Virus record (IMG/VR): IMGVR_UViG_3300046352_000123 | Coordinates: 1 to 64,000 of that record | Source: a virus | Length of the DNA: 64,000 nt | Reading direction: 5' to 3' (one strand) | Part shown: positions 1 through 64,000 of the stretch, piece after piece | How positions within the stretch are numbered: position 1 is the stretch's first letter | How the letters are laid out: each line of letters begins with the position of its first letter | The notes under the pieces: model-generated | Told to the model about the DNA's origin: nothing | Seen by the model: only the letters and a program-made list of their open reading frames with translations | Database searches by the model: none | Made by a program: the position numbers and the translations under genes

Positions 1-16
1 ATTAAAACCCACCGAC

Positions 17-346
17 ATGAGTCTCAAGGAGAACCTGATAACCATCTGGAAAAATAAAGGCCAGATCCTGGAAGGGATCACCAACAATATCTTCAGAAAA
101 GAAGATGTGGAAGCAGTGGCTCAGGTACGTATGAATATCTGCCAGGGTTGTACCCTCTATGATTTTGTAGGTACCGGTTGCATGGCTCCTGGAACGCAGC
201 CTTGCTGTGACCAGACCAGGGGTGGATGTGGATGCTCTCTGAGTTTTAAGACCAGATCACTGTCCAGTGATTGTCCCAAAGGAAAATGGGAGGCCGTTAT
301 GACCCAGGAACAGGAAGATGCTTTAAACATTAAACTGGGTATGTAA
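17..346 (+). CDS. Cys-rich small protein, putative metal-binding
   Basis: This 109-residue protein of unknown function has an N-terminal helical part followed by a cysteine-dense half. The cysteines fall in CQGC, then CM, PCC, GGCGCSL and DCPKGKW clusters, which suggests one or two bound zinc ions or a similar metal site. The layout resembles small phage proteins of unknown function that carry a CGCxL...K(T)RS...CPxGKW signature. It is the first gene of a run of overlapping genes: its TAA stop overlaps the ATG of the next gene. No catalytic motif is visible. That it is a real gene is well supported by the operon fit; its role is not. Confidence 0.75.
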   Translation: MSLKENLITIWKNKGQILEGITNNIFRKEDVEAVAQVRMNICQGCTLYDFVGTGCMAPGTQPCCDQTRGGCGCSLSFKTRSLSSDCPKGKWEAVMTQEQEDALNIKLGM

Positions 347-669
347 TGATGATTGAACTCATCATATCACATCCTATCTACAAGACCAAAACGGTCTATG
401 AGAAACATGGAGAGGATGAGTTCCCTGAGGAGCGTCAGGTATTGGTGAGAGAAATCTCCATACGCAAATGGTTTCACAGAGACGCCATTACCTCTATAGA
501 GGAATATGTAGGTAAGAATAACCGGGTAAATAAAAAGCGCAGCATGGTCTATGACCGCTTCAGCTCCCGGTTTTATGTAACCTTTCATTCTATAGATGAA
601 TTACTAACGAGGATAGATAAACCAAAACAACAAATAGGTTTTAGTCATGGCAATAATTTTCATACCTGA
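346..669 (+). CDS. Hypothetical protein, 107 aa
   Basis: I do not recognise this protein. It is basic and mixed alpha/beta in appearance, with a central RKWFHRDAITSIEEYVGKN segment. It starts in the stop codon of the preceding gene (TAATG), with a second in-frame ATG three bases later. Its last 23 bases overlap the start of the nuclease gene, so the three are probably co-translated. Its function may be linked to DNA metabolism because of the neighbouring nuclease, but that is inference from position only. Confidence 0.65.
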   Translation: MMIELIISHPIYKTKTVYEKHGEDEFPEERQVLVREISIRKWFHRDAITSIEEYVGKNNRVNKKRSMVYDRFSSRFYVTFHSIDELLTRIDKPKQQIGFSHGNNFHT

Positions 670-1483
670 CAAACACGAGTATAAGAGCATTGATGAAGAG
701 CCTATAAACTGGCTAAGCGTAACTACGCTGGTAGGTTATTTTAAGCAGCCTTTTGATGCACAGAGCATGTCTGAGAAGAGTGCCAAGAACAAGCGAAGCA
801 AATGGTACGGTATGACCCCTGGCGATATCCGGGATGCCTGGAAGTCAGAAGCGCTTAGAGCCACTACATTGGGTACCTGGTACCACAATCAACGTGAGAG
901 TGATATCTGTGAGCTAAGCACGATGACCAAAGACGGTATTGAAGTACCGGTGTTCAAACCTGTGGAGATTGACGGCATCAAGTATGCTCCTGCACAGAAG
1001 CTTGTAGATGGCGTTTATCCTGAGCACATGGTGTTTTTAAAGTCTGCCGGTATCTGTGGTCAGAGTGACTACGTGGATGTGGTTAATTCCAAAATCAATA
1101 TCCTGGACTACAAGACCAACAAAGAGATTAAAACAGAGAGCTTTAAGAACTGGGAAGGTATTTCACAGAAAATGAAGGGGCCCCTGGCTCATTTAGATGA
1201 CTGTAATTTTATGCACTACGCCTTACAGCTCTCTACGTACATGTACATTATCCAAAAGCATAACCATAAACTGGACCCAGGTCAAATGACTTTGCACCAC
1301 GTCAAGTTTGAAGAAGCCGGTAAAGATAAGTACGACAACCCCATAGCCGCCCGTGATTGCAACGGTGATCCTATTGTGGCTGATGTTATTCCGTATGATG
1401 TTCCATATCTGAAAAGTGAGGTGATTAACATGATTAGTTACCTGCATGACTTCAGAGAAAAGATTGTGAAAAGCAAAAAATGA
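647..1483 (+). CDS. PD-(D/E)XK superfamily nuclease
   Basis: This 278-residue protein is a likely metal-dependent exonuclease or endonuclease for phage recombination, repair or DNA processing. The active-site signature is readable in order: YPEHMVF (Glu near residue 126), GQSDYVD (Asp 141 or 144), the core strand ILDYKTN (Asp 154, Lys 156), and the downstream helix YALQLSTYMY (Gln near 194) typical of the RecB/Cas4-like branch. An upstream GTWYH (His near 80) fits the accessory His seen in exonuclease members. It overlaps the previous gene by 23 bases and the next by 4 (ATGA). PD-(D/E)XK nucleases are common in crAss-like phages. The superfamily is well supported; the exact substrate is unknown. 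Confidence 0.82.
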   Translation: MAIIFIPDKHEYKSIDEEPINWLSVTTLVGYFKQPFDAQSMSEKSAKNKRSKWYGMTPGDIRDAWKSEALRATTLGTWYHNQRESDICELSTMTKDGIEVPVFKPVEIDGIKYAPAQKLVDGVYPEHMVFLKSAGICGQSDYVDVVNSKINILDYKTNKEIKTESFKNWEGISQKMKGPLAHLDDCNFMHYALQLSTYMYIIQKHNHKLDPGQMTLHHVKFEEAGKDKYDNPIAARDCNGDPIVADVIPYDVPYLKSEVINMISYLHDFREKIVKSKK

Positions 1484-1989
1484 GAAAGCCCTATTTAATT
1501 GACCGTGATTTTGAATATACCTTGCTAAAAAAATTAGCAGGGGAACTCCACAAAAAATACCCGGAAGTCAATGCTTCAAATACCCTGGTGATCAACGTGT
1601 CGCCTGATTACAGCTCTATGGTGTCTATGTTTATGGCCCATCAGCTTTCTCATGAAGGGGAGATGTGTGATTTAGAACACGTAGAGGTTCCTTATCCTAA
1701 ACAGGATTTCTCTCCATTTGAATACAGGCTTAGAGTCAAGTTTCAGGAAGCAAGAAAGAACTACAAGCATGTGGTGCTCTGTGAGGCAGGAATCATCCGT
1801 GGATTTAACTACATGTGGATTACACAAGTGCTAAAAGAATTATTACCAGAAGGAACTCAGGTAATCACCACAGCGTTATGTGAAAATCTGGGAAGTAATT
1901 TTAAAAGTGACGTGGTTGGGCATTATTACGATGATCAGACACAGGATTTGACTTTTTACTTTGAGGAGTATAACAAGCACTGGGACTAA
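1480..1989 (+). CDS. Conserved phage protein, possible phosphoribosyltransferase-like fold
   Basis: This is a 169-residue protein with a hydrophobic strand and loop VVLCEAGIIRGFNYMW at about residues 90-105, followed by VITTALCEN and an aromatic C-terminus (DLTFYFEEYNKHW). The alternation of a buried strand, an acidic turn and a glycine loop is loosely reminiscent of type I phosphoribosyltransferases. I cannot see a convincing PRPP motif, so the function stays open. The start overlaps the nuclease stop by ATGA and the stop overlaps the next start by TAATG. This tight coupling suggests it works with, or is expressed together with, the nuclease and the following 171-residue protein. Confidence 0.6.
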   Translation: MRKPYLIDRDFEYTLLKKLAGELHKKYPEVNASNTLVINVSPDYSSMVSMFMAHQLSHEGEMCDLEHVEVPYPKQDFSPFEYRLRVKFQEARKNYKHVVLCEAGIIRGFNYMWITQVLKELLPEGTQVITTALCENLGSNFKSDVVGHYYDDQTQDLTFYFEEYNKHWD

Positions 1990-2504
1990 TGGTAAGATTA
2001 TTTGACATAGCTAGTGGCAAAGTAGTGCCATCTGAGCATTGCTATACGCTAAGCTTCCTAAATACTATTCTGGAATCTTACGACAAAGAGGAGGCCACAA
2101 AGATCATGACCTACCTGTTTTACATGAGCTGCCCTAGCCCGGATCTCAATCCATACTTTGACACCCCAGAGCAGGACAAGGAAGACCTTATATTAAGGGA
2201 TATTGCCGCTGAGTTTTCTACAGAGGATGAAATGATCATCTATGCACTAAAGAGATGCAGACAGCTCTATGAAACGCCTACATACAGGGCTTATATTGGT
2301 ATGAAGAGTATGCTTGACCGTTTGGCTCACTATATGGAGATTACACCTATTGAGCATGGACGTGATGGAAATATTACTGCTATTGTAAATGCTGCTTCCA
2401 AGTTTGAACAGATCAGACAAAGCTTCAAGGGTACACTAAGAGACTTAGAAGAAGAACAGTCCTCACAGGTTCGAGGAGGACAGAATTTAGCGTACGATAC
2501 CTAG
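1989..2504 (+). CDS. Conserved crAss-like-type protein, 171 aa
   Basis: This acidic, largely helical protein is of a type I associate with crAss-like phages, where it often sits close to the packaging genes. Readable landmarks are FDIASGKVVPSEHCYTL at the N-terminus, an acidic AEFSTEDEMI stretch, the central helix YIGMKSMLDRLAHYMEITP, and a C-terminal SFKGTLRDLEEEQ with RGGQNLAYD. No enzymatic motif is visible. A small-terminase-like or assembly role is possible from size, helicity and position before the terminase block, but it is not shown by the sequence. The start overlaps the preceding stop (TAATG), and the gene ends six bases before the first tRNA-like structure. Confidence 0.7.
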   Translation: MVRLFDIASGKVVPSEHCYTLSFLNTILESYDKEEATKIMTYLFYMSCPSPDLNPYFDTPEQDKEDLILRDIAAEFSTEDEMIIYALKRCRQLYETPTYRAYIGMKSMLDRLAHYMEITPIEHGRDGNITAIVNAASKFEQIRQSFKGTLRDLEEEQSSQVRGGQNLAYDT

Positions 2505-2509
2505 TATAC

Positions 2510-2654
2510 TGTAGTGTGATGAAATTGGCAGACGTGCCCTCCTGTCTCGGGGGTGTGGAGCTACTGATAAACGTAGGATAAAGGGTTGACCACAAATAGC
2601 GCGCAATGTCCTATAGCTAAAGTCCACTTGGAGGTTCGAATCCTTCCGCTACAG
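2510..2654 (+). tRNA. Oversized class II tRNA-like gene (about 145 nt), identity uncertain
   Basis: A 7-bp acceptor (TGTAGTG with CGCTACA, one G-U pair) encloses a Leu-like D region (AAATTGGCAGA), an anticodon stem CCCTC/GGGGG with loop CTGTCTC, and a canonical T-arm (GGAGG, loop TTCGAAT, CCTTC). The loop would give anticodon GUC, with a U at position 37 instead of a purine, which is odd. About 75 bases lie between the anticodon stem and the T-arm, where a class II tRNA has 15-20. They contain nested stems GTGGA/TCCAC and TAGGA/TCCTA. It could be a tRNA with an expanded variable arm, a tRNA with an inserted element, or a decayed tRNA. Confidence 0.45.
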
Positions 2655-2670
2655 CAAAAAGTAGTAAACA

Positions 2671-2859
2671 ATGAAGAGAAGAAACTTTTTATCAAACCTG
2701 GGGGCTTTAGCAGCCTTGAGTGTATTACCCGAGCAAAAAAGGCAGATGCCTGAAGAGCGTATGCGCATTACTGCCAGTGGAAAATTAACCATATCTACAA
2801 CAGGTAATGTAGGTACAGGAACTAATACTCCGGCTTATAAGTTTGAATTAAGGGGATGA
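2671..2859 (+). CDS. 62-aa ORF: Tat-like leader joined to a tail-fibre stalk fragment
   Basis: The ORF lies inside the tRNA cluster. It begins with KRRNFLSNLGALAALSVL, which has the RRxFL pattern and hydrophobic stretch of a twin-arginine signal peptide. From about residue 28 it reads ERMRITASGKL and then GNVGTGTNTPAYKFELRG, the shallow repeat of phage fibre stalks that recurs in the fibre genes of this window (GNVGIGTTTP). It is far too short to be a fibre. It may be a remnant created by recombination, or a small secreted or attached protein. The stop overlaps the 5' end of the next tRNA-like structure. Real expression is uncertain. Confidence 0.4.
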   Translation: MKRRNFLSNLGALAALSVLPEQKRQMPEERMRITASGKLTISTTGNVGTGTNTPAYKFELRG

Positions 2860-2926
2860 CGGGTTTTGGTGCTTCTGATTAAAACCGGGTAGCACGGTAA
2901 CGTGGGTTCGACTCCCACCGTCTCCA
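2854..2926 (+). tRNA. Non-canonical tRNA-like sequence, identity unassigned
   Basis: The 3' half is a clean tRNA end: T-stem GTGGG, loop TTCGACT, CCCAC, then CGTCTCC and A, followed by CA. The 5' acceptor strand GGATGACG pairs with it only if one T is bulged. A normal D-arm is absent. Instead there is a perfect GGTTTT/AAAACC hairpin with a 13-base loop, followed by a short ACCG/CGGT stem with loop GGTAGCA that lacks the invariant U33. The total length is normal for a tRNA. It is either a strongly divergent tRNA or a decayed one; I cannot assign an amino acid. Confidence 0.35.
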
Positions 2927-2932
2927 CAAAAT

Positions 2933-3018
2933 AGAGAGTTACCCAAGTTGGTGAAGGGGCCTCACTGCTAACGAGGTAGGGTGTTACAGCCGCGAGAGTT
3001 CGAGCCTCTCACTCTCTA
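2933..3018 (+). tRNA. tRNA-Ser (GCU)
   Basis: This is a class II tRNA. The acceptor AGAGAGT pairs perfectly with ACTCTCT, with discriminator A. The T-arm is GAGAG, loop TTCGAGC, CTCTC. The anticodon loop CTGCTAA gives GCU (2967-2969), reading AGC/AGU serine codons. The anticodon stem CCTCA/CGAGG has one A-C mismatch next to the loop. The long variable arm expected for tRNA-Ser is present. CCA is not fully encoded (CA follows the discriminator). Confidence 0.85.
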
Positions 3019-3023
3019 CAAAT

Positions 3024-3097
3024 AGAGATATAGCTCAGTTGGTTAGAGCACTGATCTGATACGTCAGTGGCCATAGGTTCGAGTCCTATTATCTCTA
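3024..3097 (+). tRNA. tRNA-Ile (GAU)
   Basis: Canonical cloverleaf: acceptor AGAGATA/TATCTCT with discriminator A, D-arm GCTCAGTTGGTTAGAGC, and anticodon stem CTGAT/GTCAG (one U-G pair) with loop CTGATAC, giving GAU at 3058-3060. The T-arm loop is TTCGAGT. It starts five bases after tRNA-Ser, so the two are probably processed from one transcript. Confidence 0.93.
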
Positions 3098-3130
3098 CTG
3101 AATCTGTCCAAGCGCGAAAGTAGGCAGGCA

Positions 3131-3157
3131 GTTGACATCCAGGAATAGACTGGAGTA
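3131..3157 (+). other. Spacer hairpin between tRNA-Ile and tRNA-Trp
   Basis: The 61-base spacer before tRNA-Trp contains a TCCAG/CTGGA hairpin with the 7-base loop GAATAGA. It resembles an anticodon arm but lacks U33, and no acceptor or T-arm surrounds it. It is possibly a processing signal or the remains of a tRNA. Low confidence. Confidence 0.3.
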
Positions 3158-3158
3158 C

Positions 3159-3229
3159 GCGTCTTTGGTGCAATGGTAGCATAGCGGTCTCCAAAACCGT
3201 TGGTAGAGGTTCGAATCCTTTAGGACGTG
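3159..3229 (+). tRNA. tRNA-Trp (CCA)
   Basis: Acceptor GCGTCTT pairs with AGGACGT using two G-U pairs; discriminator G is followed by CA. The anticodon stem is GCGGT/ACCGT with loop CTCCAAA, giving CCA at 3191-3193. The T-arm is AGAGG, loop TTCGAAT, CCTTT. All invariant positions checked are present. At 71 nt it is slightly short in the D region. Confidence 0.88.
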
Positions 3230-3238
3230 CAATGATTA

Positions 3239-3285
3239 ATATATTAGCCATTAACCCCTGTTTTTGGGCATAATGTCTAATATAT
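3239..3285 (+). other. Long hairpin between tRNA-Trp and tRNA-Thr
   Basis: The outer stem ATATATTAG/CTAATATAT (9 bp), an inner CATTA/TAATG stem and a CCC/GGG stem stack into one 47-base hairpin with a T-rich tip. It fills most of the spacer between two tRNAs. It has no T-run after it, so an RNA-processing or stabilising role is more likely than termination. This is inference from folding by eye. Confidence 0.6.
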
Positions 3286-3294
3286 GCGACATAA

Positions 3295-3368
3295 GCTTCC
3301 TTAGCTCAGCTGGCCAGAGCTCCTGATTTGTAATCAAGTGGTCGTAGGTTCGAATCCTACAGGAAGCT
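3295..3368 (+). tRNA. tRNA-Thr (UGU)
   Basis: Acceptor GCTTCCT/AGGAAGC is perfect, discriminator T. D-arm GCTCAGCTGGCCAGAGC. Anticodon loop TTTGTAA gives UGU at 3329-3331, with a stem CCTGA/TCAAG that has one C-A mismatch. The T-arm is GTAGG, loop TTCGAAT, CCTAC. Confidence 0.9.
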
Positions 3369-3370
3369 CT

Positions 3371-3495
3371 AAAGAGATGGTTGAAGCTGTAGTTAGCACA
3401 CCTCTGATAATGGTGATTACACTGAAAAAAGGTTTATAGTAAGTGTAAGTAAAATCAGGCTAATCAGAAACCTTGAAAGACCCGCAGTCTCTTTA
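3371..3495 (+). other. tRNA-like 5' half with long insertion, no T-arm (possible tRNA remnant)
   Basis: AAAGAGA at 3371 and TCTCTTT at 3488 could form a perfect 7-bp acceptor. A D-like region and an anticodon-like arm follow (CACC/GGTG around loop CTGATAA, which would read GAU). The 3' part lacks a recognisable T-arm and instead holds a TTACACT/AGTGTAA hairpin and an AAGGTTT/AAACCTT pairing. At about 125 nt it is oversized, like the structure at 2510. It may be a decayed or interrupted tRNA. Confidence 0.3.
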
Positions 3496-3498
3496 ACT

Positions 3499-3580
3499 GC
3501 TCCCGTGGTGGAATTGGTAGACACGCCAGACTTAGGATCTGGTGTCGCAAGATGTGTCAGTTCGAGTCTGACTGGGAGTA
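3499..3580 (+). tRNA. tRNA-Leu (UAG)
   Basis: Class II tRNA with acceptor GCTCCCG/TGGGAGT (terminal G-U pairs) and discriminator A. D-loop GAATTGGTAGA is typical for Leu. The anticodon stem CCAGA/TCTGG is perfect with loop CTTAGGA, giving UAG at 3533-3535. A normal-size variable arm and T-loop TTCGAGT are present. It is a good internal comparison for the oversized Leu-like structure at 2510. Confidence 0.93.
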
Positions 3581-3584
3581 CTAG

Positions 3585-3611
3585 CAAAACTTGTAAAAGC
3601 TGCAAGTTTTG
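3585..3611 (+). other. Intergenic hairpin between tRNA-Leu and tRNA-Tyr
   Basis: CAAAACTTG and CAAGTTTTG form a perfect 9-bp stem with a 9-base loop in the gap between two tRNAs. The T-rich 3' arm makes it somewhat terminator-like, but the cluster continues directly afterwards. A processing signal is the likelier reading. Confidence 0.5.
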
Positions 3612-3615
3612 ATAC

Positions 3616-3698
3616 TGAAAGGTGGGTGAGTGGCTAAAACCGGCAGACTGTAAATCTGCTCTCTTCGGGGTACGGGGGTTCGAATCCCTCTCTTTCAA
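3616..3698 (+). tRNA. tRNA-Tyr (GUA)
   Basis: Class II tRNA. Acceptor TGAAAGG/TCTTTCA (one G-U), discriminator A. Anticodon stem GCAGA/TCTGC is perfect with loop CTGTAAA, giving GUA at 3650-3652. The long variable arm contains a TTCG-capped stem. T-arm loop is TTCGAAT. Confidence 0.93.
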
Positions 3699-3703
3699 CA
3701 CAA

Positions 3704-3776
3704 GTAGGAATGGGTGAGCGGTTTAGCCCTCTGTTTGCAAAACAGGTGCACGGCGGTTCGAATCCGTCTTCCTACT
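3704..3776 (+). tRNA. tRNA-Cys (GCA)
   Basis: Acceptor GTAGGAA/TTCCTAC is perfect, discriminator T (U73 is the expected identity element for tRNA-Cys). Anticodon stem TCTGT/ACAGG with loop TTGCAAA gives GCA at 3737-3739. T-loop is TTCGAAT. It is the last member of the cluster, 29 bases before the anti-defence genes. Confidence 0.92.
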
Positions 3777-3805
3777 CTAAGTGCCATATACTAAACACCA
3801 ACACT

Positions 3806-4072
3806 ATGACAAACCAAGTTTACACTGATTTAGAACCTTTACCACAACCAACCTTTGGTCAAAAGTTAGTAGGATACACCTTCAATCCTTCGGGGGATCC
3901 TAAAGTAGCCAGGGCAAAAGAATTATGTGCTGAACTAGCTGACCTGGTATACGAGGGCAACGAAAATCTGGTACTTAATAACTCAGTAAAGCATCACCTA
4001 CTTCACCACACTTACGGAGAGATCCTCAATGCACAAATGAATGTAGTGAAAATCCTGACTTTGAAGGAGTAA
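3806..4072 (+). CDS. Acb2/Tad1-like cyclic-nucleotide sponge (putative anti-CBASS/anti-Thoeris)
   Basis: This 88-residue protein looks like the small helical-hairpin family of phage sponges (Acb2/Tad1) that bind cyclic oligonucleotide or ADP-ribose-type immune signals and block CBASS or Thoeris. Visible features are the N-terminal core VGYTFNPSGDPKV (NPSG motif), a first helix KELCAELADLV, and a second helix ending in AQMNVVKILTL, matching the family pattern of NPS...A..I D...A..M..VK..T. I chose ATG 3806 because the longer frame from 3710 would begin inside tRNA-Cys. Its TAA overlaps the ATG of a Tad2-like gene, so the two form one cassette. The call rests on remembered family patterns, not on a search. 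Confidence 0.62.
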   Translation: MTNQVYTDLEPLPQPTFGQKLVGYTFNPSGDPKVARAKELCAELADLVYEGNENLVLNNSVKHHLLHHTYGEILNAQMNVVKILTLKE

Positions 4073-4284
4073 TGAATTTTGGAGAAGTGCTGGAGCAGAT
4101 GCTTTTTGGGCATAAAATGCGAAGACCAGATTGGAAGCCTGATACTTACATCAAGCTTTATATCACTCCAGTAAATGGGGTGGGATTTGAAAAGAAAATT
4201 TACAAGTGCGACCAGTATTCCAAGAGTATTTATGTGAATGCTGACGATGACCTTTTAGCTAATGACTGGGAAATTTATGAATGA
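4072..4284 (+). CDS. Tad2-like protein (DUF2829), putative anti-Thoeris
   Basis: The 70-residue protein has the DUF2829/Tad2 layout. It starts FGEVLEQMLFGHKMRRPDW (compare FxEALexlkxGkkvxRxgW), has a short beta core IKLYI...KKIYKC, and ends DDDLLANDWEIYE (the diagnostic D(L/M)LAxDWE end). Tad2 proteins sequester the signalling molecule made by Thoeris defence; some also bind cyclic dinucleotides. The start overlaps the stop of the Acb2/Tad1-like gene, and the stop region overlaps the next gene by eight bases. Length is typical. Family assignment is strong by pattern; the bound ligand is unknown. Confidence 0.8.
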   Translation: MNFGEVLEQMLFGHKMRRPDWKPDTYIKLYITPVNGVGFEKKIYKCDQYSKSIYVNADDDLLANDWEIYE

Positions 4285-4477
4285 AGAAATCCAACAACAT
4301 GTCTTTCACTTTAACCCGTACACCAAACAATGGGCTTGTGTACACCGGGATTTTTACATGCAATACCTCAATGGTAATGCCCCGTATGACAGTGTAGTCT
4401 ACGCCAAAACTATAAATCCACTCTTGTCCATGTTTACTGATGACGGTTCGCAAAAAGAAAGTACAGAGAAGAGCTAA
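4277..4477 (+). CDS. Hypothetical protein, 66 aa
   Basis: A small protein with an aromatic, His-rich N-terminal half (HFNPYTKQWACVHRDFYMQY) and a hydrophilic tail. I prefer ATG 4277 to the earlier ATG 4262 because it gives the short ATGAATGA overlap typical here. I do not recognise a function. It lies between two anti-defence candidates and a metallopeptidase, so a counter-defence role is possible by association only. The 3' end overlaps the next gene by 38 bases. Confidence 0.55.
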   Translation: MNEEIQQHVFHFNPYTKQWACVHRDFYMQYLNGNAPYDSVVYAKTINPLLSMFTDDGSQKESTEKS

Positions 4478-4862
4478 AAAATGCTTCACTGTTATTGGTT
4501 TACCTATTTACGGGGGCTATGTAACAGTCTCCATAAACCAGACAGATGCAGAGTTTATCCGGTCCTACATGAAAATATGGGACAGGGCAGACAAACAGGC
4601 TGCACAGTCAGCATGTGATCTTGTAGCCCAGCAGATTGTCCAGGAACAAGGCAAGACCGCACATATCCAGGGTAATGTAATTATCCGCATGTACAGCGAC
4701 CTCAAAGATCCCAGAGATTATAACACCCTGGTACATGAACTCTTTCATGCTACAGACTTTATCCTGGATTACCGGGGGTTAACATTGGTGGACGGATCAG
4801 ATGAAGCTTATGCTTACCTGATAGGCTACCTGATGGAAAAAACTATGGAAGCATACCTATGA
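4440..4862 (+). CDS. Small zinc metallopeptidase-like protein (HELFH)
   Basis: This 140-residue protein has a basic N-terminus (VRKKKVQRRAKK) and a gluzincin-type active site. The motif is HELFH (His 99, Glu 100, His 103) in LVHELFHATDFIL, followed about 19 residues later by DGSDEAYAYLIGYLME, where Glu 122 is the likely third zinc ligand. The size matches single-domain phage peptidases with the same HExxH...DEAYAYL layout. It ends four bases into the terminase gene (ATGA overlap), so it is co-expressed with packaging. It might process a virion protein or act on a host protein; the substrate is not evident. Confidence 0.72.
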   Translation: MTVRKKKVQRRAKKCFTVIGLPIYGGYVTVSINQTDAEFIRSYMKIWDRADKQAAQSACDLVAQQIVQEQGKTAHIQGNVIIRMYSDLKDPRDYNTLVHELFHATDFILDYRGLTLVDGSDEAYAYLIGYLMEKTMEAYL

Positions 4863-7063
4863 GTTTTTATAAAGAAGTACCAACCTATGATAGCGGCCAC
4901 TGGACAACCACCTTGTTTCAAAGCAGGGAAGAGTTCAGGGACTTTGTAAAGTCCTGCTTCAAAGAACCTGGTAAGTATGAGTTTGATGATGTGTCTTCTG
5001 CTATTTTTAAGGAGCAGTCCATCTTATTCCAACAGCAGGGATATTTCTGCAACGCTCCTTTTAAGAGCAAGGACTTTGTGTTCTACTGGAATGACCAAAA
5101 AGAAAAATGCCGTAACGGTGTAATTGTAAAAAGTGGCAACAAGTCCTGGTATGTCAGCCGGGACTATTACATGTGGCTTAATTTTCTACCCATTTATGAC
5201 AAAGAAGAGAAGAAGTTTGACTTTGCCAAGATCCGTGACGCTCAGTATCACATGGCTCTATACGAGCAATTGGCCGAGCTACATTATGAGCACGCTGTTA
5301 TCTTAAAAAAACGTCAGATAGCCTCTTCTTATTTCCATGCCGCTAAACTCATCAACACCTTTTGGTTTGAAGAAGGAGCGGTGCTTAAAATGGGAGCTAG
5401 TCTAAAAGACTACATCAATGAAAAAGGAACCTGGAAATTCCTGGATGAGTACAAGAACTTCTTGAACGAACACACTGCCTGGTACAGACCGCTGGAACCG
5501 GAAAAAGTAGGAGCCTGGCAACAGCGTATTCAGGTACGTGTCAATGGCAGAAATACCTACAAGGGACTCAAGTCAACCATTAACTCATACTCTTTTGAGA
5601 AAGACCCTACTAACGGTGTCGGTGGACCGGTAACTTACTTCTTTCACGAGGAGGCCGGTATTGCCCCAAAGATGGATGATACCTACGGTTTCATTAAACC
5701 AGCCTTACAATCCGGTTTCCTTACCACAGGTATGTTTATCTGTGCAGGATCTGTCGGTGATTTGGACCAATGTGAACCTTTAAAGAAATACATCCTGGAG
5801 CCCTCTGCCAATAGTTTCTATGCGGTAGACTCAGACATTATTGACAAAGACGGCACACTAGGTAAAACAGGACTATTTATTCCCGAGCAGTGGAGTATGC
5901 CTCCGTACATTGACACTCATGGTAACTCCCTGGTCAAAGAAGCGTTAATTGCCCTGGATGAATACTTTGCCAAAAAGAAAAAAGACCTTGATCCCAAGGA
6001 CTACCAGCTGGAAATTTCACAGCATCCCAGAAACATTGAAGAGGCTTTTGCATCCCGCAAAGAGGCCAAGTTCCCTACCCACCTTGTATCCAAACAGCTA
6101 CAACGTATCCAGGAAAAAGAGTACCCGGTAGAGTACGTGGATATGACCCGTGATGGTAATGACAAGATTGTCATCAAGCACTCTAACAAGCTGCCCATTA
6201 TGGAGTTTCCCATCAGTATGAAGACGGAGAACAAAGAAGGGGTGATCTGTATGTGGGAAAGGCCCATACCTAATGTGCCCTGGGGAACCTATTACGCCAG
6301 CATTGACCCCGTGGGTGAAGGCAAGACTACTACTTCAGACTCTTTGTGTTCAATCATAGTTTATAAGAACGAGATACAGGTAACACGGGATGAGGGTAAT
6401 GGGAAGGTCAGCACCTATGTGGAAAAAGATGGCATTGTGTGTACCTGGACAGGTCGCTATGATGACTTAAAGAAAACCCACGAGCGGTTGGAAATGATCA
6501 TTGAGACCTACAATGCCTGGACCCTGATAGAGAACAACGTGTCTTTGTTTATCCAGTACATGATATCACGTAGAAAACAGAAGTACATGGTTCCTAAAGA
6601 CCAGATCCTGTACCTCAAAGACCTGGGTGCTAACCGCTCTGTGTATTCAGAATACGGGTGGAAGAATACGGGAACTCTATTTAAGCAGCACTTGTTAAAC
6701 TACGGGATTGAATTCCTGCAGGAAGAGCTGCACGTAGATGCTGATGATGACGGCAACGTCACCAAAATAACCTACGGAGTGGAGAGAATACCTGACCCAA
6801 TGCTCTTAAAAGAAATGTCAGTGTATATACCTGGGCTCAACGTTGACCGGCTTGTAACATTTTGTGCTCTTGTAGCTTTTGTGAACGTGCAAAAAAGTAA
6901 CAGGGGTATAGCAAAAAGAGTGGAAGTCGTCAATGATAAATTGGAGAACTCGCAAAAAATGAGTAAATTATCTATGAGGTCTCCTTTTAGACACATGGGT
7001 ACAAACAATGGCAATTCTACTACTGCCAGACCGTCCCGAAATCCTTTTAGAAATATAAGATAA
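4859..7063 (+). CDS. terL: Terminase large subunit (TerL)
   Basis: The packaging motor ATPase and headful nuclease, 734 residues. The ATPase domain shows an adenine-motif-like region near residues 130-150, a divergent Walker A (KKRQIASS, about 150-157, not the classical GxxxxGKT) and Walker B with catalytic carboxylate VTYFFHEEAG (Glu 264/265). The C-terminal RNase H-like nuclease has candidate metal-binding acids Asp 483 (YYASIDPVGEGKT), Glu 558 (LIENN) and Asp 646 (IPDPMLL). The basic N/G-rich tail is probably disordered. It follows the HELFH peptidase (ATGA overlap) and precedes PhoH by 7 bases. The assignment is firm; the loose Walker A is normal for some TerL lineages but worth noting. 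Confidence 0.92.
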   Translation: MSFYKEVPTYDSGHWTTTLFQSREEFRDFVKSCFKEPGKYEFDDVSSAIFKEQSILFQQQGYFCNAPFKSKDFVFYWNDQKEKCRNGVIVKSGNKSWYVSRDYYMWLNFLPIYDKEEKKFDFAKIRDAQYHMALYEQLAELHYEHAVILKKRQIASSYFHAAKLINTFWFEEGAVLKMGASLKDYINEKGTWKFLDEYKNFLNEHTAWYRPLEPEKVGAWQQRIQVRVNGRNTYKGLKSTINSYSFEKDPTNGVGGPVTYFFHEEAGIAPKMDDTYGFIKPALQSGFLTTGMFICAGSVGDLDQCEPLKKYILEPSANSFYAVDSDIIDKDGTLGKTGLFIPEQWSMPPYIDTHGNSLVKEALIALDEYFAKKKKDLDPKDYQLEISQHPRNIEEAFASRKEAKFPTHLVSKQLQRIQEKEYPVEYVDMTRDGNDKIVIKHSNKLPIMEFPISMKTENKEGVICMWERPIPNVPWGTYYASIDPVGEGKTTTSDSLCSIIVYKNEIQVTRDEGNGKVSTYVEKDGIVCTWTGRYDDLKKTHERLEMIIETYNAWTLIENNVSLFIQYMISRRKQKYMVPKDQILYLKDLGANRSVYSEYGWKNTGTLFKQHLLNYGIEFLQEELHVDADDDGNVTKITYGVERIPDPMLLKEMSVYIPGLNVDRLVTFCALVAFVNVQKSNRGIAKRVEVVNDKLENSQKMSKLSMRSPFRHMGTNNGNSTTARPSRNPFRNIR

Positions 7064-7070
7064 GCCCCCT

Positions 7071-7805
7071 ATGGGAGAAAACAGAAGTGCCAAGCATGCT
7101 GAGATAACTCGGCAGATTGAGGACGAAAAGGCTGATAAGAAAGGCCCTATCAAGTTTCAACTTCAGCTTAACGAGGAACAGAAAGCAGCAAAGGAGGTCA
7201 TACTCAATAACACCCTTACGGTGCTATCAGGGCAGGCAGGTAGTGGTAAAACATTACTGGCATGTCAGGTAGCGCTGGATCTTCTATTTAAGAAGCAGGT
7301 GAAGAAGATTGTGATTACCCGTCCTACAGTCTCTAAAGAAGAGATTGGCTTTTTGCCTGGTGACCTGAATCAAAAGATGGAGCCCTGGATGCAGCCCATC
7401 TATTCTAACTTCTACCAACTATACAACAAGGAGAAAGTCAATGCAGTCATCAAGGATGAACTGGTAGAGATTGTACCCCTTGCCTTCATGCGTGGTAGAA
7501 CATTCCTTGATAGCGTGGTCATTGTTGATGAGGCGCAGAACTGCACCAATGAGAACATGATTATGATCATCTCCCGCCTGGGTATTCGCAGTAAGATGAT
7601 TATCTGCGGAGACACTGCCCAGGTAGATTTAAAGTCCCGGGGTGACAGTGGTTTTAAAGCCCTGTTGTCTATTGCCAACAAGGTCAAAGACTGTGAATCA
7701 GTAGTACTTGCAACCAACCACAGACATCCTGTTGTGGAAGCAATGCTTGATAAATATGATGAACTCTTAGAACACAATGCAAATGGAAAATCAAGAAAGG
7801 CATAA
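7071..7805 (+). CDS. phoH: PhoH-like ATPase
   Basis: A 244-residue P-loop ATPase of the PhoH family, which has a helicase superfamily 1-like core and is thought to act in RNA or phosphate-stress metabolism; its role in phages is unresolved. Walker A is GQAGSGKT (residues 54-61) and Walker B is VVIVDEAQN (Asp 153, Glu 154). Further family signatures are ITRPTVSKEEIGFLPGD, RGRTFLDS and ICGDTAQVDL. Length is typical for a single-domain PhoH. The gene lies directly between terminase and portal. The last 29 bases overlap the next ORF. Confidence 0.93.
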   Translation: MGENRSAKHAEITRQIEDEKADKKGPIKFQLQLNEEQKAAKEVILNNTLTVLSGQAGSGKTLLACQVALDLLFKKQVKKIVITRPTVSKEEIGFLPGDLNQKMEPWMQPIYSNFYQLYNKEKVNAVIKDELVEIVPLAFMRGRTFLDSVVIVDEAQNCTNENMIMIISRLGIRSKMIICGDTAQVDLKSRGDSGFKALLSIANKVKDCESVVLATNHRHPVVEAMLDKYDELLEHNANGKSRKA

Positions 7806-8103
7806 GCAAAAAATTGACATCCTTGCCAAGTGCATTGATGCCCATGTAATCACACTTCAGGAAGCGTTGATGTTGCTAGACGCAGACATTGTGCAGCCTG
7901 AGATTAATATTTCTTCTTCAAGCACACAATGGGGCGGACTAAATTACCCACCAAGAACATACAATTATCCAGGGACAGGCACTATAACTGTACCCAACCT
8001 TACATTCGGGACAAGTACTGGCGGTACAACAACTACAACAACTCTTCCCCAGGGAGCTACTTTAACAAATACAGTTGGCTCAATCAATGAGAACACTGAC
8101 TAA
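7777..8103 (+). CDS. Hypothetical protein with Ser/Thr/Gly-rich tail, 108 aa
   Basis: The N-terminal 35 residues form a predicted amphipathic helix (KIDILAKCIDAHVITLQEAL). The rest is low-complexity and rich in Ser, Thr, Gly, Pro and Tyr (WGGLNYPPRTYNYPGTG, then a run of Thr). It starts inside the end of phoH; a second ATG at 7783 is equally possible. No family is recognised. Its place between phoH and portal, 13 bases before the portal, suggests a small head or packaging accessory protein. Confidence 0.6.
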   Translation: MQMENQERHKQKIDILAKCIDAHVITLQEALMLLDADIVQPEINISSSSTQWGGLNYPPRTYNYPGTGTITVPNLTFGTSTGGTTTTTTLPQGATLTNTVGSINENTD

Positions 8104-8116
8104 ACTATAAGAATAA

Positions 8117-10855
8117 ATGCAGGTTTTTAATGCAATGCAGGCCAAAGCTGGTACAAAGACCGAGCTGAATAAGATGGGATCACTCACCCAGCCCGTTCAG
8201 TTCTTACCAGAGAAGCAGAAAGATGATGAGTGGAAAGCTCATTGTTTAGACTGGCTGGAATTCCAGGGTATGAAGCAGCTGCGCAGAAATGCTCGCAGGT
8301 TGATGAAGAACTATAACCTGGCTAAAGGTATTATTGACAAGAGTGATTATCTGCCCGATGAGAACAATGAGATGAGTGACCTCATTGACGTATTGACAAA
8401 GGAAGATGCCAGTGCATTTGAACTTAAGTTTTATCCTATCATTCCCAACGTAATTAACGTACTGTGTGGGGAGTTTTCCAAGCGTGCCAGCAAGATTACT
8501 TTCAGAGCCGTAGATGACCTTTCATACAATGAGATGATGGAGGAGAAACGGGAAATGATTGAGCAGGTATTACTACAACAGGCTCAGCAAAAGATCAGCC
8601 AACAGCTTTTAGCCATGGGTGCTGATATGGAGTCTGAAGAATCTCAGCAGCAGCTTAGCAAAGAGAACCTGATGACACTGCCGGAGATTGAGCAGTTCTT
8701 CAAAAAGAACTACCGGTCCATGATTGAGGAGTGGGCTACCCACCAGCAGAATGTTGATGAGGAGCGTTTCAGAATGCAGGAGCTGGAAGAGCGTGCCTTT
8801 AGAGACAGCTTGATTACAGACCGCGAGTTCTGGCACTTCAAGATGAATGAGAATGACTATGACCTGGAGCTGTGGAACCCGTTATTGACATTCTACCATA
8901 AGAGCCCGGATGTACGCTATATCTCTCAGGGCAACTGGGTGGGAAAGATTGACCTTATGAGTGTCTCTGATGTGATTGACCAGTTTGGCTGGATGATGGA
9001 TCAGGAGCAAATGGAGTCTTTGGAAACCCTGTACCCGGTACGTGCTGCAGGTTATGCCGTAGGCGGTAAACAAAATGACGGTTCTTTCTATGACGGAACC
9101 CGTTCACATGAATGGAATACACAGATGCCTTCTTTGGCATACAGACAATTTACTTCTTTGTATGACACACAGTTTGGCACAGGCGATATTGTAGAGTGGA
9201 TACTTTCAGACTCAGAAGATACCGTAGACTTTGGTAAAACCCACCTGCTACGCGTATCCACTATTTATTGGAAAAGCCAACGCAAGGTAGGCCACCTGAC
9301 CAGAATTGATGAGGAAGGCAACATGATCCAGGCTATCATTGGTGAAGACTACAAAGTCACAGATAAGCCCATGTACAACACAGTAGTGTACAAGGAGAAG
9401 AGCAAAGACAACTTACTCTTTGGTGAGCACATTGACTGGATCTGGATCAATGAGACCTGGGGTGGTGTAAAGATCGGCCCTAACCGTCCTGCTTTCTGGG
9501 GACAAAATAACCCTGGGGGATTGAATCCTATGTACCTGGGTATGAACGGAGGCAAGCCAGGCAGAGTACCATTCCAGTTTAAGGGGGATGCTACCCTGTA
9601 TGGTTGCAAGCTTCCGGTAGAAGGATCTGTATTCTCTGACCGTAACACACGTTCTGTGGCTATGGTAGACCTGATGAAGCCTTTCCAGATTGGATACAAC
9701 GTGGTAAATAACCAAATTGCAGACATCTTAGTAGACGAGCTGGGAACAGTGATCATGTTTGACCAGAACGCGCTTCCACGTCACTCTATGGGCGAAGACT
9801 GGGGCAAGAACAACCTGGCTAAAGCTTATGTGGCCATGAAGGACTTCCAGATGTTACCGCTGGATACAACCATTACCAATACAGAAAATCCGCTGGCATT
9901 CCAGCACTACCAGGTACTTAACCTGGAGCAGACAAACAGACTGATGTCGCGTATCCAGTTGGCCAATTATTTCAAGCAACAGGCTTTTGAAACCATTGGC
10001 TTAACACCGCAACGTCTGGGCCAGGAGATAGGCCGTCAATCAGCCACAGGCATTGACCAGGCTGTGAACTCTTCTTACGCACAGACAGAGGTTTACTTTA
10101 CGCAGCACTCAGACTATCTGATGCCGCGTGTCCATGAAATGAGAACTGATCTGTCACAGTACTATCACTCCCAGAAGCCAAGTTTACGACTGCAATATGT
10201 TACTTCCTCAGATGAGAAGGTAAACTTCCAGATGAATGGTACTGACCTATTGCTTAGAGAGCTCAATGTGTTCTGTACAACTAAGACCAACCAGCGTCAG
10301 ATCATGGAACAGTTAAAGCAACTGGCCATGAGTAACAACACTTCCGGTGCATCCATATATGACTTGGGTAATTTGATCAAGGCAGACTCTATTGCAGAGA
10401 TCACCCACGTATTGAAATCTGCTGAAGAGAAATCTCAGTCTCAGAAACAGGCAGAGTTACAACAGCAGCAAACCATGCAGCAGGAAATGCTTGCCGCTCA
10501 GGAGAAAGCTAAGCAGATGGAGATCCAGGCTGCAGCTGACCGTGATGACAAGATGATTCAGAAGGACATCACAGTAGCTGAGATCCGCTCTGCAGGTTAC
10601 GGTGCATCCGTTGACCTTAATCAAAACCAGGTAGGTGACTACCAGGATGCCATGAAAGACATTCGTCAGCAAGGTCAATACCAGGAGCAGATGAACTTCA
10701 AGCGCGAGCAGGAAATAAACAAAGGCCGCACAGCCCAGGAGAAGATGAACATAGACCGGGAGAAATTACGCTCACAAGAGAGTATTGCCCAAAAACAACT
10801 TGAAATAGCGCGTACTAACAAGAACAAGTATGACGCACCAAAAAAAGAAAAATAA
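8117..10855 (+). CDS. Portal protein
   Basis: This 912-residue protein forms the dodecameric vertex through which DNA is packaged. Position (terL, phoH, portal, scaffold, capsid) and sequence support this. The N-terminal part contains LKFYPIIPNVINVLCGEFSKR and a long helical insertion. A central wing/stem region has many Trp-rich stretches, and the last ~170 residues (EKSQSQKQAELQQQQTMQQ and onward) are a very Gln/Lys/Glu-rich coiled coil, matching a barrel-type extension into the capsid as in P22-like portals. Length fits crAss-like portals, which are larger than those of classical siphoviruses. A 118-base gap with a promoter motif separates it from the scaffold-like gene. Confidence 0.85.
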   Translation: MQVFNAMQAKAGTKTELNKMGSLTQPVQFLPEKQKDDEWKAHCLDWLEFQGMKQLRRNARRLMKNYNLAKGIIDKSDYLPDENNEMSDLIDVLTKEDASAFELKFYPIIPNVINVLCGEFSKRASKITFRAVDDLSYNEMMEEKREMIEQVLLQQAQQKISQQLLAMGADMESEESQQQLSKENLMTLPEIEQFFKKNYRSMIEEWATHQQNVDEERFRMQELEERAFRDSLITDREFWHFKMNENDYDLELWNPLLTFYHKSPDVRYISQGNWVGKIDLMSVSDVIDQFGWMMDQEQMESLETLYPVRAAGYAVGGKQNDGSFYDGTRSHEWNTQMPSLAYRQFTSLYDTQFGTGDIVEWILSDSEDTVDFGKTHLLRVSTIYWKSQRKVGHLTRIDEEGNMIQAIIGEDYKVTDKPMYNTVVYKEKSKDNLLFGEHIDWIWINETWGGVKIGPNRPAFWGQNNPGGLNPMYLGMNGGKPGRVPFQFKGDATLYGCKLPVEGSVFSDRNTRSVAMVDLMKPFQIGYNVVNNQIADILVDELGTVIMFDQNALPRHSMGEDWGKNNLAKAYVAMKDFQMLPLDTTITNTENPLAFQHYQVLNLEQTNRLMSRIQLANYFKQQAFETIGLTPQRLGQEIGRQSATGIDQAVNSSYAQTEVYFTQHSDYLMPRVHEMRTDLSQYYHSQKPSLRLQYVTSSDEKVNFQMNGTDLLLRELNVFCTTKTNQRQIMEQLKQLAMSNNTSGASIYDLGNLIKADSIAEITHVLKSAEEKSQSQKQAELQQQQTMQQEMLAAQEKAKQMEIQAAADRDDKMIQKDITVAEIRSAGYGASVDLNQNQVGDYQDAMKDIRQQGQYQEQMNFKREQEINKGRTAQEKMNIDREKLRSQESIAQKQLEIARTNKNKYDAPKKEK

Positions 10856-10925
10856 TCTATAGCCATATAGTCCGCAGGTCAGGTACAGCAAGGGTTTGAG
10901 CTGCAAATTTTTGAGGTTTAATTGT

Positions 10926-10941
10926 GTATATTATTAATGTA
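10926..10941 (+). promoter_or_regulatory. Candidate phage promoter motif (scaffold/capsid unit)
   Basis: GTATATTATTAATGTA in the portal-scaffold gap, 33 bases before the scaffold ATG. It is one of eight matching intergenic copies. It is followed by a C/A-rich leader (CCAAACCAACCAACCC, 10957-10972) with no Shine-Dalgarno. It probably drives scaffold and major capsid protein. Confidence 0.65.
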
Positions 10942-10973
10942 GCGATACACAGAAAACCAAACCAACCAACCCT

Positions 10974-12239
10974 ATGCAAACCGCAGCTGATAATACTACT
11001 GTAAAGACAGTAGACCTTGATATTGATAGCTGGTTAGGAGCTCCAGGAGCAGACAGCATTGTTACTCCGCAAGAAGATCCTAAGCCTAACATGTTCTCTC
11101 AAGACAAAGACGTTGACTTGAGCTTTGTTGACAAAAAAGATACACCTGCTGCTGATGATGATTCAGATGATGCAGGTAAAACTCCTCCCGCTCCTGTAGA
11201 TGTGGATGACTTATTTGGTAAACTGAGTGATGATAACTCAGATGACCAGGATGAGCCTGCTAAAGGTAAAGGTGGAAGACCTAAGACAGAAAAGTCTGGC
11301 TTAGTTGAGTTCTTCAAGAAGCGCATTGAGTCAAAGGAAATGTTTGCCTTTGATGACTACGATGAGTCTAAGCAATCACTTGATGATTACCTGGGCACGC
11401 TTTCAGAGAAAGATATGGATGAGCTTTGGAAAGCTAACGTTGATAACCTCAAGAGTGAGGTTGCTTCAAGCACACCAAAAGAATTCTTTGAATCTCTGCC
11501 TGATGAACTGCAGTACGCTGCAAAGTATGTAATGGATGGCGGACAAGACTTAAAAGGTCTTTTCCAGGCACTGGCTCAGGTAGAACAAGTACGTGACTTA
11601 GATCCAACAGCTGAAGGAGACCAGGAAGGCATCATCCGCTCTTATCTGCAGGCAACCAACTTTGGTTCCCCGGAAGAGATTGATGAGGAGCTTAACACCT
11701 GGAAAGACTTAGGTGTATTGGAAAAGAAAGCCAAGCAGTTCAAGCCAAAGCTTGACCAGATGCAGGAGCAGATTGTGCAGAACCAAATTGAAGAACAGGA
11801 GGTCCGCAATCAGCAACAGCAACAAGCTGCACAAGCTTATATGGACAATGTCTTTGAAGCATTAAGAGCAGCAGAAATCAATGGCTTAAAACTGGACAAG
11901 AAGACACAAGCGTCTTTATACACCGGCCTGGTACAACCCAACTACCCATCTATCTCCGGCAGACCAACCAACCAACTAGGTCACCTTTTAGAGAAGCATC
12001 AGTTTGTTGAGCCCAATTACCCGCTTATTGCTGAAGCACTCTGGTTATTATCAGATCCGGATGCATACAGAGAGCAATTAAGAAAGCAAGGCAGCAGCAA
12101 AGCTGTTGAAGCCACAGTGAGACAATTAAAGACAGAGCAGGCCCGTAAAACCTCCACTTCATTTGATGACAGCGATGAGCCTGCATCAAGAAGCACTGCC
12201 CGCAAGATCCCACGCAGTACTAACATTTTTAGAAGATAG
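10974..12239 (+). CDS. Scaffold-like head assembly protein
   Basis: This 421-residue protein looks like an internal scaffold. It has an N-terminal ~110 residues rich in Asp, Pro, Lys and Ser (disordered), a helical middle, and a Gln-rich coiled coil at about residues 265-295 (QEQIVQNQIEEQEVRNQQQQ). The C-terminal tail is basic (SRSTARKIPRS), as expected for binding the capsid protein. It lies directly upstream of the major capsid protein, 43 bases apart, and has its own promoter motif. No protease motif is visible. The assignment is by composition and position. Confidence 0.65.
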   Translation: MQTAADNTTVKTVDLDIDSWLGAPGADSIVTPQEDPKPNMFSQDKDVDLSFVDKKDTPAADDDSDDAGKTPPAPVDVDDLFGKLSDDNSDDQDEPAKGKGGRPKTEKSGLVEFFKKRIESKEMFAFDDYDESKQSLDDYLGTLSEKDMDELWKANVDNLKSEVASSTPKEFFESLPDELQYAAKYVMDGGQDLKGLFQALAQVEQVRDLDPTAEGDQEGIIRSYLQATNFGSPEEIDEELNTWKDLGVLEKKAKQFKPKLDQMQEQIVQNQIEEQEVRNQQQQQAAQAYMDNVFEALRAAEINGLKLDKKTQASLYTGLVQPNYPSISGRPTNQLGHLLEKHQFVEPNYPLIAEALWLLSDPDAYREQLRKQGSSKAVEATVRQLKTEQARKTSTSFDDSDEPASRSTARKIPRSTNIFRR

Positions 12240-12282
12240 TAACAGTTTATAATAATCCTTAACCCTAAACATTTCAATTAAC

Positions 12283-13902
12283 ATGGCAACTCCAGTATTG
12301 AATAATGGTATATTCTTACGCGACACGACCTACGCAGCGTCGTCTCACGTAGACTCATACCATTTATCCAACCTGCTGAAGAGTGCAGAACCAATGGACT
12401 TAGGTCCTGTGGATCTGTGGGCAATGGCACAAAAGGTAGAAATGCCTTTGTACCAGATGTCATCATTCGGAGGCAAAAATGTTATCTCGGTAGATAACGC
12501 ACGTGGTGAGTATAAGTGGCAGATTCCTGTAGCACAGGACCTTCCTTATATCACTGAAGATATTGAATCAGCTAACGCCACTAAAGGTGTAGATGGTCAA
12601 ACTTTCAAGATCAAGTTGAACAAGCGTCAGTTTGGACATGGTGATATCATCACTTATGACAAATACAATGGTGCTGAGATGTACATCACTGCAGACGATA
12701 TTATCCCTGCTGGTGACGGTTTCATCTACACAGTTCAATTGGTAAACAATGACAACCTTAAGTTCTTAGACAACAAGTATTTGAAGTCTGGTACAAAGGT
12801 ATTCCGTAAGGGTTCTGCTCGTGGTGAATACGGTGAGCGTTTCTCTGACTTAGGAACAGTATCTGCAGGATTCCGTGAATTCTACAACTACGTAGGTGGT
12901 GCTGAAGCACACGTACATTACTCTATCTCATCTCGTGCAGACATGATGATGAAGGGTGGTATGAAGGCTGATGGTACTGTACCAGTTGTTGAGTTATGGC
13001 GTTCATTTGACAAGAGCATTGATCCGGCTATCACAGACCTTAACGGCTTAGCGACTAAGATGGGTAAGGACTATGTGAAGAAGGCTTATGAGAACGGTCA
13101 ATTGACTCGTACTTTCTTAACAACTTTAGAAGCTGCTCACTTGAGCAAAATCTCTACTGACATTGAGACTTACTTAATGTGGGGACAAGGTGGACGTGTG
13201 AAGCAAGATGGACCAGATGATATCCGCTTATCAGTGGGTCTTTGGAAACAACTTGACAACTCATACAAGCGTATCTACAACAAAGGTTCATTCAACCTTG
13301 ACTTGTTCAAATCTGAGATCTTCAACTTCTTCAACGGTAAAGTTGATTTCCAAGGACCAGATCCTAAGCGTGAGCTAGTTGTACAAACTGGTTTAGGTGG
13401 TATGAAGCTTATCAACGAAGCAATCAAGAAAGAGGCAATCAACTCTGGCTTGGTAATCAATGCTTCTGAAGTAGGTGCTATCACTGGTAAAGGAATGGAC
13501 TTGAACTTTGGTTTTGCATACACTCAATACGTTATTCCATTCTTGGCTAACGTGAAGTTTGTATTGAACCCTGCGTTTGACAACATTCACACAAATGATA
13601 TTGAGAACCCTATCATTGATGGCTTCCCATTATCATCTTACAACTTCATCATCTTTGATATCACAGATAATAACAATGACAATATTTACTTATTGAAGTT
13701 GAGCTGGGATAATCAATTGAAGTGGTTCTACCAAAACGGTACAATGGATTACATGGGTCGTTCACAAGGCTTCCAGTCATCTGGACAGTTCAATGGATAC
13801 CGTGTGTTCATGACGCAGACAATGCCTGCTGTTTGGGTTAAAGATCCAACTAAAGTATTGAAGATTGTAATGAGAAACCCAGTTACTGGCGGATCATTCT
13901 AG
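12283..13902 (+). CDS. Major capsid protein
   Basis: A 539-residue protein in the position of the major capsid protein, after portal and scaffold. It has the size and texture of an HK97-fold capsid protein. It begins near DTTYAASSHVDSYHLSNLL and contains a long helix region in KRIYNKGSFNLDLFKSEIFN. The codon usage is strikingly regular (GGT, GCT, CGT, ATC, AAC, TTC preferred), as expected for the most abundant product. It is followed by two strong hairpins. A start at 12283 fits the A/C-rich leader. I see no sequence motif that alone proves the HK97 fold. Confidence 0.82.
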   Translation: MATPVLNNGIFLRDTTYAASSHVDSYHLSNLLKSAEPMDLGPVDLWAMAQKVEMPLYQMSSFGGKNVISVDNARGEYKWQIPVAQDLPYITEDIESANATKGVDGQTFKIKLNKRQFGHGDIITYDKYNGAEMYITADDIIPAGDGFIYTVQLVNNDNLKFLDNKYLKSGTKVFRKGSARGEYGERFSDLGTVSAGFREFYNYVGGAEAHVHYSISSRADMMMKGGMKADGTVPVVELWRSFDKSIDPAITDLNGLATKMGKDYVKKAYENGQLTRTFLTTLEAAHLSKISTDIETYLMWGQGGRVKQDGPDDIRLSVGLWKQLDNSYKRIYNKGSFNLDLFKSEIFNFFNGKVDFQGPDPKRELVVQTGLGGMKLINEAIKKEAINSGLVINASEVGAITGKGMDLNFGFAYTQYVIPFLANVKFVLNPAFDNIHTNDIENPIIDGFPLSSYNFIIFDITDNNNDNIYLLKLSWDNQLKWFYQNGTMDYMGRSQGFQSSGQFNGYRVFMTQTMPAVWVKDPTKVLKIVMRNPVTGGSF

Positions 13903-13914
13903 TCATAGGTCTTA

Positions 13915-13938
13915 CCTGGGGATGAAATACTCCCCAGG
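13915..13938 (+). terminator. Strong hairpin after the major capsid gene
   Basis: CCTGGGGA and TCCCCAGG form a perfect 8-bp stem with an 8-base loop, 12 bases after the stop codon. No T-run follows, so it may be a transcript-stabilising 3' end or a partial terminator rather than a classical intrinsic terminator. Confidence 0.5.
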
Positions 13939-13961
13939 GAATGACCAAACAAAGTGCCCCT

Positions 13962-13981
13962 CCTGTGGATAGTATCCCAGG
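13962..13981 (+). other. Second hairpin in the capsid 3' region
   Basis: CCTG-T-GGAT and ATCCCAGG pair as an 8-bp stem with one bulged T and a 3-base loop. With the hairpin at 13915 it makes the 153-base gap after the capsid gene heavily structured. It has no T-run. Confidence 0.4.
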
Positions 13982-14055
13982 ACCCCCTGTAGTAAGCACA
14001 CTGAAACACTAGAGTTTGCAGCTCTTTACAGGGACAGAAGAAAAATCCAACATCA

Positions 14056-14283
14056 ATGAAAAGTACCAGACTAGGAAGACTTGTTAAGGTAAAGAACACC
14101 AAGAAGGTGAACTATCCCAATGTCAATGATGCCTACTTCGCCATTTGGGTGAAGGATGCTGCTGGAAAGAACCCCAAGTGTTTGCTCTTTACAGAAGCAG
14201 ATTTGGCTAAAGCTGAGCTCAGAGCACAGAAGAACCCGGAGGACTTGACAGAGCGTAGCCTATACTCACTGATGGTGGACTAA
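14056..14283 (+). CDS. Hypothetical protein, 75 aa
   Basis: A small basic protein between the capsid gene and a 338-residue virion protein. It begins MKSTRLGRLVKVKNTKKVNY and contains a predicted strand pair (AYFAIWVKDAAGK, CLLFTEADLAKAE). I do not recognise it. The context suggests a minor head protein such as a decoration or completion factor, but nothing in the sequence proves it. The 153 bases upstream carry hairpins and no promoter motif. Confidence 0.6.
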   Translation: MKSTRLGRLVKVKNTKKVNYPNVNDAYFAIWVKDAAGKNPKCLLFTEADLAKAELRAQKNPEDLTERSLYSLMVD

Positions 14284-14316
14284 TGTCTTGTATATAAACC
14301 AAAACCAACCAACAGC

Positions 14317-15333
14317 ATGAGTTCAGTAACTATTGTGGAGAAATACCCACAAAACAAGCGGTCTTCTATTTCTATCAGACCATACTTTGATCCCAATGTA
14401 GATAACATGGGTCTTCAGAAATACGGGTTATCCCTGTTTGAAGGAGCTTTTCACGAAGAGCAACTGGCTTGTCTGGAGATCAACGGTATCAAGAGATACC
14501 TCACAGGTCTTAATGAATATGCTCCGGAGATTAAAGATCTAAATGGAGAAGAGCAGGTAGCTAAGGTTAAACAAATCAGAGCTGTTGTAGCTCAGCTGGA
14601 AAAAGAACTGGCGGCTAACACAGTTGATCCTGCAGATGCAGACTTCTGGAATAAGTTACAACTGCTAAAACCTAACAACTCAGATTTCTGGGACAAGGTG
14701 AAGATACGTTGTGGTAATGAGCCGGTGTTCTTAGAACCAGACAAAGACCCTTATGACCTTATCAGGTTATACGCCATTGAGAACGGAGGGTTTTCTATTG
14801 TGGCAAAGTCATTAGATGATGCCAGAAGCCGCGCAGTGCCACCTAAGTTTTACTTAGACCGTTTAGAGGAGACAGCATCCACTAAGACAGAAGTTAAGAA
14901 GCTACGTAACAAAGCGCTGGCAGAACTTCAGAAGTTATTTGACAAAAATCAGAACAAACTGTTCTACGTAGCAAAAGTGCTTGACGTAAACAGTGCCCAG
15001 TATAGAAAGAGTACACCAAATGACCTGACCTATGACAACATGGATAAGTTCATCAACGGTGAATCCGTAGACAAGGACAAGCGCAGAACCGCTGAGAAAT
15101 TCCTGGAGGCAGCTAATGCTGACATGGAGAGCTTAAAGATCCGTGCTATTGTAAAGGACTCTACCTATTACAAGTTCATTGCAAACAAGTCTGACGGATT
15201 TATCTATGACCTGGAGAGCTCTACCATGATGGGTAGAAATGTCTCTGATGTAGTAGAGTTCCTGAAGAACCCTTTGAATGAGTCTGTATTGATTTCACTG
15301 ACAAGAAGAGTAGAACAATACTGGCAACAGTAA
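14317..15333 (+). CDS. Virion structural protein, 338 aa, unknown role
   Basis: An acidic, helix-rich protein with a long charged middle (LEETASTKTEVKKLRNKALAE, a likely coiled coil near residues 185-215) and a mixed alpha/beta end (FIYDLESSTMMGRNVSDVV). No known domain is recognised. The gene is preceded by an A/C-rich leader (ACCAAAACCAACCAAC, 14298-14313), like the scaffold gene, and followed by a clear intrinsic terminator. It belongs to the head module by position and might be an auxiliary capsid or internal protein. Confidence 0.6.
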   Translation: MSSVTIVEKYPQNKRSSISIRPYFDPNVDNMGLQKYGLSLFEGAFHEEQLACLEINGIKRYLTGLNEYAPEIKDLNGEEQVAKVKQIRAVVAQLEKELAANTVDPADADFWNKLQLLKPNNSDFWDKVKIRCGNEPVFLEPDKDPYDLIRLYAIENGGFSIVAKSLDDARSRAVPPKFYLDRLEETASTKTEVKKLRNKALAELQKLFDKNQNKLFYVAKVLDVNSAQYRKSTPNDLTYDNMDKFINGESVDKDKRRTAEKFLEAANADMESLKIRAIVKDSTYYKFIANKSDGFIYDLESSTMMGRNVSDVVEFLKNPLNESVLISLTRRVEQYWQQ

Positions 15334-15345
15334 GCATATAACAGT

Positions 15346-15388
15346 ACCTGGGTTGCTTCCCGTAAGAACAGCACCCAGGTCATTTTTT
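15346..15388 (+). terminator. Rho-independent terminator
   Basis: ACCTGGGTTGCT pairs with AGCACCCAGGT (11 bp with one bulged T) and is followed by CATTTTTT. This is a textbook intrinsic terminator between the 338- and 233-residue structural genes. It starts 12 bases after the stop. Confidence 0.85.
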
Positions 15389-15395
15389 ACAAGCA

Positions 15396-16097
15396 ATGAA
15401 CAACACCCTTCTACAGATCAAGATAAAGCAGAGATTAAACAAACTAGCCTCCTTTGACTATGATAATCTGGAGTGCTGGGTAATTGCGGAAGCGTTTAAC
15501 AAGGCTCAGTTAGAGTGGGTAAGACGCCAGTTGCTGGGACTTAACTCCCGCCAGGCACAACCTGAGCAGACAACGGCTACCATCTCTGACTTGCAGATGC
15601 TCATGGAAGAGCGGTTCATTGGCGGCAGAGACAGAGAACTTTATTTTGAAAGCACAGAGGTGCCGGATGACTATATGAAGTTTGTCCTGGTCAGCTCCAG
15701 AGCTTTAACAGACTGCTGCCCTGAGCGTATCATGAGTGTTTACCTGGCAGAAGAAGGCAACGCAGATGAGTTACTGCAGGATAATTTTAAGGGTCCTTCC
15801 TTTGAGTGGGGAGAAACCTTTGCCACCATTGCTGAGAACAAGATCCGGATCTACACAGGAGGTAAGTTTAACATCATTAAACCAAAACTTGTCTACTACA
15901 GAAAGCCACGCCCCGTGCAGTTTGCCGGGTGTATGGACATTGAGACTGGAAAAACCTACAAGTACAATCAGATCTGTGAACTCAAAGATGAAATTGGTGA
16001 GATTATCTGTGATGAAGCAGCTGCCATTTTAGCCGGAGACATAGAGAGTATTACACAGTACCAAAGAGAAGTACAAGCAGGCACCCGAAATAGTTAA
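15396..16097 (+). CDS. Putative connector/ring-type structural protein, 233 aa
   Basis: The protein has a helical N-terminus (LLQIKIKQRLNKLASFD, FNKAQLEWVRRQLLG) and a beta-rich second half with ESTEVPDDYMKFVLVSS, FKGPSFEWGETFATIAENKI, YYRKPRPVQF and a C-terminal helix CDEAAAILAGDIES. This layout matches head-tail connector or adaptor proteins seen near capsid genes in large phages, which form a ring below the portal. It starts directly after a terminator. No promoter motif was found between them, so some read-through is expected. Specific function is inferred from layout and position. Confidence 0.62.
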   Translation: MNNTLLQIKIKQRLNKLASFDYDNLECWVIAEAFNKAQLEWVRRQLLGLNSRQAQPEQTTATISDLQMLMEERFIGGRDRELYFESTEVPDDYMKFVLVSSRALTDCCPERIMSVYLAEEGNADELLQDNFKGPSFEWGETFATIAENKIRIYTGGKFNIIKPKLVYYRKPRPVQFAGCMDIETGKTYKYNQICELKDEIGEIICDEAAAILAGDIESITQYQREVQAGTRNS

Positions 16098-16099
16098 AC

Positions 16100-16507
16100 A
16101 TGCAAAAGCTACAAAGACCAGGAGGCAACCTGGAAACCAAAACAGCGTCACTGGTTAGTGAGCTTATGAACGGAGCTACCAGTTTTCACAAACTGCACCT
16201 CAAGATTACAGGTATTGGTTCTTTTGCCGGACATGCTGCCCTCAATGAATTGTATGATGCTCTACCAGGGCATGCAGATACACTGGCAGAACAGTTCCAG
16301 GGAGCAGCTGAAAAGCTGTTAACCTACACAGATGAAGCACCCAGAGTGCTGAACTCTGTACAAGATGCCCTGGCCTACTGCCGGGAGATCAACAACATGG
16401 TAACAGACCTGCAAGGTATGATGCCACATAGTGAGATTGCCAATGACCTGGACATGGTTAAATCAACTGTCAACAGCATCAAGTACAAGCTCCTATTCCT
16501 AAAGTAA
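16100..16507 (+). CDS. Dps/ferritin-like protein
   Basis: This 135-residue helical protein fits the Dps/ferritin-like four-helix bundle. The motif HLKITGIGSFAGHAALNELY, then DALPGHADTLAEQ, reproduces the Dps ferroxidase signature. His 33, His 45, Asn 49, Asp 60 and Glu 64 have the same spacing (12, 4, 11, 4) as His 51, His 63, Asp 67, Asp 78 and Glu 82 of E. coli Dps. Only the Asp 67 equivalent differs (Asn 49, next to Glu 50). The usual N-terminal Dps tail is missing. It is located between a connector-type gene and an abundant structural protein. It may bind iron, or be a structural derivative of the fold. Confidence 0.75.
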   Translation: MQKLQRPGGNLETKTASLVSELMNGATSFHKLHLKITGIGSFAGHAALNELYDALPGHADTLAEQFQGAAEKLLTYTDEAPRVLNSVQDALAYCREINNMVTDLQGMMPHSEIANDLDMVKSTVNSIKYKLLFLK

Positions 16508-16545
16508 TTTATTTTTTTATTTATAACCCTTAATTCTTAAACCCT

Positions 16546-17877
16546 ATGTATTTTCCTAATGCATTTAAGAAGTCTTACCTGGTAAAAACTACCACTTTAA
16601 GAACTTCAGGAAGCACGGCTGATCTGACTGCAGGTCAAGTAGGTTTCTTTGACTCTAAGAGCTTTGCTGCTCTTTCAACTGGAAGCATTGCTCCATTTAT
16701 TTTTGCTCAGGGATCTTGGTTTGCACAAGACAAGATCGGCCCTGTACACGGTGGTTACAAGGAGTCTGTAAAGACTAAGACAATCAACCCTAAGTACATC
16801 TCACGTGTTATCAAAGTTGCTTCTAAAGCTGCTAAGAATAACATCATCAAGGTGACTGCTAACGGTGAATTGTTCACTTCAGACAACACGTACCGCTTAC
16901 GCCTTGACATCAAAGGTTCACCTGCTTTACGTTTCTTAGGACACCAATTGTACCGCACACTGGATGCATTTTCTGGTTGTGATGCAGTTGCTGGTACTAC
17001 TAACACGGTAGATCCGGTTGCTATCCTTAACCAATGGGCTGCACAAGTAAACACTTACCCATTATTGAAAGACTTTATCCAGGCTAAAGTATACAAGCAA
17101 GCTGCTGCAACTACTGCTGCTGCTGCTGTATCTAACTCAACTGCATTGACAGTTGCTGCTGGAACAGGTATCGCTGTAGGACAGAAAGTAGAAGGTATCG
17201 GTGTTGCAGTAGGAACTACTGTAGCTGCTGTATCTGGAACTTCTGTAACATTATCAGCTACTGCTACGATTGCTAACGGTGCTGCGGTAACATTCTCTGC
17301 TTTGGTAGACGGTGCTACTTACACAGCTGCTACTTCTGGTATCTCTGGTATCAAAGCACACATGGACCTAGTAGGTGCATACGTAGACACAACTTTCTCT
17401 AACGCTACTTTCACTCAGACTGACAAGTATGATTTAGAGCCAATCTACATCTATGCATCTTTCGTAGATGATTCAGGTGAAGCTTGTTCTGTAAATGGTA
17501 TTGCAGTATCTGAGACTCAGGTTGCTAACCAGGCATCTGGTGTAGGTGAGACAGTATTGCGTGATTTAATCCTGGATGGTAAGTATCGTCAAGAGGCTTT
17601 CCCAGATGGTGGACACGTAGACTTCTTACGTATGCGTGAGATCGAAGCTAATCCGGTATGGCAAGAAGTTAACCGTGCTGGTCTTTATGATCAAGTATTG
17701 GTACTTCACAATGTACCTCGTTTCAACAACCCATCAAGCACATTTGACAATGATCAGTACTTGATCACTATCAACGTGCCTGCTGGAACAGCTACAACTT
17801 CTATCACTGATTTCTTAGTTGCGGCTGCTGCTGCTGCTCAAGGAGCTGGTGCTGTGACTTTGGAGTCTGCTCAATAG
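16546..17877 (+). CDS. Second abundant structural protein, 443 aa (tail or decoration type)
   Basis: It starts MYFPNAFKKSYLVKTTTLR and contains DLTAGQVGFFDSKSFAAL, a pattern I associate with large-phage virion proteins. Residues ~185-255 are an Ala/Val/Thr-rich beta insertion (AGTGIAVGQKVEGIGVAVGT, SGTSVTLS), a typical add-on domain of exposed virion proteins. Codon usage is as strongly biased as in the major capsid gene (GCT, ACT, GGT, CGT), implying high expression. It has its own strong terminator. It could be a tail-tube-like, decoration or auxiliary capsid protein. A myovirus-type sheath is not supported by anything else in the window. Confidence 0.68.
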   Translation: MYFPNAFKKSYLVKTTTLRTSGSTADLTAGQVGFFDSKSFAALSTGSIAPFIFAQGSWFAQDKIGPVHGGYKESVKTKTINPKYISRVIKVASKAAKNNIIKVTANGELFTSDNTYRLRLDIKGSPALRFLGHQLYRTLDAFSGCDAVAGTTNTVDPVAILNQWAAQVNTYPLLKDFIQAKVYKQAAATTAAAAVSNSTALTVAAGTGIAVGQKVEGIGVAVGTTVAAVSGTSVTLSATATIANGAAVTFSALVDGATYTAATSGISGIKAHMDLVGAYVDTTFSNATFTQTDKYDLEPIYIYASFVDDSGEACSVNGIAVSETQVANQASGVGETVLRDLILDGKYRQEAFPDGGHVDFLRMREIEANPVWQEVNRAGLYDQVLVLHNVPRFNNPSSTFDNDQYLITINVPAGTATTSITDFLVAAAAAAQGAGAVTLESAQ

Positions 17878-17896
17878 GCTAACTTGAAACTCTGAG

Positions 17897-17934
17897 AAAA
17901 GGGTGGGGACATTGTCTTCACCCTTTTTCTTTTG
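17897..17934 (+). terminator. Rho-independent terminator
   Basis: AAAAGGGTG pairs with CACCCTTTT and continues into TCTTTT. It lies 20 bases after the stop of the 443-residue structural gene and just upstream of a promoter motif, marking a transcription-unit boundary. Confidence 0.85.
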
Positions 17935-17953
17935 GAATCCTGCTCAATTTTTG

Positions 17954-17969
17954 GTATATTATTATTGAG
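17954..17969 (+). promoter_or_regulatory. Candidate phage promoter motif (start of fibre block)
   Basis: GTATATTATTATTGAG preceded by TTTTTG, 20 bases after an intrinsic terminator and 41 bases before the next ATG. It is a slightly divergent member of the repeated motif. Confidence 0.6.
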
Positions 17970-18009
17970 TACAACTCTGATTATTTTCCAACCTACCTTA
18001 TAGAAAACA

Positions 18010-18564
18010 ATGGCCTTAAAACATCAATTAAGCCTTGAGACTCCTGATACCAACAACTGTAAAGTGCTCAGGATATTTGATACCAGCACCTATGCTGAGG
18101 GCTTAGATAAAGAATGCGGCACTTTGCAGATTACTTCTCCAGGCTTTAACCTGCCTGTGAACATAGAAGTATTGCCTTTTTTCAACATTGTTCTTAACGG
18201 TTGTTCCCTGGGTTTACAAAAATCCGGGTGTGGAGATAGCCTTATGTGCATCCCTGACGGTATTTATGTAATCAGGTATTCAGTGGCTCCTAATACCCAG
18301 GTATTATCTGAGTATAACCACCTGCGGGTAACTCAGACATTGAATAAATATTTCAATGAACTCTGCAAGCTGGAGATCAACAGTGCAGAGCCGGATGCTG
18401 ATGTGAGAAAGAAGTTCTCAGAACTCAACACCATCAAAGGCTACATTGACGCTGCCAAAGTAAAAGTAGAATACTGCCACCAGCCTGAAGAAGGTATGGA
18501 GCTGTTGATATATGCTCAGAAAAAGCTCAATGCTTACGCCGAGCAGTTCGGAGATTTTTGCTAA
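18010..18564 (+). CDS. Conserved structural protein, 184 aa
   Basis: A Cys-containing beta-rich N-terminal half (CGTLQITSPGFNLPVNIEV, FFNIVLNGCSLGLQ, CIPDGIYVIRYSVAPN, EYNHLRVTQ) is followed by a helical C-terminus (FSELNTIKGYIDAAKVKVEY, LLIYAQKKLNAYAEQ). I recall similar proteins from aquatic and gut phages beside fibre genes, but they have no assigned function. It is the first gene after a promoter motif and is followed by a small zinc ribbon. It may be a tail or fibre attachment protein. Confidence 0.62.
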   Translation: MALKHQLSLETPDTNNCKVLRIFDTSTYAEGLDKECGTLQITSPGFNLPVNIEVLPFFNIVLNGCSLGLQKSGCGDSLMCIPDGIYVIRYSVAPNTQVLSEYNHLRVTQTLNKYFNELCKLEINSAEPDADVRKKFSELNTIKGYIDAAKVKVEYCHQPEEGMELLIYAQKKLNAYAEQFGDFC

Positions 18565-18590
18565 GTCTAACCCTATAATCCAAGACCAAC

Positions 18591-18770
18591 ATGGATAATC
18601 AACAACCAACTGTTACCTGCCCTAATTGCGGTGCTGTCATCACCTGTGGATGCCAACAAAGAACAGCTTCTAACGGAGTGAATGTATGTTCAAGCTGCCA
18701 CGGTCAATATGAGCAGAACCTTTACGCTCAACAACAATTACAACAGCTTACTGCCAGTAATCCACAATAA
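18591..18770 (+). CDS. Small zinc-ribbon protein, 59 aa
   Basis: This short gene reads CPNCG, CGCQQR and CSSCH near residues 10-45, i.e. two CxxC knuckles plus a CGC, a compact zinc ribbon. The C-terminus is Gln-rich (YAQQQLQQLTASNPQ). ATG 18591 follows the leader ACCAAC; the TAA overlaps the ATG of the next gene (TAATG). A role as a small virion or assembly protein is likely from its place in the fibre operon, but unproven. Confidence 0.75.
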   Translation: MDNQQPTVTCPNCGAVITCGCQQRTASNGVNVCSSCHGQYEQNLYAQQQLQQLTASNPQ

Positions 18771-19369
18771 TGAAGAACCTGCTGCCTAAGAAAGTGGAGA
18801 TCTATAAGAACTATGCCACTTCCATCTTTGCTAAGTTTCGCCAGGCCAGATATGGCTTAGGCAAAGCGTTTCCTGATGACTATGCTTTAATGGCACAGGT
18901 GAAGAAAAGCGTAGTGGACTGGCAGGCAAAAGATGATGCAGGAGCATTGAGCGATCCTAACGTGCAGTACCGTACCTGGCTTCCTACACAGCTTTATAAT
19001 TCAGAGCTGTTGTTTGAGACCAAAGGGGATGGCTTTGCTTATGGTAACCCAAACAGTCCGGACAACTTAGGTGTGTCCTTTGAATACACAACAGGGGAAC
19101 AGAATATTATCCAGGTAAATGCCAATGGAGCTATTACCCGGATCAACCTGAACCCTTCTATTACCATTAACCAGAACAGTTCATTTGTATTTGACCAGCC
19201 AACACCGGCACTGATGTGGGTTATTAACCACAACATGGGCCGTGTACCTGCTGTATTTGCAGAAGATACGGCTGGCAATGATATCAGTGGCGTAATTGAG
19301 GTTATAGACAGTAACAACCTGCGCATATTATTCAGCTCGGCTGTTGCCGGTAAAGCATACCTATCCTAA
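18770..19369 (+). CDS. Fibre-associated protein with C-terminal 'HN' domain, 199 aa
   Basis: The N-terminal half is helical (KKVEIYKNYATSIFAKFRQ) with an aromatic segment (YRTWLPTQLYNSELL). The C-terminal ~55 residues form a beta domain with WVINHNMGRVPAVF, an acidic turn (DTAGNDISG) and ILFSSAVAGKAYLS at the end. The same domain closes the next gene and, more divergently, the one after it, suggesting a shared fibre-tip or oligomerisation module. TAATG overlaps join it to both neighbours. Confidence 0.65.
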   Translation: MKNLLPKKVEIYKNYATSIFAKFRQARYGLGKAFPDDYALMAQVKKSVVDWQAKDDAGALSDPNVQYRTWLPTQLYNSELLFETKGDGFAYGNPNSPDNLGVSFEYTTGEQNIIQVNANGAITRINLNPSITINQNSSFVFDQPTPALMWVINHNMGRVPAVFAEDTAGNDISGVIEVIDSNNLRILFSSAVAGKAYLS

Positions 19370-19896
19370 TGCCATCAGTTAAGTATTACCATGATGTAGA
19401 CCTGGTCAAAAACAGTCTGCTGGATGCTAAGATATTTCCTCTTACGACATCACAGCGGGTAGCACTTGTGTCCTCCTACAACATTAATGACAAGGGTATT
19501 ATTTGCTTTGACACAACAGAGGCTAACCTTTATGCCTGGGATGGTAATGACTGGAAATTTATAGGCGTTAATAACACTGATTATGCAGATTGGACTGAGG
19601 CTTATAACCAGATTATAAGAGCTTTATCAGTTACTACTAATGAAACTCAAAAAGTAATCACCCTTACCAGGGAAGATGGCACAACACTTTCCGCTACTTG
19701 GGAACATGCTTATATCTATAACCAGGGAGTTCCTGCTACACTTTGGACAATTAACCACAGCCTTAACAAATATCCTTCTGTGACAGTGGTAGATTCTGCT
19801 AATACAGAAGTTGTTGGAGATATACAATATACTAACACTAACACCCTGACAGTAACTTTCTCAAGTGCTTTCAGCGGTAAAGCATACTTAAACTAG
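19369..19896 (+). CDS. Fibre-associated protein with C-terminal 'HN' domain, 175 aa
   Basis: The N-terminal part (SQRVALVSSYNINDKGIICF, NLYAWDGNDWKFIG) resembles the small 'tail-fibre head' fold seen at the start of many phage fibres. The C-terminus (LWTINHSLNKYPSVTVVD, ending VTFSSAFSGKAYLN) is closely related to the end of the preceding protein. A duplicated adaptor or short-fibre function is the simplest reading. It overlaps the previous stop by TAATG. Confidence 0.65.
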   Translation: MPSVKYYHDVDLVKNSLLDAKIFPLTTSQRVALVSSYNINDKGIICFDTTEANLYAWDGNDWKFIGVNNTDYADWTEAYNQIIRALSVTTNETQKVITLTREDGTTLSATWEHAYIYNQGVPATLWTINHSLNKYPSVTVVDSANTEVVGDIQYTNTNTLTVTFSSAFSGKAYLN

Positions 19897-19911
19897 TAAC
19901 CTCGACCTAAC

Positions 19912-21117
19912 ATGGCAAAGAAATTTTTAACCAGTATTGACCTCACCAAGAATCAGATACTCAATGTAGCTATTCAGAACTTGGCTTCGGCTCCTTCTTC
20001 TCCTGTAACAGGACAAGTGTATTATGACACTACAGATTCCCGTATGTATTTCTACAACGGGAGTGCCTGGGTAGACATGTCTGGTGATCTTCAGGACGTA
20101 ATAGGTGGAGCAGCCCTTATCGCTTCCACTTCTGCCTCTGGTGACGTGATCACCTTGGATGTTAACGTTGACAACGTTACGCTGGAGATCTTTGGGGACG
20201 CGGTCCGTATTAAAGACTTTGGTGTAACTACATCTAAGCTTAATGATGGAGCAGTAACAACTGTAAAGATCAATGCTAATGCAGTAACACTAGGTAAGAT
20301 CCAACAGATTGCCGGTCTTAAAGTACTAGGTAACCTTTCCGGATCTACAGCTGACGTTGCTGAGGTAACTGTAATTACAGACTTGGCAAGTTCTTCATCA
20401 ACAACGCTTGCTACATCTTCAGCTGTCAAGACTTATGTTGATAGTGTTATTGGTGGTCTTGGTAACCTTGAAGGAGCCTGGGCTGCATCAAGCGGATACT
20501 TTCCAGTAGGCACAGATCCTGTTGCTGGTACAAAGAAAGGAGATTACTGGTATGTAACGGTTGCAGGTACTACGGGTGGTGTAGCCTTTAACGTAGGTGA
20601 TGTTATCATTGCCAAGATTGACAATGCTTCTGAAACACTTGCATCTGACTGGATTCAGTTAGAAGTAAATCGTACTCAGGCTACAGAAACTGTACTTGGT
20701 CTGGTAGAGATTGCCACACAGACAGAGACTAATGATGGTACAAACGATACAGCTGCAGTTACTCCAGCTAAATTAGCAGGCAGAACAGCTACTGAATCAA
20801 GAGTTGGTCTGGCAGAGATCGCTGACCAGGGTGAGGTAAACAACGGTATTGACGATACGCGCATTGTTACCCCGCTTAAGTTAAAGACATTACTAGATAA
20901 CCGTACAGGTGGATACGCAGTAGACCTTACAGGTTCTTCTACCTCTTATACCATTACTCATAATTTGAACACCAAAGATGTAGTAGTGGAGGTATATGAG
21001 AATGCAACTGGAGAAACTGTATACACGGACGTGGTAAGAACATCTGTGAACGTTGTAACCGTAGGTTTTGCAGTAGCTCCTACTTCAGACCAGTACCGCG
21101 TGGTAATTAAGAAATAA
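19912..21117 (+). CDS. Tail fibre protein, 401 aa
   Basis: The N-terminus FLTSIDLTKNQILNVAIQNL and PVTGQVYYDTTDSRMYFYNG is a very common phage fibre opening. The middle carries VNRTQATETVLGLVEIATQ and LAGRTATESRVGLAEIADQ, two copies of a fibre-shaft repeat (residues ~255-320). The last ~60 residues (SYTITHNLNTKDVVVEVYEN) are a divergent copy of the HN domain found in the two preceding proteins. It is likely one of several receptor-binding or collar fibres. Confidence 0.8.
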   Translation: MAKKFLTSIDLTKNQILNVAIQNLASAPSSPVTGQVYYDTTDSRMYFYNGSAWVDMSGDLQDVIGGAALIASTSASGDVITLDVNVDNVTLEIFGDAVRIKDFGVTTSKLNDGAVTTVKINANAVTLGKIQQIAGLKVLGNLSGSTADVAEVTVITDLASSSSTTLATSSAVKTYVDSVIGGLGNLEGAWAASSGYFPVGTDPVAGTKKGDYWYVTVAGTTGGVAFNVGDVIIAKIDNASETLASDWIQLEVNRTQATETVLGLVEIATQTETNDGTNDTAAVTPAKLAGRTATESRVGLAEIADQGEVNNGIDDTRIVTPLKLKTLLDNRTGGYAVDLTGSSTSYTITHNLNTKDVVVEVYENATGETVYTDVVRTSVNVVTVGFAVAPTSDQYRVVIKK

Positions 21118-21139
21118 GTTCATTTGTCCGTGTATGTAA

Positions 21140-22153
21140 ATGTTGAAGTTTCTTTCAAGTGCTTTATTTCGTGGTGGGTTAACTGTTCAGAATAACGCTG
21201 TTACTCCGACTAATTTACTTGAGGTAAGGAACAATGGTAACATTGGTATAAACCAGCCTACAGACTTTGGGTTTAAGCTGGATGTTAATGGAACTGTCCG
21301 TGTTCAGGGTATATTTTCGGGTATAGAGATACGCACAGGTGCACATGCCTTCCGTGATCAGATGTACATATCCCATACAGCTGACGGATGGACCAAACAA
21401 AACACCTATAATGCAGCAGGAGCACATGCTCTTACTTTTGTTGGGGATTTAAGATTTGCCTCATCAGCTGCTATAAAAGCGGTGTTTGCATTTAATGGTG
21501 CGTACAGTAACAATGGTACGGTCTACGGTGGCGAAATGTCACTGATGAAGTTATTTACCACTGATGCTTTTGGACAAAACGCGGTGCCAACAGTAGGTAT
21601 GAATCAATACGGTATCAACATGATGCCTACGTTAAACTATACATTAAGTACGTCCACTTTTACCGGGTTTTACTATAATCCTACAGTTACCTCTTCAACA
21701 GGACTTACGCATTATGCAATGAACCTGGTTACAGGTCTGGTAAAGATTGGAAACCTTAGTGGTACAGGAACCAGAATGATGGTTGCAGACAGTAACGGTA
21801 TCCTGGGTGTTCAGGCTATTCCTACAGGGTCTTTACAAGGAGCTGTAGATGCAGATAAGAACAGTACGGCCTCACTGGCTGTAGGTACAACGTCTGTCAA
21901 GGCAGTATCGGCTACAACTTACACAGGAGTCTTCTTTGACTACGTGGTAAAAAAAGGCACCAATGTCCGTGTGGGCTCAGTGGTAGCCATTACAAACGGT
22001 ACAGATGTAGAGTCTTACGAGACACTCTCTAATGATATTGGGTCTACTACAGACCTGACTTTTACCGTTACCCTTTCAAGTGGTAACATCAGTTTAAATG
22101 CGGTAGCAGCTTCTACGGGCTTTACCGTCATAGTCTCTACAAGGGCTATATAA
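21140..22153 (+). CDS. Tail fibre or fibre-shaft protein, 337 aa
   Basis: The N-terminal region contains the stalk repeat (NNGNIGINQPTDFGFKLDVN) also seen in the other fibres. The centre is beta-rich (TFTGFYYNPTVTSSTGLTHY) and the C-terminus (FDYVVKKGTNVRVGSVVAI and onward) is a beta-sandwich-like cap common at the end of phage fibres. I see no S74 chaperone or enzymatic motif. It lies between two larger fibres and is probably a side fibre or adaptor. Confidence 0.7.
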   Translation: MLKFLSSALFRGGLTVQNNAVTPTNLLEVRNNGNIGINQPTDFGFKLDVNGTVRVQGIFSGIEIRTGAHAFRDQMYISHTADGWTKQNTYNAAGAHALTFVGDLRFASSAAIKAVFAFNGAYSNNGTVYGGEMSLMKLFTTDAFGQNAVPTVGMNQYGINMMPTLNYTLSTSTFTGFYYNPTVTSSTGLTHYAMNLVTGLVKIGNLSGTGTRMMVADSNGILGVQAIPTGSLQGAVDADKNSTASLAVGTTSVKAVSATTYTGVFFDYVVKKGTNVRVGSVVAITNGTDVESYETLSNDIGSTTDLTFTVTLSSGNISLNAVAASTGFTVIVSTRAI

Positions 22154-22193
22154 CATTAAAACTTTTCTGTTGGACAGTGAAAACAGATAACTA

Positions 22194-25100
22194 ATGAATG
22201 AATTTAAGATAAAGAACGGCCTCCTGGTGTCCGGTTCTATTACAGGTGTTACTGAGTCAGGATCTGACAATTCAGCTAAGATGGCTTCAACCTCTTGGGT
22301 AAGAACATTTGTTGGAGCTACTGCTAACGGAAGTCTTAAGTCATCTCAGTCATTTACTGCTACTGCCGGACAGACTACATTTATTGTCTCAGGCGGTTAT
22401 GGTGTGGGGCTAATTGATGTCTTTGTCAATGGATCCTACCTCAACTCAGATTCTTATACTGCTTCTAACGGCACAACTGTTGTTCTAACAGATGCCGCTT
22501 CTTTAGGGGACATTCTGGATGTCATTATCTATTCTTCTCTAAGCCAGGGTTTTGTAGTAACCAGTGATCAAATTGGAGAAGGTGCAATCAATAAATATTA
22601 CACGGACGCGCGCGCTCGTGAGGCTATCTCACTGACTACTACAGGAACATCCGGAGCAGCTACCTATAACTCCACTACAGGGGTCTTAAACATTCCCCAG
22701 TATCAAGGAGGTGTTACTTCTTTTAATACCCGCACAGGGGCTATAACACTGAGTTCTTCAGATGTTACTACTGCATTAACTTATACTCCAGTTACAAATG
22801 CTCGTACTCTCACAATTAATGGAGTAACTTATGATTTATCAGCAGACCGGTCATGGTCTATTGCTGCCGATGTAACTAGTTTTAACACCCGTACAGGCGC
22901 GATCTCCCTTACATCAACAGATGTTACTAATGCACTTGAGTTTACGCCTGAGAACGCAGCTAACAAAGGCGTTAATAATGGTTATGCTTCCCTGGACTCA
23001 GGTGGTAAAATACCTGCATCTCAGCTACCCTCTTATGTAGATGATATCCTGGAGTACACAAACCTGGCAGGTTTTCCTGGTACGGGAGAGGCTGGTAAGA
23101 TCTATGTAGACTTAACAGAAAATAAAATTTACCGTTGGAGCGGATCTGCCTACATTGAGGTTTCTCCTACAGTAGGCGGTACCTGGGGGGCTATTACAGG
23201 GACCCTGTCTAACCAGACTGATTTACAGACAGCACTTAATGCTAAACAGGCATCTTTATCAGGAACTGGTTTTGTTAAGATATCAGGTACGACTATATCT
23301 TATGACAACACTGCGTATGTTCCTTATAACGGAGCAACCAGTGGAATTCAACTAGGTTCTTATGGTGTGTTTGGTGGTTATGTTTATCTTGCTAAAACAG
23401 GAAGTATAGGTGGAGGATTATATTTTGAGCACGCGACTAGCATTAACGCAGCTTCAGCAGGATATACTAGCGTAAATGCTTACGGAACAAATGGAATCGG
23501 ATTCTTCTTTGGTGGATTTACAAAAGGTATTATTCTTAAGAATAACTTATTAACAACATACAGGGAATATTCTTTGCCTGACGCCTCTGGTACTTTGGCT
23601 CTGGCAAGTGATTTGTCTTCGTATGTACCAACATCCCGGACGCTTACTATTAATGGTACTGCCTTTGATTTATCAGCTAACCGGTCCTGGACGATTGCTC
23701 CATCTTCTGCTGCACGTGTTGAACAGACATTCACAGCTACTGCTAGTCAGACTACGTTTACTATAACCGGTGGATATGTAGTAGGACTGGTAGATGTATT
23801 CGTAAACGGTGTTAAGTATCCGCCTTCAGATTTTACAGCTACAAATGGTACTACAGTAGTCCTTGGTGTAGCCTGTGTTGCAGGAGACATAGTAAGCATT
23901 CTTAACTATACAGCTACGGTTGCTGCACTGCCTACATCCAGAGATGTACTTGACTATACAGCTACAGCCGGACAGACAATCTTTACGGTATCTGGAGGCT
24001 ACACAGTTGGGTTACTCGATGTCTTTGTCAACGGTGCTAAACTAACCAGCTCAGAATTTACAGCTACCAACGGAACTACTTTTGTACTAACCTTTGCTTC
24101 AGCAGTAGGAGACCAGGTGCAAGCTATCCGGTACAATGCTTCTGTTACAGGAGTATCTGGATCCGGTACAGCTAATTATGTACCTAAGTTTACTGCAAGC
24201 GGCACTGTTGCCAATAGTGGACTTTATGACAGCGGGACAGGATTCTATGGATTTAATACTACATCAGTTAATGCTGGAGCAAATGGAGGAGGTATTACAA
24301 TCAATGGTACAAATAATTCAGTAATTACATTACAAAATGCTGGTGTCAATAAGATGCAATTCTATCATAGCGTAGCTTATGGAACAGTTTTGTATGGATA
24401 TGAAAACGTCACCATAGGTGCTAACACAGACCTTGCCCTTGGAGGATATCAAGGAGATGGGATTAAGATAACATCCAACGGACAAATATTAATGGGTCCT
24501 GGTGGACCGAGCTTCCTTCCTGTAGATGATGGTGTAACATTATTACAATTAAATGGTGCTATCAAAGCTGGTGCTGCAAACTTAGCAGGACCAATTGATT
24601 ACACTCCACTAACTGTAAGAAACCTAAATGATGGTAATTACTATGTAGGTATAAACTTTGAATCAGGAACTGACAAAGCAACGTCTGCTATTCGTTCTTA
24701 TAGAACTAACTCATCAGTTGACTATCAGACAGCATTAACATTCTGGACAAAAGGAACAGGTGCTGGTCCAACAACTCCTACTGAACGGATGCGTATTGAT
24801 TCATCAGGTAGAATAGGAATTGCTACTACTTCTCCAGACACCACTTTACAGTTAGGTAGAGTATTTGGTTTCATGCACGACATAAATAGTGGATACATTG
24901 ATTGTAACAGAACATCTTCTGGTAACTATATTGTATCTCAGTATGCTGCTCGTATACATCTGGATTCTGCACTAGGAGAGATTAAGTTTTTAACTGCAGT
25001 CAGTGGAACAGCAGGATCTTCTGCAAGTTTAGTGGAGCGGTTTCGTATAACTCAAAGTGGTGCTGGGGTATTTTCATCTTCTGTAACAGCAACCTCTATA

Positions 25101-26030
25101 ATCAGAACTGGCGGCACCTCTTCACAGTTCTTAAAAGCAGATGGTTCTGTTGACAGCACAACGTATGCACCAAATACGTTTTACGCAATTGATATGCTTA
25201 TCGTTGGAGGAGGCGGAGGAGGAGGCGGAGCCGAGATGTCTAATGGTTATGGTGGCGGTGGTGCAGGAGGAGGAGCTGGTGGTTATTTAGCCGGTGCTTC
25301 TGCAGTTACATCAGGATCTACATACAGTGTTGTTATCGGTGCCGGTGGCGCAGGTGGTATAAGTAGATTAGCTGCTGATGGAGGAGGTCTCCCAGGATCT
25401 AATGGTGCATTCAGTTCAGCTTTTGGTTTAGTATCAATAGGTGGAGGACAAGGACAAGGTGAAGAATCTAACACAACTGGTGCAAGCAATGGAGGCTCAG
25501 GTGGAGGTAAAGGAGGAGACAGCGGAAGTTATCCAGTTGGTGTAGCAACTCCAGGCCAAGGAAACAACGGTGGATCAAATGGATCAACACGTTCAGGAGG
25601 CGGAGGTGGAGGTGCTAATACTACAGGTGGTACAGCTGTACCTGGTTCTCGTGGAGGTCTAGGTGGAAACGGTTTATCCTGGTTCAACGGAGTTGTCTAC
25701 GCCTGTGGTGGCGGAGGCGGTGGAGGTGCTGGTGTTGTAGACAATGCTGCTGGAGGAAATAATAGTGTTAACGGAGGTCGTGGATCAAGATCAACAGGTG
25801 GTGGCGGTACTACTGGAGAAGGTGGAGAAAACGCTACTGCTGGAAATCCTAACACAGGAACAGGTGGTGGTGCTGCAGGAGCTGGATATTTACAAGGAGG
25901 TCAAAATGGTGGCTCAGGTATAGTTATTATTCGCTACGCTGGAGCACAAAGAGGAACAGGTGGAACTGTAACATCTAGTGGAGGATTTACTTATCACACG
26001 TTTACATCATCAGGAACATTTACAGCATAA
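22194..26030 (+). CDS. Large tail fibre/adhesin with C-terminal polyglycine domain, 1,278 aa
   Basis: The N-terminus (GSDNSAKMASTSWVRTFVG) matches the anchor of the fibre starting at 29968. Three ~62-residue repeats (TATAGQTxFxVxGGYxVGL and DVFVNG) occur at about residues 53-115, 512-573 and 586-648. Shaft elements NTRTGAITLSSSDVTTAL and LTINGVTYDLSADRSWSIAA occur in multiple copies. Residues ~1003-1260 are extremely glycine-rich (VGGGGGGGGAE, GGAGGISR), ending with NGGSGIVIIRYAG. Such domains fold as polyglycine-II bundles in T-even-like adhesins and bind receptors. The specific fold is inferred from composition. Confidence 0.82.
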   Translation: MNEFKIKNGLLVSGSITGVTESGSDNSAKMASTSWVRTFVGATANGSLKSSQSFTATAGQTTFIVSGGYGVGLIDVFVNGSYLNSDSYTASNGTTVVLTDAASLGDILDVIIYSSLSQGFVVTSDQIGEGAINKYYTDARAREAISLTTTGTSGAATYNSTTGVLNIPQYQGGVTSFNTRTGAITLSSSDVTTALTYTPVTNARTLTINGVTYDLSADRSWSIAADVTSFNTRTGAISLTSTDVTNALEFTPENAANKGVNNGYASLDSGGKIPASQLPSYVDDILEYTNLAGFPGTGEAGKIYVDLTENKIYRWSGSAYIEVSPTVGGTWGAITGTLSNQTDLQTALNAKQASLSGTGFVKISGTTISYDNTAYVPYNGATSGIQLGSYGVFGGYVYLAKTGSIGGGLYFEHATSINAASAGYTSVNAYGTNGIGFFFGGFTKGIILKNNLLTTYREYSLPDASGTLALASDLSSYVPTSRTLTINGTAFDLSANRSWTIAPSSAARVEQTFTATASQTTFTITGGYVVGLVDVFVNGVKYPPSDFTATNGTTVVLGVACVAGDIVSILNYTATVAALPTSRDVLDYTATAGQTIFTVSGGYTVGLLDVFVNGAKLTSSEFTATNGTTFVLTFASAVGDQVQAIRYNASVTGVSGSGTANYVPKFTASGTVANSGLYDSGTGFYGFNTTSVNAGANGGGITINGTNNSVITLQNAGVNKMQFYHSVAYGTVLYGYENVTIGANTDLALGGYQGDGIKITSNGQILMGPGGPSFLPVDDGVTLLQLNGAIKAGAANLAGPIDYTPLTVRNLNDGNYYVGINFESGTDKATSAIRSYRTNSSVDYQTALTFWTKGTGAGPTTPTERMRIDSSGRIGIATTSPDTTLQLGRVFGFMHDINSGYIDCNRTSSGNYIVSQYAARIHLDSALGEIKFLTAVSGTAGSSASLVERFRITQSGAGVFSSSVTATSIIRTGGTSSQFLKADGSVDSTTYAPNTFYAIDMLIVGGGGGGGGAEMSNGYGGGGAGGGAGGYLAGASAVTSGSTYSVVIGAGGAGGISRLAADGGGLPGSNGAFSSAFGLVSIGGGQGQGEESNTTGASNGGSGGGKGGDSGSYPVGVATPGQGNNGGSNGSTRSGGGGGGANTTGGTAVPGSRGGLGGNGLSWFNGVVYACGGGGGGGAGVVDNAAGGNNSVNGGRGSRSTGGGGTTGEGGENATAGNPNTGTGGGAAGAGYLQGGQNGGSGIVIIRYAGAQRGTGGTVTSSGGFTYHTFTSSGTFTA

Positions 26031-26031
26031 T

Positions 26032-26391
26032 ATGGCACACTTTGCAAAAATAGAAAATGGAATAGTTACGCAAGTCATTGTGGCTGATCAAGAATTTATT
26101 GACTCAGGAGCGGTTGGAGACACAACTATGTGGATTCAGACATCTTATAATACAAGAGAAGGTATACATGTTTTGGGAGGAACTCCGTTAAGAAAAAATT
26201 ACGCAGCTGTAGGTTATTCTTATGATGAGGCTTTAGATGCTTTTATTCCTCCTCAACCTTATCCGTCTTGGATACTGAATGATGAAACATGTATGTGGAA
26301 TCCACCAACACCTTGTCCTGATGATGTTGATAATTCTTACACTTGGGATGAAGCTACTTTATCCTGGATAGCACAAACATTTACTAAATAA
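26032..26391 (+). CDS. Tail-fibre-associated small protein, 119 aa
   Basis: It begins MAHFAKIENGIVTQVIVADQ and continues with MWIQTSYNT, LRKNYAAVGYSYDEALDAF and PYPSWILNDETCMWNPPTP. This is a widespread small phage protein found next to tail fibres, usually of unknown function and sometimes annotated as a fibre assembly or cap protein. I chose ATG 26032, directly after the adhesin stop, rather than the upstream in-frame ATG 25978. The position right after the polyglycine adhesin suggests it helps that fibre mature or caps it. Confidence 0.72.
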   Translation: MAHFAKIENGIVTQVIVADQEFIDSGAVGDTTMWIQTSYNTREGIHVLGGTPLRKNYAAVGYSYDEALDAFIPPQPYPSWILNDETCMWNPPTPCPDDVDNSYTWDEATLSWIAQTFTK

Positions 26392-26394
26392 CCC

Positions 26395-28026
26395 ATGACA
26401 AAGATATCTAACCTATATAGCCTGACTAACTTCCTGAATGTAGATTCATCAGGTAGGATTGGTATAGGTACTACTGCCCCACAAAGAGCCTTACATACAG
26501 TAGGTCAAGGAGCCTTTGACATGACTACAGCGGGGGTGGTTATACAGGACTCTGATAACATTGCTCAAATAGTATCCTATAAACAGACAGGAGGTACCTA
26601 TCATGATCTGCATCTAAGAGGTCTTGCTTTAGGTATTGTCATTAATGGAACCACCGGAAATGTAGGTATAGGACAAACTTCTCCTGGATATAAGCTTGAT
26701 GTTAACGGAGCAGCTAAATTTCAAAATGAGATTTGGCTTAACTCAGCCAGTCAGTCTTCTTTAGTTTTTCAGCAGTCTGATGTAAACAAATTTAATATAG
26801 CGTACAACACCTCAACAGGGTATTTACAGTTTTATAACTATGTAGCAGGCAGTATTGGGATGGTTATTACTAACGCTAATAATGTTGGTATAGGTCTAAT
26901 TAATCCACAAAGTCAGCTTCATATTACTGGAGATATGACATTTACCGAGGCTGGCTATGCTACAGTAAGAAAGCATCAAATTGCTCACACTCACTCAGAT
27001 GGTAGTTCAGTTAACAATAATATCAGATTCCTGGTAAGTGACGGAGGCGGCACAACTGCTGAAAGGTTTAGAATTAATGGGCTAGGTAATTTATTACTAG
27101 GTACAACAACAGACGCAAGCAATAGATTGGAGGTTCAAGGTATTGCTAACAACTGGGCAATTTCTGCTACCGCCCATAGTACTGCTAGTGGTTCCTTTGG
27201 TATGATTGTTAGAGGGGGCACTAACTTAAATGATGTAGCTTTCAGAGTAAATAACCAAGCTAATAATGTTACTTACTTTACGGTAAACGGTCAAGGTAAT
27301 GTAGGTATTGGAACTACTACACCAGGATTCCCCCTAGATATTTATACTTCAGGAGGCTCTATTGCTCGTTTTGACAGTGGAAGAACGGGTGGTGGTGGAA
27401 TTAATATATCAAATAGTGGAGGTGTTAGACTTTACCTAGGTCAAGCTAACTGGTTGGGAACAGATGGAATAAGCACTTCTAACAATGCTATTGCTTTAGC
27501 TTCAGCTCAAGCTGCTGATATTCTTTTTGTTACCAATGCAGCAAATTTTACTAATGGCGAACGTATGCGGATTACTAATGGAGGCAACGTAGGTGTAGGT
27601 ATTACAAGCCCTGCTGCCAGACTTCATGTTGTAGGACCTGTTGCTATTTCTAATTATTCCCAGACTTGGAGAAAAGTAATGACTGTCCATGGACAAGCAG
27701 GAGGTTTTAATCAAGTTAAAGTAATCTTTAATAAACGTGACTGGGGCTCTGTTACTTATGATATTAAGTTAGCATCTGCAGGTGGATCATATCATACCGC
27801 AGGAGCTTATTATTCTAACCCTGGGTTTAGTAGTCATGTTAATTCTATAAATGCTGGTAATGGCCCATCTATGTCTTTAACTGCAGCTTCGCCAGATGGA
27901 GGAACGCAAGGAGCAACATGGACTTTTTCAGGAGTATATATGATACACCCATCAGTAACTGTGGATATTTCATGTGGTAACGGTTATCAGATTAATCCTG
28001 ATGATATCATTGTACAGTTTTTATAA
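26395..28026 (+). CDS. Tail fibre protein, 543 aa
   Basis: The N-terminal anchor (KISNLYSLTNFLNVDSSGRI) is related to that of the next gene (KNTNLASLINYLSVDGSGNI). Between them the body carries several copies of the stalk repeat (GNVGIGTTTPGFPLDI, NVGVGITSPAARLHVVG). The C-terminus (WTFSGVYMIHPSVTVDISCG) has a beta-sandwich look. The stretch is AT-richer than the head genes. It is a probable receptor-binding fibre; the target is unknown. Confidence 0.78.
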   Translation: MTKISNLYSLTNFLNVDSSGRIGIGTTAPQRALHTVGQGAFDMTTAGVVIQDSDNIAQIVSYKQTGGTYHDLHLRGLALGIVINGTTGNVGIGQTSPGYKLDVNGAAKFQNEIWLNSASQSSLVFQQSDVNKFNIAYNTSTGYLQFYNYVAGSIGMVITNANNVGIGLINPQSQLHITGDMTFTEAGYATVRKHQIAHTHSDGSSVNNNIRFLVSDGGGTTAERFRINGLGNLLLGTTTDASNRLEVQGIANNWAISATAHSTASGSFGMIVRGGTNLNDVAFRVNNQANNVTYFTVNGQGNVGIGTTTPGFPLDIYTSGGSIARFDSGRTGGGGINISNSGGVRLYLGQANWLGTDGISTSNNAIALASAQAADILFVTNAANFTNGERMRITNGGNVGVGITSPAARLHVVGPVAISNYSQTWRKVMTVHGQAGGFNQVKVIFNKRDWGSVTYDIKLASAGGSYHTAGAYYSNPGFSSHVNSINAGNGPSMSLTAASPDGGTQGATWTFSGVYMIHPSVTVDISCGNGYQINPDDIIVQFL

Positions 28027-28041
28027 TTAGCTAAATAACAC

Positions 28042-29910
28042 ATGTCAAAGAATACAAACCTTGCCTCTCTTATTAATTACCTCTCAGTAGATGGTAGCGG
28101 TAACATTGTGTTAACCGGATCTCTTATAGGTCCGGGTGGTGCAACCTATGCTACACAGTCTTATGTAGGTACTCAGGTAGCTACTAAGCTTCCTTTATCA
28201 GGTGGTACGTTAACTGGTTCTTTATCTGGTACAAGTGCTACGTTTACTGACACATTATCAGTTATTGCTCCTTCTTCTTCTACAGCAATAGCTTTAAGAG
28301 GTAGAAGTGGAGATAATTATTCTGCATTACGTTTTCAGTCTAATAATGGGTCTACTACGTATGCTACAATTTACTCAAACGGCTCTGATCTCCATATTGA
28401 AAATGGAGGAAGTGCTGCTCTTACTATAGCAGCTAATCGTGCAGCCACGTTTTCTAGTTCAGTCACTGCTACTAATCTTTATTTAGGGTCGTTAACTAAC
28501 GAACAGTTAATGATTAGCGGTACAGGTAGCAGAGGTATTGGAGTTTCTACAATTACTAGCGGAGATCCTTTTGTAAGACTCTATGATAATACTACCATCA
28601 AAGGTGACATCTGGTGGGGTAGAAGCGGTAATTACATGGGGATTAACTCTCTTGGTAACGTTACTACGGCTATTAACCCTTTTGGTGGCAATGTAGGCAT
28701 AGGAACAAGTAGTCCAACAGGGTTACTTCATCTATATACTTCAGAGACTGCTTTTAGAATCCAGAGTTCTACCGGAGGTAACCTGCAGTTTGGTCAATGG
28801 GACACGGTTCATAACCGAATTGAAAGCAGTGGTGGAAGACCGATGTTAATCACCTCATACGGACAAGCTATAAAATTCGGTATTGATGGAAGCGAGAATA
28901 TGCGAGTTGCTACTAACGGTAGTTTTTGTATAGGTGGTACCTCACCAAAAACATTATTACAGTCTGCTATAAATGGTGGATATCCAATACTAGGTAGTAA
29001 TAATACAAGCTCGAATTTACTTTTATCATCTGCAAACACGTTGTGGGGAATGTATTTTGGCTTAGATGGTAATAGTGGAACAGGTTGGATTCAACAAATG
29101 CGTAACGATGCAGCAACTTCTTATAATCTACTTTTAAACCCAGTAGGTGGTAATATTGGTATTGGAACAATTTCACCAACAGACAAATTAGATGTAGCTG
29201 GCGAGGTTGTATTTGGACCCCAAACAGAAAAAGTATCAATAGGTAGCGCCTCACTTGCTTGGAACAGAAAAGTTGCAACTGGATTAATATATGATTCTAG
29301 TAGATTTGCTTATCAGTTCCAGCATACTGGAAGCACTTCTAGCGGAAGTGATTATTTAGCTTTACAGGTTTATAGTCCAGGTGGAGGGCAGGTAAATGCT
29401 ACTGCATTAGTTGTAAATGGTGTAGCTAACGTAGGTATAGGAACAGCATCTCCCTCTCATAGACTCCAAGTATCGGGAAATATTTATTCTACAGATACTG
29501 TATTTGGAAGAAACTTAAAGCCTGAAGGATGGGCAAGTGTGTCTGCAGGTTCTCCATCTGCAGGCGGTATTCCTTTAGGTTATAGTAGTATTAATATAAC
29601 ATCTCCATGCGATAATAACTGGCGAACTATATTATCAAACATCAATGATGTTAAAGGCTATTTCTGGGTAACACTTGGAGATGCAGCTTCTAAAGATACA
29701 GCCAACTATATGATGGCTATGACTTCTCCTGGTTATGGTGTATCCAATTTTGGAGTAGTTAGTTATCAAGATAACGGATGGAACACTGGTGGTTTTGAGT
29801 TTACTACTAGCAGTGCTAACGGTACTTATTCTTTATTAGTAAGATGTACCTCATATTACAGCGGTGGTAATACAGCATACGGAACCATTTATTTCTTAAG
29901 ATTAGAGTAA
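28042..29910 (+). CDS. Tail fibre protein, 622 aa
   Basis: It shares its N-terminal anchor with the preceding fibre and a second shaft segment (LPLSGGTLTGSLSGTSATFT) with the fibre starting at 29968. Stalk repeats (GNVGIGTSSPTGLLHL, GNIGIGTISPTDKLDVAG, NVGIGTASPSHRLQVSG) alternate with unique beta-rich head segments. The C-terminal ~150 residues (GYFWVTLGDAASKDTANYMM and onward) look like a compact knob domain and are the best place for receptor contact. Part of a set of paralogous fibres. Confidence 0.78.
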   Translation: MSKNTNLASLINYLSVDGSGNIVLTGSLIGPGGATYATQSYVGTQVATKLPLSGGTLTGSLSGTSATFTDTLSVIAPSSSTAIALRGRSGDNYSALRFQSNNGSTTYATIYSNGSDLHIENGGSAALTIAANRAATFSSSVTATNLYLGSLTNEQLMISGTGSRGIGVSTITSGDPFVRLYDNTTIKGDIWWGRSGNYMGINSLGNVTTAINPFGGNVGIGTSSPTGLLHLYTSETAFRIQSSTGGNLQFGQWDTVHNRIESSGGRPMLITSYGQAIKFGIDGSENMRVATNGSFCIGGTSPKTLLQSAINGGYPILGSNNTSSNLLLSSANTLWGMYFGLDGNSGTGWIQQMRNDAATSYNLLLNPVGGNIGIGTISPTDKLDVAGEVVFGPQTEKVSIGSASLAWNRKVATGLIYDSSRFAYQFQHTGSTSSGSDYLALQVYSPGGGQVNATALVVNGVANVGIGTASPSHRLQVSGNIYSTDTVFGRNLKPEGWASVSAGSPSAGGIPLGYSSINITSPCDNNWRTILSNINDVKGYFWVTLGDAASKDTANYMMAMTSPGYGVSNFGVVSYQDNGWNTGGFEFTTSSANGTYSLLVRCTSYYSGGNTAYGTIYFLRLE

Positions 29911-29934
29911 TAACGATAAGTACAACATTTTTAG

Positions 29935-29949
29935 GTATATTATAATGTA
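29935..29949 (+). promoter_or_regulatory. Candidate phage promoter motif (S74 fibre unit)
   Basis: GTATATTATAATGTA, a perfect copy of the consensus, preceded by TTTTTAG and placed 19 bases before the fibre ATG. It sits inside the fibre block, so this fibre and the following small proteins may be transcribed separately. Confidence 0.7.
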
Positions 29950-29967
29950 CCCTATACTGAATTAGTT

Positions 29968-32900
29968 ATGATGAACAAGAGTAGGAAAACCTCCCACCTA
30001 TACAACATTGTCACCTACGATGATGATGGTCACATTGTGATACCTGGCTCATTGACTTTGGGTACAGAACCGGCATCCTCAGATAACTCTGCTAAGGCGG
30101 CTACAACAGCGTGGATTCGTACTTATGTAGGATCACTATCCTATGCTACTTCTGCTTCTGTAACGTCAGCTATAGCGGCCCTGGTAGATGCAGCTCCGAG
30201 TACGTTAGATACCCTTAATGAACTGGCAGCAGCCCTGGGAGATGATCCTAACTTTGCTACGACTATTGCTACCTCTATAGGAGGAAAGCTTGCTTTAACA
30301 GGGGGCACACTAACAGGAGATCTGACTTTATCTGGCATCAACCCGCGTCTTTACTTTACAGATACGGACAACAACCCGGATTACTTCATCAGTAACACGG
30401 ATGGTACCTTTACAGTATATGACGTCACTAACTCTGTAGGAAGATTTAAGATTTATACTACAGGTAATGCTGAGTTTACTAATAACCTAACAGCAGCATC
30501 CTTCATAAAGAGTGGTGGTACGGCAGCTCAGTTCCTAAAGGCTGACGGATCTGTTGATGGCAATACTTATCTAACAGGTATTACATCTAGTCAGGTAACA
30601 ACTGCTTTGGGATATACGCCAGTTACTAATGCTAGAACCATTACAATCAACGGCACAGCCTATGACTTATCTGCAGATAGATCCTGGTCTATTGCTGCAG
30701 GTGTAACAAGCTTCAATACTCGTACTGGTGCTATTACACTTAGTTCTGCTGATGTAACTACAGCTCTAGGATACACGCCTTATAATAATACAAATCCTTC
30801 AGGGTACATCACCGGTATTACATCTGCTAACGTAACAACGGCTCTTGGATATACCCCATATAATTCAACTAACCCTAGTGGATATATAACATCATCTGGT
30901 ACAGCTGCAGCAATTAGCCAAACAGTTGCCGGTGGTTCAGAGGCAAACTTAGTATACTCAACTGTAGCAGATAATGACTTCTTTAGAATAAGAGTTGGCG
31001 GTTCATCTAATGCAGGATGGGCTGAGATAGCTACAGCTGATGATGGTACAGAACCTATTTATGTAAGACAGTATACTGGTGTATTTAGTTCTCTTACTAG
31101 AACTCTTACATTATTAGATGCATCAGGTAACACAAGTACACCTGGTAGTTTAAATGTAGGTGGATATCTTACAGTAACAGGAGCTGGTTCATCTAGTTCT
31201 ATTTACATGTCTGATAGTGATGAGGGGCAACGTGAAATACATTGTAACTCTAATCGAATTGGTTTCTTAACACAAGCGGGAGCATGGGGAGCTTGGGCAG
31301 ATGATGCTGGTAACTGGAATGCAGCAAACTTTAGCGGATCATCTTCTGGTACAAATACAGGTGATCAGACAAATGTCTCAGGTTATGCAACATATTTAAA
31401 CAGTGGTAACTATATTAATCAAAGGGGTTCTACTGGTTCATGGAATAATGACTTTAGTTCTACTCCTGCTGGTACTGCTAATTATGGTGGAGATGTAGGA
31501 GCTAATAGCGTTAATGGTCCAGGAGGTTCTTGGTGGATACAACAAAACTTTAGGCATACAAATGCAAGTAATTTATGGGGTGTACAAGTAGCATGGGGAT
31601 GGGAAGATAATCCTAATAGATTAGCTACAAGAAGTATATCTGGAGGTAGTTTTGGTGGATGGGTGTATTACTTAAATAGTAGTAATTATACAACATATGT
31701 AAACACATTATCTTTTAATGGTAGTACAAGACTTTATACAGGGTCTGATGGTACAAGAAATACAGGTTGGGCTTATCACATGGATAACAGCACTGGTCTC
31801 CATTGGCCTAATAACGGCTGGCATTTTTATCCAAAAGATGCTAGTGATATGTATGTTCGTTCTGGAAGTGATGGGGCTTCTTCATTAGTTCTAAACACTA
31901 ATGGTACTAATAGAGGATACGTATACGCAAATAGCAGTAATGAGATAGGCTTCCTTAATAACTCTAGAGGTTGGATTATGAGAATGACTAGTGGAGGTGA
32001 CTTAATTATGGATAATAATTATGGCAACTCTATAGTTGGTGTATATTCATCTACTAGATTTCAAGGAGTTTACTCAATGGGTAATGCTTATAAACTAGCC
32101 ATTGATGGAACATCTCCTGGAAACTTATATGGTATTTCTTGGGGGCACCCTAATGCAGGGGGGCAGGCAGGATACCTTAATGACCATGGTATGATGGTTA
32201 TGGTGAATGGTGTAACTTATTCCGCTATTTCATCTAATATTTGGGCTAGAGGTACTATTACTGCCAACGGGTCTGCTTTTGCTAATGGTAATAGATTAGT
32301 TGAGAATAATGGTGGTAGTTGGGGAATAAGTATTACCGGAAGGGCAAATGTTGCCACTCATACTGATCATTATTCAGGAAGAACAGATTCAGCATCATAC
32401 AATGTTGTTTGGGCTGCAGGAGATCCATCACATTTATATTCTTGTAATGCGGTACAAATACAATCAAGTTCAGGTACTTTATCAGCTACAAATGTATCTG
32501 TAGGCTCTAACTTAAATACAACTACTTTATATTTTAATGGAGTGGGAGGAGATAGTGGACAGAACAGTGCTCCTGGTTATGCTATATATCAACAAGGTGG
32601 TGCCTGGGGTTATCCTTATCCTGACTTATGTATAGGTTACCATACCGGTATTAAGATGGGAGCTTACTGGAACTATGGCGGTATAAGAATATACAACAAC
32701 TCTGACTGGGGTACAATCACAGCTAGTTTCCATGATGGTGATCAAAACTTTAGAGGATACTACGACATTATTGCATACGCATCTGATAGACGTCTTAAAC
32801 ATAAAGTACAACCTATTGAGAATGCTTTAGAAAAAGTTAATTCATTAACAGGTATGACCTATCAATGGAATGAAGTAGGTAGTCAGCACGGATGGACTCC

Positions 32901-33168
32901 AGATACAGAAGCAAGAGAGGCAGGGGTATTTGCACAAGACGTCCAAGCCGTACTTCCTGAAGCAGTTAAGTTAGCTCCTTTTGATCAAGGTCATGATAAA
33001 GATGGGAAGAACTATAGTAAGTCAGGGCAGAACTTCTTAACTGTAAAGTATGAAAAGATTGTTCCTCTTCTTATTGAGGCTATAAAAGAGCAGCAAGTTC
33101 AAGTTGAAGCTCAGCAGTCAGAGATAGCAGAACTAAAAGACCTGGTTAAACAATTGTTGGCAAAGTAA
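29968..33168 (+). CDS. Tail fibre with C-terminal S74 intramolecular chaperone, 1,066 aa
   Basis: The N-terminal anchor (SSDNSAKAATTAWIRTYVG) matches the adhesin at 22194. The shaft carries NTRTGAITLSSADVTTALGY type repeats. The last 128 residues are a peptidase S74/endosialidase-type chaperone: SDRRLKH (Ser 939, Lys 944) is the self-cleavage site, followed by AGVFAQDVQAVLPEAVKLAP, YEKIVPLLIEAIKEQ and a coiled-coil end. In this family the chaperone trimerises the fibre, cuts itself off and leaves. The fibre body (30.9-32.7 kb) is AT-richer than its ends. The start may be 29968 or 29971 (two ATG codons in a row). Confidence 0.88.
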   Translation: MMNKSRKTSHLYNIVTYDDDGHIVIPGSLTLGTEPASSDNSAKAATTAWIRTYVGSLSYATSASVTSAIAALVDAAPSTLDTLNELAAALGDDPNFATTIATSIGGKLALTGGTLTGDLTLSGINPRLYFTDTDNNPDYFISNTDGTFTVYDVTNSVGRFKIYTTGNAEFTNNLTAASFIKSGGTAAQFLKADGSVDGNTYLTGITSSQVTTALGYTPVTNARTITINGTAYDLSADRSWSIAAGVTSFNTRTGAITLSSADVTTALGYTPYNNTNPSGYITGITSANVTTALGYTPYNSTNPSGYITSSGTAAAISQTVAGGSEANLVYSTVADNDFFRIRVGGSSNAGWAEIATADDGTEPIYVRQYTGVFSSLTRTLTLLDASGNTSTPGSLNVGGYLTVTGAGSSSSIYMSDSDEGQREIHCNSNRIGFLTQAGAWGAWADDAGNWNAANFSGSSSGTNTGDQTNVSGYATYLNSGNYINQRGSTGSWNNDFSSTPAGTANYGGDVGANSVNGPGGSWWIQQNFRHTNASNLWGVQVAWGWEDNPNRLATRSISGGSFGGWVYYLNSSNYTTYVNTLSFNGSTRLYTGSDGTRNTGWAYHMDNSTGLHWPNNGWHFYPKDASDMYVRSGSDGASSLVLNTNGTNRGYVYANSSNEIGFLNNSRGWIMRMTSGGDLIMDNNYGNSIVGVYSSTRFQGVYSMGNAYKLAIDGTSPGNLYGISWGHPNAGGQAGYLNDHGMMVMVNGVTYSAISSNIWARGTITANGSAFANGNRLVENNGGSWGISITGRANVATHTDHYSGRTDSASYNVVWAAGDPSHLYSCNAVQIQSSSGTLSATNVSVGSNLNTTTLYFNGVGGDSGQNSAPGYAIYQQGGAWGYPYPDLCIGYHTGIKMGAYWNYGGIRIYNNSDWGTITASFHDGDQNFRGYYDIIAYASDRRLKHKVQPIENALEKVNSLTGMTYQWNEVGSQHGWTPDTEAREAGVFAQDVQAVLPEAVKLAPFDQGHDKDGKNYSKSGQNFLTVKYEKIVPLLIEAIKEQQVQVEAQQSEIAELKDLVKQLLAK

Positions 33169-33169
33169 T

Positions 33170-33520
33170 ATGGCTTTACAATCTTCTGGTGCTATAAGCA
33201 TCTCCCAAATAAAAGCAGAGCTTGGTTCATCATCAAATTCTCTGCGAGCTCTTAGTGCTGCAGCAGGTAAGAGTACTCCTGATGCTATGAGTGAGTTCTA
33301 CGGATATTCTAATGTAACCTGTCACTATTGGGAAACTCAAAACTCTGGAGATCCTTGGGGACCAATGGAAACTTTTATATATGTTGGATGTGACGGATAC
33401 GGTGCAAGCTTTCAACTATCTCCTGGTGAATCATCAGGTCCAATTTGTGTTAGAGATGGAAATACACCGCCACCAGGAAGTGAAGGAGATAACTGGTATG
33501 GACCTTTTGGAGCCTGTTAA
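33170..33520 (+). CDS. Small tail-tip/fibre-associated protein, 116 aa
   Basis: The N-terminal half (ISISQIKAELGSSSNSLRAL, DAMSEFYGYS) is a pattern I know from small proteins next to Bacteroidota phage fibres. The rest is rich in Gly, Ser, Pro and Trp with several Cys (VTCHYW, VGCDGYG, ICVRD, FGAC), which suggests disulphide or metal stabilisation outside the cell. It is one base after the S74 fibre stop and probably caps or decorates that fibre. Function is unproven. Confidence 0.65.
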   Translation: MALQSSGAISISQIKAELGSSSNSLRALSAAAGKSTPDAMSEFYGYSNVTCHYWETQNSGDPWGPMETFIYVGCDGYGASFQLSPGESSGPICVRDGNTPPPGSEGDNWYGPFGAC

Positions 33521-33562
33521 TATTTTAAATAATCTAATTACCCTTATAAACAACCTAAACAC

Positions 33563-34072
33563 ATGGCATTAAAGATTACATCCCAAATTGGGACAGACAA
33601 AGGTATCACGTCAGAAGCGTATGTACGCATTGCGGATTACCAATTAAACAAATATGGTTCAGCTAGTTTCCGTATTGAATTATTTCAATCAGAGGAAGAT
33701 GCGACTCCAGGTACAAACTCTATGCCTGGCATGATGGCCGGTATAGCACGTAACCAGCAGATTGGTGAGCATCTCTATGTGCCACTTACAAAGCAGGTAG
33801 AAGAGACTGTTACAAGAACTCGCATGGTTGCTGTTCCAGTAGTTACTCCTACAGAGCAGCAAAGTGCTCCAGATGCAGACGGAAACTCAACAACAACTAT
33901 TGTTGATGTAACTACTTACGAGCAGCAGGAAGAAGAGTACGAAGAGACAATCACTAAGACTGTACCGGATCTTTCTACTGCAGAAGGAGTGGACATTTTT
34001 GAATTTGGCTACACTCACCTGAAGACTAAGCTTGTAGATCTATTTGGTGAAGAGAACGTTGTAGACTGCTAG
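33563..34072 (+). CDS. Putative structural protein, 169 aa
   Basis: A beta-rich N-terminal part (YVRIADYQLNKYGSASFRIE) is followed by a Thr/Glu/Val-rich linker (TYEQQEEEYEETITKTVPD) and a short C-terminal helix (YTHLKTKLVDLFGEE). I do not recognise the family. The stop codon lies inside a GCTAG-type hairpin just before a promoter motif, so it ends the S74 fibre transcription unit. A tail or fibre accessory role is inferred from context. Confidence 0.55.
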   Translation: MALKITSQIGTDKGITSEAYVRIADYQLNKYGSASFRIELFQSEEDATPGTNSMPGMMAGIARNQQIGEHLYVPLTKQVEETVTRTRMVAVPVVTPTEQQSAPDADGNSTTTIVDVTTYEQQEEEYEETITKTVPDLSTAEGVDIFEFGYTHLKTKLVDLFGEENVVDC

Positions 34073-34086
34073 GCTAGGAGCTAGCA
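34067..34086 (+). other. Stop-codon hairpin before promoter motif
   Basis: TGCTAG and CTAGCA pair (6 bp, 8-base loop) across the TAG stop of the 169-residue gene. It is 31 bases upstream of a promoter motif and may mark the end of the upstream transcript. Confidence 0.4.
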
Positions 34087-34117
34087 CATTATAATTTGCA
34101 GAATTTGAAAATATTCA

Positions 34118-34132
34118 GTATATTATAATGTA
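34118..34132 (+). promoter_or_regulatory. Candidate phage promoter motif
   Basis: GTATATTATAATGTA, a perfect consensus copy, 24 bases before the next ATG and followed by an A/C-rich leader (CTAACCAACCC). Confidence 0.7.
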
Positions 34133-34155
34133 TACAACTAACCAACCCATACCGT

Positions 34156-34665
34156 ATGTCAACAACAGTAAAAACCAAGTTATCTCTAGGTGAGCTTTAT
34201 GCCCTAGAGAGTGAGATCAACGGAGTTACTAATCCGGAGACAAGAGAGAAAGTATCCAAAGGTATCATGGGCCACCCATTACCAATGGTAGTACGTTACC
34301 ACTTAAACAATTTAGTGGAGATTGTAGGCGCTGAAAAGAAGAGTATTGACACTATGCGCGATGAGCTTATTACTAAGCTAGGAGAATCTAGTGACAATGG
34401 CTTTAGCCTTCCTACATTCAAAGACAAGCTGGATGCTGAAGGACAGCCAGAGCTTAACGAAAAGGGAGAGGCTGTAAAAATCCTTAACCCAAACTTCATT
34501 GAGTTTAACGATGAGATGAACAAGCTTCTTGTAGAAGAAAAAGAGATTGCACATTATCCCTTCACTATTGAACACCTTGACTTTAACACTGACGAGTCAT
34601 ACCCAGTGTTTTTCAAACTCTTGAGAAGCAAGGAAGAGGAAGTTTCAGAACTACCTGCTCAATAA
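34156..34665 (+). CDS. Hypothetical protein, 169 aa
   Basis: A soluble, charged, helix-rich protein (LSLGELYALESEINGVTNPE, RYHLNNLVEIVGAEKKSIDT, FNDEMNKLLVEEKEIAHYPF). It stands alone between a promoter motif and an intrinsic terminator, a single-gene transcription unit, so its dose may be set separately from the fibres. No domain is recognised. It could be a chaperone or internal virion protein; nothing decides between these. Confidence 0.6.
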   Translation: MSTTVKTKLSLGELYALESEINGVTNPETREKVSKGIMGHPLPMVVRYHLNNLVEIVGAEKKSIDTMRDELITKLGESSDNGFSLPTFKDKLDAEGQPELNEKGEAVKILNPNFIEFNDEMNKLLVEEKEIAHYPFTIEHLDFNTDESYPVFFKLLRSKEEEVSELPAQ

Positions 34666-34688
34666 AATATTCCTCGTGACCTATAAGC

Positions 34689-34721
34689 AAGCCCCTGGTA
34701 TTTTACTGGGGGCTTCTTTGT
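34689..34721 (+). terminator. Rho-independent terminator
   Basis: AAGCCCC and GGGGGCTT pair (7-8 bp) with a 12-base loop and are followed by CTTTGTT. It closes the single-gene unit at 34156 and precedes another promoter motif. Confidence 0.8.
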
Positions 34722-34757
34722 TAGTCAACATTTATTTGTAAAAACCACCAAGTTTTG

Positions 34758-34772
34758 GTATATTATAATGTA
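34758..34772 (+). promoter_or_regulatory. Candidate phage promoter motif (Fn3/Ig protein unit)
   Basis: GTATATTATAATGTA, a perfect copy preceded by AGTTTTG. It starts 37 bases after the terminator ends and ends 36 bases before the ATG of the 498-residue gene. The clean terminator-then-promoter arrangement is one of the strongest arguments that the motif is a promoter. Confidence 0.72.
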
Positions 34773-34807
34773 GACTGAAATAGTCCAGTTACTAACTATC
34801 CTACCCC

Positions 34808-36304
34808 ATGATACCTACTCTTAGCAATACCGCAGATAAGGGGTGTTCTCCAGTTTCATCTAATTGTGTTATTTGGCAAGGTCCTAACCTGCCTAGTATC
34901 AATTTATGCACCGGGGACTCCGTTTCTGATGTTGTGTACAAGCTGGCTCAATACATTGTGAACTCCGGTCAGGCTGACCTGGATGTTGATTTGAGCTGCC
35001 TTACTACCTCCAACGTGACTGACATGTCCGTTGAGAACATCATCAGCTTGCTGATTTCTAAAGTATGTACCATCCAGGACCTGGTTAATGACTTAGGTGG
35101 CGGGGACACAGTACCCGATCCATTATTGACTATTGCCCAGTGCTTCAGAACTACAGACAGTTATGGCGATCCTATCACCAGACTTCAGCACACTGCCTAC
35201 ACAGGCGTAATCGGACTTAAGGTCTGTGCTATTGATACGACTGTCACGGCACATACTACTACTTTGACCTCTTACGGTAACCGTATCACTGTCTTAGAAG
35301 CTGCTATTGCCAACCCGACTACAAACACAGGCACTGTTACCTTGACTTGCTCAGGTGTAAGTACGCCTCAGACATTAGCCAATGCTATCTTAACCGTAGA
35401 AAGCCAGTTGTGTACTTTACGTAACGCAACAGGAACAGCTACGGCGCTTACTCAAGCTGCTGCCAATCAGTGCTTGAACCTATCTACATCTCCTGCCTTA
35501 TCTAAAGCAGGTACTATGGCTGCTATTCCAGGCTGGAAGACTACTGTGTCTACAACAGCAGATTCACTTACTAACCTTTGGCTTACTTTGTGTGACTTAA
35601 GAGATGCGTTTAACACTGTTAAAGGTCTGATCAAAGCAGATTGCTCACAGGTAACTGTTGACTTTGCTGTCGCGCTTATCAACAACGGTACAGGAGCTAA
35701 CTTATTCTTCTCTGGCTACAGCTCTATTCCTTCAGGATGGGCTAATACACTGGCACAAGGATCTAAGCTTACTATTACAGATGCCCTGGGTAACAAGCAC
35801 CTGGTGAATATAGACGTGATTGGTGCAGCCAACAACAGTGCTCCATTGATCATTCAATTAGAAGGCACGCCACTTAACCTGGCAACAGCCCTTAACTTTA
35901 CCTTAGAGGCATCACTGACCAACAGCGGTACAACTTGTAACAAGACCGTTACCAAGAACACGGGTACAGGAACCAATGCTTGCCCTAACCTGGTAGTTAC
36001 CCCTGGCACAACTGTTATTTCATACAGCTTTGAGCCACCAATCAATAACAATGTTTCTTACCGCGTTGAGTTACAAAATGCAGCAGGCGTACAGGTAGGC
36101 AGCAAAACATTTGCTAATCCTCAGGGCGTTACATCTGACAGCTTTATCAACCTTGTGGAAGGTAACGTATACAAGATCCGCACAGTGGTTACAGTGGGTA
36201 CATTACCGGCTCAGGAATGTCCATTTGCTTCTTACACCACCATTAACAGTGGAACCAACGCATGCGGCCTGCCTCCAACGATTGTAAGTGCAACTTTATC
36301 CTAA
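34808..36304 (+). CDS. Large beta-rich structural protein, 498 aa (head or tail fibre type)
   Basis: The N-terminal ~90 residues (VIWQGPNLPSINLCTGDSVS, SVENIISLLISKVCTIQDL) form an anchor with several Cys, and short helical hairpins follow. The C-terminal ~180 residues are beta-sandwich-like (VTPGTTVISYSFEPPIN, VEGNVYKIRTVVTVG), consistent with fibronectin-III or Ig-type folds used in exposed virion proteins. It heads a four-gene operon whose other members are also beta-sandwich proteins. In crAss-like phages comparable genes encode head fibres; that parallel is inference. Confidence 0.65.
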   Translation: MIPTLSNTADKGCSPVSSNCVIWQGPNLPSINLCTGDSVSDVVYKLAQYIVNSGQADLDVDLSCLTTSNVTDMSVENIISLLISKVCTIQDLVNDLGGGDTVPDPLLTIAQCFRTTDSYGDPITRLQHTAYTGVIGLKVCAIDTTVTAHTTTLTSYGNRITVLEAAIANPTTNTGTVTLTCSGVSTPQTLANAILTVESQLCTLRNATGTATALTQAAANQCLNLSTSPALSKAGTMAAIPGWKTTVSTTADSLTNLWLTLCDLRDAFNTVKGLIKADCSQVTVDFAVALINNGTGANLFFSGYSSIPSGWANTLAQGSKLTITDALGNKHLVNIDVIGAANNSAPLIIQLEGTPLNLATALNFTLEASLTNSGTTCNKTVTKNTGTGTNACPNLVVTPGTTVISYSFEPPINNNVSYRVELQNAAGVQVGSKTFANPQGVTSDSFINLVEGNVYKIRTVVTVGTLPAQECPFASYTTINSGTNACGLPPTIVSATLS

Positions 36305-36317
36305 CCTCTAATCAGAC

Positions 36318-36830
36318 ATGTCAAATCCTCTTCCTTTAGCAAACTGCAACCCATGCCTTGATTGTCCTCCTGCACCGGCAGCACTAACGCCTTGCGTGGA
36401 TAGTGAGCCTTGTGATGAACTTAGCTTACTGGGCTGTGTAAAATACAACGGAGACACCATTGTAGAGGGAAACATTGTCAGCGGAGAACGTTTAGACAGC
36501 ATCATCCAGAAATTAATTGTAGCGCAGGTAAGCGGTACAAGTTGTATCTCCCCTACACTCAAGTGCGTAACAGCACTTCGCAGCACGGTGGTTAAAGCCA
36601 ACTCCATTACTGTAGCCTGGAACGTTCCTTTGGATAATACAGGCTTGACCCTGATGTATAAAACAGAGGCGGCCAGCACATGGACATCCGTAGTATCAAA
36701 CGGCCTGAGTACAAAAGAAGTACTTAGCCTCTCTGCCAGTACTAAATACTTGTTCAAAGTAGCCAGCACAGCTTCGGGCAACGTAAACTGCACCTCTGTC
36801 ACTATTGCAGTGACTACTAAAGCTTCTTAA
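36318..36830 (+). CDS. Fn3-domain virion protein, 170 aa
   Basis: The Pro/Cys-rich N-terminus (CNPCLDCPPAP, CVDSEPCDEL) is followed by an anchor similar to its neighbour (GDTIVEGNIVSGERLDSIIQ). A single fibronectin-III-like domain spans residues ~90-168 (KANSITVAWNVPLD, STWTSVV, LSASTKYLFKVAST). The clustered Cys suggest disulphides or metal binding in the mature virion. Probably an exposed fibre or spike subunit. Confidence 0.65.
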   Translation: MSNPLPLANCNPCLDCPPAPAALTPCVDSEPCDELSLLGCVKYNGDTIVEGNIVSGERLDSIIQKLIVAQVSGTSCISPTLKCVTALRSTVVKANSITVAWNVPLDNTGLTLMYKTEAASTWTSVVSNGLSTKEVLSLSASTKYLFKVASTASGNVNCTSVTIAVTTKAS

Positions 36831-36832
36831 TT

Positions 36833-37069
36833 ATGGGTTCACTGACCATCAGTCTTTCTAACGCTGTCAGCTTTACAGGAGGTTACAGGGTAAGATACCG
36901 CAAGGTAGGAGAGGTGGCGTATACGTATGCTACGGCTTCTCTTACTGGTACTAGCCTGGTCATTACCGGAGTGGATCAAACAGCACAATACGAAGGCATG
37001 GTAGAAGGTGTTTGCGTAACCAACGGGATCACTACCTATACCAGTTCACAATCATTTATAACCGCATAA
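36833..37069 (+). CDS. Single Fn3-like domain protein, 78 aa
   Basis: The whole protein is about one fibronectin-III-like domain: SLTISLSNAVSF, GGYRVRYRKVGEVAYTY, TGTSLVITGVDQTAQYEGMV, then a final strand. It starts two bases after the preceding stop and ends four bases before the next gene. It may extend or cap the adjacent Fn3 proteins. It could also have been split off from them by mutation, since both neighbours have the same domain type. Confidence 0.62.
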   Translation: MGSLTISLSNAVSFTGGYRVRYRKVGEVAYTYATASLTGTSLVITGVDQTAQYEGMVEGVCVTNGITTYTSSQSFITA

Positions 37070-37073
37070 CAGC

Positions 37074-37685
37074 ATGGCTTGTCCAATCACCAGAAGTCTT
37101 GTCCTTAACTTTACTGCCCCTTCACCGGCACCGGGTAACGGATATCGTGTAAAGTGGAGAGTTGTTGGTACAACAAACTACACCACAGCTACAGGACCTT
37201 TTACTTCTTCTCCTATTACCCTGACAGGTATTCCTGCCTGTGATAATATTGAGGGAACTATTGAAAGTTCATGTACCTCTACTTCTTTTTCTGCACCCGC
37301 TAATTTTTCTGCCACTAAAATAAGTGCTTTGGTATGTGGAAGTACGGTGAGCAGAACCAGCTCTTCTACTCAATTTTATATCTACCCAAAAGAACTCATT
37401 GACCTGGCCGCTGCTTCCGGTAATACCATTACCGTAAACTGGGTATCAGGTGACGTGCCTAACCGCATCAATGTGTATGACTCTGCTGACAACCTTTTAG
37501 CCACAACAGGCTGGGTAGGTTCGTCTTCTACGTCAGGGCCTTGGGGAGCTACTTTAAGCACCGCTACCAGTGGTTCCTTTACATTCAGTAAAACTGCCGG
37601 TGATGGCCGTTTCTTTACAATTAACGCAGAGCATGCAGGAAGTTCTACACTGACAGATAACTGGCAGGCTACTATTTCTTGTTAA
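37074..37685 (+). CDS. Fn3-like domain plus beta-sandwich protein, 203 aa
   Basis: Residues 1-75 are Fn3-like (RSLVLNFTAPSPAPGNGYRV, KWRVVGTTNYTT, ITLTGIPACDNIEGTI). Residues ~85-200 form a second beta domain (IYPKELIDLAAASGNTITVN, NRINVYDSADNLLATTGWVG, FTINAEHAGSSTL) that resembles a jelly-roll/C2-type or carbohydrate-binding module. It could bind surface glycans. It is the last gene of the Fn3 operon, before a strong terminator. Confidence 0.62.
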   Translation: MACPITRSLVLNFTAPSPAPGNGYRVKWRVVGTTNYTTATGPFTSSPITLTGIPACDNIEGTIESSCTSTSFSAPANFSATKISALVCGSTVSRTSSSTQFYIYPKELIDLAAASGNTITVNWVSGDVPNRINVYDSADNLLATTGWVGSSSTSGPWGATLSTATSGSFTFSKTAGDGRFFTINAEHAGSSTLTDNWQATISC

Positions 37686-37726
37686 AGATATTGTCTGAAG
37701 TTTTGTTGGTTTTCTTCTGACAGACC

Positions 37727-37761
37727 GAGCCCCTCGCTAGCAATGGCAGGGGCTCACTTTT
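37727..37761 (+). terminator. Rho-independent terminator
   Basis: GAGCCCCT and AGGGGCTC form a perfect 8-bp stem with a 13-base loop, followed by ACTTTTG. It lies 41 bases after the stop and ends the Fn3 operon. Confidence 0.85.
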
Positions 37762-37766
37762 GTTAG

Positions 37767-37788
37767 ACTGTTTACAAACTGTTTACAA
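37767..37788 (+). repeat. Perfect tandem 11-bp repeat after terminator
   Basis: ACTGTTTACAA occurs twice with no spacer, just after the terminator and 73 bases before the metallophosphoesterase ATG. This gap has no copy of the GTATATTATAATGTA motif. The repeat is a candidate for an alternative promoter element or protein-binding site. Confidence 0.55.
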
Positions 37789-37861
37789 CTAAGGCATAGA
37801 ACCAAAGTCATCCCCTACATTTACATTCCATAACTATGGCCTTTTGGCTACCTAATATCCT

Positions 37862-39196
37862 ATGACACTATTGACCAGAGTGTTTGACAGTTTGAAGTGG
37901 AAAAAGAACGCTGAATACTGTGCAGACAAACTAGGTATCTCCCAAGAAGAATACCTGGAGTTAAAGCAAGAGGTCATTGGCATGAAGCAAGACATGATCG
38001 AGCATGCCGGTGAAAACATTGATGAAATGGTGCGGCTCAAGCTGCAGAAAAGAGAGGAGCTGGAGGAGGACGCAGAAGAGGAGGACCAGATCCTGGAAAT
38101 GAACCACTTCATTGACAACAAGAAATTAGAGGTTAAAGCCTTGCTTACCTCTGAACCTATGAGTCCTGAAGAGATCATCCTAAGGTTAAGGATTGACACC
38201 AACAAGTGGAAGTTATCCACCTACTGGAACAAACAAAAGAAGAACCGCTGGGAAGTCTCAGCCATGTGTTCTGCCAAGCAAGAACAAGAAGTTACTTTAC
38301 AAGATGCTGAAGATATTATTATCAAAGCATTTAACCAGGTCAACCTGACTCCCAGGATCAGACCTGAGGCCCCTGCCTCCAACTCCAAAGCTTTATTTGT
38401 TTATCTCTCTGACCGCCATATTGGTGCGTACGTAGGGGAGACTGCTTTGTACCAAAATACGTACAACGCACAGGAGTATAAAGACAGAATGGAAGAGGTG
38501 CTGTATCAGATCTATCTGCACACCAATACCTTTGGTGCTTTTGAAGATCTGTATATCATTGACCTGGGGGACAAGATGGATGGGCAGAACGGACAGACCA
38601 CGCGTGGAGGTCACAGGTTGCCACAGAACATGAGTAACAAGCAGGCTTTTGAAACCGCTGTCTCTGTAGAGAAGTGGTTCTTTGATACCCTGATAGAAGA
38701 TAACCTGGCAACTAACTATCACGTATACCAGAACTGTAACTCCAATCACGGAGGTGACTTTGATTATATGGTTAACCGCGCTATTGAAATGTACCTGAAC
38801 GCCGTGTACCCTTGGGTAAAGACACGCATGCTGACTAAGTTCATAGAGCATGAAGTATACGGTGAGCATATATTCTTATTTACGCACGGTAAGGATGATG
38901 AGGACATGAAGCACGGATTGCCGCTGCACCTCAATGACAAGGTAGAAAACTACTTCCGCAAGTATTTGATGTACCATGGGTTTAATCCGCAGGATGCAAA
39001 CATCTCCATTGTAAAAGGGGACCTGCACATGGCTAACTCTCAGGATACTTACGGCTTTAGGTACCGTAACGTACTCTCCCTATTTGGAGGCAGTAAGTGG
39101 ATCGGTACCAACTTTGGACCCAACAAACCTGGGATATGCTTTGACGTTGTGTGTCGTGATAGTCAGCAAATCTTTGAGAGTAAGTACACCTTTTAA
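37862..39196 (+). CDS. Calcineurin-like metallophosphoesterase
   Basis: This 444-residue protein carries all the metallophosphoesterase blocks in order: SDRH (Asp 184, His 186), GDKMDG (Asp 237), NSNHG (Asn 295, His 296), FTHGKDDE (His 342) and KGDLHM (His 389). Such enzymes cut phosphodiesters or phosphomonoesters with two metal ions. The N-terminal ~150 residues are a charged helical region plus a winged-helix-like stretch (MSPEEIILRLRIDTNKWKLS), which could bind DNA. It is placed between virion operons and has a tandem repeat, but no standard promoter motif, in front. A role in DNA processing during ejection or late infection is possible but unproven. Confidence 0.83.
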   Translation: MTLLTRVFDSLKWKKNAEYCADKLGISQEEYLELKQEVIGMKQDMIEHAGENIDEMVRLKLQKREELEEDAEEEDQILEMNHFIDNKKLEVKALLTSEPMSPEEIILRLRIDTNKWKLSTYWNKQKKNRWEVSAMCSAKQEQEVTLQDAEDIIIKAFNQVNLTPRIRPEAPASNSKALFVYLSDRHIGAYVGETALYQNTYNAQEYKDRMEEVLYQIYLHTNTFGAFEDLYIIDLGDKMDGQNGQTTRGGHRLPQNMSNKQAFETAVSVEKWFFDTLIEDNLATNYHVYQNCNSNHGGDFDYMVNRAIEMYLNAVYPWVKTRMLTKFIEHEVYGEHIFLFTHGKDDEDMKHGLPLHLNDKVENYFRKYLMYHGFNPQDANISIVKGDLHMANSQDTYGFRYRNVLSLFGGSKWIGTNFGPNKPGICFDVVCRDSQQIFESKYTF

Positions 39197-39225
39197 GTTT
39201 AGATTGGAAAAGAGCTTGATTTTTT

Positions 39226-39240
39226 GTAAATTATAATGTA
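39226..39240 (+). promoter_or_regulatory. Candidate phage promoter motif (ring/muzzle unit)
   Basis: GTAAATTATAATGTA preceded by TTTTTT, one mismatch from consensus, 12 bases before the ATG of the 194-residue gene. It probably drives the ring, stabilisation, muzzle and first cargo genes, since no other copy appears for 11 kb. Confidence 0.65.
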
Positions 39241-39251
39241 GCAGACCTTGC

Positions 39252-39836
39252 ATGAAGGAATTTAAAGAGCCTGACTTATCTGCCCCACGCTTCCGTCCCA
39301 GGAAACTGAATATTCTTACCAAGGAAACTCACCAGGAGTTTATCACCCGGTATCCAAAGTACAAGAATATTCCCTATGCAGTGTACAAGCAAATTGTCAC
39401 TGAGTTTAATGGAAAGATATGGGAAGAGGTAATCAATAACCGCGATGGCGTAGAGCTGCCGGAGCAACTGGGGTATGTCTTTATAGGCACCTGCCCCAGG
39501 AAAGTATCTGAAAATGTAGATTACTACAAGAGTAAGATGTATGGCAAGCGGATACAGAACCAGAACTGGGAGTCTGATCAGTATGTGGCCAAGATTTTCT
39601 ACACCAACTATGAGGTGAAGTACCGCTTTAGGTTCCACCACATGTGGGGTTTTTCTGCAGTAAGAGACTTCAAGCGTACAGTTGCAAAGACCTATCCAGA
39701 GAACTGGAAGATGTACCCGGTCATTGACAACTTCCAAAAAATATCCCGTCTACTTAGAAAAGTACATAAGCTGGACATGATTGCTGCAGACACAGAGCAA
39801 CAGCTACTAGACTATGATGAGTTTGACCTAGACTAA
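39252..39836 (+). CDS. Conserved protein of the ring/tail module, 194 aa
   Basis: A basic protein with many Tyr and Trp residues (RYPKYKNIPYAVYKQIVTEF, GYVFIGTCPRK, YRFRFHHMWGFSAVRDFKRT) and an acidic tail. The combination of an N-terminal helix-turn segment and a central beta part is reminiscent of conserved proteins located before the ring proteins in crAss-like phages. I do not know its function. It may be a connector or assembly factor. It is seven bases before the next gene. Confidence 0.62.
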   Translation: MKEFKEPDLSAPRFRPRKLNILTKETHQEFITRYPKYKNIPYAVYKQIVTEFNGKIWEEVINNRDGVELPEQLGYVFIGTCPRKVSENVDYYKSKMYGKRIQNQNWESDQYVAKIFYTNYEVKYRFRFHHMWGFSAVRDFKRTVAKTYPENWKMYPVIDNFQKISRLLRKVHKLDMIAADTEQQLLDYDEFDLD

Positions 39837-39843
39837 TTACCCT

Positions 39844-40521
39844 ATGGCCAGAACCACTATTGGAGAAGTTATCTCCAGAATCCGTAACCAGTTAAAAGCT
39901 GTCAGCCAGGACGCGTTCCTGACTGACCGTTTTATATACAGTCTTGTATCCAAGCATGCCAAGTGGCTCATGAAGCGCGAGGACAGCAAGAACAAGCTGA
40001 TGAGCTTTAACTCGGTATTCCAGACCCTTGACTTTGTGGAGTTAATTGAAGTGGATGCCGTGGAGGCACACTGTACCGGAATCAAAAGTGGCATCACTTT
40101 CAGACGGTCCAAGCACAAAATGCCTACGTTTATGCAAGGCTACTTTGGGCCTTTGATCCGCCATGTCACTTCCTTAGACGGGTCCCAGGATCTGCAGGCT
40201 ACCACGTCTGTAAACTACCTGAACATTGCCCGCAGCAAGAACAGCAAATACAACAAGACACTTTACTACTACTTCTTAAATGACTACCTGTACTTCCCCA
40301 ATTTAGACTGGGATGCGGTGCGGGTAGAAGGCATTTTTGAAGACTCTATCAGCCGCTGGAACTGTGATCCAAATGATGACTGTATGCTCAGACAACTGGA
40401 GCCCTTCAATGCTCCTGACTACATCCATGGAGAGATAGAAAGCAACGTGCTCAAAGACTTCCAATTAACCTTGTCCATCCCAACTGACGTTGCACCTGAC
40501 AAGCAAAACATCCTTAGATAA
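39844..40521 (+). CDS. Putative ring/head-tail connector protein, 225 aa
   Basis: It reads ARTTIGEVISRIRNQLKAVS, DAFLTDRFIYSLVSKHAKWL at the start, a beta middle (LYYYFLNDYLYFPNLDWDAV, VEGIFEDSIS) and ends in a helix (NVLKDFQLTLSIPTDVAPD). This layout, an N-terminal helical hairpin, a beta insertion and a C-terminal helix, fits tail-tube A/P22 gp4-like adaptor proteins, known as ring proteins in crAss-like phages. The ATG follows a 7-base gap and the TAA overlaps the next ATG. Confidence 0.68.
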   Translation: MARTTIGEVISRIRNQLKAVSQDAFLTDRFIYSLVSKHAKWLMKREDSKNKLMSFNSVFQTLDFVELIEVDAVEAHCTGIKSGITFRRSKHKMPTFMQGYFGPLIRHVTSLDGSQDLQATTSVNYLNIARSKNSKYNKTLYYYFLNDYLYFPNLDWDAVRVEGIFEDSISRWNCDPNDDCMLRQLEPFNAPDYIHGEIESNVLKDFQLTLSIPTDVAPDKQNILR

Positions 40522-41420
40522 TGGGTAAGATAGAGATAAAGTACCGGACCTTTGATGAACTCATGTATGAGGTCAATCAAGACTTCACCCTCTATAATGC
40601 AGAGGGTATGATAGAGCCTGCCCAGTTGATCAAAGTTGCCCAGCGCGTCAGCTATGATTTGGGTATGCGCATCCATGGCACAAAGGACAGGGTACTGGAA
40701 ATTATCAAAGGCAAGGCCAGGCTTCCCGAAGACTTCTATGTGATGAACTATGCTTTGCTCATGGACTCTTACAAGGTCCAGGAGCCGGTCATTGCAGGCA
40801 GGCAGACAGAAGATGTCAAGTTTGTGGTAGACCCGCAGGTTTGCCGCGTATGTGGCTCACAGGCTATGGCTTGCGGATGCACGGATACTTACACTACAAC
40901 CAATGAGTGTGGTGATACCTGGGTCGTGGTGGAGAAGATCCGCAACCAGACCCGTATCTATGACCACTTTGAGAAGCTGCATTTTTCCACTTCTAAATTC
41001 CTGAGCGACTATGCCAAAAAGCAGGGACTTGCCGGACATGGTGATGTAAGCCAGGGAGAAATTAAAAATGGATTTATCTACACTTACCTGGAGACAGGCA
41101 AATTGTATGTGAACTATGAAGGAGCTTTAGAGGATGAGGAGGGAAACCTGCTTGTTCTGGATCACCCGTTGATCAATGAGTATTATGAATACGCACTAAA
41201 GAAGCGCATCCTGGAGAACTTATATATGAACGGGGAGGATGTGGGCCAGCGTATCCAGCTGATAGAACCTTTATACAGGGCTGCCAGAAACAATGCTCTG
41301 ACGGTAGTCAACACCCCTGACTTCAAAGAAATGCAGGACCTCTTTGCAATGAACAGAAAAGCCATGTACCACAAGTACTATACTCCTTTCCAATCTGCTA
41401 CTTACAAGACTTATAAATAA
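40521..41420 (+). CDS. Putative tail stabilisation/ring protein, 299 aa
   Basis: The N-terminal helix region FDELMYEVNQDFTLYNAEGM and LIKVAQRVSYDLGMRIHGTK is followed by a beta region and a Cys-rich insertion (CRVCGSQAMACGC, then CGDTW), a probable zinc site near residues 113-135. The C-terminal helical part contains NEYYEYALKKRILENLYMNG. The pattern matches the P22 gp4-like stabilisation proteins of crAss-like phages. It overlaps both neighbours by one base (TAATG). Confidence 0.72.
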   Translation: MGKIEIKYRTFDELMYEVNQDFTLYNAEGMIEPAQLIKVAQRVSYDLGMRIHGTKDRVLEIIKGKARLPEDFYVMNYALLMDSYKVQEPVIAGRQTEDVKFVVDPQVCRVCGSQAMACGCTDTYTTTNECGDTWVVVEKIRNQTRIYDHFEKLHFSTSKFLSDYAKKQGLAGHGDVSQGEIKNGFIYTYLETGKLYVNYEGALEDEEGNLLVLDHPLINEYYEYALKKRILENLYMNGEDVGQRIQLIEPLYRAARNNALTVVNTPDFKEMQDLFAMNRKAMYHKYYTPFQSATYKTYK

Positions 41421-44400
41421 TGGCTCAGAGCAATCAAAATCCTGGTGCGATCAATACCTTTTCCAAGGGTATGCTCAAGGACCTCAATGAAACCTTTATA
41501 GGTGAGGGCCAGTGGGTACATGCCCGTAATGCGGTGAACAACACGCATACGGGTGAGATGGGCGTATTGGGAAATGAGCCAGCCAATCTTCACACTATTG
41601 ACCTTCCGTACACCCTTATAGGAGCTATTCCTATCAGTGACGGCACCTGGGCTTTGTTTACCACAGATGATAACAATTGTGAGATTGGAGTCTTTGATGC
41701 CAACCTGGGTACTTATCGTTTAGTGGTCAATGATCCCAAGCTAAACTTCAGAAGGACCAACCTGATCACAGGAGCTGCCAGACGCAACGCGGACTGTGGC
41801 TTTAAGGTGTACTGGTCTGATGGCCGCAACCCTGACCGGGTGATGGCCATGGACAGCCCGCCGTATTTTACTACAAAAGAAATGCAGGGAGACTGCATCA
41901 TTGAGAAATCAACAGGTGTACTGGATGTGGAGCAGTTAAGACTGGCCCAGATCCTGACCATCCCTTGTGTACGTATTGAGAAGGGCCGGGCGTCCGGTAC
42001 CCTTCGTAACGGCTCTTACCAGGTTGCCCTGGCTTATACTGTCAACTCTATTCGGGTAACAGATTACTTAGTAGTGTCTGAGGTACAGGGACTCTTTGAC
42101 CACGATGGTGGGGGAGGTTCCCTGGACGTTTCTGTGACCAATACAGACCCTGATTTTGATGAGATGGAAGTAGTACTCATCTCAGTGGTAAATCAAAGCA
42201 CAGTGGCCAAAAGACTGGGTATATACTCTACCCGTCAGACCAAGTTATTTATTGACTCTGCAGAGCCTGACCTGATCACTATTCCGCTGGAGCAGATCCC
42301 GTTGAACACTCCGGCTATTGAGAAGAGTGATGCCATGTTCCGCCTGAATAATTATTTAGTGCGTACGGGTATCTATAACCGCTTTGACTTTAACTACCAG
42401 AACCTGGCTAACCAGATCCGCACTAAGTGGGTGAGTGTAGAGTACCCGGCTAACTATTATGCCAACGGGGGAAACAACACCGGCTACATGAGAGATGAGC
42501 AGTACGCGTTCTTTATCCGCTGGGTATATAACACAGGGGACAAGAGTGCTTCTTTCCATATTCCTGGCAGGGAAGCTTTAGACAGTGAGCGTATCAACCT
42601 GGCTACAGCAGATGCTATTGAGCTCGACAATGATCAGACAGCACAGGCTTGGCAGGTAAATAACACGGCCTCTATCACCAACACACCAGGCACTAAACTT
42701 GCCGATGGCGGTATGGTACTGGCTGAGGGGGAGATGGGTTACTGGGAAAGCACCGAGCGTTATCCGGATAACAAGTTTGAGATCTGGGGGAACCTGTGTG
42801 GCAAGCCTATCCGTCACCATAAGTTTCCTGATAATAAACTATCAGAGGAGACCTACCACCACTCTCAGGGCGGGGACAAGATCCGCGTACTGGGCGTGAA
42901 GTTTGAGAACATCCAGATACCGGTAGATAACTACGGTAAAGCCATTACCTCTATTGTAGGCTATGAGATCCTAAGAGGTTCCCGTGAAGGCAACAAGACC
43001 ATTGTAGCTAAGGGTATCTTTAACAACATGCGGGAGTTTAATATTCCCGGTGGTAACGGGACCAAGGGCTTGTACCAAAACTATCCGTACAATGACCTTA
43101 ACCCGGATCTGTACCTGACCTCTGATGAGAAATCCATAGAGAGTGGTTCCAAGAGCAACAGGAGATCTAATCCCCTTACGGCTTACAGAAAAGACATGTT
43201 CTCTTTTCACAGTCCGGATACTTCTTTTTCCAAACCTTACCTGAGTGTTCAGGAGGTAAAACTTTATGCAGAAGTTTACGGCCAGGCGCTTGGAAACTTT
43301 GAGCATGTGTACAAACACCCTAAGTTCAAACAGATCTCAGACTCTTTGAGTATTGTAGGAAAGCTGTTGTCGGTTTTTGCAACCATGAACAGTATCTCTG
43401 CTTTGGCTACAGGTGCCAGTAAGAAACTGACCTTTGCTGCCAGCGAGGACCTTCCGCTCTCTTTTGAGGTGGGTGGTGCTCCTGCATCATTTCCCGGCCC
43501 TCCGGGTGGCTCTGATGCCTTTGGTGTAGGTGCAGCTGCAAATGCTGTGGCGTACGCACTTGTTCTTGCACAGCACGTAGCCAACATTGTTATTTTGATT
43601 TCTACGGCTAAGTTGATGGCTGACATGTACAATGAGAAGATCATCAGTGTCATCGTCTCCTTACTGCCGGAAAAACAATACTCAGCACAGTATAACTCTC
43701 ACGGTTACTACAGCAACTTCAGTCTTAATGCTTCCTCAGACAACAGTCGCAGGGGTGTTGCAGATAGTTTCTATGTAAACAACAACCTGCAGAACTACAA
43801 TAACTACAAGATCAATAACGTAGACCGCAGTGGTTATGTGTTTGTCAGCACAACCAAAGAGATTGCCAATCCGTTACGGGTTGATATCTCGCGTAAGACA
43901 AAGGGCCAGCTGCAAGTTGACCTGAACAAGAATGTTACAACCGACATCTCCGCGCATTATGGTGCACTCAAGATCAACTTTCCTTCCCAATACGGACAGC
44001 TGGAAAGCATTAAGCAGGTTCCTGTCTACACTTGTATGTACAATGTGGGTACAGACCTAGCTACGCGTTACTCTACAGACATCATGTTTGGTGGGGATGT
44101 GTACGTTGGTCGTTATACAGAGAAGAACCCATTCACTTTCTTTAGTGAGTGGCTCTATGACCAGCCGGATAACATTGCCTACGACTACCGTAATTATATC
44201 ACGGTGGCCTATCCGCGTTACTGGATAGAAAATGGTAAGCCCAACAAAGACATTACTAATTTCCCGAGCATAGGCCGTCACTTAGATGACCGCGTAGACA
44301 AAGGGTTCTTTGTGGAGAAAGGATACTTCTATATTTCCTGTAACGGGGTACGTGACTTCTGGGTAGAATCAGAGGTCAACCTGGCTTTCAGGGACTGGGA

Positions 44401-46036
44401 AGATGTCGCCAGTAAGAGACACTATGATCCGGACCGGTTCACAGATGTGCAGACCATGTTTCGCTCTGACAATATCAAGACAAGCAACTTCTATAAGTAT
44501 GACTACTCCTTAAGTGTTGCGCGTCTGTACAATAACTATGTAAGCTGGGGAGCTTTGCAAAACCGCGACTATGATCCGCGCATTGCTGAGAACTGCTATG
44601 CTTATTCGCCTAACCGTATTATGTACTCGCTACCTCAGGAGACTGAGCAGAAGCAGGATAACTGGGTGAGGTTCCTACCCAACAACTACTTAGACATGTC
44701 ATCTCGTGTGACGGCTCTAAAGGCAGTAGGTGGCACAGGAGCCCTGATCATGCTGGAGAATGAAGCTCCTATTACGATCCAGGGTGTAGACAGTCTGCAG
44801 ACTGATGGAGGCATCAAGCTTACCATTGGTGATGCGGGATTGTTTAACCAACCGTTGCGTAACATCATGAACACGGATGATGAGTACCAGTATGGCTCTT
44901 GCCAAAGCAAATTTGCCATTGCCGGTATTCCAGGTGGTGTGTACTGGGTATCCCAGGAACAGGGTAAGATATTCCGCTATGGCGGTGAGATGGATGAAGT
45001 TTCTAGAAGAGGAAACAAGTGGTGGTTTGCCAAGCACTTGCCTTCTCAGTTACTACGTGCCTTTCCTGATTATAACCTGGGGGATAACCCACTGGTAGGC
45101 GTAGGCTGTAACATGTCCTATGATAATACCAATGAGTTGCTCTATATCACCAAGCGTGACTTCAAGCCTACCACTGAAGCAATGAAGTGGAACAGTGTGG
45201 ATGGTTTCTACACAGACGGAGAAGAGTTCGTTGTTACCAATACTGATGGCACAAAGACCATCAAGAAAACTAAGAACAAGATAGCCTTGGGCGACCCCTC
45301 TCACTTTGAAGATGCCAGCTGGACTATTTCCTATGATCCAAAGGCAGCTGAGGGCAAAGGAGCTTTCTTAAGTTTCCATGACTGGCATCCTAACTTTATC
45401 ATTCCGGGCAGAAGCAGCTTCCTAACGGTTAAGGATAGAGGCGTATGGAGACACAATGTACGCACAGACCAGTTCTGTAACTTCTACGGAAAAGATTATC
45501 CTTTTGAAGTGGAGTTTGTGGTGTCTACAGGCCAGCAGGTCGCTACGGTAAGAAACGTAGAGTATGTGCTGGAGACGTTCAAGTACTTCAATGACGGTCA
45601 GGACAAGTTCCACCTTTTAGATGAGAACTTTGACAATGCCATTGTATATAACTCAGAGCAGATCTCCGGTAACCTAAAGCTTGACCTCAAGCCAAAGAAC
45701 AACCCGGTAGCCCTGCTAACCTATCCAAAGGTCCAGGCTAATGGAGTAGACATCCTGTACTCAAAAGAAGAGAACAAGTACCGGTTCAACCAGTTCTGGG
45801 ATATCACCAAGGACAGGGGTGAGTTTACTACTAATATGGAGCCTATGTTCAATGTGTCCAGCAATGGATACACCCGTAAGATCAACGCACGGTATGTGGA
45901 TTACAATAAGAATGTGATGGAACGTAAGAAGTTCCGCCACTATGTAAACAGGGTACTGCTCAGAAAGAATGTATCCGGCCCTGTGAAGTTCCTGTTCAAG
46001 TTAATTAACACCAAGTTGCAACCTAGTTTACGATGA
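41420..46036 (+). CDS. Muzzle/tail tubular B-like protein, 1,538 aa
   Basis: A very long, beta-rich virion protein. It begins NQNPGAINTFSKGMLKDLNE, QWVHARNAVNNTHTGEMGVL, IGAIPISDGTWALFTTDDNN, the start expected for P22 gp10/T7 gp12-type nozzle proteins; crAss-like phages have an enlarged version called the muzzle. A hydrophobic helix pair near residues 690-740 (VGAAANAVAYALVLAQHVAN, IVILISTAKLMADMYNEKII) may insert into a membrane or hold the tail channel. It follows the ring proteins and overlaps the first cargo gene by ATGA. The assignment is strong by position and start pattern. Confidence 0.78.
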   Translation: MAQSNQNPGAINTFSKGMLKDLNETFIGEGQWVHARNAVNNTHTGEMGVLGNEPANLHTIDLPYTLIGAIPISDGTWALFTTDDNNCEIGVFDANLGTYRLVVNDPKLNFRRTNLITGAARRNADCGFKVYWSDGRNPDRVMAMDSPPYFTTKEMQGDCIIEKSTGVLDVEQLRLAQILTIPCVRIEKGRASGTLRNGSYQVALAYTVNSIRVTDYLVVSEVQGLFDHDGGGGSLDVSVTNTDPDFDEMEVVLISVVNQSTVAKRLGIYSTRQTKLFIDSAEPDLITIPLEQIPLNTPAIEKSDAMFRLNNYLVRTGIYNRFDFNYQNLANQIRTKWVSVEYPANYYANGGNNTGYMRDEQYAFFIRWVYNTGDKSASFHIPGREALDSERINLATADAIELDNDQTAQAWQVNNTASITNTPGTKLADGGMVLAEGEMGYWESTERYPDNKFEIWGNLCGKPIRHHKFPDNKLSEETYHHSQGGDKIRVLGVKFENIQIPVDNYGKAITSIVGYEILRGSREGNKTIVAKGIFNNMREFNIPGGNGTKGLYQNYPYNDLNPDLYLTSDEKSIESGSKSNRRSNPLTAYRKDMFSFHSPDTSFSKPYLSVQEVKLYAEVYGQALGNFEHVYKHPKFKQISDSLSIVGKLLSVFATMNSISALATGASKKLTFAASEDLPLSFEVGGAPASFPGPPGGSDAFGVGAAANAVAYALVLAQHVANIVILISTAKLMADMYNEKIISVIVSLLPEKQYSAQYNSHGYYSNFSLNASSDNSRRGVADSFYVNNNLQNYNNYKINNVDRSGYVFVSTTKEIANPLRVDISRKTKGQLQVDLNKNVTTDISAHYGALKINFPSQYGQLESIKQVPVYTCMYNVGTDLATRYSTDIMFGGDVYVGRYTEKNPFTFFSEWLYDQPDNIAYDYRNYITVAYPRYWIENGKPNKDITNFPSIGRHLDDRVDKGFFVEKGYFYISCNGVRDFWVESEVNLAFRDWEDVASKRHYDPDRFTDVQTMFRSDNIKTSNFYKYDYSLSVARLYNNYVSWGALQNRDYDPRIAENCYAYSPNRIMYSLPQETEQKQDNWVRFLPNNYLDMSSRVTALKAVGGTGALIMLENEAPITIQGVDSLQTDGGIKLTIGDAGLFNQPLRNIMNTDDEYQYGSCQSKFAIAGIPGGVYWVSQEQGKIFRYGGEMDEVSRRGNKWWFAKHLPSQLLRAFPDYNLGDNPLVGVGCNMSYDNTNELLYITKRDFKPTTEAMKWNSVDGFYTDGEEFVVTNTDGTKTIKKTKNKIALGDPSHFEDASWTISYDPKAAEGKGAFLSFHDWHPNFIIPGRSSFLTVKDRGVWRHNVRTDQFCNFYGKDYPFEVEFVVSTGQQVATVRNVEYVLETFKYFNDGQDKFHLLDENFDNAIVYNSEQISGNLKLDLKPKNNPVALLTYPKVQANGVDILYSKEENKYRFNQFWDITKDRGEFTTNMEPMFNVSSNGYTRKINARYVDYNKNVMERKKFRHYVNRVLLRKNVSGPVKFLFKLINTKLQPSLR

Positions 46037-48945
46037 GTCTAAATAAGAGTTTACTTGCCGATATCCAAAAGAAGATGTCCAAGCCTTCTAAGCCTAAAGT
46101 ACCCCGTAACCAGTGGCAACATCCTGGTGAGATTACTAACATACCTTCTAATAATATTACGATGGATGGTGTTAGTTATCCTGTGTTAGGGGTCCCTAAT
46201 ATTGGACAAGCTCAAATGATGTATCCTAATCAAGACTATCTATTTCCTGATGCAGATAACGTTACTGAGTATCCAATGATGCAGAATGGTGGACTATTAA
46301 GTCGATCTGTTACTTGCTCTAGTTGTGGTCATTCTTGGAAAGCAGTTGATGGTGGATCTGATCCTATGACATGTCATAAGTGTGGAGGTTCTGTTAAGAT
46401 GCAAGGTGGTGGAACAGCTTATGTTGATTCTGTACTAAATGCTAACAAGAATCTTAATTGGGTGCAAAGACTATATCCAAAGAATACACCTTCTATGCAG
46501 ATACCTGGAGTAAAAGGACCTAGTACTCACTATATGCAAAGTGGTGATAGTCGTGTATATCCAACTGTAGTACAAATGCCTAACGGTACTTTAAAGTATT
46601 TAGGCAAAGATGCATTTGATTATGCAGACTCTACTAAGACTTATATACAGTTTCCTAATGATGCTGCAGCAACCTGGTTTGGTGAAAATTATAAAAAAGG
46701 AACTGGTGTATTACCAAAGAATGCATCAGGTGGTCAACACGGTGGTCTGGACAGATGGTTTGCAGAGAAGTGGGTAGATGTAAAGACAGGCAAAGACTGT
46801 GGCAGACAAGAGGGAGAATCCCGCAAGGGTTATCCGGCATGCAGGCCTAGCAAGAGAGTTAATGACGATACACCCAAGACATCTTCTGAGTTATCATCTG
46901 CAGAGAAGGCAAAGTTTACCAGAGAGAAAACATCAAGTGATAAAATAAATTACCAACACCGCAGACGTGAGTTTGGGGGTGAAGAAATGTACAACGACAT
47001 GGAAGAATTCAAATCAGGGGGTAATGTCCCTACCAACCCGTCTTTATGGTCAAGAGCTAAGTCTATGGCCAGACAAAAGTATGATGTGTATCCAAGTGCT
47101 TACGCTAATGGATGGGCAGCTAAGTGGTATAAGAGCAAAGGTGGTGGTTGGAAAAAAGCTGAGTACGGTATGGAAGTAGAGATGCAGAAAGGCGGCAGCT
47201 TGTATGATTATATGGCGGCCCGTGGTATGGATGCAGACTTTAGCAGCCGTAAGAAAGTATTTGATAAATACTTTGCCAATAATTACAAAGGTACAGCTGA
47301 GCAGAACAAGCAAATGCTCAACATGCTGCAGTACCAGGAGAAACCCCGAGTAAACATAAACTATGCTTCTCCTGCGGTTCAATCCGCTATGCCTGCCTAC
47401 GTACCTACTACGCAAACTAAAGCAACCGCTAAAGGTATGCAACGTGTAAACAACAAGGTAGATAACCGTAACTGGTTTGAAAGAACTTTTGGCATGAATG
47501 AGGATGAGGTACAAGAGCAATCTTTTGACCTTCCTCAGGATGTGTACAACTACTACAATCAATACGCAGAGAAGAACAAAGGCAAGAAGTTTGGTATTGT
47601 ATCCAAGCAGAATGCCCGTGGTTATTTCTTTGATGAGAATGGTAACCTTGCTTTACAAGATGAGGTTGGGCTGGGCCAAGATGCAGGTGATGAACAACCG
47701 GTGTTTTATAAGAAAAGAACTACACCTTCCGGTGAATATACCATGAACCGTGCAGGTAAGGGTAACACAAGTGCAACCGACTATGGTAAAAACTATGGGT
47801 CTGATAACTTCTTTTACATCCAGCATACAGATCCTAACAAGCGTTTGCTTCCGGATCCTGCAAACCCTAACAGAAAAGTGAGTGTAGCCATGCACGGTAT
47901 TCCTACTCACTTGTTAGGTGACAGGGAGAAATTATTTGACAATAATAAAGTATCTGATAACCGCATGAGTGCAGGTTGTATCAACTGCCGCAAAAAGACT
48001 TTAGATAATCCTTACTTTAAAAACGTGGGGGCTAATACTTCATTGTATGTAACGCCTGAGAAAGCTTATGGTGGCGGTACAGATAATCCTGGCTTTAAAG
48101 CTTTACCGGAATTTGTACAAGCAAAGATCATGAGTAACATGGCCTATGGCGGTTCAGCACAACAAGCAGCTATTGCTATGGCAATGAAAGCTGCAGGAAA
48201 AAAACCTAAAGCACAATATGCAGAGGGAGGCAAAATGCCAGAAGAAATTGCTCGTGCCCGTTTTGCAGCTGCCGGTAACCTGGATAAGATGGATGACTAC
48301 GGGTATGCTTACGGCGGTTATATGCCGTTCATGGGTGATGGTGGTCAACCAGATGGTGAGATGGCTCTGTCTCAGATCAATGCTATGATGGATAAGCTGG
48401 ATAAGCTTCGTAAGTTCATTAAGCCAGATTCTGACCTGGAACCCTGGCAGGCAAGCAAGATCACTCTTATGGATGACTTTGCCGGTTCTGTATATGACAA
48501 CATGATGTACTCTCCGGAGAACCAGGAGATGACTGAGGAACAGATGGAGCAGATGGCTAATGGTGGGTACACTGTAAGCAGAAGCAATGACAGAAAAGGA
48601 AAGACCCATAAAGTAACAGGTCCTGATGGCACTGTCAAATATTTTGGGGATTCTAACTTAGGTCAGCATCCTAAAGACCCAGAGAGAAAAGCAGCTTTCT
48701 ATGCCAGACATAAAAAGAACTTAGACAACAATCCATTTTTCAGGGCATTTGCCAGAAAGACATGGAAAGACGGCGGCTCTACATTCTCAGGTAATGCCTT
48801 TTATGAAGCAGGCGGTATGCCATGCTTTGAATGCGGAGGCTCTATGAAAAATGGAGGACAGCATTCAGTAGGTGATGAAATGGAAGTGACTCCTGCACAG
48901 ATGGCAGAGTTAAAAAGGCTTGGTTACACTTTTGAAGTACTATAA
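46033..48945 (+). CDS. Multidomain cargo-type virion protein with L,D-transpeptidase-like domain, 970 aa
   Basis: Domains in order: a zinc ribbon (Cys 95, 98, 114, 117); a DUF5872-like block RWFAEKWVDVKTGKDCGRQE with YPACRPSKRV near residues 240-285; a block SAYANGWAAKWYKSKGGGW near 334-376 of the kind found in phage and large-virus proteins; and an L,D-transpeptidase (YkuD)-like domain with TTPSGEYTMNRAG, AMHGIP (His 621) and MSAGCIN (Cys 649). His and Cys are farther apart than usual. Many xxGG motifs (MAYGG, MANGG, YEAGG) follow, and a C-terminal tail like that of the next protein. It is probably packaged and ejected, and may modify or cut peptidoglycan. Confidence 0.75.
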   Translation: MSLNKSLLADIQKKMSKPSKPKVPRNQWQHPGEITNIPSNNITMDGVSYPVLGVPNIGQAQMMYPNQDYLFPDADNVTEYPMMQNGGLLSRSVTCSSCGHSWKAVDGGSDPMTCHKCGGSVKMQGGGTAYVDSVLNANKNLNWVQRLYPKNTPSMQIPGVKGPSTHYMQSGDSRVYPTVVQMPNGTLKYLGKDAFDYADSTKTYIQFPNDAAATWFGENYKKGTGVLPKNASGGQHGGLDRWFAEKWVDVKTGKDCGRQEGESRKGYPACRPSKRVNDDTPKTSSELSSAEKAKFTREKTSSDKINYQHRRREFGGEEMYNDMEEFKSGGNVPTNPSLWSRAKSMARQKYDVYPSAYANGWAAKWYKSKGGGWKKAEYGMEVEMQKGGSLYDYMAARGMDADFSSRKKVFDKYFANNYKGTAEQNKQMLNMLQYQEKPRVNINYASPAVQSAMPAYVPTTQTKATAKGMQRVNNKVDNRNWFERTFGMNEDEVQEQSFDLPQDVYNYYNQYAEKNKGKKFGIVSKQNARGYFFDENGNLALQDEVGLGQDAGDEQPVFYKKRTTPSGEYTMNRAGKGNTSATDYGKNYGSDNFFYIQHTDPNKRLLPDPANPNRKVSVAMHGIPTHLLGDREKLFDNNKVSDNRMSAGCINCRKKTLDNPYFKNVGANTSLYVTPEKAYGGGTDNPGFKALPEFVQAKIMSNMAYGGSAQQAAIAMAMKAAGKKPKAQYAEGGKMPEEIARARFAAAGNLDKMDDYGYAYGGYMPFMGDGGQPDGEMALSQINAMMDKLDKLRKFIKPDSDLEPWQASKITLMDDFAGSVYDNMMYSPENQEMTEEQMEQMANGGYTVSRSNDRKGKTHKVTGPDGTVKYFGDSNLGQHPKDPERKAAFYARHKKNLDNNPFFRAFARKTWKDGGSTFSGNAFYEAGGMPCFECGGSMKNGGQHSVGDEMEVTPAQMAELKRLGYTFEVL

Positions 48946-48946
48946 C

Positions 48947-50392
48947 ATGAAGATCCGTATAACAGGGCTTAAGAAATTTCAGCTGGCAGGGCAGAACACT
49001 TTTCCTCAGATAACTCCTAACAAGTTTCAGTTTCAATTATCTGACCAGGAAATGATTGATCAGGCCAGCAATGATTTTCAAATGACAAATCAGGCTTTTC
49101 CTACTCAGGCTCCTACAGGTGCTGCTGCAGATGCTGTATTTGCCAATGACCTAAAGCAACGTATTGCTAAGGAGAATCCTGAAATTGACCTACCTAAAAG
49201 GACAGTTAATTTCATGGATGTGATGAATGCAGGATATAATGCTGCTAATCTTTACAATGCAGCTTTCAACAAGGGTGATGCTGAAAGAGAGCGTGATACC
49301 TTATTACGTAACCGTAATGCCCAGTTTAACCAACAAGGAGAAAACTCCATGGATAGAGGTAACTACGGTGTAGGGCCTTCTGACTATGGTTTATTCAGAC
49401 CAGATCAAATGGGTGTCAAGTCTCCGGAAGGACAGTACAATGGTGGACGGTTCTTTCAGGTAGGAGGAGTTAACGCTGAGACAGAACAGTACATGGTGCC
49501 TTCTATTGATGCGTTTAGTAATACGGCCCTGGTGAACCCTATGGACTATATGCCACAGACTATGCCGGAGATGCCTAGTATGCCTGCTCAACCTGCAGAG
49601 ACAAACTTTAAATCTGCCTCTATATCATTAAAAGAGCAGATTGCTACCCGTGAGAGTGGCGGCGACTACCGGGCCCTTCCTAAAAAGAAAGACGGTTCCC
49701 TGGCAAGTTCTGCAGCGGGTAAGTATCAGTTCTTATGGAACCAACACAAAGACACTATCCGCACGGTAACAGGAGTAGACAGCAAGCAAGCTTTCTTAGA
49801 TACTCCGGATGCCCAGGAAAAATACTTTGACTATTGGAATGCTAATACCCTGACGCCGTATGCCCAGAAGATTAAACAGCAGTACAATCCCAAGCAGTCT
49901 GTAGACCAGATAAAAATGATGATTCATTTTGCAGGGCCTAAGGGAGCTATGGATTACTTTGGTAAGGGTAAGATAACCCGCGATGCTTTTGGTACAACCA
50001 ATGCAAACTATACCGGCCTGGATACTAAGCCAGGAGTAAACATCAATAACCTGGATGCAGGTCTTAGTGCTTTTGCTACAGACATGAGTGCACAGTTTCC
50101 TGGCCTGAAGATTTCTTCCGGCAATGACAGCAAGCACATGAGTGGCTCCAAGCATTACCAGAACAAAGCTATTGACATTGGTGCCAACTCTTCTGATAGA
50201 AGGGCTTACAATCAACTGAAAGGCCTTTTAAGCCAGAGCCCACAGATCCGCCAGCGCTACGGCATTGAAGACATCATTGATGAAGGAGATCACCTGCACG
50301 TAGAAATGATGCAGCAAGGTGGAGAGTATGAGCTTACAGCAGACCAGATCATGCAGATCAAAGCTATGGGCGGTGATGTGGAGTTCATTTAA
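48947..50392 (+). CDS. Two-domain lysin: lytic-transglycosylase-like plus M15 peptidase, 481 aa
   Basis: ATG 48947 comes right after the previous stop. The frame is open slightly upstream, but that would overlap. Residues ~228-345 are transglycosylase/lysozyme-like: TRESGGDYRAL (catalytic Glu 236) and SAAGKYQFLW. Residues ~367-455 are an M15-type D,D/L,D-peptidase: SKHYQNKAIDIG (His 403, Asp 410) and DHLHVEM (Asp 448, His 451), with the correct His-x6-Asp spacing. It would cut both glycan and peptide of the cell wall during entry. The N-terminus is helical and Gln-rich. It ends with a short tail related to that of the preceding protein. Confidence 0.85.
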   Translation: MKIRITGLKKFQLAGQNTFPQITPNKFQFQLSDQEMIDQASNDFQMTNQAFPTQAPTGAAADAVFANDLKQRIAKENPEIDLPKRTVNFMDVMNAGYNAANLYNAAFNKGDAERERDTLLRNRNAQFNQQGENSMDRGNYGVGPSDYGLFRPDQMGVKSPEGQYNGGRFFQVGGVNAETEQYMVPSIDAFSNTALVNPMDYMPQTMPEMPSMPAQPAETNFKSASISLKEQIATRESGGDYRALPKKKDGSLASSAAGKYQFLWNQHKDTIRTVTGVDSKQAFLDTPDAQEKYFDYWNANTLTPYAQKIKQQYNPKQSVDQIKMMIHFAGPKGAMDYFGKGKITRDAFGTTNANYTGLDTKPGVNINNLDAGLSAFATDMSAQFPGLKISSGNDSKHMSGSKHYQNKAIDIGANSSDRRAYNQLKGLLSQSPQIRQRYGIEDIIDEGDHLHVEMMQQGGEYELTADQIMQIKAMGGDVEFI

Positions 50393-50406
50393 ACCTTTTA
50401 GGTTTA
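50390..50406 (+). other. Perfect stop-codon hairpin before promoter motif
   Basis: TAAACCT, loop TTT, AGGTTTA: a 7-bp stem that contains the lysin stop codon. It is 24 bases upstream of a promoter motif. Confidence 0.5.
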
Positions 50407-50429
50407 GCTTGTTAAACTCCAGAAATTTT

Positions 50430-50445
50430 GTTATATTAAAGAGTA
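50430..50445 (+). promoter_or_regulatory. Candidate phage promoter motif, divergent copy
   Basis: GTTATATTAAAGAGTA preceded by AAATTTT, 13 bases before the ATG of the next cargo gene. It is the least conserved member; it is included because position and the upstream hairpin match the others. Confidence 0.45.
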
Positions 50446-50457
50446 GACTATATTCCT

Positions 50458-52428
50458 ATGAAAACATACAGAGTACGTATTAAGGACATGCCTAACATGG
50501 CTTATGGTGGCCAGCGAGGTTACAACCTTGACTTAGGTCAACCGGTGTTAGACAACCAAATGCGTGAGGATAGTCCTTACCAGTCCGTATCTGATACCTT
50601 ACAGCCCGTTCCAAGAGAAGAAGCTAACCTGGAAGCAGAAAAAGGAGAGACTGTTGTAGGTGACCTGGATGGTGACGGCATGCAGGAACACATGAAGATT
50701 GGCGGTAAGCGTCACTCTCAAGGTGGTACGCCGCTTAACCTGAACCCTGGCAGCTTTATATTCTCTGACACAAAGAAGATGAAGGTTGGAGGTGCCGCTC
50801 TGGAGATGTTTGGTAAAAGTGCAGATTCTAAGAAAAAATACACTCCAGCTCAACTGGCAAAGCAATATGACCTGAACAAGTACAAGAGCGTACTTGATGA
50901 TCCATTGGCAGACCCGCTTAAAAAGCAGACTGCTCAAATGATGATGGACAACAATCAAAAAAAGCTGGGTCAGCTTGCCCTATTACAGGAGAGCATGAAA
51001 GGTTTCCCGCAAGGCATTCCAGACATCGCACAGTCTGCTATGCCACAAGCTGCTTTTGGCGGCTTAACTCAGTACCAGACTAAGGGTCAGGTAACAGAGG
51101 ACTACAGAAAGAGAACACCAGGCATGAAAGATATGCGTGAGAACTCTTTTGACAGTTTTAATGACGTGGCAAGTTATTATGGAAACCGTGGCTATACGGG
51201 CAGTCCAAACAATGTGGACCAGTGGCAGAAGTGGATGATCCAGAGTGCTCAAAAAGATCCTGAGTTCAACAACCAGTTTGTGAATTATCTAAAGAATGTC
51301 CCTTTAACTAACAAGGGCAAGAAGATGTATCCTGGTAAAGCAGTGAATCAGTTAACCGATGAGCAGTTAAAGCAACAGTTCAATGACGGTTATTATGATT
51401 TCCGTGCACCGCGTTTGATGGAAAAAGTAGACCCTATCCAAAGAGCTCCTATGCCTATCCCAGTACAGATGAAGTTGCCTACTTTGGCTCCTGTACCTAA
51501 CAGCTACCCTCCTTACACTAGTTCTACGTCTGAAGAGGAAATGCTTTCAGGTCCACAACCAGGGACAGCAGGTGCTCCATATAAAATGCCTAATGCTGAT
51601 TACTTATTACCAGATAAGCTGGCAGGTATGCAGGCCCTGGCTACCAGAGCAACCATTCCTACGATCAAGCCCTTTGTAGCTACACCTGGTTATGTAAAAC
51701 CAAAGGCCGTATTCATGGACCCTACCCGCGACTATGCAGCGAATGCTGAGATGGCTAACATGCAGATGCAGGGTATGAGAACCTTTGGAAGACCACAGCA
51801 ATTCTTAGCAGGCGCATCACAGGTGGCAGGAAGAAACCTGGCAGCCAATGAAGCCAACGCAGGAGCGGTAAATAAGCAAAACGTAATGATTGCCAATCAG
51901 TATGAGACACAAGGTGCACAGATGGATAACCAGTATCTGGCTAACCGTGCCCAGGCAAGTACGATGTACAACGAGATGGCAAACAATGCACTGAAAGAAA
52001 ACTTCCGTAACCAAAGTGCTGCTGACAGTCAATTGCTGGCAGCATACAACAATGCCTGGAACAACCGTGCAATGGTGGATGGCATCAATGCTACCAACCC
52101 TTACTTCATGATTGACTCCCGTACAGGATTTGCCAAACAGAAAGATCCTAATCGTGACATCAACAGCATGATCCGTGGTGCAAGAGGTACAGGTGCAGCA
52201 GCAACTACTTATCCTGAGATGATCAAGTATGCTACGGAGACCTTAAAAATGCCCATGGACAAAGCAACTGCATGGGCTGACGAGCAGATGAAACAAAAAG
52301 GCCGTACTACTACCACTGATAAGGACAATGATGGCTACCCTGATTTTACTTCTGTGATGAACCCATTCATGCAGATGATGGCCGGTATGCAAAACAGACA
52401 GTTTCCAGCCATGAGAATGACACAGTAA
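50458..52428 (+). CDS. Cargo-type virion protein, 656 aa
   Basis: It opens KTYRVRIKDMPNMAYGGQ, an N-terminus related to that of the lysin (MKIRITGLKKFQLAGQ). It then has EAEKGETVVGDLDGDG, IGGKRHSQGGTPLNLNPGSF and IFSDTKKMKVGG, a conserved block I have seen in large Bacteroidota-phage proteins. The middle is Met/Pro/Gln-rich and the C-terminal third is helical (NAGAVNKQNVMIANQYETQG). The GG motifs connect it to the 970-residue protein. Probably an internal, ejected protein; no enzymatic site is visible. Confidence 0.68.
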   Translation: MKTYRVRIKDMPNMAYGGQRGYNLDLGQPVLDNQMREDSPYQSVSDTLQPVPREEANLEAEKGETVVGDLDGDGMQEHMKIGGKRHSQGGTPLNLNPGSFIFSDTKKMKVGGAALEMFGKSADSKKKYTPAQLAKQYDLNKYKSVLDDPLADPLKKQTAQMMMDNNQKKLGQLALLQESMKGFPQGIPDIAQSAMPQAAFGGLTQYQTKGQVTEDYRKRTPGMKDMRENSFDSFNDVASYYGNRGYTGSPNNVDQWQKWMIQSAQKDPEFNNQFVNYLKNVPLTNKGKKMYPGKAVNQLTDEQLKQQFNDGYYDFRAPRLMEKVDPIQRAPMPIPVQMKLPTLAPVPNSYPPYTSSTSEEEMLSGPQPGTAGAPYKMPNADYLLPDKLAGMQALATRATIPTIKPFVATPGYVKPKAVFMDPTRDYAANAEMANMQMQGMRTFGRPQQFLAGASQVAGRNLAANEANAGAVNKQNVMIANQYETQGAQMDNQYLANRAQASTMYNEMANNALKENFRNQSAADSQLLAAYNNAWNNRAMVDGINATNPYFMIDSRTGFAKQKDPNRDINSMIRGARGTGAAATTYPEMIKYATETLKMPMDKATAWADEQMKQKGRTTTTDKDNDGYPDFTSVMNPFMQMMAGMQNRQFPAMRMTQ

Positions 52429-52444
52429 ACTTCCCAGGTTTACT
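52424..52444 (+). other. Perfect stop-codon hairpin before promoter motif
   Basis: AGTAAAC and GTTTACT form a 7-bp stem with a 7-base loop around the TAA stop. A T-run (52456-52464) and a promoter motif follow within 21 bases. Confidence 0.5.
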
Positions 52445-52464
52445 AAACTTATCAGATTTTTTTT

Positions 52465-52480
52465 GTATATTATTAATGTA
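52465..52480 (+). promoter_or_regulatory. Candidate phage promoter motif with almost no leader
   Basis: GTATATTATTAATGTA preceded by a run of eight T. The start codon is only two bases after the motif, so transcription from it would give a very short leader or a leaderless mRNA. It probably drives the 952-residue protein and the giant ORF. Confidence 0.65.
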
Positions 52481-52482
52481 CT

Positions 52483-55341
52483 ATGGCATCTATTAATCCG
52501 TATCCTTCAGGCTCAGACATTATAGCACCGCTTCCGTTATACACACCGGACTTTGGTATGATGAACTCTATGCTTCAGCGTAGATCTTCCATGTTTGAGC
52601 AAGGACTGAGCCAGGTTAAATCCTCAGACAGCTTGATCCGTAATGCTGCACTGTCAGTGTCAGACAATCAAGTGGTCAGAGACAACTATATCAAACAGGC
52701 CGAGGACCAACTAAAGAAATTACAAGGGGTTGACTTTTCACAGATGCAAAATGTGGATGCTGCCCAACAAGTGTATGCTCCATTCTGGCAAGACCAGGAC
52801 CTTTTGATGGACTACTCCAAGACCTCTGCTATCAACGCAGAGCGTACCCGTGCTGATTCTATGGCACAATCCAATGATCCCAAGGTCAGAGAACAATACT
52901 GGCAGACCGGTGCTAACTATGTGGCCCTGTCAGCCAATGAGCTTTCTATGGCAAAGCGTGGTGACGGCTCTATATCTAAAGTCAAGGTGAACAAGTATGT
53001 TCCTTACTTTGATACAATGGCTGAGTTGAAAAAGCGTGCCAAAGACCAGGGCCTGATGATTGAAACAGAAAGCCAGGGAGGACCCAACAATGCGTATAAG
53101 ATCACCCGCACAAATGGTGACGGTGCTGTGCCTTTGTTTAAAGAATGGGCGGCTAATGAACTGGCCAGTATGCCCCAGGCTGATGATATGTTCCGTGTAC
53201 AGGGTGTGGTAGATTACCGCAGCCAGGTACAGCAATACCAGGGTTTAGGGTATGACGAACCTACTGCTAAGAAGATGGTAGCTGATGGCTACATGACTAA
53301 GCAAAGAGGATACTACACAGAAAGAAAGTCAGACCTAGATGAGCAGGTTACAGAGATGACCAAGAAGCTTGATGCCATGGACGTAGAGTTCAAGGCTAAA
53401 CAAGCTAAAGGTGAACTTACTGTTGAGGAATTGACAGAGCGTAAAAACATAGCCCTTCAATTAGAAAGCTACAAGAATTCTTCTTCTTCCTTACAGGAGA
53501 ATATTGACAAGTACTCTAAGCCTGATGCTAAAGAATATCAGGATGAATATAACAGCATGCTTAATGGTGGTGAAGATTTCTTCCGCAGGGCCAACAAGAA
53601 TGCACTGATCCAAAACTTTGCCCGCAACCAGGCTATCAATAACAAGTACAAGATTGACATAGATCCGGTATTCAAGGCTAACCTTGAGATGGAAAAGACT
53701 ATGGCCAAGATGTTGCAGGATGACTCACAGTTTCAGACACGCTACGGCAGTGGAGCTTCGGGCTCTGGTTCAGGCTCCAGTTCATCCGGCAATAAGAAGG
53801 ACGCAGGTAATCCTAATGATACACCTATCTATGTAGGTAAAAGTATCATGGGCACAGATCCTGTTGCCGCTCACCAGCGAATGACTGAGCAGTTCAACCG
53901 CACGGCTGATGAATATTTAAGCACAGGGGCCAGTATCATTTCAGAAGCAGGTATGCAAAGTCCTGATAAGATGGTATCCCCTGCTTACATGCAGTACCTA
54001 TCTGGCGTGATTAAAACGGGTAAGTTTTTAACAAACCCTGAGCTGGAGAAAGAACACAAACGCTTGCAGGATGTAGGTGTTATTCCTAAGAGCTATAAGT
54101 TAGGAGACAGTCCTAACCAGTTATATAACATGATGTATGACCGGGCAACAGAAATACTTGCTGCCGGTGCCAAAGCAGGATCAGTGAACGCCAATGTGTT
54201 CAACCGTATCCAGCGTCATGCTGCCCTTGCCGGACAGTTTACGAACCTCTCCCAGATTCATGCTGAGGTAGAAAAGAAAGTAGGGCAAGACCCGGCTTTC
54301 AAACCTTTGATGAAAGGTGGTCAGATGATGACACTCAATGACTACATGAAGGCTAATTTAGGATTTACCAGCAAAGAATCTTTTGTAAAGAACTTTATCA
54401 AGAACATGGTAAATGTGCCTGCACAAGGTATACCTGGAGCATCTTCTTTTGGTATGGCTTCCAGAGAAGCAGTCAGTCGTGCAGAAGACCGCTGGGATGC
54501 CCTGCAAGAGACATACAACAAAGCGTATGACCTGGCTAAAGGCAAGACTGCTACTTTGATGCAACGCTACATGAATGTAGAAGGAGCTATCATGGGACAG
54601 GAGATAGAGTTGATCACTGACCGTAAGGAAGACCGTGAGCAGGCGCAGAACATTGCCGTACAAGCTATGAGTTCGTCTAACATGCCTAACCAGATTGTAG
54701 ATAAAGATGGGGTAGGTTACCCTATCAACATCAAGCAACTGGAAGAGTTGGGAGCTGACCGTGAGAAGATCAAAGAATTAATGGACCTTACCCGTGGCAA
54801 CATTGACAACTTCATTGATAAAGTAAGACTTACTAAAGTAGGTGTCAATGGCAAGCCGTCTGTAAAGCTTATCTACAACATGGACGAAGTGAAAAAGCTA
54901 TTGGGTGAGAAGAGATTTGCCAGTGATGATTGGTCAAAAACCATACGTACCCTTAACAACGGTCTTGAGATGGCGGTTGACCAGGCACAGATAGAAGGCT
55001 TCAACCAGGACTTTGACTTGCCAGGCATGAGTGATCTAGGCTTTGATAAAAACCAGATGCTCAAAGCTCCTGCAGCTGTGAAGAAGTTTGGCTTTGACTA
55101 CACGGTACTTAAAGATCCCGCAGCCCAGCAATACATTGTCACTTTCAATTACATGGAGAAAGGCATTCCAAAGCAAAAGACTTTATACCCTGCCCTTAAT
55201 AACTCCATCACTTCTGTACAAAGACAACTGGAGCAGATGATGTACCAGATTTACACAGGTAATCAACAGTCATTGCAAAAGCCAGGTGCTTCTGGTAATT
55301 TTATTAGTCCTACTGCGAGTTATGAAAGTTTAATTCAGTAG
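52483..55341 (+). CDS. Cargo-type or internal virion protein, 952 aa
   Basis: A long, mainly helical protein. It begins INPYPSGSDIIAPLPLYTPD, and the N-terminal ~120 residues look like a docking segment. Coiled-coil stretches are visible (SDLDEQVTEMTKKLDAMDVE, ELTERKNIALQLESYKNS), then a Gly/Ser linker near residue 427 (GASGSGSGSSSSGN) that separates two halves. The second half contains regular helices (MQYLSGVIKTGKFLTNPELE). No enzymatic motif is recognised. Its size and position resemble the large internal proteins of podovirus-type phages, ejected with the DNA. Confidence 0.65.
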   Translation: MASINPYPSGSDIIAPLPLYTPDFGMMNSMLQRRSSMFEQGLSQVKSSDSLIRNAALSVSDNQVVRDNYIKQAEDQLKKLQGVDFSQMQNVDAAQQVYAPFWQDQDLLMDYSKTSAINAERTRADSMAQSNDPKVREQYWQTGANYVALSANELSMAKRGDGSISKVKVNKYVPYFDTMAELKKRAKDQGLMIETESQGGPNNAYKITRTNGDGAVPLFKEWAANELASMPQADDMFRVQGVVDYRSQVQQYQGLGYDEPTAKKMVADGYMTKQRGYYTERKSDLDEQVTEMTKKLDAMDVEFKAKQAKGELTVEELTERKNIALQLESYKNSSSSLQENIDKYSKPDAKEYQDEYNSMLNGGEDFFRRANKNALIQNFARNQAINNKYKIDIDPVFKANLEMEKTMAKMLQDDSQFQTRYGSGASGSGSGSSSSGNKKDAGNPNDTPIYVGKSIMGTDPVAAHQRMTEQFNRTADEYLSTGASIISEAGMQSPDKMVSPAYMQYLSGVIKTGKFLTNPELEKEHKRLQDVGVIPKSYKLGDSPNQLYNMMYDRATEILAAGAKAGSVNANVFNRIQRHAALAGQFTNLSQIHAEVEKKVGQDPAFKPLMKGGQMMTLNDYMKANLGFTSKESFVKNFIKNMVNVPAQGIPGASSFGMASREAVSRAEDRWDALQETYNKAYDLAKGKTATLMQRYMNVEGAIMGQEIELITDRKEDREQAQNIAVQAMSSSNMPNQIVDKDGVGYPINIKQLEELGADREKIKELMDLTRGNIDNFIDKVRLTKVGVNGKPSVKLIYNMDEVKKLLGEKRFASDDWSKTIRTLNNGLEMAVDQAQIEGFNQDFDLPGMSDLGFDKNQMLKAPAAVKKFGFDYTVLKDPAAQQYIVTFNYMEKGIPKQKTLYPALNNSITSVQRQLEQMMYQIYTGNQQSLQKPGASGNFISPTASYESLIQ

Positions 55342-55392
55342 TAGTTCCCAAGTACGATATTCCCTCCCCACACTTTATAAGTCCGTTTCTTT

Positions 55393-58300
55393 ATGGAAGA
55401 AAATGAGTTGCTGTTAAATGACTCCGTTGAAAGACAAGTCATTCAGCCAGATCCAGTACTAACTCCCGTAAACAACCCTTTTGCTAACTATAACCCTGGT
55501 GGTAGTTATGTAGACAAGGCATTCAGTGCGTTTGATGCACAGATGAGCCAGCCGTCTATGGATAAGATGTTGCAGCCAATTGCTTATGATCCGGTTGCAT
55601 CCAGCAGAGACAGGTACCAAAACTCAGATTACTTTGCTGAACTGGGCTTTGACCCGTTCCGTAACAATGAAGAATTGTATGGACAGCGTCAGACCAATAT
55701 GAACAAGTTGTCCAATGCTTTTTCAGGCATGGGCTCTCTGGCTTGGGAACAAGTAAAAGAACAGGCAGGCAGTTGGGGTGACACATTTGAAGTAATGGGT
55801 GACATGGCTGGTGGTAACTTCTCATTAAAGGCTGCCTTTGAGCAGGCTGAGATGGAGGAGATCAACATGAAGCAACAAGCCATGTTCAACAACAATCCCA
55901 TCTTTGAGACAGAGGCTGACCGTAATTCCGTATTTAACTTCAACACCATTGCTACCACTGTACAGCAGTCTGGCTATGCCATTGGTGCCATTGCTGAGAT
56001 TGCTGCTGAAGAGGCAGCTTTGTCTGCTTTAACCGCACTTACATTTGGTGGTGCCAGTGAGATCCAGGCAGTGCGTACTGCAAAGCTTGCTGCTAATATT
56101 GGTAAGGTTGCCAGACGTACAGAAGACTTAGTCAATGCTACACAAAAAGCCAGTACGTTAAGAAAGATCTGGAGTGGCGTATCACGCTCTGCAGAATTTG
56201 TAGGGAAAAACTTAATGCCTTTAGGCAATACTATTGACTTTGTTGATGACTTTAAAAAACTAAGCCGCGTAGATGACATTGCTTTTGGAGGCTCTAAAGC
56301 CCTGGCAAGAACTACAGCCCGTGGCTTTGGTTCTTTCTACCGTGATATACGTGAACTGAACATGGCCATTGCAGAAGCTAAGGCAGAAGCAGCAGGTACA
56401 TTCACTGAACTACAAGAGAAGAGAGCAGCACAGTTTCTAACAGAGAAGGGCCGTGAGCCGGATGAACTGGAGAAGCAGGCTATGTCTGATGAAGCTTTAC
56501 AAGCGGCACAGGCCAATGGTGCTATCAATACCTACATGATCCTGCTTAGTAACAAGATTGCCTTTGGTAATATCTTGAAAGGCTTTGGGTCACTACGCTA
56601 CATGCTTGATGATGATGTGGCTAAAGGCCTTATCATGCTGGGTAATAAAGATGCTGCCAAGATGGGCAAGCGCTTTATTGAAGCAGCTGACAACCGCTGG
56701 TTGGCGTTCAAGCGTACACTATTAAAGAACCCTGTAAAATATGTACAGGCTAACCTGGCAGAAGCTTTACAGGAGAATGCACAGGACATGTCTAACGCGG
56801 CGGTGCAGAACTGGTATCTTACTAAGGAGAAATCCCATGAAGTAGATGCTGCTTTTGATTCTATGCGTATGGCAGCAGCTGAACAGTTTTCTGTACAAGG
56901 TGCCAAGACATTTATCTCCGGTTTCTTAACAGGTTCTATCCTGGGAGCTGGCTCTAAGTTATTTGAAAATGCAGGTAACATTGTAGAGTACGTAAAAGAC
57001 AGAGAAGGTTACGACAAGCGCAGAGCTGATGAGGTGACTCGTCTGGGCGCGTTAAAGAATAACCTTAATGCCATTTATGAGAACCCACTGGCTTACTCTT
57101 TCAATCCAAAGGAAGGAGTAACCATGCAGGCCAACTTTGCTTCCCTAATGAAGGACGCGGCAGTTGATAAAGACAAGAAGACTTTTCATGATATCCAGGA
57201 TGATGCTATGCGTCACTTTATCATGACAGGTATCACTACCGGTACACTGGATGTACTTACAGGTAGAATGCAAGACTATGTGAAGAACCTGAGCCCTGAG
57301 GAATTTACCCAGGCTTTTGGTGTGGAGTTCTCTAAAGAGAACCATGAGAGCATGGTGCAGCAGGTGACTAAGTTCCAGACTCGTGCAGAACAAGTGGCTA
57401 AGATCCACAACAAACTGCAGACAGAGTTTGTCAACCCGTTCAATCCGGGACAACACAAAATTGGTACCCCTGAGTTTATTGATGAGGCATACCGGTACAT
57501 GGCATTTAAAGAAGCTGTGAACCAGATGACTTTTATGCAGGATACTTACCAAGCTACAATTACCAGACAACAACAGGTACTGGATGGCATCAAGACTAAG
57601 CAAGGTTTTGAGAACCTGCCTTTCTCCACCGTGTTTACTTTAACCTCTCAGTTAGAACTGGAAAAAGAGGTGAACATGTTGCAGCAGGAAATTGAAGTCA
57701 ACACAGATCCTAAGTTAGGTGCTGAGAAGAAAGCCAAGCTCAAGAAATTGGAGCGCTATCAAAAAGCCCTGACCAAATACTTAGACAAGGTAGATGCTAT
57801 TAAAGGCAACAAGGGCTTGTCAGCAGATCAGAGTGCGGAGCAAACAGCTGCAGCTTTGGAGCAATTCAAAAAGCAGGGCAGTCAATTCTTTACAGAATAT
57901 GTAAACGCGGAGCTGGAGAAAAACGGACAACGTCCGGTACAGACTGCTGTAGCCAATGATGCTTTTGGTAACCTGACAGACTACTTCCAATTACAGGAAG
58001 ACCAGGGATCAGTACTGGAGCACATCAACTTATTAGCAGACCCTGACTTCTTTGCCAACTACTTAGACAGAAACTACAAAGCATTCCGGGCCTTTGCTAA
58101 GAAGCGTGCAGAGCAAACTGCTACTACTGCAGAAGACACTAGTGTTGAAGTAACAGATGACTTGCCCAGACCGGAAGATTTAGACCCTACTAATAAGCCG
58201 GATAATACACCGGTAGTAGATACGGACAATGACGGCATTGAAGAGGACGAGGTAGATGAAGAAGGACAGGTGAGAAGTTCAAAGCCTGTGTTTGGCTCTA

Positions 58301-61300
58301 CATTTTTCTTTAAGACAACCGGCCAGCACTTTAACTGGGATGGCACATTAAATACAGAGAACGGTTCTAACCGCTTCTTCCGCTTTACGGAGCGCATGAT
58401 GTTTGAGCCAGACACTTACTTTTTAATTCCTGTTACAGCGGCCAATGATACTTTTGGCATCAGACGCGAAGACAAGTACCAGGATGATATCAAGCTGGTA
58501 GTCGTAAAGAAAGTAGGAGACAGCTTTGTGTATGTGGACCAGGAGGGTAACGAGTTACAGAATCCTACCAAGGACACTATTGTCTACACTTCCATGAATG
58601 GCAGTGAGGTACTCTTTGGTGAAGACAAGGCTAAAGCCGTTGAACTGGTTAAGAAAAACTTTGCCACTAAAGATTTAACAGATGACCAGATACTTGGTGC
58701 CATTGAAAACTTCAAGACAGAGCGCGACGCCATCAAGGCTAGTAATATTGCAGGTGAAGTAGTTGCTTTCCCTGTAGTAGGAAGAAGCAAAGGTACAGTA
58801 AGACTGGCCCCAAAGGATATCAATACAGGTATGCCTCAGGAGATTGCTTTACAAGGCAGTGTGATCAAATCTGACTCAGATGATTTCCTTAACCTAGAGC
58901 ATCCTAATGGTGAAGTTATTGAACTGGCTATTGGCACAGTAGACAAAGCCCTTAACATGGGTGGTGTAGACAAAGGCCGTATGGTTGCCCGTGGTAAAAA
59001 GACAGGTAACGTGTTTAGAATTAAGAGCCGCAAGTTCTCAGAAGAAGAGCTTGTGAACTTAAAGGATGCACTAAAGGCACTGACAAAACTGATGGGTAAG
59101 AAAAACTTAACTGCTGATCAGGCCCGTCAAAAGAAAGATATTTTAAACTACCTAAGCGGTACTGTATTCTGGTCTTCTCCTGATAAAGGTAAGGCAGCAG
59201 GACCTAACCAGTTCTATGTCAACAAGGGTAAGTTATTCCGTGGCACACAGTCCTGGGCATTTACAGAAGTTTCTATAGATGGAAACTTTGAGGCAATCCT
59301 GGAAAACCTGTACTACTCGGTGAACAATAGTTTACTGAACAAGAAAGGAGCATTCCAGGCAGTGAAGATGAACGGTGGTGTAGCAGAGCGGGAGACCTTC
59401 CCAAGCTACAACGCTTTTCTGATGGACAACACTGGTGGCAGAAGACCTATTCTGTATACCAACTCCCAACCTTACAACCCTAATGTAAACAGTGCTGATT
59501 ATCAGATAGAAGGTAGATACTTAGTATTCAACACCTCTGATGAGCCGGTAAGTTCTAAGATCCCGGCACCTGGTGAAAAAGATACATTAGTGTCAACACC
59601 TCCTGCAGCAACAGGCGGACTAAAGTGGAACAAGACTATGCCTACCACAGCAGTTCAACCTGCTGCTACAACGGCTACTCCTGCGCCAACTACGGTAGCA
59701 GGTACAAAGAGCCCTACTAAGAAAGAAGATACACCTGCAACAGGCAAGAGTTCCCTTAGAATGGGTGGTGCAAAACCAGCGGCGGTAGTAGTACCTGCAG
59801 ACCAGGTAACCACTGCAGGCAGCTCAACGGCTGCAACACCTCCGGCACCAGCGGCTGGCCCTGCTACAAAAGGACTGGACCCTACGGCTATGAGTGTGTT
59901 ACTGGGCAATGACATAGCCAACCTGGAAGATGGTGAAGTACCATTCCAGGATGAGTTCTATAGACTATCCTTAGGTAACCCGGATGTGAAACGTGAAGAC
60001 CTGGCAAAGGTGCAGGCATTTTTGACCCGCGTCTTACCAGGCGTACCCTTACATGTAGTAAGCACGTTAATTCACAATAAGGCCTATGGTGCGTTTATGA
60101 GAGGAGCTATCTTCTTGTATGAGAATGCAGAAGAAGGCACCGCATTCCACGAAGCTTTTGAGGCTGTGTGGAACGCATACCTGACCGCTCCTGAGCAGGC
60201 TATCCTTGCTAAGGAATTTAGCAGCAGAAAAGGTACATTTACCAACCCGTTCACCGGTGAGACCAAAGAATACAAGGATGCCAACATGTACGATGTACGT
60301 GAGATGCTGGCTGAGGAGTTCCGTACTTATATCTTAACAGGTAATTTCCCGGTAGGTGCTCCAAAGGCAAAGAGCTTCTTTACCAAAGTGATGGACTTCA
60401 TCAAGAAGATCCTGGGCCTTAGCAAAGAAGACCGTGCTGAAATGGACAACGTGGTCAATAACCTGTTTGTGAAAATCAACCAGGGTGGTTTTGCCAATGC
60501 GGTACCGGTGCGTGACCTGAACAACCTGCAAGCTGTTTACCGTTCTATACCTGGAACCACACAAGAGGTAACTACTTATGCAGTAGAAGGACTAACGTCT
60601 TACTTCTTCATGAACCTTTATAAAGAAGGTAAGAACATGGATGCCCTGATCAAGACGGATGCCAACAACAACAAAGAGTTGGTGCGTCTGTTCAATGCAG
60701 CTTTGCAAGACATGGATACGGCTATTACAGCACACTTTGACGCGGTGTTTCAAAACTATGTCAAGCAGTATGAGAAACAAGTAAGCCGTAAAGCTACAGA
60801 AGCTGAGAAGCGTGAGCTAAAAGATAACTACTTCATCCCTGGCAACCGTCTGTACACACAGATGGAAACTATAAAGCAACAACCTATGGAGCTTTATGAG
60901 TTGTTCAAGGGAAGCATAGGCCGCTTTGGTGTATCATTTTCTGATATCTCTGAAGACCTGGAGGCTATTCCGGATGAGTTAAACTCAGATGGCCTGGGTA
61001 TTACAGACGCTGTAAAGATTGACCCACGCAGATTTGGTGCAACCAACTTCAAGTTACTTATGGGCAGCTTGACAGATGACGTGTACAATGACAAGACTAA
61101 GCGTTATGAGTTTAAGAAAAACGCTTTGGGTCTTCCTAAGCTAAGCAACTATGACCGTATCTATGCTATCCTGCTTAATGAACTGAACGGCTCTATGTCG
61201 CGCATTGAGGGTGGTGAGTTTGTTCCTGGTATTGACGCGATGTTTGACACCTTAGACAAGCGCTTCCAGAAGAAGAACGGCGTGTACAAAGAAGGCTTTG

Positions 61301-64000
61301 AGTGGATCTATCGTATGAAGGTACGCTTGAAGTACCTGAACCCACAGACAGGTGCTAAGATTGAAGTTGCTAACCTGACCCCGGATGATGTCAGACTACG
61401 TATTGCGTTTGAGCAGAGCTTGACCAACATGCAGAATGACCCTATCAAGATGGTGTTTGGTGGTGACGGACTTATCTATAATGATGCCTCCCTGGACACA
61501 GCGTCTCAGAATAACAAGCGTGCTGAGTGGAGCAATGCTATCAAAGATACTGCGGTTCCTTATAACCAGCGTAACGGCGAGACGTTACTTACTATCAATG
61601 ACAATGGCAGCATTATACTAGACAGAACTTCTGGCGAGTATGCTCAGGCTATGGGCGCTACGGACTTTGCTTCTGTACTGGACGCTTTGGATATCATGGG
61701 TATCAAGTTTACTGCCAGCAATAAAGCCTTACAATCGTTTGAGGCAGAGATCATGGATGCCTACAGTGCTATCCGCAGTAAGATCACAGACGAGTCTATC
61801 AACACGATTGACCAGCTCTTTGGAAGAAGCATTGTCAATGGTCCAATCCAAACATTACTTAACATTGAAGTAGCTACTACGCCAGAGGAGAATGTTCTGG
61901 TACATAAGAATGCAGAAGGAGAGAACCAGTATACGATTACACAGCCTTCTACTATTTCTTACCTGTTGAACTCATTCAAGGTGGCTAAGACTTTAGCTGA
62001 CTTTGTAACGAGCAATCCACAGTTTGGAACCGTAGACAGCCAGGGTACAGTCGTATTACACCCGTATCAGACCAACTCTATGTTGCTGAAAAAAGGAGGG
62101 CTCTTCTTTGACAGAAATGGCAAGAAGCGTAAAGGTGCTGACTTGAACTATCACCTGATTAGTGGTGTGACAGAAGCAACCGGTACAGGAAAGAACACTG
62201 ATGTGTTGACTTACCCGGACCGCGTAATGCAGGAGATCAACCACTTGTTAGGAAACGTACACTATACCATCATTAACTCAGACAAGAGTACAGAGTTTGG
62301 TCTTGGCTTTAATGAGTCCCTGGTAAGTTTTGATGATGCTAACATATTCGTATCCGGTGGTAAAGTTCTCACGATATACTTAGACCAACTAAGTGATGAG
62401 CTTGATGCGGCCATTGCTGAGCACAAGAACCCAAGCAACATCCAGTACTACGGTGCTGAGGTGAAGAAGCTGGCTCACTTCCGGGATATCCTGGGACCTG
62501 AGTTCAGTGCACGGATCAAGTCTGTGGTAGAAGGAAAAACTACCAAGAGCAGTTTGATTTCGTCTACTGAAGTATCTAGCCGTATCATGGAGTACATCAA
62601 CAATGAGATTGAGCGTACTAAGGCTGCACTGGAAGACATGGATATGTTCTTTGATGTAGGTGACAATGAAGCAGGTGAAGTGATCTACGCCACTAACTCT
62701 ATCAACGCAGAGTTACTGGCCGGTTACGGTATCCAGGATAAGAATGCTATCACAGAAAATGAGTTGAACAACCTGATTGCTTTCCTTGTAATCAACAAAG
62801 AAGTAGCAGTAGCAGAACAACACAAGTTGATCTATGGCCACCCTGCTTTATACAAAGACCTGGCTAAGCGTTCTAACGGTGCCAACTCTACCAAGATTGC
62901 CTTTATTGACAACCTGGAGATCAGACAATGGATGGATGACAATATGTCCCGCCATGATGGTAAGAGACGCTCTGGTGAGCAACTGGCTACGTTTAACAAC
63001 ATATCTTTCAAGGACAACACTGTTGTAGCAGCCATGATGATTGAGTACGTAGAGACTATGTACAAATCCATGGTAGAATTACAGAAAGATAAAGCTGCAG
63101 TTGAGGAGCGTATTGGTGCAGAGTTTACAGCAGACGGAAAGTTTGTAAAACTAAAAGTAGATAGCAAGGGCAAGAACTACGGAGATGCAGCTAAGTATTT
63201 AGACATCAACGAAGCTGATGCCCAGGCTTGGATCATGCCAGACATGTTCCGTGACCTGTTGTACTTAAGCTCTCGCATGACGCACGAGCAACAAGCTCAG
63301 TGGGATTATGAAATTGCTTATGAAATGATTGCCCGCAGCTCTAAGCCTGAAGACCATGTAGCTTACCGATCATACTCAGAGGCTCAACTAGATGCTGCAA
63401 GAGCAACATTAGCTAAGGGAAATCCAGGCACTGTTCTACAGGTATTGAAGCCTCAGTACTTTGGATACAATCCACAGAGTCCTTTGATGCACACCGTGTT
63501 CTTAAAGAACTCTACGCAGCCTAAGTTCTACCGCCAGGTAGAAAATACTGCTTTTGAAAACTTATACTTAAGTGCTTTAGACAGACAGATAGACATTATT
63601 GGTTTTGAGTCTGGTCAGAAGGTTGGTAACATGCTCAACCAGAAAGGTGAGTTTGCTGCTATCTACAATAGCGAAGGTAAAGTAAACATCGTAGAAGAAG
63701 AAGGTGCAGTTAACCTGCCTGATATTCCTGTACAAAATTTACTAAGCCGTTACTTGGGTATTCAGCAAGAGATGCCTAACGCATTTAAGAGTGCGGTAGT
63801 TCGTGGTACACAGCCGACTAAACTCATCATGTCTAACTTCAAGTTCAGAGGTAAGTATACTTCCCCTGAGGCTGAGAAGTTAGTAACAGAGTACAATAAT
63901 ATCCTGGCTCAAATGGTGATGCTGGGTAAAGAAAAGTTACTCAAAGAACTGGGTGTTACCCGTAACGCCGCAGGTAAGTATTCTGTGAAGGACGTGTCCA
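55393..64000 (+). CDS. Giant virion-associated polyprotein-like protein, more than 2,869 aa (3' end outside window)
   Basis: ATG 55393 opens a frame that stays open to the last base. N-terminal region: hydrophobic helices near residues 190-215 (SGYAIGAIAEIAAEEAALSA). Middle: an acidic DTDNDGIEEDEVDEEG stretch near 938, beta-rich domains, and a Pro/Ala/Thr linker near 1395-1500. Then a degenerate zincin block: AFHEAFEAVW (His 1586, Glu 1587, but Glu 1590 instead of the second His) with EMLAEEFRTYI about 52 residues later. C-terminal part: helical, no recognised motif. It may be a polyvalent protein or a virion RNA polymerase relative; I found no polymerase signature. Confidence 0.8.
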   Translation, partial: MEENELLLNDSVERQVIQPDPVLTPVNNPFANYNPGGSYVDKAFSAFDAQMSQPSMDKMLQPIAYDPVASSRDRYQNSDYFAELGFDPFRNNEELYGQRQTNMNKLSNAFSGMGSLAWEQVKEQAGSWGDTFEVMGDMAGGNFSLKAAFEQAEMEEINMKQQAMFNNNPIFETEADRNSVFNFNTIATTVQQSGYAIGAIAEIAAEEAALSALTALTFGGASEIQAVRTAKLAANIGKVARRTEDLVNATQKASTLRKIWSGVSRSAEFVGKNLMPLGNTIDFVDDFKKLSRVDDIAFGGSKALARTTARGFGSFYRDIRELNMAIAEAKAEAAGTFTELQEKRAAQFLTEKGREPDELEKQAMSDEALQAAQANGAINTYMILLSNKIAFGNILKGFGSLRYMLDDDVAKGLIMLGNKDAAKMGKRFIEAADNRWLAFKRTLLKNPVKYVQANLAEALQENAQDMSNAAVQNWYLTKEKSHEVDAAFDSMRMAAAEQFSVQGAKTFISGFLTGSILGAGSKLFENAGNIVEYVKDREGYDKRRADEVTRLGALKNNLNAIYENPLAYSFNPKEGVTMQANFASLMKDAAVDKDKKTFHDIQDDAMRHFIMTGITTGTLDVLTGRMQDYVKNLSPEEFTQAFGVEFSKENHESMVQQVTKFQTRAEQVAKIHNKLQTEFVNPFNPGQHKIGTPEFIDEAYRYMAFKEAVNQMTFMQDTYQATITRQQQVLDGIKTKQGFENLPFSTVFTLTSQLELEKEVNMLQQEIEVNTDPKLGAEKKAKLKKLERYQKALTKYLDKVDAIKGNKGLSADQSAEQTAAALEQFKKQGSQFFTEYVNAELEKNGQRPVQTAVANDAFGNLTDYFQLQEDQGSVLEHINLLADPDFFANYLDRNYKAFRAFAKKRAEQTATTAEDTSVEVTDDLPRPEDLDPTNKPDNTPVVDTDNDGIEEDEVDEEGQVRSSKPVFGSTFFFKTTGQHFNWDGTLNTENGSNRFFRFTERMMFEPDTYFLIPVTAANDTFGIRREDKYQDDIKLVVVKKVGDSFVYVDQEGNELQNPTKDTIVYTSMNGSEVLFGEDKAKAVELVKKNFATKDLTDDQILGAIENFKTERDAIKASNIAGEVVAFPVVGRSKGTVRLAPKDINTGMPQEIALQGSVIKSDSDDFLNLEHPNGEVIELAIGTVDKALNMGGVDKGRMVARGKKTGNVFRIKSRKFSEEELVNLKDALKALTKLMGKKNLTADQARQKKDILNYLSGTVFWSSPDKGKAAGPNQFYVNKGKLFRGTQSWAFTEVSIDGNFEAILENLYYSVNNSLLNKKGAFQAVKMNGGVAERETFPSYNAFLMDNTGGRRPILYTNSQPYNPNVNSADYQIEGRYLVFNTSDEPVSSKIPAPGEKDTLVSTPPAATGGLKWNKTMPTTAVQPAATTATPAPTTVAGTKSPTKKEDTPATGKSSLRMGGAKPAAVVVPADQVTTAGSSTAATPPAPAAGPATKGLDPTAMSVLLGNDIANLEDGEVPFQDEFYRLSLGNPDVKREDLAKVQAFLTRVLPGVPLHVVSTLIHNKAYGAFMRGAIFLYENAEEGTAFHEAFEAVWNAYLTAPEQAILAKEFSSRKGTFTNPFTGETKEYKDANMYDVREMLAEEFRTYILTGNFPVGAPKAKSFFTKVMDFIKKILGLSKEDRAEMDNVVNNLFVKINQGGFANAVPVRDLNNLQAVYRSIPGTTQEVTTYAVEGLTSYFFMNLYKEGKNMDALIKTDANNNKELVRLFNAALQDMDTAITAHFDAVFQNYVKQYEKQVSRKATEAEKRELKDNYFIPGNRLYTQMETIKQQPMELYELFKGSIGRFGVSFSDISEDLEAIPDELNSDGLGITDAVKIDPRRFGATNFKLLMGSLTDDVYNDKTKRYEFKKNALGLPKLSNYDRIYAILLNELNGSMSRIEGGEFVPGIDAMFDTLDKRFQKKNGVYKEGFEWIYRMKVRLKYLNPQTGAKIEVANLTPDDVRLRIAFEQSLTNMQNDPIKMVFGGDGLIYNDASLDTASQNNKRAEWSNAIKDTAVPYNQRNGETLLTINDNGSIILDRTSGEYAQAMGATDFASVLDALDIMGIKFTASNKALQSFEAEIMDAYSAIRSKITDESINTIDQLFGRSIVNGPIQTLLNIEVATTPEENVLVHKNAEGENQYTITQPSTISYLLNSFKVAKTLADFVTSNPQFGTVDSQGTVVLHPYQTNSMLLKKGGLFFDRNGKKRKGADLNYHLISGVTEATGTGKNTDVLTYPDRVMQEINHLLGNVHYTIINSDKSTEFGLGFNESLVSFDDANIFVSGGKVLTIYLDQLSDELDAAIAEHKNPSNIQYYGAEVKKLAHFRDILGPEFSARIKSVVEGKTTKSSLISSTEVSSRIMEYINNEIERTKAALEDMDMFFDVGDNEAGEVIYATNSINAELLAGYGIQDKNAITENELNNLIAFLVINKEVAVAEQHKLIYGHPALYKDLAKRSNGANSTKIAFIDNLEIRQWMDDNMSRHDGKRRSGEQLATFNNISFKDNTVVAAMMIEYVETMYKSMVELQKDKAAVEERIGAEFTADGKFVKLKVDSKGKNYGDAAKYLDINEADAQAWIMPDMFRDLLYLSSRMTHEQQAQWDYEIAYEMIARSSKPEDHVAYRSYSEAQLDAARATLAKGNPGTVLQVLKPQYFGYNPQSPLMHTVFLKNSTQPKFYRQVENTAFENLYLSALDRQIDIIGFESGQKVGNMLNQKGEFAAIYNSEGKVNIVEEEGAVNLPDIPVQNLLSRYLGIQQEMPNAFKSAVVRGTQPTKLIMSNFKFRGKYTSPEAEKLVTEYNNILAQMVMLGKEKLLKELGVTRNAAGKYSVKDVS

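Follow-up and report, generated by a model that had tools for sequence, protein, structure and literature searches.

The recurrent element and its phage

Within the window, that is, the whole stretch of 64,000 nucleotides analysed here (positions 1-64,000 of a viral record of 87,949 bp), a short element recurs at eight intergenic sites, which raises the question of what it does and which RNA polymerase may recognize it. An earlier note took it for a late promoter specific to the phage and read by a phage-encoded or phage-modified enzyme. Judging by the matches of its terminase, portal and giant RNA polymerase, the phage is crAss-like. A crAss-like terminase and portal (phrog_6547 match) are both found, and clade HMMs of the two proteins match phi14:2, crAss001 and FpV4; terminase identity was 22-26% in 60 listed records out of 139 that matched, and the terminase match to Fipvunavirus FpV4 reaches a phage classed outside Crassvirales. 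The giant ORF matches the virion RNA polymerase of phi14:2 (6vr4_A, E 3.2e-19 over an 896-aa piece) and, with GSDFDIDK aligned, carries the Crassvirales-like DFDID motif.

Reading each site confirmed the description in the earlier note: every one of the eight copies is intergenic and on the + strand, with an ATG following at 3-41 nt (Table 1). Likewise, at least four T directly precede the motif in six of the eight, and two copies stand directly after terminator hairpins, the T-rich tail of the hairpin at 17896-17928 extending into the TTTG of the following putative promoter (17931). The description of the copies as near-identical was correct for 29935, 34118 and 34758, which are identical, and nearly so for 39226 and 17954, which differ by one and three bases, respectively; 10926 and 52465 share GTATATTATTAATGTA, carrying one extra base, and 50430 falls outside the description, as it really reads TTATATTA-AAG-AGTAGA, one base further on. 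Site 10926 precedes the gene in front of the major capsid protein gene, and site 52465 stands upstream of the giant RNA-polymerase ORF.

Table 1. Putative late-promoter sites and neighbouring features in the window.
Site or feature	Reading	Positions	Strand	Context	Matrix score
10926	class II core GTATATTA-TTAA-TGTA	10926..10941	+	before gene 10974	21.2
17954	class I: TTTG (17931-17934), N19, GTATATTA-TTA-TTGA	17931..17968	+	before gene 18010	17.9
29935	putative late-promoter core, without TTG at -22	29935..29949	+	before tail-fibre gene 29968	18.8
34118	class I: TTTG (34095-34098), N19, GTATATTA-TAA-TGTA	34095..34132	+	before gene 34156	19.8
34758	class I: TTTG (34735-34738), N19, GTATATTA-TAA-TGTA	34735..34772	+	before gene 34808	26.3
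39226	putative late promoter: TTG (39204-39206), GTAAATTA-TAA-TGTA	39204..39240	+	before gene 39252	21.8
50430	divergent class I: TTG (50409-50411), TTATATTA-AAG-AGTA	50409..50445	+	before gene 50458	9.8
52465	class II core GTATATTA-TTAA-TGTA	52465..52480	+	2 nt before ATG of gene 52483	18.5
Hairpin	intrinsic terminator	17896..17928	+	-20.5 kcal/mol, z -4.64	
Hairpin	intrinsic terminator	34685..34718	+	before 34758 promoter; -19 kcal/mol, z -4.52; also called 34689-34715	
Capsid gene	major capsid protein	12283..13902	+	phrog_11589, 6.6e-33; in gene run behind promoter 10926	
Giant ORF	virion RNA polymerase	55393..64000	+	4560 aa, end at 69075 of record	

Statistical support and conservation in relatives

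The ungapped pattern with up to three mismatches gave 17 matches, against 2.89 +/- 1.75 in 100 shuffles of which none reached 17, a count that includes in-gene matches and minus-strand near-palindrome echoes and covers only five of the eight sites, 10926 and 52465 being missed because of their extra base. With this genome left out, a two-box matrix built from 11 relatives ranked seven of the eight sites at the top (17.9-26.3), and the repeated intergenic motif is thus real. At a threshold of 14, the whole record held seven matches in + strand gaps (gaps make up 3.4% of the record) and one in a - strand gene, and 20 Markov-resampled copies held 0.4 on average and two at most. In the same leave-one-out manner, 12 records yielded 68 matches in + gaps, 13 in + genes, one in a - gap and five in - genes. 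The exact pattern occurred 46 times in 20 records, 45 of them in the sense of the terminase, with a single match for the reversed control; the remaining one (G007) precedes a gene, read as a GIY-YIG endonuclease, in that gene's own sense. These matrix and resampling counts, together with the strand bias of the exact matches, rule out chance AT-richness as the cause. An unaided k-mer count also recovered TATATTAT, in 15/129 non-redundant + gaps and in none on the complement. The near-absence from the early side that the earlier note anticipated is borne out, GTATATTA being present in 1/185 early-strand gaps (three on the complement); no shared early-promoter motif was recognised in these gaps by k-mer counts and orthologous comparison.

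The motif was found in 18 of the 20 related records searched, this one included, and in every one of the 58 loci covering the capsid-operon gap before gene 10974. That site is kept in 11/11 relatives and the one before gene 18010 in 10/11; orthologs of genes 39252 (9/9) and 52483 (8/8, the same start codon following at 2-5 nt) always retain theirs, followed by those of genes 34808 (7/10) and 34156 (4/8, one of these weak). Before gene 50458 it is found in 1/8 orthologs, the G003 ortholog scoring 15.8, and it is absent from the orthologous gap of gene 29968 (0/6 relatives). No description of a crAss-like late promoter motif was recognised in a literature search that covered mainly titles and abstract openings. 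A 17-base scan of viral contigs returned 25 stretches, about the number expected by chance on our own estimate, and was discarded.

Position, conservation and absence elsewhere support well the proposal of a phage-specific late promoter, and the element is, on these grounds, very probably a promoter that turns on virion genes late in infection. We consider it highly improbable that it is instead the binding site of a dimeric phage regulator or a signal at the 5' end, or for processing, of the mRNA. The core of sites with a 3-nt spacer does form a near-palindrome, GTATATTATAATGTAC, which accounts for the minus-strand echoes, and the distance to the start codon is conserved within a gene family and variable between families. 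Nevertheless, the extended consensus is directional, with TTTG upstream and TGTAGA downstream, class II sites (see below) are not palindromic, the exact matches follow the sense of the late genes or, in the single exception, of their own gene, and two sites come immediately after terminators.

Architecture and relation to host promoters

An upstream TTTG or TTG at a fixed distance, missed by the earlier note, divides the sites into two classes. The full class I element is TTTG-N19-GTATATTA-N3-TGTAGA, while class II is devoid of TTTG and, in most cases, has 4 nt between the boxes. To class II belong the sites of the capsid operon and of the virion-polymerase operon, as well as the 39252 site in most relatives. 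TTTG stands at exactly -23 in 16/45 non-redundant contexts (next best offset, 3), and TTG-N20-TA is found in 43/90 clade sites. By a division drawn only after the counts had been seen, TTG lies at host-like spacing in 30/30 sites of six gene families (class I) and in 1/31 class II sites (10974, 0/12; 52483, 0/9; 39252, 1/10, the 39226 site being the sole one of its family to bear it).

The Bacteroidota sigma-A (sigma-ABfr) promoter consists of TTTG at -33 and TAnnTTTG at -7. Like it, class I keeps 20 nt between TTTG and the TA of the second box and retains TAnnTT; unlike it, TAnnTTTG becomes TATATTAT, with TG replaced by AT, TGTAGA appears in addition at the presumed start, and class II does without TTTG. 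The earlier statement that the motif does not match the Bacteroidota promoter therefore applies to the -7 box, but not to the class I TTTG, which is at host -33 spacing, nor to TATATT, which still fits TAnnTT. Canonical TTG-N17-23-TAnnTTTG is found in no gap of this record (G000), and some relatives carry it in their gaps (0-3 on + and 0-5 on - per record). An E. coli-type reading, with TATAAT inside TATATTATAATG as the -10 box, was rejected as the main one, since the distance to the upstream TTG suits TATATT and the TATAAT part varies in class II.

These likenesses raise the question of whether a host sigma factor, primary or alternative, simply has this consensus and needs no phage factor, which we regard as improbable. 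A generic scan does read a sigma-70-like layout (TTG-type hexamer, 17-18 nt, TATATT) at four sites, including TTGGAA-17-TATATT at 17954 and TTGTTA-17-TATATT at 50430, with no overall excess of such matches. Against this, 60 genomes from one possible host family showed no enrichment of the motif (10 matches versus 12 for the reversed control), the family being that of a MAG labelled Chitinophagaceae in which a relative's contig is found, and neither did three Bacteroidota-labelled MAGs (6 versus 11), the host links being weak in both cases; this speaks against a host promoter of the sampled bacteria. Moreover, these phages do without the motif at their early-strand genes.

Which polymerase reads the element

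In class I sites, the combination of TTTG at host -33 spacing with TATATT, a form of TAnnTT, makes a host holoenzyme of the sigma type, altered by the phage, a likelier reader than a polymerase encoded entirely by the phage, and thus favours one half of the earlier suggestion over the other. We hypothesize, with moderate confidence, that the promoter is read by the host RNA polymerase through sigma-A-like contacts and re-targeted by a putative phage factor. The core GTATATTA-N3/4-TGTAGA would then represent the -10 region plus start site, and the class I TTTG, 19 nt upstream, the sequence contacted at -33/-35 by a holoenzyme of the sigma-70 family. Following production of the replication proteins, a phage product able to tolerate the missing TG of TAnnTTTG and to read TGTAGA around +1 would redirect the host polymerase, whose primary sigma may keep touching TTTG and the TAnnTT portion of the box, to the operons for capsid, tail and virion RNA polymerase. 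Transcription is predicted to start at TGTA or just after, and some late mRNAs would therefore have a very short leader, of a few bases. Since class II sites are devoid of TTG, a sigma-4 contact would not be general, and class II perhaps relies more on the phage factor. A division of labour of this kind is in line with a passage of a review according to which the virion polymerase of phi14:2 makes the early transcripts and the host polymerase likely the late ones (PMC10136315); for crAss-like phages, too, the review passages name the host enzyme as the likely transcriber of late genes.

A phage-encoded sigma above cut-off was found in none of the 12 records, several of them fragments: Sigma70_r2 matched 0/12, a search that very divergent sigmas could escape, and Sigma70_r4 gave one match far below the cut-off. 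Among 25 early-block proteins conserved in at least four of seven relatives, 10 were scanned as candidate factors, and one helix-turn-helix protein resembling replication initiators was found. The first of two candidate folds was a poor model (pLDDT 51.8), and a conserved 208-aa protein showed weak winged-helix/MarR-like fold matches (best E 0.42), too little evidence to retain it.

Reading of the promoter by the phage's own giant crAss-type RNA polymerase, or by a version of it produced in the infected cell, without sigma and in the manner of jumbo phages, appears to us somewhat unlikely. In its favour, a homologue of the phi14:2 virion polymerase is encoded in the record, no upstream TTG accompanies class II sites, the motif is unenriched in the sampled bacteria, and a passage by the authors of the crAss001 study suggests a possible contribution of gp49/gp50 to late-gene transcription (PMC8375218). 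In addition, the core, written TATATTAT-aaTGTA-G, shares the layout of the early promoter of the AR9 virion polymerase, given as AAATATATATTAT-(6N)-G in a passage of PMC5312081. However, six gene families have TTTG at a constant distance like that of host promoters, which is unexpected for a sigma-free enzyme, and related phages carry host-type sequences in the matching gap. A more specific version, in which the crAss-type polymerase or a non-virion form of it acts as the late polymerase on a sequence-specific duplex promoter TATATTAT-6N-G, convergent with jumbo phages, the lineage having handed transcription of its late genes over from the host to the phage, is to our mind unlikely.

Comparison with known systems

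The likeness to AR9 comprises TATATTAT followed by G after six bases (at sites with a 3-nt spacer) and an AT-rich core near -10. The two differ in that the AR9 promoter, which in the passage available has no TTTG, marks early genes, whereas the present sites stand on virion-side genes and the early-strand gaps are without the motif.

In T4-type late and middle promoters the host polymerase is re-targeted by a phage sigma, as with gp55 in the late type, and their sequence differs from the present motif. The host polymerase favoured here would be alike in principle, with the host core, one host element kept and one changed; it differs from the T4 type in that no sigma-like gene was found in the 12 records searched with Sigma70_r2 and Sigma70_r4. 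AsiA/MotA, grouped here with this type, are mentioned in a literature passage. The motif would predict exact late start sites and either a phage factor yet to be found or an additional role for the phage polymerase, and its sequence may help to recognise late operons in uncultured relatives.

Among crAss-like phages at large, the motif itself is not shared: phi14:2, FpV4 and crAss001 together gave 44 matches above a score of 11, 41 of them in genes, and the best (19.1) lies inside a crAss001 gene. TTG-N20 precedes TAnnTTTG in 9/18 gap sites of crAss001, 4/15 of phi14:2 and 1/29 of FpV4. In the gap matching that of the capsid operon, before the gene preceding the capsid gene, phi14:2, crAss001 and FpV4 have TTG-N20/21-TAnnTTTG, which fits the host consensus, in contrast to the sequence of the present clade at the same gap. 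These phages thus offer a natural contrast between cousins with a plain host-type promoter sequence before the capsid operon and a clade with a different conserved core.

Results

An earlier note reported a repeated intergenic motif with eight near-identical copies, and the repeat is real: a two-box matrix (AT-rich box, spacer of 3 or 4 nt, TGTAGA; threshold score 14) built only from the 11 relatives recovered seven of the eight sites in G000, the record under study, all in gaps, together with one further match. Near-identity stood for most copies (three exact, one with one substitution, two with one extra base, one with three substitutions) and failed for that at 50430, which is divergent. 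When each of the 12 records was scored with a matrix that left that record out, matches above 14 numbered 68 in + strand gaps, which are not independent events as the records are partly redundant, 13 in + strand genes, one in - strand gaps and five in - strand genes. Some of the 13 probably sit in ORFs over-called by a simple ORF caller, and others form a conserved set within the end of the gene upstream of the orthologs of 7777 (genes and families are named by start coordinate in G000).

Conservation was assessed through reciprocal best hits to the 11 relatives, using a matrix that includes G000. The site before 10974 was found in 11/11 relatives, 25-30 nt ahead of the start, and that before 18010 in 10/11, the eleventh also having a site with a different ORF start. 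Likewise, it precedes 9/9 orthologs of 39252 (5-13 nt ahead of the start), 8/8 of 52483 (2-5 nt), 7/10 of 34808, 4/8 of 34156 (one weak), 1/8 of 50458 and 0/6 of 29968. Relatives are encoded by 139 IMG/VR stretches, the best 80 of which were kept, at about 69-100%; 58 of these 80 loci cover the gap from the end of the portal gene to the gene that follows it, and a site lies in that gap in every one of the 58.

The full IMG/VR record comprises 87,949 bp, the window being its first 64000 bases. Terminase, portal, major capsid protein and tail genes lie on the + strand with a giant ORF, up to 74880, and DNA polymerase, primase, nucleases and a helicase fragment on the - strand, from 75352. Within the giant ORF, a region at residues about 2705-3600 is similar to the RNA polymerase of phi14:2 (structure 6vr4, E 3.2e-19; GSDFDIDK aligned). 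Compared with named crAss-like and Flavobacterium phages, the terminase is 22-26% identical (60 matches listed, of 139 matching records). The terminal helicase has 175 aa in G000 versus 351 aa in the relative G012, and the record end appears to fall within its gene; with six of the relatives used measuring 111-128 kb besides, part of the early arm of G000 is likely to be missing. A seven-tRNA cluster (Ser, Ile, Trp, Thr, Leu, Tyr, Cys) occupies window positions 2933-3777.

In an upstream alignment of 45 non-redundant contexts, out of 93 sites above 14, 16 have a TTTG that begins at -23, counted from the core's first G, against 3 at the second most frequent offset. A TTG exactly 20 nt before the TA of TATATTA occurs in 43/90 sites (39/55 with spacer 3, 3/29 with spacer 4). 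Sorted by downstream gene, it is present in 30/30 sites of six families, 28 of them with spacer 3, and in 0/12, 0/9 and 1/10 sites of families 10974, 52483 and 39252, where spacer 4 prevails (25/31); the sole TTG of family 39252 belongs to G000 itself. The remaining sites have it in 5/10 cases far from a called start, 6/15 without a G000 relative, 0/1 (7071), 0/1 (29968) and 1/2 (50458). From these patterns we call two putative classes, I with TTG and mostly spacer 3, II without TTG and mostly spacer 4, a split drawn after the counts were seen and among family members that share descent. A generic sigma-70 scan detected the same layout at the four places tabulated below, with no excess of such matches overall. 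In family 52483 TGTA ends 2-5 nt before the conserved ATG, and consequently transcription would start at or just past TGTA, unless the mRNA lacks its start codon.

Coordinates of features in G000 and related IMG/VR records
Feature	Record	Position	Strand	Remarks
Giant ORF	G000	55393-69075	+	4560 aa, single ORF, virion RNA polymerase inside
Small conserved protein (KFYAQKDALGFPIPGTMMS and variants)	G012	121946	+	first in + operon behind late-type site
Same	G019	5189	+	as above
Same	G013	11158	+	as above
Same	G009	120612	+	as above
Same	G007	76643	+	as above
Same	G003	83390	+	as above
TTG family	G000	18010		11 sites (here and below, summed over the records)
TTG family	G000	34808		8 sites
TTG family	G000	34156		4 sites
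TTG family	G000	7777		4 sites
TTG family	G000	33563		2 sites
TTG family	G000	16546		1 site
Sigma-70 layout	G000	17932		TTGGAA-17-TATATT
Sigma-70 layout	G000	34095		TTTGCA-18
Sigma-70 layout	G000	34736		TTGTAA-17
Sigma-70 layout	G000	50409		TTGTTA-17

In relatives the site also precedes a + operon set between - genes, whose first product is the same small protein in six; at a seventh such site, in G006, the gene behind it lacks this protein. A tblastn search of the phage collection with one member returned no match. Only one site lies on the - strand, a near-perfect copy near 86032 in the early block of the relative G007, before a gene (85344-86006, -) read as a GIY-YIG homing endonuclease. Given this late-type site, expression of the mobile gene may fall in the late phase; with a single site on the other strand, the view that the site follows gene class rather than strand is weakened.

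In early-strand gaps, a conserved leader like GGGGAACAGCTTAACTGAAC, with small variants, lies directly ahead of the start of G012 110698-112638 (-) and of its orthologs in G003, G006, G007, G009 and G013; this leader may act in translation or as an RNA element. Several early-strand gaps of relatives hold a hairpin and T-run shortly ahead of the start codon, with no recognisable promoter in between.

MAG contigs bearing related capsid genes (8 loci) are labelled Chitinophagaceae, Bacteroidia and Bacteroidales, but also Campylobacteraceae, Pseudomonadales and Patescibacteria, which makes binning unreliable as a host link. Under these uncertain labels, the motif was not enriched over its reversed control in three of those MAGs (6 vs 11) or in 60 genomes from the family of the first, labelled Chitinophagaceae (10 vs 12).

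Discussion

Passages of PMC10136315 and PMC8375218 report that early transcripts of phi14:2 are made by its virion polymerase even when rifampicin is present, whereas the late ones are likely the work of the host polymerase. Based on this division and on the kept TTTG spacing, we favour a host polymerase aided by a phage factor as the putative reader of the sites. Against this stand the class II sites and the resemblance of the core to the promoter of the AR9 virion polymerase, as described in part of PMC5312081 (for jumbo phages generally, in part of PMC7598289). A sigma domain search yielded nothing above the cut-off, and folding of two conserved early proteins of no assigned function gave no firm result.

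The Bacteroidota primary sigma, in the sections of PMC7366714 and PMC9723704 that treat it, recognizes TTTG at -33 and TAnnTTTG at -7. TTG-N17-23-TAnnTTTG is found in no gap of G000 or of the relatives G007 and G002, and 0-3 (+ strand) or 0-5 (- strand) times per record in gaps of the other nine. In cousin phages the gap counts in late versus other sense are 11 vs 1 (crAss001), 6 vs 0 (phi14:2) and 3 vs 3 (FpV4), which is only suggestive because numbers inside genes are similar (10 and 14, 10 and 4, 10 and 9, respectively) and several gap matches have no called start within hundreds of bases. A TTG stands 20 nt upstream of gap TAnnTTTG in 9/18, 4/15 and 1/29 cases, in the same order, and the clade matrix gave background-level matches only in all three.

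The polymerase of G000 lies in a single giant ORF; in crAss001 three ORFs, not all on one strand, are the predicted subunits. The gene preceding the capsid gene was matched to the cousins by position, with no detectable homology (in crAss001 the portal does not adjoin it, and the capsid gene was identified from annotation); in the gap before it, phi14:2 has TTG-N21-TATATTTG, FpV4 TTG-N21-TAAATTTG and crAss001 TTG-N20-TATCTTTG, whereas the G000 clade has a class II core.
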